DNA of 35,247 bases from the IMG/VR virus record IMGVR_UViG_3300034683_000360, positions 1 through 35,247 of that record; one strand, given 5' to 3'. The stretch comes from a virus. Positions 1 to 35,247 of the stretch are shown in pieces. How positions within the stretch are numbered: the first letter of the stretch is position 1; each line of letters starts with the position of its first letter. The position numbers and the translations under genes were made by a program. The notes under the pieces were generated by a model. It was given only the letters and a program-made list of their open reading frames with translations, did not search any database and was not told the DNA's origin.

Positions 1-60
1 ATGATGTTGCTAATCTTTATAAAAAAAGATGGTTGGTCGAGCTGTTCTCAAAGAGCAACT

Positions 61-120
61 TGATCCCCTTATTCCGGGGTTATATATTTAATTTTTTACT
101 CGTCCCGATTTTAACGGGAC
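61..120. terminator. Two tandem hairpins upstream of the BREX operon
   Basis: There are two short inverted repeats: CCCC/GGGG (65-68 with 76-79) and GTCCCG/CGGGAC (102-107 with 115-120, 7-nt loop). Neither has a strong T-tract directly after it, although a T-rich stretch lies between them (90-97). They probably insulate the BREX operon from whatever lies to the left of the window. I see no coding sequence in 1-216. Confidence 0.35.
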
Positions 121-179
121 ACTAGTGGGTTTATCTATAGAATAAATCATCATAAAATAGCATTTCATTAAAATAATTC

Positions 180-209
180 AATTATATTTGCGTTCAACGC
201 AATATAATT
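180..209 (+). promoter_or_regulatory. Promoter box embedded in a palindromic operator for the BREX regulator
   Basis: TATATTTG at 183-190 matches the Bacteroidetes -7 consensus TAnnTTTG. No convincing -33 TTTG is seen at the usual spacing. The box lies inside an inverted repeat: AATTATATT-t-GCGTT (180-194), a central C, then AACGCAATATAATT (196-209). The arms pair over 14 bp apart from one extra T. The repeat ends 7 bases before the start codon of the XRE regulator, as expected for autorepression by that protein. Confidence 0.6.
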
Positions 210-216
210 TAGATTA

Positions 217-435
217 ATGGAAGATATTAATAGAATTAAAGTAGTCCTTGTAGAGAAAAAGAAAACCAGTAGATGGTTGGCAGAATCTCTTGGAAAAAAC
301 CCAGCTACTGTATCTAAATGGTGTACCAATACTTCGCAACCCGATTTATCTACATTAACTCGGATTGCCCAATTATTGGATGTTGACATAAAAGATCTGC
401 TAAATAGCAGAATGACAGAGGGAGAATCAAAATGA
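217..435 (+). CDS. Small XRE/Cro-CI-type helix-turn-helix regulator of the BREX operon
   Basis: This 72-residue protein is almost entirely one helix-turn-helix domain. The HTH lies at about residues 17-36 (TSRWLAESLGKNPATVSKW), followed by a helical stretch ending in IAQLLDVDIKDLL. Such single-domain Cro/CI-like proteins bind palindromic operators as dimers, and an interrupted palindrome covers the promoter directly upstream. Its stop overlaps the brxA start (ATGA at 432-435), so it is the first gene of the BREX operon. Several characterised BREX systems are controlled by a larger WYL-domain regulator (BrxR); here this short protein probably fills that role, which is inference. A truncated relative sits at 15430-15558. 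Confidence 0.85.
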   Translation: MEDINRIKVVLVEKKKTSRWLAESLGKNPATVSKWCTNTSQPDLSTLTRIAQLLDVDIKDLLNSRMTEGESK

Positions 436-1061
436 GTATAAATAAGAAAAGTCCATATACTGCTGCTATTACAGGCGGTGGTTTCTTGTTTGAAGAGACA
501 AACATCCTACTACCTCTACTCCAATCTGAGGGGCGAGATGAACGTCTCAAGCAGGAAGCCTTACACAATGAACTCCTGCAAATCAATTCTGAAAAATCTC
601 GAAAGAGATGCATAGCAGAAGTAAAACGCCGTTACAATGCTGTTTCTCCCTCTTTTTGGGTAGATTATCAAGCGATGGCGGAAGAGAATCAGTACGCAGC
701 TTTGTTTTTCGTCCTGCTCAAAACATATAAGATATTGTTTGATTTTCATACGAATGTTACGATAAAGAGATGGAACTCTATCTCCAAAGCAATTTTTACA
801 GAAGATCTTATGATGGAGTTCAATGAAATCTCTGCCAACGATGCCTTTGTTGATTCATGGTCAGAGATGACAAAGAAGAAAGTGGCGAGTTCCTACCTTA
901 CCATTTTGCGTAAAATTGGGATGTTAGATACCGACAACCAACTACAATCATTGTCCTGTAGCAATTTCGATTACTACATTCGATTAGAAGAACAATGGTT
1001 CTTAGAAGCAGCGCTATTGCTTCCTTATCAGATAGAAACAATAAAGAAGTCAACGCTATGA
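432..1061 (+). CDS. brxA: BREX protein BrxA (DUF1819 family)
   Basis: A 209-residue protein opening with SPYTAAITGGGFLFEET, the typical beginning of the DUF1819/BrxA family, and of normal family length. BrxA is a small helical DNA-binding component of type 1 BREX defence; its exact step in phage exclusion is unsettled. The start ATG at 432 overlaps the stop of the XRE regulator, and its own stop overlaps the brxB start (ATGA at 1058-1061), which implies translational coupling. Position directly before brxB and brxC is canonical. No signal peptide or membrane segment is seen, so it should be cytoplasmic. Confidence 0.92.
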   Translation: MSINKKSPYTAAITGGGFLFEETNILLPLLQSEGRDERLKQEALHNELLQINSEKSRKRCIAEVKRRYNAVSPSFWVDYQAMAEENQYAALFFVLLKTYKILFDFHTNVTIKRWNSISKAIFTEDLMMEFNEISANDAFVDSWSEMTKKKVASSYLTILRKIGMLDTDNQLQSLSCSNFDYYIRLEEQWFLEAALLLPYQIETIKKSTL

Positions 1062-1669
1062 CGATAAAAGAGTTAGATGATAAACTAAACAGTCCGGGAT
1101 TTCAGGATGCGGAAAATGGAGATTTGTTCTACAATTTTTTTATTTACCAGTACCCCGCCGAACAAGAATACGACATTCGTCGCCAGATACAAGAGTTTAA
1201 GGCAAACCTGATACGCCCTATCAACTATGTGGATGTATTAACCTTGAACTTATTTGAAGAGTTCTGTCGTTTTTTGAGCCGGAAGCGTTTCTTGCGTCAT
1301 CCCTCTATGTTGGATTATTTATTAGAGAAAGAACAAAACGACCCGACGAATGCTCAGAATGTATCCGAAACATTAATGCGCAACGCACATAGTCAGGAGT
1401 TTTTACACTATATACACCAACGAATCACAGAGCACATATCCATTCGAGACGATTACAAACGTCCTTATGTATTTCTCAATGGAGTCGGTTCTATGTACCC
1501 TTATCTTCGTGTAAATGAGTTTTTGGCTCTTTACGAAGATTTCAACGACACTAATAAATATAAAATCATAGTCTTTTATCCCGGACATCGGGATCATAAT
1601 TCGTTCCGTTTGTTCGGAATTCTTGCCGACAATAATACGTATCGTGCCACTTTATTAATAAACGAATAG
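1058..1669 (+). CDS. brxB: BREX protein BrxB (DUF1788 family)
   Basis: A 203-residue protein when started at the ATG at 1058, which overlaps the brxA stop by four bases. An in-frame start 63 bases further upstream (995) lies inside brxA and is not favoured. The N-terminus (MTIKELDDKLNSPGFQDAEN...) and the motif YQYPAEQEYDIRRQI fit the DUF1788 family found beside BrxA in type 1 BREX loci. The molecular role of BrxB is not well defined; it is taken to be a small core component working with BrxC and PglX/PglZ. The gap to brxC is two bases. Confidence 0.92.
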   Translation: MTIKELDDKLNSPGFQDAENGDLFYNFFIYQYPAEQEYDIRRQIQEFKANLIRPINYVDVLTLNLFEEFCRFLSRKRFLRHPSMLDYLLEKEQNDPTNAQNVSETLMRNAHSQEFLHYIHQRITEHISIRDDYKRPYVFLNGVGSMYPYLRVNEFLALYEDFNDTNKYKIIVFYPGHRDHNSFRLFGILADNNTYRATLLINE

Positions 1670-1671
1670 CC

Positions 1672-4600
1672 ATGAAATTAAAAGAGATATACAACAAGCC
1701 TATTGAACGTGCAGTAAACCCTGCCGTATCGGCAACCAAGTTCGACGAAGAGACAAAATGGGTAGAAATACAAGAATATGTCTTTACGGACGAAATCATG
1801 AATGGACTTTTCCGCATATTAGATGCCATTAAAAATAATCGTCCCTATGACCACGTCGGGATTTGGATCGATGGATATTATGGTTCGGGAAAATCTCACT
1901 TTTTGAAATATTTGGATTATTGCATTACTCCAGGCACACAAGAAGCCGCTTTAAATCGCTTTACCGAAACGGTAAAAAGTATCGACCCTTTGGATGATAC
2001 GCATAGCCTTCAATTTGACTTCAGGGAGATAGAATCAATTGCGAATTGGTTAAAACGGGCTACCATCGATACCTGTATCTTCAATTTGGAAACCTCCTAT
2101 GATAATTCTACCGACAAAAAGAAGGCGTTCCTTCATGTTTTTTGGAATGAATTTAATGGTAAACGTGGATTCAACAAGTTCAATATTACCATGGCGCAGC
2201 ACTTAGAGAAACCTTTGGCGGATAAAGGGGTTTTCGAGGCCTTCAAGAAACGTATTGCCGAAGAGGGAGGTGATTGGAACGATCCGGGCATGGCTGCCGA
2301 TATGATAGACAATGAGCTCTCTTTGGTTCTTGATATTGCTGCCGAGTTAGCTCCTTCTTTAGATAAAGAGAGCATCCGTGAACGAATCATTAAGCGCGAT
2401 ACGAATATGAGTATCGAGCGTTTCGGAGGAGAGTTGGCTGCTTATCTGAAAGACAAAGGCGATGATTACCGTCTCATTCTTTTAGCCGACGAAGTGAGTC
2501 AGTTTATTAACAAAGAGAGAGACCGCTACCTGAATCTACAGGAAATTATCACGAAGCTTTCCGAGTCCTGCGGCAATAAAGTATGGGTGGCTTGTACTGC
2601 ACAGCAGGATCTTTCCGAAATCATGGACGACTGCCACATTGTTGAAGAAAAAGATAAAGAGGGAAAAATTAAAGGACGTTTTGAAGTAAAGGTATCACTC
2701 AAAGGGACACAACCCGAAGTCATTACCCAAAAACGTATCTTAGATAAAAAGGAGGAGGTAATAGACGATCTGGGCGATTTGTACAATCGAACAAAAGCTT
2801 CGTTCGACTTACAATTCAAACTACCCGCTACCTACAAGGGATATGAATCCAAAGAGGACTTTATCGCTTACTATCCGTTTGTACCTTATCAGTTCAAACT
2901 GATTATGCAAGTATTCAACTCATTTTTAAACTTAGGCTATGTGGCGAAAGAGGTAAAAGGGAATGAGCGGAGCATTATCAAAGTGATTCACTCGACTGCC
3001 AAGGCAAACATGGACGCTGACTTGGGTAAATTTATATCCTTCGATGAGCTGTACAACAATATGTTTGAAGAGGGCTTGCAAGCACGTGGCCAGCGAGCGG
3101 TGAACAATGCCGTCCAGATGGCACGTGCCTATTCGACCAATCCCAAATTAGCTGTACGGGTAGCAAATGTGCTCTTTATGATTTGTAATATTTCGCAAAC
3201 TGACCAGTTGGTATTTCCCGCCACGCTCGATAATATTACTAGCCTATTGGTAAACGATGTGGATACTCCTCGTTTGAATATTAAAAACGATGTAGAGAAA
3301 GTGATCGACTATCTTTGCGACAACAATATTATCCGACGCGAACAAAGCAAACAGGGTGCTCCCGAAACCTATCAATTCTATTCGGAAGAGGAGATGCGCG
3401 TAGCTACGCTGATCAAGACCCAGCAAGTAGACACCAACACCCAAGCAGAACAGCTCAAAGATATTTTTTTCAAACATTTCTCAAATCTACGAAACAAAGA
3501 GCAGTATAAAACTCGTTCTTTCTCTGTCGGAGTTACTATAAAACAACGTTTTTTTCTAACTACCAACAATCCGGATGTTCAAATTGAATTTGCGATGGAT
3601 GCGGATTGGGATAATGCCGACCAATTAGCCTTGCAAAATGGCGCACAAAATCGACTAATCTTTTATATCGCTCCACAGTTTCAAGCCAACAAGCGTTTAT
3701 TCAATAACTTCTATTGGTTCTGTCAGGTGCAACGCTACATGGCGACCCCCGTTATGAATGAAGATAACGCCAACACACGCAAAGAGTTTCAAAAACGTGC
3801 AGCGGAGGTGCTCTCTTCTCATATTATTCCTGAGTTTCAAAAGATATTAGATAGTTGTCCCGTTATTAGCGGTATGGCGGTAATAGACAATTCGGAACTT
3901 TCAGCCAAATATGGTACGCAGCGTTATGAGGCAGCCATACAAAAACACTTATCTTCAATCTATACCGATGCTGTATTGGTGGACAACCCGCAAATACCTC
4001 GCACAACAGATGGATTGCGTAAGGCTATACTGCGCCCGGTCAATCCGGGTGATTACGATGGTCTGGGCGCCGAAATGACTACTGCCGAAAAGCGTGTAGA
4101 AAACTATTTAAGTAAGCAATTTGGCGAAGTAAATGTATCGGAAGTGCTTGCCAAGTTTGCCAAAGCTCCTTTCGGTTGGGATAATATCTGCACCCTATAT
4201 GTCATCAACGAATTGGTGCGCCGACACCGAAGGGATTACTCCTACGCTAACAACCCCAATGTAGAACTGGCAACGGTAGCGAATAAAATTGCAGGTGAGT
4301 CGAATAAATTCACACTTCGAGAGGCTACTGCCATCTCACAAGATATACTCAATCGGTTTATGGAGAGTTGGAAAGATATCTTCGGGGTTACGGAAGTCTT
4401 TTCCACAAACGACAGTGCACAACTTTTCCGTATGTGTCGAGAAGATGGTAATGAGCGTAGCCTCACCAAGCGTCGAGATGACTACAATCGTTTAGTAAAC
4501 AATCATGCCCAATATCCATTTATAGCTCCTATTCGAGAGATGACAGCACTTTTTGATGAGTGGATGACAGAGCGCGATCCTGAAAAATTCTTCAACGCCG

Positions 4601-5280
4601 TAATCAACGACCGAGAAAAAGCACACGCCTTGATGGATACCTGCAAAGAGGTAAAACAATTTATCAACGATCAGCTACCAAACTACAAATCCATTCGTGA
4701 GTTTGTGCGTGAAAACAGCGATAATTTCCGTTTTGTGCCGGATCGATTGCAACCAGAAGTGGTAGAGATTAGTAAGATAGAAACGGCAGCGTGGCCTATC
4801 TGTATCCGTGATTATATGAAAATGCGTGCCAACTTAACCTCTGCATTGGAAGAGGTGAAAAAAGAGCTGCGCGAGAAGATCACTAAAGCGTATAACTATG
4901 CTTATGAACTATTGGAACGTGGCTGCGAAGCAGAAAATGTAGATAAGTCGGTTCTTTCAAATAAAGAGGCAACCATTAAAGTTAAAACGTCCCCTCAAAA
5001 CATTCTTGCCTTGCAGAATAACCTCAATACGGATGGCTTTTACGCAGAACAGGCAGAACGTATTCAGAGAGCGAAAAAGCCTGTAAAGCTTTATCCGCTT
5101 AATACAGACAAGGGCGACGAAAATAGAGTGGCTGAGCCTCATGTGAAAAATATCAGTTTGCAAACCCGCACAATAAAACCGCTGTATGTAGAAAGCGACG
5201 TCGATGCCTATCTGGCTAAATTGAAGGAGCAATTAATGAAGCAGATAGAAGAGGGGCATTCGGTAATGATTATTAAATAG
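1672..5280 (+). CDS. brxC: BREX P-loop ATPase BrxC
   Basis: A 1202-residue ATPase, the usual size for BrxC/PglY. The Walker A motif GYYGSGKS is at residues 68-75 and a Walker B motif LILLADE at about 268-274. BrxC is a core type 1 BREX protein needed in the studied systems for both host methylation and phage exclusion, presumably coupling ATP hydrolysis to assembly or movement of the PglX/PglZ complex on DNA. The long C-terminal part is helical and charged with no recognisable catalytic motif. The gene follows brxB by two bases and precedes pglX by eight. The reading frame is uninterrupted. No secretion or membrane features are seen. Confidence 0.95.
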   Translation: MKLKEIYNKPIERAVNPAVSATKFDEETKWVEIQEYVFTDEIMNGLFRILDAIKNNRPYDHVGIWIDGYYGSGKSHFLKYLDYCITPGTQEAALNRFTETVKSIDPLDDTHSLQFDFREIESIANWLKRATIDTCIFNLETSYDNSTDKKKAFLHVFWNEFNGKRGFNKFNITMAQHLEKPLADKGVFEAFKKRIAEEGGDWNDPGMAADMIDNELSLVLDIAAELAPSLDKESIRERIIKRDTNMSIERFGGELAAYLKDKGDDYRLILLADEVSQFINKERDRYLNLQEIITKLSESCGNKVWVACTAQQDLSEIMDDCHIVEEKDKEGKIKGRFEVKVSLKGTQPEVITQKRILDKKEEVIDDLGDLYNRTKASFDLQFKLPATYKGYESKEDFIAYYPFVPYQFKLIMQVFNSFLNLGYVAKEVKGNERSIIKVIHSTAKANMDADLGKFISFDELYNNMFEEGLQARGQRAVNNAVQMARAYSTNPKLAVRVANVLFMICNISQTDQLVFPATLDNITSLLVNDVDTPRLNIKNDVEKVIDYLCDNNIIRREQSKQGAPETYQFYSEEEMRVATLIKTQQVDTNTQAEQLKDIFFKHFSNLRNKEQYKTRSFSVGVTIKQRFFLTTNNPDVQIEFAMDADWDNADQLALQNGAQNRLIFYIAPQFQANKRLFNNFYWFCQVQRYMATPVMNEDNANTRKEFQKRAAEVLSSHIIPEFQKILDSCPVISGMAVIDNSELSAKYGTQRYEAAIQKHLSSIYTDAVLVDNPQIPRTTDGLRKAILRPVNPGDYDGLGAEMTTAEKRVENYLSKQFGEVNVSEVLAKFAKAPFGWDNICTLYVINELVRRHRRDYSYANNPNVELATVANKIAGESNKFTLREATAISQDILNRFMESWKDIFGVTEVFSTNDSAQLFRMCREDGNERSLTKRRDDYNRLVNNHAQYPFIAPIREMTALFDEWMTERDPEKFFNAVINDREKAHALMDTCKEVKQFINDQLPNYKSIREFVRENSDNFRFVPDRLQPEVVEISKIETAAWPICIRDYMKMRANLTSALEEVKKELREKITKAYNYAYELLERGCEAENVDKSVLSNKEATIKVKTSPQNILALQNNLNTDGFYAEQAERIQRAKKPVKLYPLNTDKGDENRVAEPHVKNISLQTRTIKPLYVESDVDAYLAKLKEQLMKQIEEGHSVMIIK

Positions 5281-5288
5281 AATACAAC

Positions 5289-8200
5289 ATGGATACCAAT
5301 CAAATAAAAAGATTTGCCATTGAAGCACGCAACAAATTAAAAGAGGGCGTGGCAATGAAAATGGCTTCTCTGGGTTTTACAAAAAAAGGCGATGTGGCAG
5401 AGAATATGCGTCCTACCTTGATACAGGGCGGTTCGCTTTGGAAGGGACAGATTCAAACGGAGACATTTTTCCACCAGTGGATGTCGCTCTATGCCCGCAT
5501 TCAAGACAAAGGGATGAACGTAGTATACGAAGAGGCTGCCTACACTTGGTTTAACCGCCTGGTGGCTATTCGCATCTTGAGAAAGAACAACTTAGCAGAA
5601 CCTATTCTCAACTTTGCCGACGAAGCACGTACCCCACGCATTGTTGACGAAGCACGAGGAGGGCGCATCCCCCAAATGATTGAAGAGGAGCGCAAGCACC
5701 TGATGGAGCTATTGGACGACGATACGAAAACCACCGAACAGTTCGCTTTATTAATCACGGCTTGGTGCCATCAAAACCCTATCATTGAGAAATGTTTTGG
5801 TACTATTGCAGACTATACAGAATTATTGTTGCCCAACAATATTTTGGTTGAAGGCGGGTTCTTGGATATGCTCAACCATACAGAGTTTATCACCGATGAT
5901 GATTTCCGGTCTCCCGAACTTATTGGTTGGCTCTATCAATTCTACATCTCCGAACGCAAAGACGAAGTGTTTGCCAAAAAGGGGAAGTTTAGTGCAGACG
6001 AGATACCCGCCGCCACACAGATATTCACCCCCAACTGGATAGTGAAGTATATGGTGGAAAACAGCGTGGGACGTATCTATCTCGACAACAATCCACACGC
6101 TACGGCAATGAAGGAGAGATGGAAATACTTGGTAGATCCCGACACTCCTACCCCCGAAGAAAGCAAATACCGATATAATGAGCTGACAGAACTCCGCATT
6201 GCCGACTTGGCTTGTGGCTCGGGGCACATCCTCAACGAGTGTTTCGATATTCTTTACGACCTCTACATTGCCGAAGGATATACTCGCAGCGAAGCCATTG
6301 AAAATATTTTCCGCAACAACCTAACAGGTGTCGATCTCGACAAGCGCGCCCAGCAACTAGCCATCTTTGCCTTATTACTGAAAGCGTGCCAAAAAGATAG
6401 AAGCTATGTGGATGCCAAGCTGCTCCCTGAGGTGCTCACCATGCCCCAGCCATGGAGCGAAGCCAAGAATGGAAGCCTATCTACTGCCCTCTCACTCTTC
6501 TTTAATGGATGCGAAACCCCGACCATTATCACCGAACTACAAACAGCTTTCGAGCTGATGGAAGATGCCGACTCACTGGGATCTATTATGAAGTTTGATA
6601 TCTCGGACACTACTCGATTTTCGCTAAAACAGGCGGTGGAGTATTGGACGAACGAACGCTTTGTGCCCGAAGAGGTGGAAGAAATGATGCCAAATATACA
6701 GTTGATATTGGCATTGACAGAGAGGTATGCGGCAATTGTGATGAATCCACCCTATATGGGAGGAGGGAATATGAACGAGGTGTTAGGTAAGTATGTGAAG
6801 AAAAATTATGAGGAGGGGAAAGGGGATTTAGCTACCGTCTTCGTTAAGATGATGGGCGAGCGAACCCAAGAAAAAGGGTTGTATGGCTATATTATACCTC
6901 CCTCGTGGATGTTTCTTAGTACGTTTGAGGGATTGCGGAAGAGCTTACTATCAAACCAATCAATTCAATCGTTGCTTCATTTAAGTCGAGGTGTGTTTGG
7001 TGCTGACTTTGGTTCTTCTGCAGCAGTTATCAAAAACTATGAAGACCAGCAGGCGAAAGGTACATACTTCCGCTTGGTGGAACGTACGTTCCAAGAGTTT
7101 GATCAAAATCATCTTCGTATGTTGTTTGAGCAGGCGTTAGCTAATCATGACTTTAAATATTATTTCAAAGATTATGATAAAGAGGTAACAGAACTACCCT
7201 ATTCAGAGAATGGGAATAAGATATATTATTCGGATATCCCCCAACAGAACTTCTCGAAGATTCCGGGAAGCCCGATTGCGTATTGGGTGAGTGAGAGGTT
7301 CTTATATACTTTTGAAATTGGTACACAACTAAGAGAACTAGCTAATGTGCCTAAGGGTTTATCAACAGGTAATGTCGAAAGATTTATGCGTTTATGGTAC
7401 GAGTGCAATTTCAATAAAATCGACCTCAGTAGCACTTCTTGCGATGATTCTAAAACACGTTCCTATAAATGGTTTCCATATGCAAAAGGTGGAGCGTTTA
7501 GACGTTGGAATGGCAATCTCGAATATATTGTAAATTGGGAAAATGATGGATATGAAGTTAAAAGCTTTGTAGATGATATGGGAAAGCAGAGATCTAGACC
7601 GCAAAATACTTCATATTATTTCAAAGAATGTTTAACATATTCAGCCATAACAAGCGGGAAATATTCATTAAGATACTTAAATCGAACTATTTTTGGAGGT
7701 GGAGGAGATGCTATTCATTCAACAAACAGTAATGATACCTTCTATATTCTTGCTTTTATGAATTCCTCGATAGCTCAAACGTATTTAGGAATTATATCTC
7801 CTACACTAAATTTTGAAGTTGATCATATAAAGAGTATTCCAATTATTCGTTCTGATAACAATCTGGTAAAGAGTTTATCTCAACAAAATATCACCCTCTC
7901 TCGTCTCGACTGGGACGCCCACGAAACCTCTTGGGATTTTCAATCCAACGAATTGGTAAGTTTTAATCGGGATAAGTATATGGATATAATGAGCGACTTT
8001 GCCGATTTTAACAATGTACTTATAAACCTTGCCCCTCCCTGTTTGGATAGCTTAGAGAGCCGCTACGAACTCTATAAAACCAAATGGGAGACCAACTTCC
8101 GCCGTTTGCATGCCAACGAAGAAGAGCTGAATCGTCAGTTTATCGAAATCTACGGTTTGCAAGAGGAACTTACGCCCGATGTGCCGCTTAACGAAGTTAC

Positions 8201-8954
8201 TATTTTGCAACAAGGCGAGATAAAGGTTAAGGAGAACGAAATAGAGTTTCAAGCCGATGTAGTGATCAAGCAACTCATTTCCTACGCCATTGGTTGCTGG
8301 ATGGGGCGTTATCGCTTAGACCAGCCGGGATTGTATATTGCTCACCCCAATGCAAAAGCAGAGGAGATTGTTACTTATCCTTACGACGAAGAGACACTTA
8401 CGATAGACGACGACGGCATTATTCCAATACTATCGCGCGAATGTCCGTTTGATGATAATCTGCAAAACCGCATAGCCGACTTTGTACGTATTGCCTTTGG
8501 AACCGACTCCCTTGCCGAAAACCTGAACTTTATAGAGCAATGCTTGGGCGATACCATTGAGAAGTATCTCGACAAAGAGTATTGGAAAGACCACAAACGA
8601 ATGTATCAAAACCGCCCAATCTATTGGTTGTGGTCGTCGAAGAAGGGTGCCTTTAAGGTAATCAGCTATATGCACCGCATGGATGCTTATACAGCCGAGC
8701 GAGTTCGCTCCAAATACCTGCTGCCCTATATCGAGTATCTGCAAAACTGCATAGCCGAGTTAGAGACTCGTGTTGCACAGCTCTCCTCTGCCGAGAGCCG
8801 CAAGCTCGATGCTCTGCGCAAAACCTTAGACGAATGCCGCGAATACCACGAACGCCTACAAGTAGTAGCCGATCAAGCTATCGCCTTCGACTTGGACGAT
8901 GGCGTGGTGGTAAATTATGCCAAGTTTGGGGATGTATTGATGAAGATAAAATAA
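5289..8954 (+). CDS. pglX: BREX adenine-specific DNA methyltransferase PglX
   Basis: A 1221-residue N6-adenine methyltransferase. The SAM-binding motif I, ADLACGSG, is at about residues 305-312, and the catalytic motif IV, NPPY, at 486-489. PglX modifies one adenine per short asymmetric recognition motif, so the host chromosome is marked and unmodified phage DNA is blocked at replication. The part around residues 620-870 (about 7150-7890) is visibly more A/T-rich than the codons on either side and should include the target-recognition domain, a segment often exchanged between strains. The frame is open throughout, with no homopolymer-based phase-variation switch seen. It is followed four bases later by pglZ. 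Confidence 0.95.
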   Translation: MDTNQIKRFAIEARNKLKEGVAMKMASLGFTKKGDVAENMRPTLIQGGSLWKGQIQTETFFHQWMSLYARIQDKGMNVVYEEAAYTWFNRLVAIRILRKNNLAEPILNFADEARTPRIVDEARGGRIPQMIEEERKHLMELLDDDTKTTEQFALLITAWCHQNPIIEKCFGTIADYTELLLPNNILVEGGFLDMLNHTEFITDDDFRSPELIGWLYQFYISERKDEVFAKKGKFSADEIPAATQIFTPNWIVKYMVENSVGRIYLDNNPHATAMKERWKYLVDPDTPTPEESKYRYNELTELRIADLACGSGHILNECFDILYDLYIAEGYTRSEAIENIFRNNLTGVDLDKRAQQLAIFALLLKACQKDRSYVDAKLLPEVLTMPQPWSEAKNGSLSTALSLFFNGCETPTIITELQTAFELMEDADSLGSIMKFDISDTTRFSLKQAVEYWTNERFVPEEVEEMMPNIQLILALTERYAAIVMNPPYMGGGNMNEVLGKYVKKNYEEGKGDLATVFVKMMGERTQEKGLYGYIIPPSWMFLSTFEGLRKSLLSNQSIQSLLHLSRGVFGADFGSSAAVIKNYEDQQAKGTYFRLVERTFQEFDQNHLRMLFEQALANHDFKYYFKDYDKEVTELPYSENGNKIYYSDIPQQNFSKIPGSPIAYWVSERFLYTFEIGTQLRELANVPKGLSTGNVERFMRLWYECNFNKIDLSSTSCDDSKTRSYKWFPYAKGGAFRRWNGNLEYIVNWENDGYEVKSFVDDMGKQRSRPQNTSYYFKECLTYSAITSGKYSLRYLNRTIFGGGGDAIHSTNSNDTFYILAFMNSSIAQTYLGIISPTLNFEVDHIKSIPIIRSDNNLVKSLSQQNITLSRLDWDAHETSWDFQSNELVSFNRDKYMDIMSDFADFNNVLINLAPPCLDSLESRYELYKTKWETNFRRLHANEEELNRQFIEIYGLQEELTPDVPLNEVTILQQGEIKVKENEIEFQADVVIKQLISYAIGCWMGRYRLDQPGLYIAHPNAKAEEIVTYPYDEETLTIDDDGIIPILSRECPFDDNLQNRIADFVRIAFGTDSLAENLNFIEQCLGDTIEKYLDKEYWKDHKRMYQNRPIYWLWSSKKGAFKVISYMHRMDAYTAERVRSKYLLPYIEYLQNCIAELETRVAQLSSAESRKLDALRKTLDECREYHERLQVVADQAIAFDLDDGVVVNYAKFGDVLMKIK

Positions 8955-8958
8955 AGAT

Positions 8959-11496
8959 ATGGTACAAAAGAGAATATACAGCTACTTCGTTAGAAACCCG
9001 CAGCTTCATATACTGTTTGTTTTCGATCGAATGAATATCATCGAAACAGAACTAAAAGAGGTGGAGTGGAAAGAGGGATATCTTTATCAGGTTTTTGATG
9101 GGACGTGGTTTGCTACCAAGTATGCAATAGAGAATGATTGGAAGGATAAAAAAATAGTACTTCTTTTCCCTAAAAATACGTACCCGCACAGCGAAGCCGA
9201 GCAATTAAAGTTTCCGCTCTTAGATATGCTGATGGCGAATATGGAGTATAAAGAGGATGATTACGCCTCTTTTATGCAACAAAATGGCTTGCCTTCGAAG
9301 TTTAATTCGTTTGTTCAGCGCAATGTAACTGAGTTGATGAGCTCAAAAATTAATACCATATTGAGTGGGCAATTTAGCACTGATACATTTACGGAAGATT
9401 TGGCGTGCAGGGCATTTATTTCCTCCTATTTGGGCGAAAAGAAACTCTTGGAATGGGATACAATTATTGTTCGAATGATTATTTCGGGAGCGAACAGCGA
9501 AGAGAAGAAACATAACGATCTCTTTCGTCGCATAGAAAAGAATTTAGATGCAAAGAAAGCCATCGATAATAAGCTGAACTCTCTCTTTGGGTTTTCGTAC
9601 GATCGAAATTCTGAGACAAAAATGAAAGAGGTTGCCGAAAGTTTGAAATATAACTCTATGACACAGCTACTTGACAGCTCTTCAGCAGACAACTATAAGC
9701 AATACAAGGTAACTAACTCAGGCAAGCTCATTCAGCTAAACAAAATTTACGAAAAAGGTACACAAGATCGTTTATTGTCAGATAGATTCAATCAAGCGAT
9801 GATCACCCTGGCAGCAGGTATCAAAGAGGAAGAGATCATTAAGGTGTACGGAATAGATGCTCCTTATTTTTATATGACCGAAACACTCTGCTGGCCTATC
9901 ATCGAAGGAATGATAAAAGCGGAGCTGATTGCCGAACCGATGAAAGTGAATGAGCATATACGGGAATTAAGCTTAAAACTCCCGGAGCAATCGGTCATTC
10001 AGATTGTGTTTCGCTTTGTGGAACAAATGGCCCTCTATTACGAAAAAGCGCGCATCATCGGGACGTTGAAGCTTAACACACCGGAGGCATACATTCAAAA
10101 GTATTTGAATGAGTTCTATTCGGTAGATATGTGCTATCGCCGTGCCTTAGAGGCTTACCATGAGTTGATAACAAAAGAGATTCCCATCGATCAGGCTCTC
10201 TATAAGGCAAAGCTGCAACTCGACCAGGAATATGCCAAGATTGTCAATATCTTCAATTTGGAATGGATGAGTTGCGTAACGGAACAAGAAGATGGTTTCA
10301 ATACTCTATCGCTAAAACGTCAAGAAGATTTCTATTCCAATGAATACGATGCATCCTACAAACAGGTGGTCATTGTGTCGGATGCACTACGCTATGAGGT
10401 GGCTGCCGAATTGATGGAAGAGTTGGCGAAGGAGAAGCATGTTGCTACGCTCTCAGCCTATCGGGCAATGTTGCCTACCGAAACCAAGTATTGCAAACCC
10501 GCCTTGTTACCGCACCGTACATTGGAATGGCAGGGAAATGATTTGCTGGTAGATGGTAAGCTGTTGCCGGGTATTCCGGAACGTACAGCCCATTTGGCTA
10601 ACTATAAAGAAAATGCTATTTGTGTGAATTATGAGGAGGTAATGAATGCTGACCTACAATCGAATAGGACATTGTTCAAACGCCCATTGGTCTATATTTT
10701 TCATAATACGATTGATGAAGCGAGCCATTCGCAGAGTCCATTTGAGGTTATTGCTGCCTGTCGAAAAGCAATCCAGCAATTAGCGGTTCTGATAAATCGC
10801 CTCCATGCTTCGTGGAATGTAAACTATGTGATGCTGACTGCTGACCATGGGTTTATCTATAATGACATTCGTTTTGAAGAGAAGGATAAGCATTCGATAA
10901 AAGACGATTGCATAGAGAAGAAAACACGATATTATCTGACCAACAGCCAACAAGCAATAGATGGGATTGCTAAATTTCCGTTACAATCGGCATCGGGTAT
11001 GTCATCCAAAGAGGCCGTTCAAATAGCCGTTCCGCTCGGAACAAATCGGTTGGCAGCCCCGGGTGGGTATAATTTCGCTCATGGAGGCGCAACGCTTCAA
11101 GAAATGATCATCCCTGTTATTCACTCTAAATTGCGCAAGGTAGAGAAGACGGAGAAGGTTAATGTCGCTTTGATGAACCCGAATCTTTCGATGGTATCCA
11201 GTAGATTGAAGTTTCAACTGATTCAATCGGAAGCGGTGTCGATGAATGTAAAGGAACGAACGATTATTTGTGGTGTGTATAATGGAGATGATTTGGTGAC
11301 TGAAAGTAAAAGAGTAACATTAAACAGCACAGATTCCATCAATTTGAATAACCGGGTATATGACATTACGTTGATACTCAACAAATCGACAACTTCTACT
11401 ATGTTGCAACTTCGCATCTACGATGAAGAAGATATGCTCAATCCCATCATACGGGAAACGGTGAAAAATAATACGATGATTGAACAAGATTTTTAA
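8959..11496 (+). CDS. pglZ: BREX protein PglZ (alkaline-phosphatase-fold)
   Basis: An 845-residue PglZ of the type 1 BREX family. The N-terminus (VQKRIYSYFVRNPQLHILFVFDRM) is typical. The PglZ domain is in the C-terminal half, with putative metal-coordinating motifs VIVSDALRYE (D at about 475) and TADHGF (about 627-632), as in the alkaline phosphatase superfamily. PglZ is the signature BREX protein, required together with PglX for modification and defence; its enzymatic substrate is not established. It starts four bases after pglX and is followed after 11 bases by brxL, in the same operon. Confidence 0.94.
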   Translation: MVQKRIYSYFVRNPQLHILFVFDRMNIIETELKEVEWKEGYLYQVFDGTWFATKYAIENDWKDKKIVLLFPKNTYPHSEAEQLKFPLLDMLMANMEYKEDDYASFMQQNGLPSKFNSFVQRNVTELMSSKINTILSGQFSTDTFTEDLACRAFISSYLGEKKLLEWDTIIVRMIISGANSEEKKHNDLFRRIEKNLDAKKAIDNKLNSLFGFSYDRNSETKMKEVAESLKYNSMTQLLDSSSADNYKQYKVTNSGKLIQLNKIYEKGTQDRLLSDRFNQAMITLAAGIKEEEIIKVYGIDAPYFYMTETLCWPIIEGMIKAELIAEPMKVNEHIRELSLKLPEQSVIQIVFRFVEQMALYYEKARIIGTLKLNTPEAYIQKYLNEFYSVDMCYRRALEAYHELITKEIPIDQALYKAKLQLDQEYAKIVNIFNLEWMSCVTEQEDGFNTLSLKRQEDFYSNEYDASYKQVVIVSDALRYEVAAELMEELAKEKHVATLSAYRAMLPTETKYCKPALLPHRTLEWQGNDLLVDGKLLPGIPERTAHLANYKENAICVNYEEVMNADLQSNRTLFKRPLVYIFHNTIDEASHSQSPFEVIAACRKAIQQLAVLINRLHASWNVNYVMLTADHGFIYNDIRFEEKDKHSIKDDCIEKKTRYYLTNSQQAIDGIAKFPLQSASGMSSKEAVQIAVPLGTNRLAAPGGYNFAHGGATLQEMIIPVIHSKLRKVEKTEKVNVALMNPNLSMVSSRLKFQLIQSEAVSMNVKERTIICGVYNGDDLVTESKRVTLNSTDSINLNNRVYDITLILNKSTTSTMLQLRIYDEEDMLNPIIRETVKNNTMIEQDF

Positions 11497-11507
11497 TTCA
11501 CGGAAAT

Positions 11508-13574
11508 ATGACATTACAGCAAAAAATAATGAATTCTTTCTCCGGAAAGGTGGTTCGCAAAGATTTAGCATTTCTTGTGAAGGGTGGTCTTCCTGTGCCG
11601 ACCTATGTATTGGAATATCTACTGGGTCAATACTGCGCCAATGATGACGAGGAGGCCATTGAGATAGGGCTTGAAAAGGTCAAAGAAGTGATTCAAAACA
11701 ATTACGTTCATCGAGCAGATGCTGAATCTGTAAAAGGGAATATTCGAGAAGCCGGGAGGTACCGCATTATCGATAAGGTAATGGCAGTTCTTAATGAAAA
11801 ATCGGATGAGTACCAAGCCTCGTTTGCCAATCTTGGATTAACGAATGTGCCTATCGGCACGCAATATGTAAACTCAAATCCCAAATTACTTTCCGGTAAT
11901 GGCGTATGGTGCATAGTCACTCTTGGTTATATTCACGGGGAAGATATAAAAGTTCGCTGGGAGATACAAACACTGAAGCCAATTCAAATTTCAAATATAG
12001 ACTTGCAAGAATATATTGAACAACGTAAGAATTTTACGACAGACGAATGGCTTGATTTTATGATTCATACGATCGGATTAAATCCTGAAATGTTGAATCG
12101 TCGGGAGAAATTTATTTCACTTGCTCGTTTACTTCCTCATGTCGAAAGCAACTTCAATTTTATGGAGCTCGGACCGAAAGGAACTGGGAAGTCTCATGTT
12201 TTTCAGGAGCTATCGCCTTATGGAGTGCTTATAAGTGGCGGCGATGTAACAAGTGCCCGACTATTTGTGAAAATGCAAGGGAACAGGGAAATATTGGGGT
12301 TGGTTGGCTATTGGGACGTGGTGGCTTGGGACGAGTTTGAACAACAAAAAGGACGAAACGTAGATGCCGTATTGATTGATACCATGCAAAACTATTTGGC
12401 AAATAAATCATTCAATAGAGGAAAAGCGACCCACGAGGCATCTGCATCAATGACTTTTGTAGGAAATACAAAACATACCGTACCTTATATGTTGAAAAAC
12501 TCGCATTTGTTTGAGTCGATACCAACTTCTTTTATCAAGGGTGCTTTTTTAGATAGAATCCACCTTTATAATCCGGGATGGGAGATTCGTATGTTGAAGA
12601 AAGAGAGTTTCTCTACCGGTTATGGTTTAATTACAGACTATATTGCTGCTGTATTGCATGAACTTCGTAACAAGGATTTAACCAGTCTATTGAAGGATTA
12701 TGCAAAATTTGATCCGTCGCTATCGGAGCGTGATCATTTGGCTATCCGCAAAACATTCTCCGGAATGCTTAAAATTCTATATCCCGATGGGAATATAACG
12801 AGTGAAGAGGCATTCGAGTTGGTCGATTTTGCGGCGGAAAGTAGAAAGCGTGTAAAAGATCAATTATATATTATTGATGAAACGTTTAGAGCAGAACCAG
12901 CTTCTTTCAAATATCTCAACTTGAAAAATGGGAACGAGGTATTTGTAGAAACCTTGGAAAATATTAGCAATGGTATAACTCCTTCAGCTATTCCTGTAAG
13001 CAACACCTTAGATGATGCTGATGTAATACCAATGAACAAAGGAGAGGAACCCAGATCTCAATTAGAACCTTCTGATACAGAAAAAACAAAGCGTAATCGC
13101 ATCGCTGTCCTTCAAGAGAAGAGTTTGTCTTTTCGCATGGGACAAACGGGAGCTTCTTATGAAAAGCTCTTTGCAGCATATCTCGAAAAAGCAAATGAAA
13201 TTACGATTGAAGATCCCTATATCCGTGCACCATGGCAGATTCGAAACTTTGTGGAATTTGCAACCATGCTTGTAGATACCAGGCCCGTCGATGACTTGAA
13301 ATTAACATTAATAACCAACGAGGAAGAAGAGAAACTTCCGGATTTAATTGATCGGTTGGATGACATTAAAGATGATCTTGCCGGATATGGAATAACCTTT
13401 GAGTATAAATTTAGGGATTTTCACGATCGTTGCATCAGAACAGATACCGGCTGGACTATTACATTGGGTAGAGGATTAGATATTTTTGAGAAATACAATC
13501 CATATTCAGTTGCAGCGTCTCGCCAAGAAAAACGTAAATGTAAAGAGTTTATAATTACTTATAATAAGGAGTAG
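11508..13574 (+). CDS. brxL: BREX AAA+ protein BrxL, with an MIT_C-like C-terminus
   Basis: A 688-residue AAA+ protein that closes the BREX operon. Walker A GPKGTGKS is at residues 222-229 and Walker B VVAWDE at 271-276. BrxL forms ring-shaped assemblies on DNA and is needed for phage exclusion but not for host methylation in studied type 1 systems. Many BrxL proteins end in a Lon-protease-like domain; here I find no GPSAG-type serine motif. Residues about 549-685 instead carry ITIEDPYIR, then FHDRCI (about 638-643), GW and LGRGLDIF, the motif order of the MIT_C domain, a phospholipase-D-related fold. A linker around 480-545 separates the two parts. The identification of BrxL is secure; the C-terminal assignment is from motif memory. 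Confidence 0.92.
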   Translation: MTLQQKIMNSFSGKVVRKDLAFLVKGGLPVPTYVLEYLLGQYCANDDEEAIEIGLEKVKEVIQNNYVHRADAESVKGNIREAGRYRIIDKVMAVLNEKSDEYQASFANLGLTNVPIGTQYVNSNPKLLSGNGVWCIVTLGYIHGEDIKVRWEIQTLKPIQISNIDLQEYIEQRKNFTTDEWLDFMIHTIGLNPEMLNRREKFISLARLLPHVESNFNFMELGPKGTGKSHVFQELSPYGVLISGGDVTSARLFVKMQGNREILGLVGYWDVVAWDEFEQQKGRNVDAVLIDTMQNYLANKSFNRGKATHEASASMTFVGNTKHTVPYMLKNSHLFESIPTSFIKGAFLDRIHLYNPGWEIRMLKKESFSTGYGLITDYIAAVLHELRNKDLTSLLKDYAKFDPSLSERDHLAIRKTFSGMLKILYPDGNITSEEAFELVDFAAESRKRVKDQLYIIDETFRAEPASFKYLNLKNGNEVFVETLENISNGITPSAIPVSNTLDDADVIPMNKGEEPRSQLEPSDTEKTKRNRIAVLQEKSLSFRMGQTGASYEKLFAAYLEKANEITIEDPYIRAPWQIRNFVEFATMLVDTRPVDDLKLTLITNEEEEKLPDLIDRLDDIKDDLAGYGITFEYKFRDFHDRCIRTDTGWTITLGRGLDIFEKYNPYSVAASRQEKRKCKEFIITYNKE

Positions 13575-13580
13575 ATACTA

Positions 13581-13620
13581 TTTTGTACCATTATCAAGCA
13601 TGCTTGATAATGGTACAAAA
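13581..13620. repeat. 40-bp perfect palindrome between convergent brxL and hipA
   Basis: Bases 13581-13600 (TTTTGTACCATTATCAAGCA) are exactly reverse-complementary to 13601-13620, with no spacer and the centre GCATGC. It begins 7 bases after the brxL stop and lies 58 bases from the hipA stop. As RNA it would fold into a long hairpin with A-rich and T-rich ends, so a bidirectional terminator is the simplest role. A protein-binding site or recombination site is also possible. Confidence 0.75.
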
Positions 13621-13677
13621 ACAATGATAATGGAAGAAATTAGGGTTGTTTCTCAATATAAATTAAGAAATAAAGTG

Positions 13678-14931
13678 CTACACTTTTATAAAATCCTCCT
13701 GAATGCTTTTGATTAACTTTTCATCAATTCTCAATTCTCTTGCATGGGATTCAAACTTTGCAACGGCGTTGTAAACCGTATCAATCAAGGCATTGTAATC
13801 CTGTATATCGTTATTCTGTCCAACAGTTCCCAAATCTTCACGAGTAATATCTTCGTTTTTACCGTTTATGGTCAATGAATGCCTGTTGGAATATGCAGGA
13901 GCGGTTAAGTCAACGCTATACGTTAAGTCGTATGCGGGAGATAACCGCCAAATACCTTTCTTGTTCATGCAAAAGGAGAAATTCTTGGAATGGTCATCTA
14001 CATTACGGGTAGTCACATTGAAAACCATGCGAAGGAAATGCTGACGACTATCTTCATAAGGAAGATTAAGCCGTCTAATTACTGAAAATATATCTTCGTA
14101 GCTATCGCTTGTTGGTAACATCGCCGCCAATGTTTGCGTATGTATTTTTTCATTTCCTTCTCGGTCGAACCGTTGTGTAAGGAAATGCGTTACGCCATCA
14201 TACGTTCTTAATTCAGAAGGCATCATTTCTATTCCTGCATCCAGCGCCATTCGATAATATACATATTCCAATTTTGCATAAGGATATGCCGAGTTATCAT
14301 CGTATTTTAGAATATAATGTTGGAATCCTTCCGGAATTATACCTTGACCTGAAATAACTTCGCCTGTTCCTTTATTCAAAGCCACAATCGCCTTTGGTCG
14401 CTTTCCACCCGGCGAGGAGCTGATCTTGACCAAATCTTGCCAAAGAATGGAGTTTTCTTGATTCAATACGGTTGCTTCCCGCTCGTTTAGAACTTGTTTG
14501 GCAAACTCATACAACTTCTGCACATTAACCGAAAATACAGCGTTATCCCCCAATTTTTGAGCAGGCTCATACTCTAATGCTCCCATTGCCCGACTACCAA
14601 TAAAAGAAAGGTGGTCTACCGGATTCGTTTGCTTCGTGGAGATATTATTATCCCGCAGCCATGCCTTAAAAAGAGAATTTCCCCATTTATCGGGCAACGA
14701 ATCGGCAATCATTGGTGGCAGTCCTTGATAAAGTTTGTCCTTATCCCCAGTCCACGGTATTTGTTTCCGACTACGTGGAGAATCTATGGACATGGTTAAT
14801 GGAGCAATATCTAAACCTTGCTCTATAAACGAAGGCTCAAACTCAAAGACTGCTGTTCCCGCTTTCTTGTCCCATGAAAGATAGCCTACGTCCATCCCCC
14901 ATAACTTAACTTTTACTACGTTGGTTTCCAT
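13678..14931 (-). CDS. hipA: HipA-family serine/threonine kinase toxin
   Basis: A 417-residue HipA-like kinase. The N-terminal HipA domain contains FIGSRAMGALEYEP, a glycine-rich phosphate-binding loop SSSPGGKRPK lies at about 169-178, the catalytic motif is RNVDDHSKNF (D312, K316, N317), and the metal-binding motif is SPAYDLT (D335). These positions are close to those of E. coli HipA (D309, D332). HipA kinases phosphorylate translation factors such as glutamyl-tRNA synthetase and cause dormancy unless held by HipB; the target here is not known. The gene is convergent with brxL and starts three bases after the hipB stop, as a hipBA operon. Confidence 0.93.
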   Translation of the reverse strand: METNVVKVKLWGMDVGYLSWDKKAGTAVFEFEPSFIEQGLDIAPLTMSIDSPRSRKQIPWTGDKDKLYQGLPPMIADSLPDKWGNSLFKAWLRDNNISTKQTNPVDHLSFIGSRAMGALEYEPAQKLGDNAVFSVNVQKLYEFAKQVLNEREATVLNQENSILWQDLVKISSSPGGKRPKAIVALNKGTGEVISGQGIIPEGFQHYILKYDDNSAYPYAKLEYVYYRMALDAGIEMMPSELRTYDGVTHFLTQRFDREGNEKIHTQTLAAMLPTSDSYEDIFSVIRRLNLPYEDSRQHFLRMVFNVTTRNVDDHSKNFSFCMNKKGIWRLSPAYDLTYSVDLTAPAYSNRHSLTINGKNEDITREDLGTVGQNNDIQDYNALIDTVYNAVAKFESHARELRIDEKLIKSIQEDFIKV

Positions 14932-14934
14932 AGG

Positions 14935-15225
14935 CTATTTTTTACTTTGTTTTTTAAATAGGGTTCGAGGGCTCTTAGGCAGTTCCGGTAAAAGCTTTTC
15001 GACTTCCTCCAAACTGTCAATCGCCCGCAGCAGTTTGATAAACGAAGACAGTGTAATTCCGGTGGAAGAGCCATTCTCAAAAGAACTTATGGTAAATACA
15101 CTCAAGCCTGACTTTTCGGCAACCTCTTTCTGTGTATACTTCATCCGCTTGCGGTAATCACTATATCGCTTTCCCAACTCCCGGATTAATTCGCTACCTG
15201 TTTTCTCATACAATTCGCTGTACAT
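14935..15225 (-). CDS. hipB: HipB-like XRE antitoxin and repressor
   Basis: A 96-residue protein with a Cro/CI-type helix-turn-helix at about residues 30-52 (YTQKEVAEKSGLSVFTISSF) and a basic C-terminus. Position directly upstream of hipA with a three-base gap marks it as the antitoxin that neutralises HipA and represses the operon. The start at 15225 is the first ATG of the frame and lies about 20 bases downstream of a good Bacteroidetes promoter box. Nearby inverted repeats with GATAAA motifs are candidate operators. It is not obviously related to the short XRE regulator of the BREX operon. Confidence 0.9.
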   Translation of the reverse strand: MYSELYEKTGSELIRELGKRYSDYRKRMKYTQKEVAEKSGLSVFTISSFENGSSTGITLSSFIKLLRAIDSLEEVEKLLPELPKSPRTLFKKQSKK

Positions 15226-15245
15226 ATCTTTATGTGTTTGAGATA

Positions 15246-15306
15246 CAAATATAGATAAAACTATAATATTAGCAAAATAACAAGATAAAATACTGATTTA
15301 TCTATA
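15246..15306 (-). promoter_or_regulatory. hipBA promoter and candidate operators
   Basis: Read on the minus strand, TTTG (15273-15276), a 19-base spacer and TATATTTG (15246-15253) match the Bacteroidetes -33/-7 promoter consensus exactly. A 10-bp inverted repeat, TATAGATAAA (15250-15259) with TTTATCTATA (15297-15306), brackets the promoter, and a third GATAAA motif lies at 15284-15289. These are plausible HipB operator sites. Confidence 0.7.
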
Positions 15307-15382
15307 TAAAAACAATGAATGCAACATGCTCTCTTATATAACAGTTTTAAATGATTTCTTCATTCTATTTTAACAAAAGCGC

Positions 15383-15390
15383 TATATTTG
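15383..15390 (+). promoter_or_regulatory. Promoter box upstream of the truncated XRE gene
   Basis: TATATTTG matches the -7 consensus TAnnTTTG and lies 40 bases upstream of the ATG at 15430. The same eight bases stand upstream of the intact XRE regulator at 217. No TTTG is seen at the expected -33 distance. Confidence 0.4.
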
Positions 15391-15429
15391 CTACTAATAG
15401 AATCAATCTATTGACAAAATATATCAAAC

Positions 15430-15558
15430 ATGATCATGATCGAGAAGAAAGGTATCAATAGAATCAAGGTTGTGTTGGCGGAACAAGGCAAAACAAACCG
15501 TTGGCTTGCCGGATCTATCGGAAAGAATGAAGCAACTGTATCGAGATGGATTCAATAA
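15430..15558 (+). pseudogene. Truncated XRE regulator, relative of the BREX-operon regulator
   Basis: An open frame of 42 codons reads MIMIEKKGINRIKVVLAEQG and then KTNRWLAGSIGKNEATVSRW before ending in IQ-stop. It matches the 72-residue regulator at 217-435 (NRIKVVL, RWLA, GKN-ATVS-W) but stops right after the recognition helix, where the intact protein continues for about 35 residues. The deletion endpoint joins it to an RteC-like fragment in another frame. It is most likely a remnant left when a downstream gene cassette was deleted. Confidence 0.7.
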
Positions 15559-15559
15559 A

Positions 15560-16009
15560 AACATCACCACTTTACGAGTTGGGGGGGATGTGGTTAAGAT
15601 TAACTACATCCGAAAGGCTTTGAGCTTTCTACATTCTGAAATGGAATTACTAAAACTAAAGATACAATACCCGGAAAGATTTTCTCTAACAGAAGAACTA
15701 TCGTTTAAGTCGGAACTCTATGTAATCCCCAAAGCAAAAGGACTGGGAATTATCGGGTTGGCAGAATTAGTGATGAGCATTTTTCTTTCAAAAGAAATAA
15801 AAAACCGAAACGGTAAACCTGCATCTTTGGTACAACTGGCAAGAGCTTTTGAATATGTTTTCAATTGCAATTTTGGAAGCATATACGATAAGCAGGCAGA
15901 GGTTTATAATCGAAAATCTTGTAACCTGACAAAATCATTAGATTTTCTCAAAGGAAGTTTGGAACGAAGTCGGAAAATCAAGCCTTTGAAACAAAATGAA
16001 AAAGAATGA
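15560..16009 (+). pseudogene. C-terminal fragment of an RteC-like protein
   Basis: The frame, open from about 15470 (TTG) to 16009, encodes the C-terminal part of an RteC-like protein: NYIRKALSFLHSEMELLKLK, then GIIGLAELVMSIFLSKEI, GKPASLVQLARAFEYVFNCN and a basic tail. RteC is a regulator of excision in Bacteroides conjugative transposons, and RteC-like proteins are common in Bacteroidales mobile elements. The first part of the open frame overlaps the truncated XRE gene in another frame and has no family resemblance, so the true N-terminal half is missing. An internal ATG at 15641 could allow translation of a shorter product. The left limit given is approximate. Confidence 0.6.
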
Positions 16010-16023
16010 TTTTATAATCAACT

Positions 16024-16703
16024 GGTAACTACTCAGGTTCTTTTTTAGGTATAGAATTTTCCTCTACGTGCAATTTAGCAATTGCCAGTAGAGTCTTATA
16101 TCTTGATATTTGATTTTTCTTTGATGAATGGCATCTTGGAGTAACTCTAGAAATCTTTGAGACCATGTCTGCTTTAATCGCACACATGGTTCTGAACAAC
16201 ATCAGGGTCGGGATAACGCTCCAATGTATGCCCCTGATGTCCGGGTTGCCCTCCGGTAGATAAATTTGATTTCTTTCGCAGTGAACGAGTATGCAATATG
16301 CTTGTCTTTGCAATCGGATTCTTTGAAGCCGGGATGCTACTGTTGCAACTGTTCTTCACCGGAAGTTCAAAACAGGACAGTTTCTTTTCTAGCTTCAGGT
16401 TTTCACGGGTGAGTCGTTTGATCTCCTGTTCCTTCAAAGCAAGAAGGCTGTCTTTGAAAGACAGCTCTTTGAGAAGAGTCTTTTTCTGCTTCGCAACAAG
16501 AGAATACTTATTGCGAAGAGAATTTAGCTCCTTATATAAAGCCGAGAGGACAAAGGGGATGTCATGTAACTTTTCTTCCACCGTGCAAAGGTAAAGACCA
16601 ATACATCCAAAGAAGAAAAAAGAGCCGATAGATTATCAACAAACTATCAACAGCTAAGACGATTATGATACTTTTTTAGTCATAAACAACCTGAGTAGTT
16701 ACC
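16024..16703 (-). mobile_element. Internally deleted IS66-family element with both ends
   Basis: A 16-bp perfect inverted repeat, GGTAACTACTCAGGTT, stands at 16024-16039 and, inverted, at 16688-16703. Between them is only the N-terminal part of an IS66 transposase on the minus strand. A full IS66 element is about 2.5 kb, so this is an internal deletion derivative of about 680 bp. The flanking 8-mers do not match, so no target duplication is visible. It could be mobilised in trans if a full-length relative exists in the genome. Confidence 0.7.
16174..16581 (-). pseudogene. IS66 transposase (TnpC), N-terminal fragment
   Basis: The first 135 codons of a TnpC-type transposase: an N-terminal coiled coil (LLALKEQEIKRLTRENLKLE), the NSCNSSIPASKNP motif (usually NSSNSSKPPS), and STGGQPGHQGHTLERYPDPD, which is the hallmark just before the zinc-binding region. 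The frame stops right after NHVCD. The DDE catalytic domain is absent, so the protein is inactive. A downstream frame on the same strand (16029-16313) does not restore recognisable transposase sequence. Confidence 0.75.
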
Positions 16704-16789
16704 ATGAATCAGACAAATCCTGTCAAGAGCAGATTTATGCATTATTAACTAATAAACCGGGGAGCAACAAGGAGCAGCAAGACTTTGGT

Positions 16790-16829
16790 AAAACATAACC
16801 AACTTTTTAAAAAACATAACCAACTTTTT
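16790..16829. repeat. Direct repeat, two 19-bp copies
   Basis: AAAACATAACCAACTTTTT occurs at 16790-16808 and again, identically, at 16811-16829, a period of 21 bp or two helical turns. A degenerate third unit may follow (CAAAAAGATAACGAGCAATT). No function is evident. Confidence 0.7.
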
Positions 16830-16985
16830 CAAAAAGATAACGAGCAATTTTAAATCGTAAACCGTCTTTTGGGTCATGATAAACCGTCTCTTCGCTGTAA
16901 GACGGTTGCTCAGGAGCCTTTTGCTACCGTGCGAACCGGCGCAAGACACCGTGTGAATGCAACAATAAACCGTTAAGACATAAAA

Positions 16986-17013
16986 AAAGGCAAGAGTACG
17001 AACTCCTGCCTTT
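16986..17013. terminator. Terminator-like hairpin
   Basis: AAAGGCA-a-GAGT pairs with ACTC-c-TGCCTTT around a four-base loop, with one mismatch. The stem is flanked by A-rich sequence on the left and only three T on the right. No adjacent gene would use it, so it may be a leftover of a deleted gene. Confidence 0.35.
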
Positions 17014-17250
17014 GCGCCTATAATAATTTGAATATACTATAAGATTATAAGTACAAAGATAATACATTATACTGTCAATTCCAAATCATTGTGGTTATTT
17101 TATCAGGTTATTATTAGGGCACAAACCGTGGCGTTTCGAATGTAACGAAAACCGCTAATCCGCAAAATAAATACATAAAGGAACCAGCGAAAACACCCAT
17201 ATACAAACAATAAACAGCTGTATTCTTGTAAGGAAACATCGCCAAAAAAG

Positions 17251-17354
17251 TTGGTGATACTTGGTGATACTTGGTGAGGCTTTTTTTTAGCCAAGTGTCA
17301 CACATAAAAAACTGATAATCAATCCGTTGCAAGATTGGTGATACTTGGTGATAC
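17251..17354. repeat. Iteron-like 10-bp tandem repeats in two clusters
   Basis: TTGGTGATAC is repeated in tandem at 17251-17270, followed by a partial third unit (TTGGTGA, 17271-17277), and again twice at 17335-17354. The helical-turn period and clustering look like a multi-site protein binding array, such as the iterons of plasmid origins. No initiator gene is adjacent. Confidence 0.6.
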
Positions 17355-17357
17355 TTT

Positions 17358-17425
17358 ATTTCATACTTTTTATGAGGCAATACAATAGCAAGGGTGTCAA
17401 CACCCTCACAAAGTGAGTATGAAAT
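17358..17425. repeat. Nested inverted repeats next to the tandem repeats
   Basis: ATTTCATACT (17358-17367) pairs with AGTATGAAAT (17416-17425). Inside lies a second hairpin, AGGGTGT-CA-ACACCCT (17391-17406). Together with the adjacent 10-bp repeats this resembles the remains of a replication or recombination site. Confidence 0.45.
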
Positions 17426-17675
17426 GAGTTGATGAGCGCATTGGATGTCTTGATTATCTCTGGTTAAATAGAGAGTTCAAACATAGAATAGCACTAAATG
17501 TATGATTTTATAGGTGCTTTAGTTACTTAAAGAACGATATGAATAATAAACTCGAAGCAAACTTAGGTCAAAACCTACCATAAAAATGTAATATTTACAT
17601 CTTAGTTCATTTTTTTACTGCATTAAAAATCAAGAAATTAACAATCCAGGATTATATTTGCATTTTTCAACTTAG

Positions 17676-17714
17676 AAGCTTGTAACTATCTGTATTACAG
17701 ATGATTACAAGCTT
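17676..17714. terminator. Hairpin downstream of the displaced mnmE end
   Basis: AAGCTTGTAA (17676-17685) pairs with TTACAAGCTT (17705-17714) and the stem continues inside with ATCTGTA/TACAGAT, apart from one 2-nt internal loop. It directly follows the separated FCIGK-stop of mnmE at attL, so it was probably the 3' hairpin of mnmE before the element inserted. There is no good T-tract on the minus strand. Confidence 0.5.
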
Positions 17715-17737
17715 TATTTCCCGATGCAAAATGTGAT
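17714..17737 (-). other. attL, with the displaced original 3' end of mnmE
   Basis: On the minus strand these bases read I-T-F-C-I-G-K-stop (ending GGG AAA TAA), the invariant C-terminus of MnmE, but here detached from any mnmE body. The 11-bp core CCGATGCAAAA (17721-17731) is identical to the core at 35121-35131 inside the mnmE 3' end. It marks the left boundary of the integrated element. Confidence 0.85.
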
Positions 17738-17793
17738 TGTATTGCTGTTATCGCCTGATATATAGCGTTTTACGCCATTTTGTATTTTGATGG

Positions 17794-17813
17794 GTGACAA
17801 AACAGTGACAAAA
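17794..17813 (-). repeat. 20-bp repeat copy 1, beside attL
   Basis: On the minus strand it reads TTTTGTCACTGTTTTGTCAC: two TTGTCAC half-sites 11 bp apart. It is 18/20 identical to the copy near attR and lies 63 bp inside attL. An integrase arm-type site is likely. Confidence 0.65.
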
Positions 17814-17861
17814 ACTACAACAAAGATAATGCTTGTTTTGATTGCAATCTCTATTTTTAGC

Positions 17862-17918
17862 CTCATTGTTTGTTATTTCTCCAGTAATTTCACCCAGGTA
17901 GTATATGATCCATTTTAT
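17862..17918 (-). pseudogene. Possible relic of another mnmE 3' end
   Basis: A minus-strand frame contains IKWIIYYLGEITGEITNNE. It aligns without gaps to the host MnmE C-terminal stretch IRECIFHLSDIVGEVTNDM encoded at the right end of the window, with 8 identities in 19 and mostly conservative changes. The frame then runs on into unrelated sequence, and the FCIGK end lies about 130 bp further left at attL. It may be a piece of a different mnmE picked up by the element, or a coincidence. Confidence 0.35.
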
Positions 17919-18026
17919 AATTATTGAGATGGAATAAAACAATGAACTTAAAAATCTGTATATTTGTAAACTCTTACAGCTATTGAAGTTTGTTCTCCAG
18001 GTTAGAGACAGAGGACAACACTTTAG

Positions 18027-18061
18027 AAAAGCCCTTGAAAGAAATATTCAAAGGCTTTTTT
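18027..18061 (+). terminator. Intrinsic terminator near the left end of the element
   Basis: AAAAGCC-c-TTGAA (18027-18039) pairs with TTCAA-a-GGCTTTT (18047-18059), a 12-bp stem with one mismatch and a 7-nt loop, followed by T residues on the plus strand. It would stop rightward transcription entering the element. The rest of 17919-18144 has no gene. Confidence 0.65.
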
Positions 18062-18144
18062 GTTTTTATGTTGGATCCTCATATAAATAAAAATCCTGAT
18101 AGGATCTTTCACCTACCAGGATCATTGCCAGAAAATATGTTGCA

Positions 18145-18471
18145 TTAGAAATCTCCTTTATATTGTTTTCTTATGCCAGTTTCAAAAGACTGGCTCCAGT
18201 CGGTTGGATCTCCATAGGGGTTAGGTGATTTACCTGGTAAATAGTCCTCAATAAAGCTCTTTTTCCATTCCTGGTAAGTCTCTTTCAATGGCTTATTTGT
18301 TCGTGAATCCAGGTAATTGAAATGGAACTCTCTCTCATACTCCCATAGTCTGGCAGCAAAAGGCTTTTCTTTGTCCCCTATGTAGGGATTCTCAGCCTCT
18401 CCTTTGTACCAGCGATAATTAGAGCAATCTTCTGTTATTCCTGAGAGGTAAGTTTGATCTGTCCTTTTCAT
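18145..18471 (-). CDS. Unknown element protein, 108 residues
   Basis: Last gene of the leftward unit. The protein is polar and rich in aromatic and charged residues (NYRWYKGEAENPYIGDKEKP, WEYEREFHFNYLD), with no signal peptide, membrane segment or motif I recognise. Its start overlaps the stop of the preceding gene by four bases (ATGA at 18468-18471), so it is translationally coupled to the 81-residue protein. Position beside attL, behind cargo genes and a candidate ncRNA, is where mobile elements often keep accessory or host-interaction genes. No function can be assigned. Confidence 0.75.
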   Translation of the reverse strand: MKRTDQTYLSGITEDCSNYRWYKGEAENPYIGDKEKPFAARLWEYEREFHFNYLDSRTNKPLKETYQEWKKSFIEDYLPGKSPNPYGDPTDWSQSFETGIRKQYKGDF

Positions 18472-18713
18472 ACTGTATTAAAACGTTTTTCCATTATATC
18501 ATCAGCAACGGTAAAGCCATACATCTCACCAAGCATATTTATAGCATTACTCATACTCTTAGTAGATCCTGTTATACGATCTCCAAAAAATTCACTCAAT
18601 AGAGGATTATCACCAAGATCCTTTAAACCATCATTTACTCTTTTAAGATCTTGCATCAATACCAGCATACTCTCCCTAACTTGCTGGTAGTTATCTGGTT
18701 CATTATATTTCAT
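18468..18713 (-). CDS. Unknown element protein, 81 residues
   Basis: A small helical protein (MKYNEPDNYQQVRESMLVLM..., then a GDRITGSTKSMSNAINMLGE segment). I use the ATG at 18713 rather than a TTG two codons upstream. It overlaps the preceding gene by 11 bases and the following one by four, making a three-gene coupled cassette. No transmembrane segment or known motif is visible. The alternating hydrophobic pattern would suit a small adaptor or a helical bundle, but function is unknown. Confidence 0.72.
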   Translation of the reverse strand: MKYNEPDNYQQVRESMLVLMQDLKRVNDGLKDLGDNPLLSEFFGDRITGSTKSMSNAINMLGEMYGFTVADDIMEKRFNTV

Positions 18714-18969
18714 ACTCAATAGTATAAGAATAGAACAAAGTTAATAACATAACTCTGGAAAATTTGTTTCCACTTATTTCCTCTGAATCAATCATATCAT
18801 TAATAAAGCCTTTTCCAAAAGTGCATATAGCCATTCCTTTTGAGATTAAATCTTTTTTAGGATCCATAAGTTTAATAAATTGTGCTCTTCCAATCTCAGC
18901 CATACCCGTGAGAATGTTTGTTAGCTCAAAAAGTTCAAGATTAATCATTTTTTGTAATTTTGATAACAT
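18703..18969 (-). CDS. Unknown element protein, 88 residues
   Basis: First of three coupled small genes. The protein is mostly helical and hydrophobic in parts (MINLELFELTNILTGMAEIG; FSRVMLLTLFYSY near the C-terminus), so weak membrane association is possible, but no clear transmembrane helix is seen. The ATG at 18969 lies only 8 bases after the T-tract of the candidate ncRNA terminator, so expression may depend on read-through, an attenuation-like arrangement. No family is recognised. Confidence 0.72.
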   Translation of the reverse strand: MLSKLQKMINLELFELTNILTGMAEIGRAQFIKLMDPKKDLISKGMAICTFGKGFINDMIDSEEISGNKFSRVMLLTLFYSYTIEYEI

Positions 18970-18977
18970 TATAGCAC

Positions 18978-19156
18978 AAAAAAAACGGTGTGCCTTTCCC
19001 GTTTGCTATCACCTATTACAAAGGCTGTGGTGGCATTAACCAATCACACAGGGGTACACACCGCTAATATCTTAGCATGCAGATCTGACCAATGAATACA
19101 AAAGATCCACCGTTATGAAAGCAGTGGATATATCCACCTTTGTAATATGTGATAGC
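18978..19156 (-). ncRNA. Candidate structured ncRNA of about 175 nt
   Basis: On the minus strand the 5' arm GCTATCACATATTACAAAGG (19156-19137) pairs with the 3' arm at 19024-19005 at 19 of 20 positions. Inside the 112-nt loop are three local hairpins: GTGGA-TATA-TCCAC (19137-19124, overlapping the closing stem by one base), GCTAA-GATA-TTAGC (19076-19063), and CTGTG...TGG/CCA...CACAG (19051-19025). Directly after the closing stem comes AAACGG-10 nt-CCGTTT followed by eight T (18985-18978), an intrinsic terminator. A -7 box at 19161-19168 would start transcription at the first bases of the closing stem. This is the layout of an independent ncRNA, or of an attenuated leader for the gene at 18969. 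I do not recognise the family. Confidence 0.65.
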
Positions 19157-19160
19157 GTGA

Positions 19161-19168
19161 CAAAAATA
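19161..19168 (-). promoter_or_regulatory. Promoter -7 box of the candidate ncRNA
   Basis: TATTTTTG on the minus strand fits TAnnTTTG, and start of transcription about 7 bases on would be near 19154. The 13 bases GTGACAAAAATAG (19157-19169, plus strand) are identical to the integrase promoter at 34960-34972. No exact -33 TTTG is seen. Confidence 0.5.
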
Positions 19169-19222
19169 GAAAGTTTCTTTCAATTGAAAAAGTATTCATG
19201 GCTTTTTTGTTGATTATCATGC

Positions 19223-19244
19223 AAAAATGTGTTTGTCAAACACA
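19223..19244 (-). terminator. Intrinsic terminator of the lipoprotein gene
   Basis: On the minus strand TGTGTTTG-a-CAAACACA (19244-19228) forms an 8-bp stem followed by TTTTT (19227-19223). It lies just past the stop codon of the lipoprotein gene. Confidence 0.75.
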
Positions 19245-19247
19245 CTT

Positions 19248-20147
19248 TTAAAGATTGATATTATTGTCCTCTCCCCACAGATCGTTTACCGTTATAGTTA
19301 AATCTTTATTTCCGATGGTACTAAACAGATTCCCACTAATAATACTCCTACGATTATCATAAATGGGTACTGTTAGTTGTTTCTCAAATAAAACCACATC
19401 ATTAACCCCTAATACCTTTATGGTAACAGTTATGTTCTGAGGACGTGTTACATAATAATCAAACACATCCATCTTTGTTGCCCCCAGAGTAGCCTCATAG
19501 GTATTGGTTACAAAATATTGCAGATCGGTTCCACTGGATCCCAGGCAGTACCATCTGTTGTACTCGCTAATAGTTACAGTCACTTTCTTAACATCTGGTA
19601 TAAGATCATCCAATATATTAACCCTCATTAATCCACCCATACGAGGTAAATTAATATCAAAATTAGTGCTCTCTGCTGATACTGTCAGATCTCCAGTGTA
19701 ATAGAATACTTCTTTATCAGACATCTTGAAATAGCTGTCATAGTACAGTTTATCACTAAAGTTATTAGCATAGAAATAGCCTTTTCCTTTGCCTTGTGCA
19801 TAAAATATAACTTTATATGTACCAGGGACTAATTTTATAGTGACTTTGCCAAAATCTACAGGAACAGCATCAACACCAGGTGTATATGAACTGCTTCCTT
19901 TTGCAACGATATTTGAGGTTGTTGCATTATAAATATAGTAAGAAATGGAGCTTACTACATCAGCCGTGTTTGCTGCTCTGGTTTGTACCCTGGCTTTGCT
20001 GCTTAATGGCTCAACATTGACAGTGAGAGGGTTTAAATTGAATGTTACTGAGATTGGTTTACTTATTGGAGTTTCATTCTCCATAGATTTACTGCATGAT
20101 GTTAGTAGCAGTAACAGCATTGAAAAGATTTTGATTTTTCTAATCAT
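19248..20147 (-). CDS. Outer-surface lipoprotein, FimB/Mfa2-like
   Basis: A 299-residue protein starting at the ATG at 20147 (MIRKIKIFSMLLLLLTSCSK), preceded by AAAGGAA. An in-frame start ten codons upstream is not favoured. A basic N-terminus, hydrophobic core and the lipobox LLTSC give a lipoprotein signal with the lipidated cysteine at about residue 18. The mature part is beta-rich and threonine/serine-rich, with VTFNLNPLTVNV, VKLVPGTYKVIFYAQGKG-like and NLPRMGGLMRVNI segments, resembling fimbrillin anchor proteins of the FimB/Mfa2 type. It should sit on the cell surface as cargo that changes the host envelope, for example phage receptors or adhesion (inference). Terminators lie on both sides. 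Confidence 0.72.
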   Translation of the reverse strand: MIRKIKIFSMLLLLLTSCSKSMENETPISKPISVTFNLNPLTVNVEPLSSKARVQTRAANTADVVSSISYYIYNATTSNIVAKGSSSYTPGVDAVPVDFGKVTIKLVPGTYKVIFYAQGKGKGYFYANNFSDKLYYDSYFKMSDKEVFYYTGDLTVSAESTNFDINLPRMGGLMRVNILDDLIPDVKKVTVTISEYNRWYCLGSSGTDLQYFVTNTYEATLGATKMDVFDYYVTRPQNITVTIKVLGVNDVVLFEKQLTVPIYDNRRSIISGNLFSTIGNKDLTITVNDLWGEDNNINL

Positions 20148-20240
20148 AATGATTCCTTTGATTTTAGTTATTTGCAATATTGCCGTGCAAAATTACAGCT
20201 AAAATCTCTATCACTATGATTCCTGGAGTATTTACCTGGT

Positions 20241-20273
20241 AAATAAAAAGGCGTGCATTGAGGAATACACGCC
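20241..20273 (-). terminator. Intrinsic terminator of the DUF4468-like gene
   Basis: On the minus strand GGCGTG (20273-20268) pairs with CACGCC (20255-20250), with an inner ATT/AAT extension, followed by TTTTTATTT (20249-20241). It lies 24 bases past the stop of the secreted protein gene. Confidence 0.8.
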
Positions 20274-20296
20274 AGGTAAGACTATTTTGTTTGAAT

Positions 20297-20878
20297 TTAC
20301 CAGTCCTGTTTATTTGATTCTAAACCTTTCTTGAAAGCTTCAATATAAGAGCTGAAATATGATTCCAGTTGGTTCTTTGCATATTCGGCTTTTAGATCTC
20401 CTTTTTTGTTATAGATACAATTGATAATCTCGGATCCAAAACCTCCATTTGAGGATCCTAATAAAATCATTTTTATTGGTTTAGATCCACTTTCATAATC
20501 GCTGAGGCTAAAAGCAGGTGCATCAATTCTTATCTTACCATCCTTAAACCTAATCACTATTGTATAATTCATATCATAGGCAACAGCAACCATTCCCATA
20601 GCTTTTTTTATAACAGCCTTTGTCTCAATACCATTGATTGTTATTACATCTGGAGCAGATTCACTTAATACATCCTTTGGTGATTTGTAAATGGTAGTCA
20701 GATAGGTTTTTGCTTTGTTGAATAACTCAGATTGTGAACCAGTAGCATCTATAACAATGAAATTTTTACTTTGATCTTTGGAGTCAACAAACCCGTTTGA
20801 AGTTAAAGAGAAACTCTGAGCAAAAATATTTCCTGTTGTCAAAGCTACCAGGCAAAGCACTAATAGAATTTTTTTCAT
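20297..20878 (-). CDS. Secreted DUF4468-like protein
   Basis: A 193-residue protein starting at the ATG at 20878 (MKKILLVLCLVALTTGNIFA). It has a signal peptide with likely cleavage after IFA or IFAQ, so it is exported to the periplasm. The mature part (ATGSQSELFNKAKTYLTTIY, TKAVIKKAMGMVAVAYDMNYTI, then a conserved-looking YDM-Y-I-I-FKDGKIRI segment) resembles the DUF4468 family, a TBP-like fold common in Bacteroidetes with no known function. Within the element it is cargo between the tail genes and the lipoprotein. It has a long structured leader upstream and its own terminator, so it appears to be separately expressed. Confidence 0.75.
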   Translation of the reverse strand: MKKILLVLCLVALTTGNIFAQSFSLTSNGFVDSKDQSKNFIVIDATGSQSELFNKAKTYLTTIYKSPKDVLSESAPDVITINGIETKAVIKKAMGMVAVAYDMNYTIVIRFKDGKIRIDAPAFSLSDYESGSKPIKMILLGSSNGGFGSEIINCIYNKKGDLKAEYAKNQLESYFSSYIEAFKKGLESNKQDW

Positions 20879-20929
20879 AACATTATATTTGAAGTTAGTA
20901 AACATCTATTTGCTGCCATTGCCCATAAA

Positions 20930-21071
20930 AAAGGTACGTGGGCAATTACCCATATTGGTAAAGAGGCATCGCCAAACGCCCACACCCCCATATAAGTAAC
21001 GCCCACGTATATCTGGGCGTTTTACTTATTGTTTGTTGGAGTGTAATAAAATTGGCGATTTTCTTTACCCA
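20930..21071 (-). ncRNA. Large folded leader or second candidate ncRNA
   Basis: Outer arms 21071-21051 and 20975-20955 pair through TTGG, GTAAAGA/TCTTTAC and ATCGCCAA/TTGGCGAT with small bulges. Inside are ACACTCC/GGGGTGT and a hairpin AAGTAA(aa)CGCCCA/TGGGCGTTACTT (21027-20994). A weak hairpin GGTA/TACC followed by TTTTTT (around 20934-20925) could end a transcript. It lies between the tail operon and the DUF4468-like gene and may be the 5' leader of the latter, a terminator complex, or a separate RNA. Confidence 0.45.
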
Positions 21072-21107
21072 AAAACAATAGCAAACGCTATATTTCATGA
21101 TTTTGAG

Positions 21108-21115
21108 CAAATATA
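21108..21115 (-). promoter_or_regulatory. Promoter -7 box upstream of the folded leader
   Basis: On the minus strand TATATTTG matches TAnnTTTG exactly. It is 33 bases downstream of the last tail-operon stop codon and would start transcription near 21101, ahead of the large folded structure and the secreted protein gene. No clear -33 TTTG. Confidence 0.5.
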
Positions 21116-21140
21116 CATCATTTTTCATTATGATAACACT

Positions 21141-21650
21141 TTAGTAATAAAGTTTATTGTGTTTTCTAACAATGATACCATCACCAATGCACTGAGCCTG
21201 GGCATTACCATAAAGATTGATAAATACCTGAGCATCGCTTCCAGCCGTTGCAACAACCAGATTTGTATCATCAAAAGCATCTATAGTAACTATAGCATTA
21301 TTTTCGACATTGACAGCTCCCTCACTATTGTGCCTTGCAAATATTCTGGCTACAGTGTAACCAGAATACCTGAGCATCGCTTTACAGTGCCCGTTTAGTA
21401 CCACATCAGGACTATCTACTAAATCCGAAATCTCATCATCAATAAAAATCCCAAACTCCTCACATTTACCCTTAAAATTCTCTCTCATAAATTCAAGGGT
21501 TGGAAAATCTTCACTGATACAAAAATCTATACCTTTTACATACAGTTGTACCAGGTTATCCATATTCAGCCCTGGTTTTAGCTTCCATTGCCACATACGG
21601 CATAAACCCTTTGTTATACCGTCTTTTTTGAGTTGTTGTATTGTTTTCAT
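21141..21650 (-). CDS. Phage tail-associated protein downstream of the tape measure
   Basis: A 169-residue protein whose ATG overlaps the last base of the tape measure stop codon, so the two are coupled. The N-terminal half (GLCRMWQWKLKPGLNMDNLV, CISEDFPTLEFMRENFKGKC) is helical. The C-terminal half (VARIFARHNSEGAVNVENNA, VVATAGSDAQVFINLYGNAQ) looks like a short beta-helix or solenoid, a shape common in tail tips and fibres. I have the impression that similar proteins follow tape measure genes in other Bacteroidales prophages. A tail-tip or baseplate role is inference. Confidence 0.75.
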   Translation of the reverse strand: MKTIQQLKKDGITKGLCRMWQWKLKPGLNMDNLVQLYVKGIDFCISEDFPTLEFMRENFKGKCEEFGIFIDDEISDLVDSPDVVLNGHCKAMLRYSGYTVARIFARHNSEGAVNVENNAIVTIDAFDDTNLVVATAGSDAQVFINLYGNAQAQCIGDGIIVRKHNKLYY

Positions 21651-24600
21651 TATGATATTCCTTTTGATAGCAAAGAGCTACCGTTGTTTTTAATTTCGTT
21701 GAGAGCAGATTTTATCTCTTTTAATTCAGCAGCACTGGCTCCAGTATTAGCAGCTGTTTGTTGATGGTAAATAAGAGACTGTCTGAGTACCGAAATACCA
21801 TCAGCCTGGTTTATCACCACGGCTCCCAGTTTGCCCGCTACAATTCCTCCAGTTTCTTCACTTAGAGATTTTACAGCTCCAGTAGTCGGATCCTCAGTAG
21901 TAGCCGTATCTGTATCCTTAATCCAATCACCTATACCAGATAAAGCTTTATTGAATATCTCTCCACCAGCATTAACCATAGCTTCAAATTTAGCCCTCTC
22001 CTCATCGGTAAGCTCATTATCTTTCATAGCCGAACCTAAGTATACCACAGCATCATTGATAGCCTTAGCCAGGAATTGACGTTTCAAAGCCTCAACAACA
22101 GCTTTTTTCAGTACCTCCTTAGTTTTTTCGCCCAGTGCATCAGCAGCATTTTCACCTTTCACGTAAGCATCCACAAGAGCATCAGCAAATTCATCTATGG
22201 CACTCTGAACATCGGTACCAGCCAAAGTTTCCATCATTGCCTGATCCAGATCCTCAATTTGCTGGTTAATGGTTTCTATTTTTTCCTCCCAGTCGCTGAT
22301 TTTACCCTTGTCAGTTTTCTTTTTAGCTTCCTCCGCCTGTATCTGCTGTTTAATATCCTCCTGCTGCTTTCTAAGGTTTTCCTTTTGCTGTTCGTATAGC
22401 CCAAACATATCATCCCCCTCTTTAGCTTTTGAAAGAGCAGCCTGGAGTTCCTGGATCTGTTTGGTGAGCTGAGCATATCTGACAAAATCCCAGCTCCGAG
22501 CTGCTACACGTGCCTGTTCTTTTAATGCAGCGATCTGATCGTTGATGAGACTAACATTCTTCTCAAAGGCACTCTTTTGGGCATCATTAAAAACCCAGTA
22601 AGTATTATTATAAGCTCTCTCCAGACGGCTATAAGATTGCTCCAGGGCATCAATTTCTTTCTGGAGGTTCTGGATCTTCTTTTCATATTTAGCATCATGT
22701 ACTTTGGCAAAAATGCTGATAACAGAAGTAATGGAACTAACCAATCCAGTAACACCGCCAATAATATCCCCAGACATTATTTTGCCGACACTGGCAGCTG
22801 CATTGCCTAATTCTCCCATGAGATCCATTGCAGTACCCAGACCAGAAGCCAGATCCTCATTGCCCAGGGCATCAAACATAGAAGCCAGCGAATTGCCACA
22901 CTCAGTAGCTATGCCTGTAACCTCCTGGATTGATTTTGTTACTCCCTTAGCTGCTGTTTTTACCTCTTTCTGTGCCTCATCAACATCTTTTTGTGATCCT
23001 TTGCCTGAAAGAGCATCCGTTTTGGCTTTTGCCAGCTTCTTTTTAGCCTCCACATAATCATCAAAGAACTTTCCAAGAGCCTTGAATGGGTTCTTTTCTA
23101 TGATCTTATCCTTTGCCTCATTCAAGCTATCAATCACAGCCTTGTAATCTACTGGATTCAGTTTCAGATCAGATTTGCTGAGCTTGTTTTGAATATCATC
23201 AACCAGCTTAGAGATCTCCCCAGCTGTTAGTGAATCCATATCTTGGAAAAGCTTTTGCCAGCTATCAGACTGTTTGAGGAACGTACCATTTAGAGCGGAT
23301 AATTCCTGAGCCTCTGCTTTATTGATTTGTTTCAGGCGTTCATCATCACCCATTTTCTGAGCCTGGGATCTGAGCAAAGAATATTCATCCTGGATGGATT
23401 TTCTTTGTTCCTCATAAGTACGATACTCTTTGAGGAGTTTATCATTTAGCTCTTTGTCAGTTTCATCTTTCATTTGAGACAGAACTAAACGACCTGATGC
23501 CTTTGCATCATCTCCCACTAAGCCAGATGTACCATTCTTTAGTTTATCCTGGTAATCTGCAATCACTTTCAGTTTTTCTGCAAGGGTATTGGCTCTATTT
23601 ATTGACTGAGTAAAGCTTTCTTTAAAAGTATCAAGAGCTGATTTTTTGCCAGTGATCTCATCCAGCTGGGTATTCAAATTGATAAGGTAATTAGATTCTC
23701 CCTCTGAAATGGTTCCATCGTTCTTTTTGGATGTGAGATTTTGTATTTCTTTCTCTATATAATCCTTGTAAGATGTACCGCTTTTAAGCAAGTCTTTAAA
23801 CCGATTATTAGCCACATCCTCACCCATATTCTTTACCCAGCGGAAATAAAGCTCATACTGGCTTTTCTTGTACTCAATTTCACCATCAAATAGTTTGTTC
23901 TGAGCTTTGCTATAGCTGGCATCTTCATTTGTCCTACGGGCGTTAAATTCGCTTTTCTCTTTAGAGGATAATTCACCTTTCCCAGCATCTCTCCTGGCTT
24001 TCTCCAGTTCTTTCTCCTCCTTATTGATCTGAGCAATGTTTTGTTTATGCTGGAGCTCCAGGAGTGCCTTTCTCTTAGCATACCCCTCATCCATGATCTC
24101 GATCCTGGACTGTTCCGCTTTCAGTTCAGCCTGGATCTGCTTTTCTGCCAGCTGCTGTGCTTTGTTAGCAGCTGTGTCTGCACTCTTGGCTGTTGGTGTA
24201 CTTTTACCAGTAAGAACACTTAATTTTGTTTCTGCTGCCTTTAAGTCTTTAGTTCTATTCTCTATCTCCTCAGCAATATTATCTTTCAGAACTTTTCCAG
24301 ATCTTAAATCACTAATCTCTTTTTTGATACTGTTAATTTGTGATCTGGTTTCAGATATTTGTTCTGAATATGTTTTTGCTGATTTAGTTGATTCGTTAAG
24401 ACTAAGTGAAGTTTCAGAGATCTCTTTATTCAAATCATCAATAGTTGTGTTTACTGATTTAATATCATTTTGAGTTTTATCCAGAGCTTTCTTTGCATTG
24501 TTCTCCTCCTCTACACCAAAAAAGCGTGATATTTTTGCTGTAAAACCATTGCGGTCATAGCCTTGTAAGGTATTAGTTTGTCTTACATCCCAGTATTTAT

Positions 24601-26761
24601 CACTTTGCGATGATTCTGTTTTCTCCAAAGTCCTCTTTTGCTTATAAGCTTGCTCCAGTTCATCCTGTGCAGCTTTCAGTTTTATCTGCTTTTCAAGCTG
24701 GGTTAAGTACTTCTCTATTGCATCTGTATTATCATTAATGATCTTTCCCTCCTTAGTCAGTTCAGCATTGTAGCCTGGTATGATCTGTTTTAACTCATTT
24801 AGGGCTTTATTCCTCTCAAAATAAGCGATATTGCCATCATTAATAATTTTCTTTAGCGTGTCAACTTTAGCAGCTTGCTTGCCAAACTCCTCAGTTACAT
24901 CTTTTGTCGCTTTAGCCAGTCCTGTGATGGTTTCTGTTCCATCCTCCTGCTTTTTAAAGAACATTTCATAAGCACTATAAGCAATCCCTAAAATGCTTAC
25001 TATCCAGCCTATTGGATTAGCTTTCATGGTAGCCCAAAGAGCTTTAAGCCCCAGGGATAATTTGGTGGTAGCAGCATCCAGTAATGATGTGGCTACTGTC
25101 TGAGCCTCTTTTGTTGTTGTGTCGGCTGCACTGGCAACGGTTGACTGCCTGGTAGCAGTTGTTTCCAGGAGCTTCTTTTTTGTGTAGAAGTCAGAGGATG
25201 CTGCCAGTGCTGTTTTGCGTGCAATAGCTTGATTTTCCACAGCTCCCTCCAGCTTTTTCTCAGCTGTGGTTATCCGGGTTACATCTCCAGACTGTTTAGC
25301 CCAATAAAGTTCGTACCTGGCAGATTCAACGGCCTGCATTGATGAGACGGCTGATAATTTTGCCGTTTCCATCTTTACAGCAGCTGCTTTCACATTTTCA
25401 CGCATGGCTGCCATTGTAGCAGCAGTGCTCTGATTCTTTGCCAGTACTTCCTTTTCAAGGGCTACCTGGTAAATAGCACTTTTAGCGGATAGATCTGTTT
25501 TACTTAGTGCCTCTCTCTGTTCTACAGAAAGCACACCCATAGCAACCGCCTCATAGTTTGCGCTGGAGGTGGTTACATTCAAATTTGAAAGATATTCCTG
25601 CTGTTGGGCTGTAAGGAGTTGCTCAATGGTAGCTATTCTCAACTGCTTAGCCAGGTTTGCCTGTTCTTCAACAGTGAGCTGTTTTTGCAAGGATGCTGTG
25701 TGAGCTTCCTGGGCTGCTGTCATTTTTGCAGTTATAGCTGCTGTCTTGCCAGTAGCAGCCTCATCCGCTTTCATGAGGGCTATCTTAGCCTGTCTAACAG
25801 TGTTATCAATCAGAGAAACACCAGTGTATCCCTTAGTCGCTAATGTATTTAAAACAATAGCAGCCCTATAGGATCCATAAGCAATAGCAATAGCTTTGAC
25901 AATTCTAAGAACATCATCCAAGTGCTCAACGACCGTGATAGCCCCAGAAATACCTGATTCAAGTGCTCCCTGATTATCTTCACCAAGTTTATTCAGAGCC
26001 ATATCCCAGGAATCCCCCAGGTTAGAGATCATACCAGTAAGAGATTTACTTTGCCGTTCCATTAGATTGTAGAACTGCCCACCCGAATTAGTCATTTTGT
26101 TAATGACTTTCTCAACCTCAGGGAAACCGATCTTTCCCTCAGATACCATAGCGTTGATCTCCTCAGCGGTTTTGCCGTACATGGCAGCCAGCTCTCTTAC
26201 CAATGGAATACCTCTACCAGTGAACTGCCTTACATCCTGAGCATATAAACGCCCTTGCACCATTGTGGTACCATACAGGTAAACAATATCATTCAGAGGA
26301 ATGGAAAGCCCTGAGGCTATATTTCCAAGCCTTACAAGCGTATCATTTACCTTGTTTGCAGATTCACCATAGGCTAACAGCTGTTTTGCTCCACCTGCAA
26401 CTCCCATAAGGTCAAACGGGGTTCTGGCTGCTGTATTGGTAAGCTGATCCATGAGAGCCTTTGACTTAGCACCGCTGCCCAGCATTGTATCAAATGCAAT
26501 CTGTAGCTGCTGGAATTGCCCACGTGTTTGAACGATACTGTTCACAAGTCCCATCATACCACCGCCAACCAGAGTGCCGATGATATACCTGGCTCCATTT
26601 TGAGCAAATGCAGCTATGGATTGCTCCATCTTTTCAGATTCCTGGACTGCTGTAGTAGAAACGTTCCTGATCCTACGCTCCATAGCATCAGCAGACACTT
26701 TAAAATCATCTATATTGAGGGTTGCCTGAAAAGCCAACCCTCCACCAATATTTTCACTCAT
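21650..26761 (-). CDS. Phage tail tape measure protein, 1703 residues
   Basis: The N-terminal 60-260 residues form a tape measure domain (MGLVNSIVQTRGQFQQLQIA, FDTMLGSGAKSKALMDQL, ARTPFDLMGVAGGAKQLLAY, FTGRGIPLVRELA). A hydrophobic segment near 585-615 (GWIVSILGIAYSAYEMFF) and another glycine-rich one near 1330-1370 would suit membrane insertion at DNA ejection. Between and after them lie long charged coiled coils. Tape measure proteins set the length of a long non-contracted or contractile tail; at roughly 1.5 angstroms per residue this one implies a tail of about 250 nm. It overlaps the preceding small gene by 8 bases. No capsid or terminase genes accompany it. Confidence 0.95.
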   Translation of the reverse strand: MSENIGGGLAFQATLNIDDFKVSADAMERRIRNVSTTAVQESEKMEQSIAAFAQNGARYIIGTLVGGGMMGLVNSIVQTRGQFQQLQIAFDTMLGSGAKSKALMDQLTNTAARTPFDLMGVAGGAKQLLAYGESANKVNDTLVRLGNIASGLSIPLNDIVYLYGTTMVQGRLYAQDVRQFTGRGIPLVRELAAMYGKTAEEINAMVSEGKIGFPEVEKVINKMTNSGGQFYNLMERQSKSLTGMISNLGDSWDMALNKLGEDNQGALESGISGAITVVEHLDDVLRIVKAIAIAYGSYRAAIVLNTLATKGYTGVSLIDNTVRQAKIALMKADEAATGKTAAITAKMTAAQEAHTASLQKQLTVEEQANLAKQLRIATIEQLLTAQQQEYLSNLNVTTSSANYEAVAMGVLSVEQREALSKTDLSAKSAIYQVALEKEVLAKNQSTAATMAAMRENVKAAAVKMETAKLSAVSSMQAVESARYELYWAKQSGDVTRITTAEKKLEGAVENQAIARKTALAASSDFYTKKKLLETTATRQSTVASAADTTTKEAQTVATSLLDAATTKLSLGLKALWATMKANPIGWIVSILGIAYSAYEMFFKKQEDGTETITGLAKATKDVTEEFGKQAAKVDTLKKIINDGNIAYFERNKALNELKQIIPGYNAELTKEGKIINDNTDAIEKYLTQLEKQIKLKAAQDELEQAYKQKRTLEKTESSQSDKYWDVRQTNTLQGYDRNGFTAKISRFFGVEEENNAKKALDKTQNDIKSVNTTIDDLNKEISETSLSLNESTKSAKTYSEQISETRSQINSIKKEISDLRSGKVLKDNIAEEIENRTKDLKAAETKLSVLTGKSTPTAKSADTAANKAQQLAEKQIQAELKAEQSRIEIMDEGYAKRKALLELQHKQNIAQINKEEKELEKARRDAGKGELSSKEKSEFNARRTNEDASYSKAQNKLFDGEIEYKKSQYELYFRWVKNMGEDVANNRFKDLLKSGTSYKDYIEKEIQNLTSKKNDGTISEGESNYLINLNTQLDEITGKKSALDTFKESFTQSINRANTLAEKLKVIADYQDKLKNGTSGLVGDDAKASGRLVLSQMKDETDKELNDKLLKEYRTYEEQRKSIQDEYSLLRSQAQKMGDDERLKQINKAEAQELSALNGTFLKQSDSWQKLFQDMDSLTAGEISKLVDDIQNKLSKSDLKLNPVDYKAVIDSLNEAKDKIIEKNPFKALGKFFDDYVEAKKKLAKAKTDALSGKGSQKDVDEAQKEVKTAAKGVTKSIQEVTGIATECGNSLASMFDALGNEDLASGLGTAMDLMGELGNAAASVGKIMSGDIIGGVTGLVSSITSVISIFAKVHDAKYEKKIQNLQKEIDALEQSYSRLERAYNNTYWVFNDAQKSAFEKNVSLINDQIAALKEQARVAARSWDFVRYAQLTKQIQELQAALSKAKEGDDMFGLYEQQKENLRKQQEDIKQQIQAEEAKKKTDKGKISDWEEKIETINQQIEDLDQAMMETLAGTDVQSAIDEFADALVDAYVKGENAADALGEKTKEVLKKAVVEALKRQFLAKAINDAVVYLGSAMKDNELTDEERAKFEAMVNAGGEIFNKALSGIGDWIKDTDTATTEDPTTGAVKSLSEETGGIVAGKLGAVVINQADGISVLRQSLIYHQQTAANTGASAAELKEIKSALNEIKNNGSSLLSKGIS

Positions 26762-27002
26762 GATCGTTTACTCTTTGTTGTTTTTGATACTCAATGAGTT
26801 GTTTTAAGGATCTGCCAATGTTTGCATAGAATCCTATTAAAGCCTCATTCTTTCCATTCTCATTGCTTTTTAGTAGATCATCCACCAAATACCCTAATGT
26901 TACTATTTGATTTTCTGGGTTATTTAAGTGAGCTGCATCTTTATTCCTGGCATTCAGGATTACATCCTGTAGAGCGCATTGGATTAATTTATCATCTATC
27001 AT
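26754..27002 (-). CDS. Small protein preceding the tape measure
   Basis: An 82-residue acidic, helical protein (MIDDKLIQCALQDVILNARN...) that overlaps the tape measure start by 8 bases. In siphophages and myophages the gene just before the tape measure usually encodes a tail assembly chaperone. Length and position fit that idea, but no sequence motif proves it and no frameshift product is apparent. The gene starts a new unit after a 129-bp gap carrying a 20-bp repeat copy. Confidence 0.7.
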   Translation of the reverse strand: MIDDKLIQCALQDVILNARNKDAAHLNNPENQIVTLGYLVDDLLKSNENGKNEALIGFYANIGRSLKQLIEYQKQQRVNDHE

Positions 27003-27081
27003 AATTCTTCTTTTTAGCTATTCACTTTCTTTATAAGAATGTGAAAAATACATGTTATTACCTTGATTTATAGATTATAAT

Positions 27082-27121
27082 GCAAATCGTATTTGCTTCT
27101 GGAGACAATCCAGTGACAAAA
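27082..27121 (-). promoter_or_regulatory. Regulatory gap before the tape measure unit, with repeat copy 2
   Basis: The 129-bp gap 27003-27131 holds an inverted repeat, GCAAAT-cgt-ATTTGC (27082-27096), and the middle copy of the 20-bp repeat (27102-27121), TTTTGTCACTGGATTGTCTC on the minus strand, with one base changed in the second half-site. It lies upstream of the tape measure unit, so a regulator that also acts at both element ends may control tail genes. No consensus -7 box with correct spacing is seen; TATTTTTC on the minus strand (27053-27046) is close. Confidence 0.5.
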
Positions 27122-27131
27122 CAGGACGTTT

Positions 27132-27587
27132 TTATACTTTTTCCTCAGCAGTTAAAGCATTTCCCTGTGGATTTTGCAGTATTTTGGGTAAGTAGTCCTC
27201 ATTAGCTACCTTAGTGCGCCATTCTTGATACTCTGGAGAGAGCAACAAAGACAAATATTCTTTCATGTCGTTTTGTATTTCTTCTGTAGGAGTTGCTAAA
27301 TCATAGGAAAGATCAACATATAAGAACTGTTCTAATGGAACTACATGTACATTATCAGCACTAACCTCTAATAGTTGGTCGTAAAGCTTATAATATACTT
27401 TATCCTCCTGAAATATTAGTTTTACATAACGAGGATTCTCTGGATCTGGTCTGTTATCTTCCAGTTTTACCAATGGCTTAAATCCATCAGGAATAGTTAT
27501 CTCTACACCAGCAGCCTCGGCAGCCTCATCATCAACTACTAATGTCTCATAGTAATCATTACAGCCATATCTAATAAATTCTTTCAT
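27132..27587 (-). CDS. Unknown element protein, 151 residues
   Basis: An acidic protein (FIRYGCNDYYETLVVDDEAA, PRYVKLIFQEDKVYYKLYDQ) with mixed alpha/beta character and no signal peptide or known motif. Its start overlaps the stop of the preceding gene by four bases. Location between a fibre-like gene and the tape measure unit suggests a virion or assembly role, perhaps in the tail or baseplate, but there is no direct evidence. It ends before the 129-bp regulatory gap. Confidence 0.72.
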   Translation of the reverse strand: MKEFIRYGCNDYYETLVVDDEAAEAAGVEITIPDGFKPLVKLEDNRPDPENPRYVKLIFQEDKVYYKLYDQLLEVSADNVHVVPLEQFLYVDLSYDLATPTEEIQNDMKEYLSLLLSPEYQEWRTKVANEDYLPKILQNPQGNALTAEEKV

Positions 27588-28045
27588 TTTGCTTGATTTA
27601 AAATTGTTTCTAACTCATTGATTTTGTCCCTGGCAGTCTGTCTCTCGATGTGGAGAGCCTTAAGATCATAAGGGAGAGGATCACCTAACATAAAAGCCTC
27701 ATTACATTTTGTTATTTGATAGTCGGTGCTATCTAAAAACTCTCTTTGTACAGCTATGTCCTTTCTGATCTTTTGAACATCCAGGACTTTCTGGTAGTCA
27801 TAATCAATATGATCTGCTGCATCATAAGGCACCAGGCGTATGATATAGCCATCCTCACATTTTCTCTTATCTTCATCAATAGGAGCCACAGGCTTCCAAA
27901 TGCACTCTAACTGCTCAATTTGTTCATTGATGGAGATCGTTCTGGTTTTAATATACCCTGTTTCTTCATCCCGATAATTCTCAGTTTCTGGCTTCAATAT
28001 CTTAGATATTAGATAGCCATTTTCTATATAACCGTACTCTGTCAT
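27584..28045 (-). CDS. Unknown element protein, 153 residues, coiled-coil C-terminus
   Basis: I use the ATG at 28045 (MTEYGYIENGYLISKILKPE), four bases after the stop of the fibre-like gene; a longer frame from 28096 would overlap that gene by 47 bases. The N-terminal half mentions ETGYIKTRTISINEQIEQLE and an aromatic WKPVAPIDEDKR segment. The C-terminal third is a likely coiled coil (VQKIRKDIAVQREFLDS...ARDKINELETILNQ). The layout resembles small fibre-associated or chaperone proteins next to phage tail fibres. That is inference. Confidence 0.75.
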   Translation of the reverse strand: MTEYGYIENGYLISKILKPETENYRDEETGYIKTRTISINEQIEQLECIWKPVAPIDEDKRKCEDGYIIRLVPYDAADHIDYDYQKVLDVQKIRKDIAVQREFLDSTDYQITKCNEAFMLGDPLPYDLKALHIERQTARDKINELETILNQAK

Positions 28046-28049
28046 AATC

Positions 28050-28769
28050 TTAAAATTTGAATTTACTAACAGTCCATACATCTCTTGTTGAACCATTTAG
28101 ATTGAAACGGGTAAATATGAATACTCCTAACCATCCCTCAGGAATATCATAATAATCATTTTGGGAACTATCATCATGTATATATTGCCCTGATCGGGGA
28201 TAGAACCTGATTGCTCCTTGACCAATCTGCTTTGCCAGAATTGTCCTGCCGATTATCCCATCATTTGGGAGGTAAAGAGTTTTTGTAACCCCGCTATTTG
28301 TTAGCCCCAGAATGAAACTGTCTGATTTAGATAAATACACTGTTCCAGAGCTATCAGATACAGATATACTTTTTAGGATCAATCCAGAGATTAATATATC
28401 CTGGAAAAAACCGCCATAAGCTGGAGCTGTACCGCTGTTGCTTGAATAGCCATATACACCAGCTATAAAGTTTTCATTTTCCCAGTCATATTTATTTACC
28501 GTTCCATATCCAAGCCCCACAATAGCAGCTTTTCTATCAATTCCTGTTGAGGCTGCTACAGCTTGTGTTCCAGCATTATTGCAAAACACTCCAGAGGCAG
28601 ATACTTGTGCTACACCGTTGTTATTTCTTGCCTCCACAACTCCCTCACTGGCGTTTAGCTTTATTTCAGATGATTCTGAACCATCCTCTCCATATAAACC
28701 ACCAGTAGTTGTAGATTCCAGCAGGATTTCAGGCATTGAAGCATCCAATGTTATTTTTGTTTCTGCCAT
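28050..28769 (-). CDS. Probable phage tail fibre or tail-tip protein
   Basis: A 239-residue protein rich in Gly, Ser, Asn and Thr. Its N-terminal half reads like fibre repeats (SSEIKLNASEGVVEARNNNG, VAQVSASGVFCNNAGTQAVA). The C-terminal half (LYLPNDGIIGRTILAKQIGQ, IRFYPRSGQYIHDDS, IPEGWLGVFIFTRFNLNGST) resembles the globular receptor-binding tips seen in fibre proteins and in Bacteroidales prophages. It would sit at the distal tail and bind the cell surface. At 239 residues it is short for a complete fibre. It lies 5 bases before the 153-residue gene and follows a 73-residue gene by 6 bases. Confidence 0.7.
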   Translation of the reverse strand: MAETKITLDASMPEILLESTTTGGLYGEDGSESSEIKLNASEGVVEARNNNGVAQVSASGVFCNNAGTQAVAASTGIDRKAAIVGLGYGTVNKYDWENENFIAGVYGYSSNSGTAPAYGGFFQDILISGLILKSISVSDSSGTVYLSKSDSFILGLTNSGVTKTLYLPNDGIIGRTILAKQIGQGAIRFYPRSGQYIHDDSSQNDYYDIPEGWLGVFIFTRFNLNGSTRDVWTVSKFKF

Positions 28770-28775
28770 AGTTCA

Positions 28776-28997
28776 CTATCCTCTTTTGGTTAGATCTATC
28801 CAATACTCTTTATCACTTTGTAAAACTCTTGACTCTACTTTTGCAAGTCCAGAGTTAACCAGATCTTCTGTAACCTTAAATTCAACCTTTCCATTTTTCC
28901 ATACCCGATAAACAATAGGAAAACCATTGTATTCAGCTTGGAAAATGTTGAAATTAGCACAGCTCTCCATTAAGATTCCTTTGATTTCAATTGCCAT
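28776..28997 (-). CDS. Unknown small element protein, 73 residues
   Basis: A short, probably beta-rich protein (MAIEIKGILMESCANFNIFQ, FPIVYRVWKNGKVEFKVTED) immediately upstream of the fibre-like gene with a 6-base gap. No motif is recognised. In size and location it could be a small tail or fibre accessory protein. No signal peptide or membrane segment. Confidence 0.65.
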   Translation of the reverse strand: MAIEIKGILMESCANFNIFQAEYNGFPIVYRVWKNGKVEFKVTEDLVNSGLAKVESRVLQSDKEYWIDLTKRG

Positions 28998-29017
28998 ATA
29001 ATTTGTTTTTTAGATTG

Positions 29018-29485
29018 TCATTTACTGTTTTCTCTAATTTTTTCCAGGAGCACATTATACTGTAGTAGTTCCTCAGTAGTAAGAATAGATACATCCACCT
29101 CAATGTTATGATTTACAGTGCTCTCTATTTCACCCTCTATAACCTGAGTGGGTTTACCAAACAAGCGATCAAAAACAGTGTTGAGTGTGTTGATCCTACC
29201 AGCTTTCACATCCATAAAGATGGCACTAATGATATTAGATACCCAAACAGGGATATTTTCATCTTTAGCTATTCTCTTTAATTCACCTGGTGTACGTTCC
29301 ATCAGGTAACGGATCACCTTGTAGTAATCCTCTTTGCTTAGCTCAATTTCTACACGTTTATCTGTAGTCTTTAGGAGTTGCTTATACAAAGCTGGCTTTC
29401 TGCCTCTATTTTTAGGTTGCCTGGTAGAGGAAAAGGTTACTCCCAGATTGTGTCCTGGCTGAAATCCTTTTTTATTCTTTTCCAT
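29018..29485 (-). CDS. DUF5681/terminase-small-subunit-like protein
   Basis: A 155-residue basic protein when started at the ATG at 29485 (MEKNKKGFQPGHNLG); a TTG ten codons upstream is an alternative. The N-terminus KGFQPGHNLG...PKNRGRKPALYKQLL and the later segment GRINTLNTVFDRLFGKPTQV follow the pattern of DUF5681-type proteins and of some phage terminase small subunits (K-F-GN-GRP..., then RL-GKP-Q). Such proteins bind DNA for packaging. No large terminase is found in the element, so if this really is a packaging-recognition subunit it could direct a helper phage's motor to this DNA, as satellites do. That is speculative. Confidence 0.55.
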   Translation of the reverse strand: MEKNKKGFQPGHNLGVTFSSTRQPKNRGRKPALYKQLLKTTDKRVEIELSKEDYYKVIRYLMERTPGELKRIAKDENIPVWVSNIISAIFMDVKAGRINTLNTVFDRLFGKPTQVIEGEIESTVNHNIEVDVSILTTEELLQYNVLLEKIRENSK

Positions 29486-29538
29486 CGTTAATATCGTTTT
29501 AATATCGTTTTCCAACGATGGGAGCCTGAGCCCCCATC
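29482..29538. repeat. Tandem 11-mers inside an inverted repeat, plus hairpin
   Basis: AATATCGTTTT is repeated exactly at 29490-29500 and 29501-29511. The pair is bracketed by CCATCGTT (29482-29489) and AACGATGG (29514-29521), and the first arm includes the ATG of the terminase-like gene. A second hairpin, GATGGG/CCCATC (29517-29522 with 29533-29538), abuts it and is followed by five T on the plus strand. Control of the downstream gene by a protein or RNA fold is possible. Confidence 0.5.
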
Positions 29539-29541
29539 TTT

Positions 29542-30216
29542 TTACTGAATGTATTTGAGATAATAACCATCAAATTCCACCACACCATCATAGTCAACGT
29601 TTAGGATCCGTGCCCCTTGACCTCTACGTGGAGCAATACCACGAACAGGATCAGGATCACTATAAACCTCTTTGATTGTCTGATCCAATTCCTCCAGGGC
29701 TTTTTTAGCAGCTAAAGCCTTTTCATAAACCTTTTTCCTGTTGTCAGTATCTACATAAATAGATCCAAGATCCTCAGCCTCTTTGATAGCCTCATCGGTT
29801 ATGATAACTTTCCCATCAACCAGATCTAATTTTGAAAAATCAACATGATGTTGATCGTTTTCATTCATGGATCTTTGAGCCCCCTGGATAAGTGCATTAC
29901 ATTCCTGGATCAACTTATTGTTATCGGATTCAACTAACTTCTTTAAAGCCTCAGGAAGTTCCTGGAGTTTTTCTTTATCTCTATTTTGAATTAGAGGAGC
30001 TACAGGGAAATTTTCCTTTATTAGAGACCGAATAAGGTTAAGACTTACCTCAATATTTTGATTTTTGAGGAAATCAAAGATCTTTTGTGAGTAAATTCTG
30101 GCTCTTTCATAGTCTCTTTTATAAGCTTCTACATCTTTCTTATCACGATATACTAAAATTCTTTCTTCCATTTTTCTTAATAATTTGCCCTGTATTGCAT
30201 TTGTCCTATTCCACAT
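29542..30216 (-). CDS. Unknown element protein, 224 residues, helical
   Basis: A strongly charged helical protein with likely coiled coils (KDVEAYKRDYERARIYSQKI; KVYEKALAAKKALEELDQTI) and a C-terminal beta segment (RILNVDYDGVVEFDGYYLKY). The ATG at 30216 is used; MEERILVY at 30171 is an alternative start. No family is recognised. Its length is too small for a portal or major capsid protein, but a scaffold-like or head-interaction role cannot be excluded from sequence alone. It stands alone between a 48-bp gap and a 56-bp gap holding repeats. Confidence 0.72.
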   Translation of the reverse strand: MWNRTNAIQGKLLRKMEERILVYRDKKDVEAYKRDYERARIYSQKIFDFLKNQNIEVSLNLIRSLIKENFPVAPLIQNRDKEKLQELPEALKKLVESDNNKLIQECNALIQGAQRSMNENDQHHVDFSKLDLVDGKVIITDEAIKEAEDLGSIYVDTDNRKKVYEKALAAKKALEELDQTIKEVYSDPDPVRGIAPRRGQGARILNVDYDGVVEFDGYYLKYIQ

Positions 30217-30264
30217 GGGTTTTATCCAATAATATAGTTTTAAGCCCTACAGGAGTTAATACTA

Positions 30265-30498
30265 TCAAAAATCAGCCGTTTTGTGACCGTTTGATGTTGT
30301 GCCTACTTTGGATTCAGCTGAAACTGAGTATTTCTTTAATAATTCATCAGCATATACATCCTCTGGATCCTGTTGCTCATTTGGCTTTTCTTTCAAGCCT
30401 GATAGTTCAGTTTCAAGCTCTTTGATCTTTGCTTCCTTTTCTGCCACAACGCCCTGAAACTTTTGTTCTAAAGCGTTTAATCTTTCTTCTATATCCAT
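30265..30498 (-). CDS. Small coiled-coil protein, 77 residues
   Basis: The first 45 residues form a heptad-like coiled coil (LNALEQKFQGVVAEKEAKIK, ELETELSGLKEK), followed by an acidic linker and a polar tail. It starts 2 bases after the stop of the 57-residue gene, in one operon with the replication genes. It may be a scaffold-like or regulatory oligomerising protein; function is unknown. Confidence 0.7.
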   Translation of the reverse strand: MDIEERLNALEQKFQGVVAEKEAKIKELETELSGLKEKPNEQQDPEDVYADELLKKYSVSAESKVGTTSNGHKTADF

Positions 30499-30500
30499 AA

Positions 30501-30674
30501 TTATCCTACATTATTAGGTTTTAGTTTTTTAATCACTTCTTTAGCAACTATGACAGCAGTATCTGCATTATCAGACGGTTTGCCATATATTCCCCTGGAG
30601 TATAATCCTGCGATTACAGCTTTTACTATTTCAAATTCTCTTTGCTCCCAGTCGATTACTTTTTGATCTTCCAT
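30501..30674 (-). CDS. Very small element protein, 57 residues
   Basis: A frame from ATG at 30674 to TAA at 30501 encodes MEDQKVIDWEQREFEIVKAV, IAGLYSRGIYGKPSDNADTA, VIVAKEVIKKLKPNNVG. It fills the space between the replication gene (22-base gap) and the 77-residue gene (2-base gap), with no competing frame. The two amphipathic helices around a GKPSDNADTA turn look like a real small protein. Similar short proteins stand near replication genes in Bacteroidales phages as far as I recall. Function unknown. Confidence 0.7.
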   Translation of the reverse strand: MEDQKVIDWEQREFEIVKAVIAGLYSRGIYGKPSDNADTAVIVAKEVIKKLKPNNVG

Positions 30675-30695
30675 TTTTGTTTAATTTTAATTGTT

Positions 30696-31379
30696 TTACA
30701 ATGTATCCTTATAGCCACTATCAGAGTTATCGCCAGCCTGTTCAAAACTCATTCTATAGCTTTGGGGGGATTTGTTCCATTCTTTTCTATTCCAGTTTCT
30801 AATAGTCGCTTTCCAATCTTTCATGTGATTTTTACCAGCCATCCAGCCATTAGCCTGGTAATAGTCATAAAAAGTATCAGGATCTACAGATAATGAGTTT
30901 TCTTGAATGAAATCTTTTATCTCTTGAAGAGAGGGTTTAGTGAAACGTTTAGTTTCACGTTTAGTAGAAACTTTAGTTTCTAATTCCTTAGTATTATCAT
31001 TTATATTATCATTTGCATTTACATTAAATACATTATCATTTACATTAGGGGTTGTTTTTTCAACGGTGATAGGGTTGTTTTGGGGTTGAATAGGGGTTGT
31101 TTTGGGGTTGTTTTGTTTCAAAGCGTTTGCATTGCCTTTTGGAGCACCTCCTTTTTTCCCAAATTCAGCACCTCTACAACCATTTTCAAACCGTCTCCAA
31201 TTAGCTTCAAGTTGAGGCTTAATAAGTACCCAGCAGACTTTAGCGATACCAGTTAGAACTGGCTCTGTTCTATTCAAAGCATAATCAGAAATAGCTCTGT
31301 ATATTGCTAATTGATCCTCTGTAGGGCAACTCTCTATTGCTTCCTGGAAACTTCTGTAGAATATAAAAGAGTCTCTCAT
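30696..31379 (-). CDS. DUF6291-type phage replication protein
   Basis: A 227-residue protein. The N-terminal domain (SFIFYRSFQEAIESCPTEDQ, LAIYRAISDYALNRTEP, then KPQLEANWRRFENG) matches DUF6291, found in Bacteroidales phage and mobile-element replication modules. A polar low-complexity linker (about residues 90-140, Asn/Thr/Pro-rich) is followed by a C-terminal DnaD-like segment with DPDTFYDYYQANGWMAGKNH and WKATIRNWNR. It probably acts as replisome organiser together with the helicase loader encoded just upstream, whose stop it overlaps by four bases (31376-31379). The protein should bind the element's origin; no origin is obvious nearby. Confidence 0.82.
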   Translation of the reverse strand: MRDSFIFYRSFQEAIESCPTEDQLAIYRAISDYALNRTEPVLTGIAKVCWVLIKPQLEANWRRFENGCRGAEFGKKGGAPKGNANALKQNNPKTTPIQPQNNPITVEKTTPNVNDNVFNVNANDNINDNTKELETKVSTKRETKRFTKPSLQEIKDFIQENSLSVDPDTFYDYYQANGWMAGKNHMKDWKATIRNWNRKEWNKSPQSYRMSFEQAGDNSDSGYKDTL

Positions 31380-32029
31380 TTTCTGTAGCTTTTACCAGTG
31401 AAATATACTCTATCAAACATCTCATTAAATCTGTCTAAAATTCTACTTCCGTACCACTTGCTTAATTGTTCATCATTCAGATTGGAAGTTACTAAGGTAA
31501 ATAGCTGTTTATCGTACCTGAAATAAAGCAATTCGGTTACTGGTGAAAGCTCATTACCCCAACTCTTAACAGTTGATGGTTCAATACCCATATCATCAAT
31601 AAAAAGCATTTCACTCTCTTTGATTTTATTGTATCGCTCAGGTGCATCTACAATCATCTTTGAAAGATCCAAAGCTGAAACTGTAACAACTCCTTTGCCT
31701 GTCCAGGCATCTTTTTTACAGAGAATAGCAATAAGTTTACAGATAGATCTTGCCAGTGTTGTTTTACCATTGCCAACGCCACCATAAAGAATAAGCCCCA
31801 CTTTATAATCACCAGTAAGCCATTTGGCAGCCTTAGAAACGTTTCGTCTCGTATCATTATCAGCTACAAAAAGGATCCTCCTCATTTCCACCTCAGCCTG
31901 ACAACACCGCATCAACATATTGCATATAGTCGGTTCATCAAACTGGGTAATCCTGAATCGTTCTGTAGTATTATTATTTGTTATTTTATTCAGGGCAACC
32001 TGAAACTTCTCTAACAGCTCATTGTCCAT
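31376..32029 (-). CDS. DnaC-like helicase loader ATPase
   Basis: A 217-residue AAA+ protein with Walker A GGVGNGKT (residues 83-90) and Walker B LFIDDMG (142-148), followed by a sensor-like region VTSNLNDEQLSKWYGSRILD with RxxxRF-type arginines (RILDRFNEMF). This fits DnaC/IstB-type loaders, which place the host DnaB helicase at the origin. An IstB transposition partner is unlikely, because the downstream gene is a replication protein and no IstA transposase is present. It implies that the excised element can replicate with host polymerases. It is coupled to the next gene by a four-base overlap. Confidence 0.85.
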   Translation of the reverse strand: MDNELLEKFQVALNKITNNNTTERFRITQFDEPTICNMLMRCCQAEVEMRRILFVADNDTRRNVSKAAKWLTGDYKVGLILYGGVGNGKTTLARSICKLIAILCKKDAWTGKGVVTVSALDLSKMIVDAPERYNKIKESEMLFIDDMGIEPSTVKSWGNELSPVTELLYFRYDKQLFTLVTSNLNDEQLSKWYGSRILDRFNEMFDRVYFTGKSYRK

Positions 32030-32030
32030 A

Positions 32031-32495
32031 TTACTTAGAATTTACCAGGTTAACAGCTCTGTTTCTTAACTTATCCATTTCCTCCATCAGCTCGTTGTCG
32101 TAAAGGAGGTTGTATAGTCTTTTTTGGTTATTCTTATAGCCTCTGGCTACAAATATTTCCATCCTGGAGTAGTCCCATGAAAAGACAAAAAGTAAAGCAT
32201 CCTGAGTACCCTTTACATCTCCATATCCCAGCCAATGTTTATTAAGAACTGGAATAAAAACACTGCTTATGTTTTTGGTGTTAGTGATACATCTTTCTGC
32301 CTTATTTTTGGCATTTTCACTGAATGAGTTGGGTAAACCGTTGAAGTAACAGAAAAAGCGTTTTACACGGCTTTTACTTGCAATATCTTCAAAAGGAGGA
32401 TATTCACCTGTTGAGGCTGTGCAGTCAAAACGGGGGGTGCGGTTTTTAAGAAACTCAGGGAGACGTTCTAACATATAGTAGTCTGTGAGGATCAT
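32031..32495 (-). CDS. Unknown element protein, 154 residues
   Basis: A protein with an aromatic-rich centre (RVKRFFCYFNGLPNSFSENA; VFIPVLNKHWLGYGDVKGTQ; LLFVFSWDYSRMEIFVARGY) and a helical end. The alternating beta pattern suggests a compact alpha/beta fold, but I recognise no family. The start overlaps the stop of the HTH gene by four bases and the end is one base from the DnaC-like gene, so it belongs to the replication operon. It may be a replication accessory or anti-host factor. Confidence 0.72.
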   Translation of the reverse strand: MILTDYYMLERLPEFLKNRTPRFDCTASTGEYPPFEDIASKSRVKRFFCYFNGLPNSFSENAKNKAERCITNTKNISSVFIPVLNKHWLGYGDVKGTQDALLFVFSWDYSRMEIFVARGYKNNQKRLYNLLYDNELMEEMDKLRNRAVNLVNSK

Positions 32496-32794
32496 TTTTT
32501 ACCTCCTTTCTGCATACGTCCAGTAACTACATAGGAAGTTGCTTGCTGATCTATTTCCTGAGCGGTGGCAATCCTGTTTTGTTTCATCCAGTTCTCTATT
32601 TCAGTGCGATCAAAATAGATTTGTTTTCCGTTTGGCTTATAAAAAGGAATCAGATGATTGCAAGTTGCTTTATAGAGCCATGATTTTGACAATCCTGTTA
32701 GCATTGCAACATCTTCTAAGCAAAGTACATTCTTTGCTGCTAAAAGGCTGTATCTTTCTATTTGATTAAGCTTCTCTAAAATTTTTTCATCCAT
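32492..32794 (-). CDS. Excisionase-like helix-turn-helix protein
   Basis: A 100-residue protein with an HTH_17/MerR-like winged helix at about residues 24-70 (VLCLEDVAMLTGLSKSWLYK, ATCNHLIPFYKPNGKQIYFD, RTEIENWM), the standard form of excisionases and related regulators in Bacteroidales elements. It is the first gene of the leftward replication operon and has its own promoter box. In this element it may assist the integrase in excision, act as an operon regulator, or both. The tail is basic (GRMQKGGKK). Confidence 0.85.
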   Translation of the reverse strand: MDEKILEKLNQIERYSLLAAKNVLCLEDVAMLTGLSKSWLYKATCNHLIPFYKPNGKQIYFDRTEIENWMKQNRIATAQEIDQQATSYVVTGRMQKGGKK

Positions 32795-32823
32795 AAGTCT
32801 TAATGTTGTGACTTTAGGAACTG

Positions 32824-32864
32824 TGCACCGTTCCCACTGTCGGGTTTCTTATGGTGCAAATGTA
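32824..32864 (-). promoter_or_regulatory. Promoter box and inverted repeat before the replication operon
   Basis: On the minus strand TACATTTG (32864-32857) fits TAnnTTTG; no TTTG at -33. An inverted repeat, TGCACC (32824-32829) with GGTGCA (32853-32858), overlaps its downstream edge and may be an operator for the HTH protein that is the first gene. Confidence 0.5.
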
Positions 32865-32905
32865 AAGTAAAGAAGCTAATGTAAAGGTTTGATAATCAAA
32901 GGAAA

Positions 32906-32949
32906 AAGCGACTTAAAAAGGTCGATTTTGGTCGCTTTTTAAGTCGCTT
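32906..32949. terminator. Strong 15-bp perfect hairpin, likely terminator
   Basis: AAGCGACTTAAAAAG (32906-32920) pairs perfectly with CTTTTTAAGTCGCTT (32935-32949) around a 14-nt loop. On the minus strand the stem ends in a T-rich stretch, and it lies past the stop of the 244-residue gene, so it should end the integrase transcript. TGGTCGCTTTTTA in its right half recurs at 32985-32997. An operator role is also possible. Confidence 0.65.
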
Positions 32950-32994
32950 AATGGTATAATTAGTTGTAGAGTAAGCTGTTTACATGGTCGCTTT

Positions 32995-33729
32995 TTATTT
33001 ATAATTTTTTGCCAATTCTGGAAATATTTCACAGAGCTTTCCAATCATCTTATAGGTCGGAGTTTCACTATCTGTATCCCTGACTCTGGGAAAATTATTA
33101 TCTTCTAATTTTCTCCCTCCTGGAAGATCAAAAATTTTGTTCCACTCTGAGCATTTGATACTAAATAATAAACAGAATCTTGCAGCTTCAGCAAGTCTAT
33201 TGTTTTTCCAGGTTCCTTTAGTTTCTCCTATTGGTAGCTGTTTATATTTCATGACATGAGTAAGCGTGCTGTAATCCATGCCATCTATGAAATTTGCTTT
33301 TAATTGGTTGTATTGTTCTTTGCTTAGAATAGGATCTTCTTGCTGTAAATTTGGAATTTTAATTTGTTTCTCAATATATTCCTCAACTTTACAAGCTAAA
33401 GAGTACAACTCAAAGAAAAAGGAATAATGAAATGTTTCATCTGATCTTCTTGCGAGTTCTTTAATTTGAACTACTTCACTAAGTAAATATTCCAACCCTA
33501 ATTTATCAGTGATGAGTTTTATACTTTCAGAGATGCGCTGCATTCTTTCAATATAATTATGAGCCTCGTCTGGTTTTATATTAAGATAGTAAATGCTACT
33601 GTAATACGGTTTTGTTCCAAAGGTGCAATCAGGATCATTCAAAAACAGATTAAGATCTATATGATTCAATCTACTTTTTATTTCAATCAGATCCTTTTTT
33701 ATTGCAGATATTGTATTTGAGTAATTCAT
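32995..33729 (-). CDS. Unknown protein paired with the integrase, 244 residues
   Basis: A mostly helical protein (NTISAIKKDLIEIKSRLNHI; NYIERMQRISESIKLI; FELYSLACKVEEYIEKQIKI) with a C-terminal portion that includes FIDGMDYSTLTHVMKYKQLP, IGETKGTWKNNRLAEAARFC and a short tail. Part of this resembles a helix-turn-helix-like DNA-binding segment, but weakly. It follows the integrase by four bases and precedes a strong hairpin, so the two form one transcript. A role in integration control or host interaction is inference. Confidence 0.75.
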   Translation of the reverse strand: MNYSNTISAIKKDLIEIKSRLNHIDLNLFLNDPDCTFGTKPYYSSIYYLNIKPDEAHNYIERMQRISESIKLITDKLGLEYLLSEVVQIKELARRSDETFHYSFFFELYSLACKVEEYIEKQIKIPNLQQEDPILSKEQYNQLKANFIDGMDYSTLTHVMKYKQLPIGETKGTWKNNRLAEAARFCLLFSIKCSEWNKIFDLPGGRKLEDNNFPRVRDTDSETPTYKMIGKLCEIFPELAKNYK

Positions 33730-33733
33730 AAGC

Positions 33734-34939
33734 TTAAAATTTGAATTCTGGAATTTTTTCCACAGCCTCCTGCTTTTTCTTATCTATAACCTTTGCATAT
33801 ATCTGAGTAGTAGAAATTTCTTTATGTCCCAACAACTTTGATACAGTATATATATCAACTTCCTGAGTAATCATCATTACAGCAAATGTATGCCTGCCAC
33901 TATGAAACGTTACATCTTTTGTTATTCCTGCTGCCAGACACCAGCGTTTTAGCTCTAATAAAAGTTGGGCAGAATAGTGGAATCCAGCAAACACACGATC
34001 TTCATTATTCCCTCTTTCCCCTAAAAAGTGATCTGCCTGGGAGTTAATGTCTAAATATTCCTGACCTCCAGTTTTTTTCTGTTTGAATATGATTCGAGTA
34101 TATTTATCAAATTTCTGCACATCTTTCCAGGTCAGTCTTTCTATATCACTTTTTCTAAGACCTGTAAGGCAGCTAAAAAGAAAAGCACGCTTTAAAACTG
34201 GGTATCTGCATTCAGCTTGACCTAATTTCTGAATTTCATCAATAGTTAAATATACTCGCTCTGTTTCATCTTGTTTAAATCCCTCAATTCCTCTTAGTGG
34301 ATTGATCGGGATAATACGATCCTCAAACGCCTGGTTTATACAAGCTCTTAGCTTATTGAAATATGAAACTTTTGAATTTTGAGAAAGCGGTTTTGCCTCA
34401 GCCAAAGTGTTGTTTCTTCTTTTATAAGCGTCTTTAGCTGCATTGTCTAAGTAATCTTTGAAGCCTTTTATCCAATCAGGAGTAATATCTTTGAATGTGG
34501 TTTTTTCATCACAATATCTTTGTAGGTGCTGTAAGCAACTATACCAGTTGCCCCAGTTTCCTCTACTTTCAGGATTACCATGTCTATCATCACAGAGCTT
34601 TCTGTAGTATTGCAGAAAAGGTGTGTTTAACTTGAAATGGTTTGAAAATCCGTATTCATTGTTGTAGATTTCTTGCTGCCTTTTGGCGCAAATAGCCTGG
34701 GCGGTTGCTAAATCTTTTTTGTTTTGTTCTCTTCTTTCTGGAGTAGTGGCTTTTATTAAATAAATTTTCAGAAATTCCCGAACTCTTTTTCCATTTCTGT
34801 AAATATCCAGATAAAGGCTTTTATTACCATTGGAAAGAACTCTTTCTCTAAGTTTAACCGATCCATTTTGATTTTCAGTTTTTTTTGTTTTCATATCGCT
34901 GATTTTTTTGTCTATGGGTGACAGTTTTTTGTCTCTCAT
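33734..34939 (-). CDS. int: Tyrosine recombinase (integrase) of the element
   Basis: A 401-residue phage/ICE-type tyrosine recombinase, started at the ATG at 34939; 34894 is an alternative, and a TTG at 34966 would lie in the promoter. An arm-binding/SAM-like N-terminal region (VKLRERVLSNGNKSLYLDIY) is followed by a core-binding domain and a C-terminal catalytic domain with R (about 262, TGLRKSD), K (about 289, KKTGG), H-x-x-R (HSGRH, about 346-349), H (GHKEI, about 372) and Tyr (QIYAKV, about 381). All catalytic residues are present. It sits beside attR, as usual, and should catalyse recombination at the TTTTGCATCGG core in mnmE. Confidence 0.95.
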   Translation of the reverse strand: MRDKKLSPIDKKISDMKTKKTENQNGSVKLRERVLSNGNKSLYLDIYRNGKRVREFLKIYLIKATTPERREQNKKDLATAQAICAKRQQEIYNNEYGFSNHFKLNTPFLQYYRKLCDDRHGNPESRGNWGNWYSCLQHLQRYCDEKTTFKDITPDWIKGFKDYLDNAAKDAYKRRNNTLAEAKPLSQNSKVSYFNKLRACINQAFEDRIIPINPLRGIEGFKQDETERVYLTIDEIQKLGQAECRYPVLKRAFLFSCLTGLRKSDIERLTWKDVQKFDKYTRIIFKQKKTGGQEYLDINSQADHFLGERGNNEDRVFAGFHYSAQLLLELKRWCLAAGITKDVTFHSGRHTFAVMMITQEVDIYTVSKLLGHKEISTTQIYAKVIDKKKQEAVEKIPEFKF

Positions 34940-34948
34940 TATTGGTGA

Positions 34949-34968
34949 GTGACAATTCAGTGACAAAA
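34949..34968 (-). repeat. 20-bp repeat copy 3, beside attR and the integrase promoter
   Basis: On the minus strand it reads TTTTGTCACTGAATTGTCAC, two TTGTCAC half-sites one helical turn apart, overlapping the integrase promoter box. It is 18/20 identical to the attL-proximal copy and 18/20 to the middle copy. A lone half-site (GGTGACA) lies near 34917-34923. It could let the integrase or its partner both recombine and repress its own gene. Confidence 0.65.
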
Positions 34969-34971
34969 ATA
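34964..34971 (-). promoter_or_regulatory. Integrase promoter -7 box
   Basis: On the minus strand TATTTTTG fits TAnnTTTG, giving a start of transcription near 34957 and a short leader before the ATG at 34939. The surrounding 13 bases (34960-34972) are identical to the ncRNA promoter at 19157-19169. No clear -33 box. The interval 34973-35113 shows no gene. Confidence 0.5.
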
Positions 34972-35113
34972 GGATAAAAATCGGATATGAAAAAGAAATT
35001 GAATGAAAAATAAGAAAGAATAGTAATGTGTGCTAATATGCTGTATTTAAAGCGTTTTATTATCCTATTCTTATCTTATTTTTGGTTCTTGTTTTCATTG
35101 TGAAAATTGGGTT

Positions 35114-35247
35114 TCACTTTCCGATGCAAAAGTGATGAAAGATGTTTTGAAGTACCATGTCGTTGGTTACTTCGCCCACAATGTCGCTTAAATGGAAAAT
35201 ACATTCACGAATATCTTGCGAAAGGAAATCGCCTGAAATACCGGTTG
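35114..35247 (-). CDS. mnmE: MnmE (tRNA modification GTPase), C-terminal end, partial
   Basis: The minus strand encodes SGDFLSQDIRECIFHLSDIV, GEVTNDMVLQNIFHH, then FCIGK-stop, the conserved C-terminal end of MnmE (TrmE), running off the right edge of the window. MnmE with MnmG installs the cmnm5/nm5 group on U34 of certain tRNAs, and the terminal FCIGK with its cysteine is a family hallmark. Only the last 44 codons are in view. The stop (TGA at 35114-35116) and last codons (GGA AAG) differ from the copy left at attL (GGG AAA TAA), so the insertion restored the protein sequence with element-supplied DNA. Confidence 0.93.
   Translation of the reverse strand, partial: TGISGDFLSQDIRECIFHLSDIVGEVTNDMVLQNIFHHFCIGK
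35121..35131. other. attR core in the mnmE 3' end
   Basis: CCGATGCAAAA, identical to 17721-17731, overlaps the Phe-Cys-Ile-Gly codons of mnmE. It lies 182 bp upstream of the chosen integrase start codon. Confidence 0.85.

What the first reader, a model, noticed from the sequence alone, without database searches (positions are those of the whole stretch)
17721..35131. Integrated element encoding a long-tail tape measure but no recognisable head or packaging motor
The att-bounded 17.4-kb unit has integrase, excisionase-like, replication, fibre-like and tape measure genes, all intact and tightly overlapped. The longest frames besides the 1703-residue tape measure are the integrase (401 residues) and a lipoprotein (299). 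A large terminase, portal or typical major capsid protein therefore has no place to be encoded. Known capsid-less satellites usually lack tail genes, and capsid-forming ones borrow tails, so an element that keeps its own tape measure and lacks heads would be the mirror image. A tail-only particle (tailocin-like) or a satellite that retunes a helper's tail are possible. A deleted prophage is the dull alternative.
Basis: partly seen in the sequence, partly recalled or inferred. Interest (0 to 1): 0.8.

Follow-up and report, generated by a model that had tools for sequence, protein, structure and literature searches.

The report
Phage satellite with its own tail ruler
A 17-kb parasite of phages, sitting in a Bacteroides-type chromosome, seems to make only the DNA-recognition part of the packaging machine and the ruler and tip pieces of a phage tail, and to take everything else from a helper phage; this is a new family that does what was only recently shown for a satellite in cholera bacteria.

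Summary
Window 17721-35131 is an intact, mnmE-integrated 17.4-kb element. It has integrase, excisionase-like, replication and 1703-residue tape measure (TMP) genes, and no TerL, portal, capsid, tail tube or Dit. The element therefore has the packaging-recognition gene typical of PICI-like satellites.

It is not a one-off deletion. I found about 15 relatives (viral contigs and three bacterial genomes) with the same core order (HTH-replication-g14-TerS-g08-TMP-g06), mostly 14-18 kb. Tested genes are under purifying selection. Satellite TerS genes form their own group (98/99.8). Satellite TMPs are interleaved with those of 48-58-kb siphophages (one clade rejected, p-AU 2.5e-57); the window TMP is 80-99% identical over most of its length to phage L004. 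Members also carry varying extra virion parts (portal, neck, decoration, Tal/fibre).

Best reading: a new Bacteroidales satellite family that redirects helper packaging and builds chimeric tails, as shown for Vibrio PLEs in 2026. No helper, induction or particles were observed.

The parts
35121..35131 (.). att repeat at the mnmE side (CCGATGCAAAA; last codons of mnmE)
33734..34933 (-). g21 tyrosine integrase (399 aa as searched)
   Evidence: NCBIfam Xer-type recombinase hits; 67-70% identical integrases behind mnmE in L016, L103 and L112
32995..33729 (-). g20, 244 aa, unknown, directly downstream of integrase
   Evidence: no family; homologues in L025 and L002
32492..32794 (-). g19 excisionase/AlpA-like helix-turn-helix protein
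   Evidence: PF12728, TIGR01764
32031..32495 (-). g18, 154 aa, satellite-only conserved protein
   Evidence: 53-96% identical in six relatives; absent from 50,697 phage records
31376..32029 (-). g17 DnaC-like helicase loader
   Evidence: phrog_50 E 1.5e-31
30696..31379 (-). g16 DUF6291 / replication protein
   Evidence: PF19808; DnaD-like phrog_8489 weak
30265..30498 (-). g15 small coiled-coil-like protein
29542..30171 (-). g14, 209 aa, satellite-only protein next to TerS (possible packaging or capsid modulator)
   Evidence: family alignment; model pLDDT 86, no significant fold match; absent from phage records
29018..29485 (-). g13 small terminase subunit (TerS)
   Evidence: 52% identical to the gene directly upstream of TerL in phage Versailles; satellites separate from phages
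28776..28997 (-). g12, 73 aa, unknown
   Evidence: only in the closest relatives
28050..28769 (-). g11, C-terminal domain of the phage Tal/fibre protein as a separate gene
   Evidence: 50% over 239 aa of a 1275-aa Tal; phrog_15074 C-terminus
27584..28096 (-). g10, gene that follows Tal in the phages (possible fibre assembly or tip protein)
   Evidence: 57% and 51% identical to genes behind Tal in L004 and L007; phrog_17180
27132..27587 (-). g09, 151 aa, unknown, behind g10
   Evidence: present in L010 and L025
26754..27002 (-). g08, 82 aa, satellite-only gene directly upstream of TMP (possible tail chaperone by position)
   Evidence: absent from phage records
21650..26761 (-). g07 tape measure protein, 1703 aa
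21141..21650 (-). g06, 169 aa tail-module protein that follows TMP in phages and satellites
   Evidence: 91% identical to phage L004; phrog_10156
20297..20878 (-). g05 DUF4468 protein, probably secreted
   Evidence: PF14730
19248..20147 (-). g04 lipoprotein, cargo-like, conserved in the family
   Evidence: 32-43% identical in L016, L017, L019, L023, L103
18703..18969 (-). g03 small protein, conserved in part of the family
18468..18719 (-). g02 small protein, conserved in the family
18145..18471 (-). g01, shared with the related phages (82% in L013)
   Evidence: phrog_28232
17721..17731 (.). att repeat at the far end; flanking sequence looks like an empty mnmE site

Best explanation
The element is a phage satellite of a new Bacteroidales family. 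It integrates by its tyrosine integrase at the 3' end of mnmE and replicates with its own helicase loader and replication protein after a related siphophage (Versailles-like, 48-58 kb) enters or is induced. Its own small terminase binds the satellite's DNA and steers the helper's large terminase to it; capsid, portal, tail tube, Dit and lysis proteins come from the helper. The satellite's tape measure protein, with g06, perhaps g08 as dedicated chaperone, and the fibre-tip domain g11/g10, replaces the helper's versions, so satellite DNA leaves in particles with chimeric tails of satellite-set length and injection or receptor properties. Shown by sequence: gene content, integration, TerS homology, conserved family, purifying selection, TMP exchange with phages but not TerS. 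Inferred: helper identity, packaging, chimeric tail assembly, and what advantage the tail parts give.
For: g13 is 52% identical to Versailles 20425-20901, which overlaps the start of the TerL gene, and its relatives lie next to terminase or portal genes in other phages. Family of about 15 elements with the same core order and no TerL, MCP, tail tube or Dit, against positive controls. Complete integrated copy behind mnmE in a chromosome, L096. dN/dS 0.16-0.23 for TMP between satellites, 0.15-0.22 TerS, 0.09 g11. TMP N-terminal tree: satellites pair with different phages at 96-100, single clade rejected p-AU 2.5e-57; TerS: satellites on one side at 98/99.8. Window TMP 80-99% identical to phage L004 outside residues ~600-900 and g06 91%, while TerS is 55%. 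Experimental precedent: PLE11 TMP and BhuB in virions, tmp deletion cuts transduction ~99.9% (PMC12987554).
Against: No helper-type capsid gene was found in the three whole genomes that carry a member, so no resident helper is seen. No induction, excision or particle data. The TerS structure model is of low confidence and gave no fold match, so TerS rests on homology and gene position. One member (L103) has a stop inside TMP and the B. neonati copy has lost TMP, so some copies decay or TMP is dispensable.
Confidence: 0.72

Rival explanations
1. Deletion derivative: a once complete Versailles-like prophage lost its head and packaging genes, leaving a remnant.
For: TMP, g06, g01, DnaC and g10/g11 have clear phage homologues, some at 80-99%.
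Against: Same compact gene set in ~15 elements with often only 40-70% identical proteins, in unrelated contigs and chromosomes; satellite-only genes g08, g14, g18 with no homologue in 50,697 phage records; dN/dS about 0.1-0.3; TerS separate from the phages; no full phage with a close relative of this integrase found.
Confidence: 0.07
2. Tail-interference island: TMP and fibre parts are made mainly as decoys that poison the assembly of an incoming phage's tail and protect the host cell; transfer is secondary.
For: TMPs match specific phages and are swapped often; interference with phage tail assembly is a known defence strategy (PMC11364771, abstract).
Against: TerS and integrase are kept under purifying selection and replication genes are conserved, which a pure defence island would not need. 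Chimeric-tail and interference functions are not exclusive.
Confidence: 0.12
3. Tailocin-like, tail-only particle.
For: TMP, fibre domain and g06 are tail-module proteins.
Against: Tail tube, chaperone, Dit and the Tal body are absent in the window, found in control phages; a small terminase would be pointless.
Confidence: 0.02
4. Ordinary TerS-type satellite in which TMP and fibre genes are passengers caught by recombination with helpers, without function in the satellite's own particles.
For: Cargo varies between members (portal, neck, decoration, Tal), TMP is mosaic, B. neonati copy lacks TMP.
Against: TMP is present in nearly all members, mostly behind g08 and before g06, and is under purifying selection within satellites (L017/L096 dN/dS 0.16); keeping 5 kb of a 16-kb genome without function is unlikely.
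Confidence: 0.07

Closest known systems
PLE satellites of Vibrio cholerae (PLE11, PLE1, PLE4)
   Same: Integrating satellite with its own TMP and other tail parts, takes capsid and most of the tail from a helper; TMP differs from the helper's (PMC12987554)
   Different: No relationship of sequence or synteny was tested; different phylum; the related phages here have a siphophage-like tail module (no sheath gene noticed), while ICP1 has a contractile tail; this element carries a recognisable TerS; TMPs here are up to 99% identical to phage TMPs over long stretches, against 20% for PLE11 and ICP1
PICIs (SaPI-type with TerS; Gram-negative PICIs with AlpA)
   Same: Integrase, excisionase/AlpA-like HTH, own replication gene, TerS, size about 14-18 kb, no capsid or TerL
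   Different: Adds TMP and other virion parts; no recognised SaPI cpm/ppi or rpp genes; different replication genes; Bacteroidales host
cf-PICIs
   Same: Satellite that makes part of its virion; some are reported to carry putative tmp genes (PMC12987554 Extended Data Fig. 10)
   Different: cf-PICIs carry capsid, portal and both terminase subunits and borrow tails (PMC10690885 introduction); here capsid and TerL are absent
Bacteroides phage Versailles and related phages (L003, L004, L006, L007)
   Same: Homologous TerS, TMP, g06, Tal C-terminus, g10, DnaC, g01 (not all in each)
   Different: 48-58 kb with full head, packaging and tail tube modules; Versailles has another integrase beside a tRNA gene

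Membership tests
PICI-like satellite (TerS type) | Site-specific integration with own integrase and att sites | tested here: met
PICI-like satellite (TerS type) | No own capsid gene and no large terminase | tested here: met
PICI-like satellite (TerS type) | Own small terminase to redirect helper packaging | tested here: met
   gene present by homology and position only, redirection not tested
PICI-like satellite (TerS type) | AlpA/Stl-type regulator and own replication gene | tested here: met
   HTH_17/excisionase (AlpA only weakly, E 0.02) and DnaC-like loader
PICI-like satellite (TerS type) | Induction by and packaging in a helper phage | not testable with these tools
   needs culture; no resident helper-type capsid gene found in genomes G001, G082, G200
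PICI-like satellite (TerS type) | Recognisable PICI capsid-remodelling or interference genes (cpm, ppi, rpp) | tested here: inconclusive
   no Pfam, PHROGs or NCBIfam hit of that kind, but no dedicated models searched; g14 has no significant fold match
PLE | Own TMP with dedicated tail genes, rest of the tail from helper | tested here: met
   gene content only
PLE | Homology to PLE proteins, Vibrio host, ICP1 helper | not tested
   no PLE sequence was compared; different host phylum
cf-PICI | Own capsid, portal and both terminase subunits | tested here: not met
   portal present only in relative L002
Tailocin | Own tail tube and baseplate proteins | tested here: not met
   tail tube and Dit absent, found in control phages
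Complete or decayed prophage | Head and packaging module, or its remains | tested here: not met
   no head-gene remains in the tightly packed element

The most novel reading that the evidence does not exclude
A Bacteroidales satellite family whose survival strategy is modular replacement of virion interface parts: a fixed own TerS plus a freely exchanged set (nearly always TMP, and by lineage portal, neck, head decoration, Tal or fibre tip), so that each satellite re-specifies tail length, injection and receptor choice of whatever siphophage it parasitises and may move between host strains or species that the helper cannot enter.
Probability: 0.4. Interest if true: 0.85.

Novelty: new variant of a known kind. 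Interest (0 to 1): 0.72.

Why it matters
The 2026 PLE paper (PMC12987554) called PLEs the first satellites known to build chimeric tails and left the benefit open; a second, apparently unrelated family tied to siphophages of gut bacteria would suggest that tail manipulation arose more than once, and gives natural replicates (satellite/phage TMP pairs up to 99% identical over long stretches with a swapped middle segment) to test it. Searches of the held open-access library found no description of a Bacteroidales satellite of this kind, though that library lacks most subscription papers.

Tried and rejected
Megablast of the whole element against phage and plasmid records: no match. AlphaFold model of TerS: pLDDT 62, Foldseek gave nothing usable. 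g14 as capsid, portal or scaffold: good model but no significant match in PDB or BFVD; a missing match is not proof. PDB sequence search with TerS and g14 profiles: nothing meaningful. g14 alignment too divergent for a pattern scan. Integrase relatives in faecal phage records MT836017 and MT837961 looked like possible packaged copies, but MT836017 carries ParA/ParB-type genes (read by eye), not this gene set, and MT837961 is mnmE and neighbours plus integrase only. Shorter TMP in satellites (1400-1795 aa against 1672-1805 in phages): a trend, too few to claim. Tailocin and deletion readings rejected as above.
Full report
WHAT IS THERE. The window is a 35,247-base virus record whose left half is host DNA: a BREX locus (BrxC, PglZ, BrxL) and a HipA-like gene with a small HTH gene. 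The element lies at 17721-35131, all genes on the minus strand, bounded by CCGATGCAAAA. On the coding strand this is TTTTGCATCGG, the last codons of mnmE. Among 30 mnmE loci of Bacteroides-group genomes the motif is nearly constant and 28 have no related integrase behind it (one is the B. neonati copy; another has only a short distant fragment ~1.3 kb on); several read GCATCGGGAAATAA, exactly like the inner junction of the window. So integration at mnmE is well supported.

GENE CONTENT. In order: integrase, g20, excisionase-type HTH, g18, DnaC-like loader, DUF6291 protein, g15, g14, g13, g12, g11, g10, g09, g08, TMP, g06, g05, lipoprotein g04, g03, g02, g01. No PHROG, Pfam or NCBIfam hit to TerL, portal or capsid. 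As a direct test, marker proteins of the related phages (two TerL versions, portal, capsid, scaffold, decoration, connectors, tail tube, chaperone, Dit, Tal, spike) were searched in the window, in the relatives and in three control phages: the controls light up, the window shows only a Tal C-terminus.

THE MISSED GENE. g13 belongs to phrog_15125, of unknown function there, but it is 52% identical to the Versailles gene 20425-20901 that overlaps the start of TerL (20888-22318). Homologues sit next to terminase or portal genes in phages L008, L012-L015, L018, L026, L028 and, more distantly, L029, L030, L099, L100 (for L099 and L100 the neighbour was read by eye). Position and homology make it the small terminase subunit; its structure model was too poor to add to this.

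A FAMILY, NOT A WRECK. Scans of viral contigs and genomes with TMP, TerS, g08 and g18 gave L002, L005, L010, L011, L016, L017, L019, L023, L024, L025, L036/L096, L101, L102, L103 and L104. Most share the order HTH-(g18)-replication-g14-TerS-g08-TMP-g06-(lipoprotein)-g02, in contigs or integrated units of about 14-18 kb; some contigs are fragments. L096 is complete inside a chromosome: mnmE, integrase, core, TMP, g06, lipoprotein, then host genes. L016 and L103 also start behind mnmE; L101 and L104 have more distant integrases and probably other sites. g08, g14 and g18 have no homologue in 50,697 phage records. dN/dS in the pairs tested is 0.09-0.32 for TerS, TMP, g06, g08, g09, g10, g11, g14 and 0.03-0.12 for the integrase. 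In a sample of 393 Bacteroidales genomes the TerS profile found two members and two phage-type hits, so the family is uncommon there.

WHO EXCHANGES WHAT. In a TerS tree the satellites lie on one side of a branch at 98/99.8 (an earlier tree with more long-branch members gave the same split at 84/86). In the TMP N-terminal tree they do not: window and L101 sit with phage L004, L019 with L003, L002 and L005 with L007, L104 with Versailles, each group at 96-100, and holding the satellites together is rejected with p-AU 2.5e-57. Block by block, window TMP against phage L004 TMP is 92, 93, 91, 83, 21, 40, 80, 81, 97, 99, 98, 87 percent: both ends come from an L004-like phage, the middle from another source. 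g06 is 91% and TerS only 55% identical to the same phage contig. The simplest meaning is that TerS stays matched to the satellite's own packaging site, while TMP is kept matched to helpers.

EXTRA VIRION PARTS. Members differ in what else they carry: the window and L010 a fibre C-terminal domain with g10; L002 a full portal and a large Tal part; L005 a nearly full Tal; L023 a neck or tail-completion protein; L104 a homologue of the head-module gene between scaffold and capsid.

HOW IT PROBABLY WORKS. By analogy with TerS-type PICIs (established knowledge) the satellite's TerS would direct the helper TerL to satellite DNA. By analogy with PLEs, its TMP replaces the helper's in the tail. For PLE11 this was shown by mass spectrometry, tail length and a roughly 99.9% loss of transduction without tmp; [quoted passage not shown]). 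Every step for the present element beyond sequence is inference. Weak points: no helper-type capsid gene in three whole genomes with members (the helper may arrive by infection), no particle data, TMP lost in the B. neonati copy and broken by a stop in L103.

VERDICT. Observation right in its main lines, with the small terminase overlooked. The element belongs to a conserved satellite family, works most likely like a TerS-type PICI that also builds chimeric tails like PLEs, and is a new variant of a known kind.

Noticed in passing
window 432-13574: BREX-type anti-phage locus (BrxC, PglZ, BrxL by PADLOC; the 1221-aa gene between them is probably PglX, from knowledge) included in the virus record although it looks like host DNA.
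   Followed up: partly
window 13678-15225: HipA-like kinase gene with a small HTH (HipB-like) gene behind the BREX locus.
   Followed up: no
window 16029-16594: Overlapping short frames that look like a broken IS66-type transposase (GGQPGHQGHTL motif), read by eye.
   Followed up: no
window 17251-17361: Short tandem and dispersed copies of TTGGTGATACTTGGTGATACTT just outside the element, possibly part of an old integration end.
   Followed up: no
L112 1-5897; L111 12608-13768: Integrases 64-67% identical in other faecal 'phage' records: L112 lies behind mnmE, L111 sits with ParA/ParB-type genes, so this integrase type also serves unrelated mobile elements.
   Followed up: partly
L104 1-3500: In one isolate contig (68 kb) the satellite sits directly beside lysis-type genes of another prophage, next to what looks like a tRNA site (read by eye); no Versailles-type capsid gene there.
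   Followed up: partly
L023 6313-7655: Two tandem copies of the satellite-only g14 gene; the window's g14 has a good structure model but no known fold match.
   Followed up: partly
L025 4677-12356: Bacteroides neonati MS4 carries the closest relative (TerS 99%) but without TMP and everything behind g09, a shortened copy still at mnmE.
   Followed up: yes
window TMP residues ~600-900 (about 24050-24960, minus): TMP middle segment comes in two dissimilar versions across phages and satellites; the shorter one is in most satellites (window, L002, L005, L016, L017, L023, L096) and phages L003 and L008.
   Followed up: partly

Follow-up and report, generated by a model that had tools for sequence, protein, structure and literature searches.

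A pseudoknotted structured-RNA family of Bacteroidota phages and prophages with a probable C4-like antisense role

On the minus strand of a 35,247-nt viral sequence (IMG/VR record IMGVR_UViG_3300034683_000360, the whole of which is called the window here), a stretch of about 175 nt between a lipoprotein-like ORF and three small ORFs is laid out like an RNA gene and ends just short of the next start codon. The question is whether this element is an independent non-coding RNA, the first choice of a first-pass annotation made from the letters alone, or a leader of the genes that follow, which that annotation gave as its alternative. Here, we address this question through the homologues of the element and the genes behind them.

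Layout of the element in the window

The -7 box TATTTTTG occupies 19168-19161 on the minus strand. After a gap of four bases comes an arm of 20 nt (19156-19137); 19 of its positions pair with 19024-19005 and the remaining one is an A.G mismatch, giving the closing stem P1. Directly 3' of the second arm stand AAACGGGAAAGGCACACCG and eight T (T8, 18985-18978), and 8 bases past T8, at 18969, lies the ATG of an 88-aa ORF (ORF88). The 20-bp closing stem, the -7 box, the T-tract and the 8-base gap to the ATG had all been described in the first-pass annotation and were verified in the sequence. The 211-nt minus strand has a predicted folding energy of -66.4 kcal/mol (z -4.16), which none of 200 dinucleotide shuffles equalled. 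The features are listed in the order of the minus strand; the labels a1-, a2-, a'-, b1- and b'-like refer to the comparison with the C4 RNA made below.

19229..19243, no strand assigned: palindrome GTGTTTGTCAAACAC, candidate operator or upstream-gene terminator, at fixed spacing to the box
19161..19168, minus: Bacteroidota -7 box TATTTTTG (TAnnTTTG), conserved just 5' of the RNA
19137..19156, minus: P1 5' arm, its first ~9 nt being the "tag" (a1-like)
19124..19137, minus: P2 hairpin GTGGATATATCCAC, from the alignment; by inspection, most homologues have a small hairpin here
19091..19110, minus: P3 hairpin with a U-rich loop, double-sided changes in 3/3 tested pairs
19048..19063, minus: pseudoknot 5' strand CGGUGUGU-ACC-CCUGU (b1-like), from covariation of the outer and inner helices
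19026..19047, minus: P5 hairpin with a UUAAUG-type loop, double-sided changes in 6/6 pairs, 95.4% paired
19005..19024, minus: P1 3' arm (a'-like), putatively antisense to the ORF88 start, from the family tag matches and the window duplex
18986..19002, minus: pseudoknot 3' strand ACGGG-AAAG-GCACACCG (b'-like), from covariation
18978..18985, minus: U-run, probable intrinsic termination point, present in 46/48 members
18950..18969, minus: start of ORF88, copy of the P1 5' arm (a2-like target), best of 286 ORF starts
18703..18969, minus: ORF88, predicted first regulated gene, phrog_17289, with a relative in loci L011 and L054
18468..18719, minus: 83-aa ORF, probably of the same operon, no family
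18145..18471, minus: 108-aa ORF, assigned to the family phrog_28232, probably of the same operon

The palindrome at 19229-19243 is the only exact copy in the window, with 0.08 expected by chance (at most 2 mismatches). It precedes the TAnnTTTG box by 60-61 nt in the window, L011 and L054, and in L014, a related element with another gene behind it, a different promoter follows at a distance of 60 nt. We regard this palindrome, GTGTTTGNCAAACAC, with its sites in the window (19229-19243), at L011:8458, L054:1415 and L014:954 and 977, as a candidate phage operator or activator site.

Elsewhere in the window, PADLOC and Pfam identified a six-gene BREX operon (432-13574, plus strand) encoding BrxA, BrxB, BrxC, PglX, PglZ and BrxL, which is adjoined by a HipA-like kinase gene with an HTH partner (13678-15225, minus). 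Upstream of the RNA, on the minus strand, are genes for a DUF4468 protein and a lipoprotein-like ORF (20297-20905 and 19248-20177); in locus L023, a lipoprotein that looks similar by eye is encoded downstream of the RNA. The window also holds a phage-like module (18145-34966, minus) with an integrase, a DnaC-like loader and a tape measure, in which no terminase or capsid family was found among the ORFs scanned; the module is possibly a partial prophage or a satellite.

A structured-RNA family with an H-type pseudoknot

Homologues were recovered by several routes. An exact 20-mer of the window 5' arm retrieved L011 and a conserved 3' pattern retrieved L023; a model built from these two and the window detected L003 (41.9 bits), in which the stem sequence is almost wholly different, and had matches in 12 of 393 Bacteroidales genomes. 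Isolates with a copy include Parabacteroides sp. PF5-9 (L037) and Bacteroides sp. 224 (L041). A scan of viral contigs with the core pattern yielded 31 loci, 31 of which contained a model match, although this agreement speaks for specificity only, because the core pattern was derived from the family itself. In total, 60 model matches less two antisense ones gave 58 matches, and merging of six exact duplicates left 52 distinct members. The 48-member set omits L083, L072 and L078, and the partial member L074 is without an anchor in the duplex analysis. A second model, R2, was built from 40 of the 48 members, omitting the window, L011, L023, L054, L062, L091, L088 and L077. R2, to which neither the window nor any of its three nearest relatives contributed, detects the window with 85.3 bits (E 3e-19); of 395 genomes of the phylum it matches 4, and it has no match below E 0.5 on 25 unrelated loci.

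The first-pass annotation had recognised no known family, which is correct as far as Rfam 15 goes: the covariance search of the window reached the gathering score of no family, and the weak matches (Arrc11, DapZ, miRNAs) were far below gathering scores and implausible. Bacteroidales-1 RNA (RF01693), a structured RNA of Bacteroidales in Table 1 of PMC2864571, had no Rfam match to the window or to 20 homologue loci, and no DNA similarity to the element was found in phage and plasmid collections. No description of the family was found in the open literature searched, including the accessible parts of PMC2864571, PMC8040213 and PMC11109978 (subscription papers and preprints lay outside this scope). 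Several pattern sites were chance occurrences rather than homologues, namely L022, 19 of the 21 matches of one genome scan and 5 of the 7 of another. Relatives reached through the 108-aa protein mostly lack the RNA, no copy being found in L002, L004, L006, L008, L009 and L010. On this comparative evidence, the window element belongs to a real, previously unlisted structured-RNA family of Bacteroidota phages and prophages.

The flanking signals recur throughout the family. The motif [TC]AnnTTTG lies just 5' of the RNA in 48 of 48 aligned members (31 with TA, 17 with CA), compared with 189 of 6900 random 34-nt stretches, and a U-run of at least four follows the RNA in 46 of 48, compared with 9% of 1920 control stretches.

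The homologue alignment that the first-pass annotation had proposed as a search for compensatory changes was run, and the closing stem is both kept and covarying, contrary to the outcome named there as a refutation. In the 40 homologues without the window, 92.0% of cells pair, with a covariation score of 0.511; shuffled alignments give 0.173 (0/500 reach 0.511), and sliding the partner gives 0.07-0.12. In the same 40 homologues, the P1a segment is paired in 97.3% of cells, with double-sided changes in 9 of 10 pairs; such changes affect 7 of 8 pairs in the outer helix of the pseudoknot and 1 of 5 in the inner helix, which is 100% paired. The outer pseudoknot arms show a mean contiguous pairing of 7.09 nt versus 2.06 nt when shuffled (maximum 3.78 in 2000), a count that is anchored on core motifs and covers the 45 of 48 members that could be parsed (23 distinct arm pairs). 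This family-wide covariation and arm pairing identify the supposed terminator stem as the 3' strand of a pseudoknot of the H type, which sits directly on the closing stem and has U's after it. Locally, the GC-stem drawn ahead of the T-run forms a weak hairpin; its 3' side has its conserved partner in the internal strand 19063-19048. As for the three loop hairpins initially drawn, P5 and P3 are conserved by covariation, but a GCTAA/TTAGC hairpin is seen, by eye, in the closest relatives only. RNAalifold alone returned a mixed structure, because it cannot hold a pseudoknot, and this structure was set aside. At the level of sequence, then, the alignments establish the fold, with its pseudoknot, along with the promoter box and the U-run.

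A tag with a second copy where the next gene begins

The opening ~9 nt of P1 are present again where the following ORF starts, which makes the P1 3' arm an antisense sequence to this start. The tag copy may cover the start codon, as in L100 (ATGCATTCCAC), or stop 3-4 nt short of it, as in L082 (TTGCATTCCAAAATG). Taken as its reverse complement, the P1 3' arm has an exact match of at least 8 nt within the next 140 nt in 31 of 48 members, and 30 of these 31 matches lie at -16..+12 of the listed start; in the exception, L086_707, the wrong ORF had been listed, and the match falls at an ATG of a 129-aa ORF itself. L100 and L003 are examples of members that are better matched than the window. The other 17 of 48 members, among them the window and its closest relative L011, lack such an exact match. 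Among the 47 of 52 members with a recognised anchor, a match of at least 8 nt occurs in 30 of 47 own pairs, versus 59 of 2162 cross pairs. Likewise, the duplex energy is -12.86 for own pairs versus -9.08 for permuted partners (sd 0.27; best of 5000, -10.19; n=50), and in 20 of the 27 members with a locus of at least 5 kb, the next ORF is in the top 5% of all ORF starts of the locus.

Close relatives that differ in the tag provide a further comparison, and all 24 of 24 such pairs keep the match to their own target. Copies within one phage or genome differ in their tags. Two copies in G368 are 97% alike elsewhere and have 1 of 6 tag positions in common; two copies in L100 are 94% alike, with 3 of 6 tag positions in common, and their proteins begin M-HS-TENTCLQ and M-LY-TENTCLQ, the tag overlapping the codons there. 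Tags of paralogues were taken by model-based extraction, a strict regex having missed most copies. A greater divergence of tags within than between genomes was not supported (2.43 vs 2.87 of 6 positions in common), and identical tags number 0 of 7 within a genome and 4 of 98 between genomes; tags diverge as fast between genomes as within, so they give no separate sign of cross-talk avoidance inside a genome. In the sequences compared, the three tag copies co-vary. The claim of an RNA gene thus stands in part, inasmuch as the order of promoter, stem, hairpins and terminator recurs in 48 aligned homologues, but "independent" does not fit a tag that is repeated at the next start codon and co-varies with it; from this link to the next gene, we judge the alternative of a leader or attenuator of the following cassette to be nearer the truth.

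In the window itself, none of the other 286 ORF starts considered resembles the P1 5' arm as closely as that of ORF88 does (rank 1 of 286), a similarity that 6 of 5000 dinucleotide shuffles equal. Over the ORF88 ATG, the P1 3' arm can form a duplex of 8+8 bp with an internal loop (-14.2 kcal/mol), an energy equalled or bettered in 11 of 200 shuffles and at 6 of the 49 other loci, and by duplex energy the ORF88 start is 8th of 286, or 13th with another probe and region. In the nearest relative, L011, the next ORF start ranks 99 of 101, without such a match. Given these energy ranks and the L011 mismatch, we take the tag rule as established for the family and as likely, not certain, for the window copy. 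The ORF88 product shares 42% identity over 53 aa with the L011 protein, and no close relatives were found in viral contigs.

The first downstream ORFs fall into 38 clusters, varying by locus, and are very diverse and not metabolic. Among 29 downstream proteins scanned (28 first ORFs of the 38 clusters and one second ORF), we identified three Bro-N/ANT antirepressors, one Rha regulator and two SymE-like proteins, and a KilA-N/ANT or P22_AR_N antirepressor is the second ORF in L003, L085, L092, L094, L090 and L100. The three downstream ORFs of the window include no recognised antirepressor. Antirepressor-like ORFs (KilA-N/ANT, Bro-N, P22_AR_N, Rha-like) make up 14 of 397 ORFs of at least 100 aa in 41 loci, and 11 of the 14 start 10-431 nt downstream of the RNA on the same strand, in a set of loci that were fetched via the RNA or its neighbours, many of them short, with ten queries drawn from downstream genes. 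In L079, L086 and L101, an antirepressor-like gene ends about 50 nt upstream of the RNA on the same strand. Some copies precede small proteins that by eye appear to span the membrane, some of which adjoin tail tape-measure genes. The SymE-like proteins, of a type I toxin family, are encoded at L060:2164-2460 (second ORF) and L069:1687-2013 (first ORF) and are the only toxin matches among the next proteins; a Pfam scan of 126 of the 130 distinct downstream proteins, four long ones being left out, found no toxin of the ToxN, CptN, TenpN or AbiF type.

Comparison with C4 and other readings

The closest functional analogue, absent from the first-pass annotation, is the C4 RNA of phages P1 and P7. 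C4 is described as repressing ant expression and underlying P1/P7 heteroimmunity (PMC12197685, PMC8198154). Four nucleotides that differ in C4 and its targets are said to restrict cross-action, and the RNA is given as 77 nt, RNase P-processed, with a' and b' in loops (PMC5320573). The annotation order in the phage P1 record is promoters, a1, b1, c4, a2, b2, icd, ant. The present family resembles C4 (RF01695), with its targets c4-a1b1 (RF03163) and the c4-icd-ant operon, in layout, a promoter box preceding an RNA that lies upstream of its putative target on the same strand; a short complement, a', matches an upstream copy, a1, and a target copy, a2; a second pair, b', may be present. By analogy, the P1 3' arm would be a' and the pseudoknot 3' strand b'; the RNA would act on translation initiation at the gene that opens an operon, in many cases one with an antirepressor; and specificity would reside in a few variable nucleotides.

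There are also differences. C4 has 77 nt, compared with ~175 nt here, where the P1 arms bear the tag, the upstream pairs form a pseudoknot and a U-run would terminate the RNA. The host phylum differs, C4-type RNA phage immunity being listed for Proteobacteria and their phages in Table 1 of PMC2864571. Here, the tag and b1 lie upstream but b2 and the tag downstream, the downstream order being reversed relative to C4, and many copies precede genes other than antirepressors. Past the U-run, one subfamily has a strong b2-like partner (GUUCCCUUUCCCGU after ACGGGAAAGCGGAAC), whereas that of the window is weak, at 5 bp. The Rfam C4 model (RF01695) had no match in the window at E<=10 and none at gathering in the window or 20 loci, whereas phage P1, as positive control, scored 68.8 bits; between C4 and the window family, there was no sequence or model match in either direction. 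We file the window RNA with the C4 kind by functional analogy, not as a member of the C4 family.

On the sequence evidence, we consider it probable that the window RNA is a C4-like phage leader antisense RNA of a separate family, and by analogy it most likely silences the next gene as the C4 immunity RNA of phage P1 does. From the features described above, we infer transcription, termination, repression and a role in immunity as follows. Transcription would begin just before the closing stem, and the RNA would fold co-transcriptionally into P1 and the H-type pseudoknot, with the U's after the 3' strand of the latter. Most transcripts would end at the U-run, giving a discrete RNA of ~175 nt, and some would read through into ORF88 and later genes. 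Besides matching the 5' arm of the same RNA, the P1 3' arm is predicted to be complementary to the sequence around the start codon of the gene that follows; by pairing with that start, in cis or in trans from the terminated RNA of a resident copy, it would block translation. An obstacle for this mechanism is that P1 (19/20 paired) forms first, so that antisense pairing needs P1 to be opened or bypassed. A comparable case is sar of phage P22, described in PMC12197685 as a small phage RNA repressing antirepressor translation by pairing. The likeness to the window family lies in the small phage RNA and in the repression by pairing that is proposed here. Unlike the putative leader in the window, sar is not known to be part of the same transcript as its target.

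We regard it as rather unlikely that the element is instead a translational switch acting only in cis, in which an aptamer of P1, the pseudoknot and P5 would sense a ligand or protein, the folded state holding the P1 3' arm and leaving the start free, and the unfolded state letting that arm block the start, with no action in trans. The anatomy is that of known translational riboswitches, in which the P1 3' strand sequesters the start in mutually exclusive pairings; the GUACCCC/GGAAAGG core and the UUAAUG loop are near-invariant across the family; and free drift of the tag, with divergence within genomes not above that between them, fits a purely cis pair. However, the downstream gene set, very diverse and not metabolic, is unlike a metabolite regulon, a U-run after the pseudoknot would halt the "on" state, and the antirepressor context fits an immunity function. 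An independent trans-acting RNA with a function unrelated to the next gene, as first annotated, would account for the promoter box, compact fold and U-run of its own and for a next gene that differs between loci (38 clusters), but the tag copy at the next ORF start and the triple covariation make it improbable.

Lower still, we place a locus like type III toxin-antitoxin systems, in which the pseudoknotted RNA would bind and neutralise the protein encoded next. The order of promoter, pseudoknotted RNA, terminator and small gene agrees with it, as does the likeness of a structured RNA with a terminator before a gene in these systems and in the phage AbiF system, the associated RNA of which is active in cis and trans according to PMC12373285. 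By inspection, however, all 48 aligned members have one non-repeated RNA unit without tandem repeats, and no known type III toxin is found among the next proteins. An antisense tag at a start codon, as seen here, is not known to be part of type III systems and counts against this reading. Finally, a DNA-level element (a single-strand origin, or a packaging or recombination site) is barely credible. The strong inverted repeats of this phage sequence speak for it; against it, many of the counted pairs are G-U, both the -7 box and the U-run are specific to one strand, and the covariation includes a pseudoknot with U's after it.

Returning to the C4-like antisense reading, we tentatively extend it, with less confidence than we have in the assignment of the window RNA, to a re-targetable RNA cassette for immunity and gene silencing in Bacteroidota phages, a pseudoknotted leader RNA in which a hypervariable tag of ~6 nt would set the immunity group, with several copies per genome before different genes, and which would have evolved independently of the C4 of the P1 type. 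A separate RNA family that does the job of C4 in Bacteroidota phages would, if confirmed, provide a testable rule, namely that the tag predicts which prophage silences which gene. Such a rule would apply to lysis-lysogeny and superinfection in gut phages, and the RNA would offer a re-targetable regulator that is compact and has a pseudoknot fold of a new kind.
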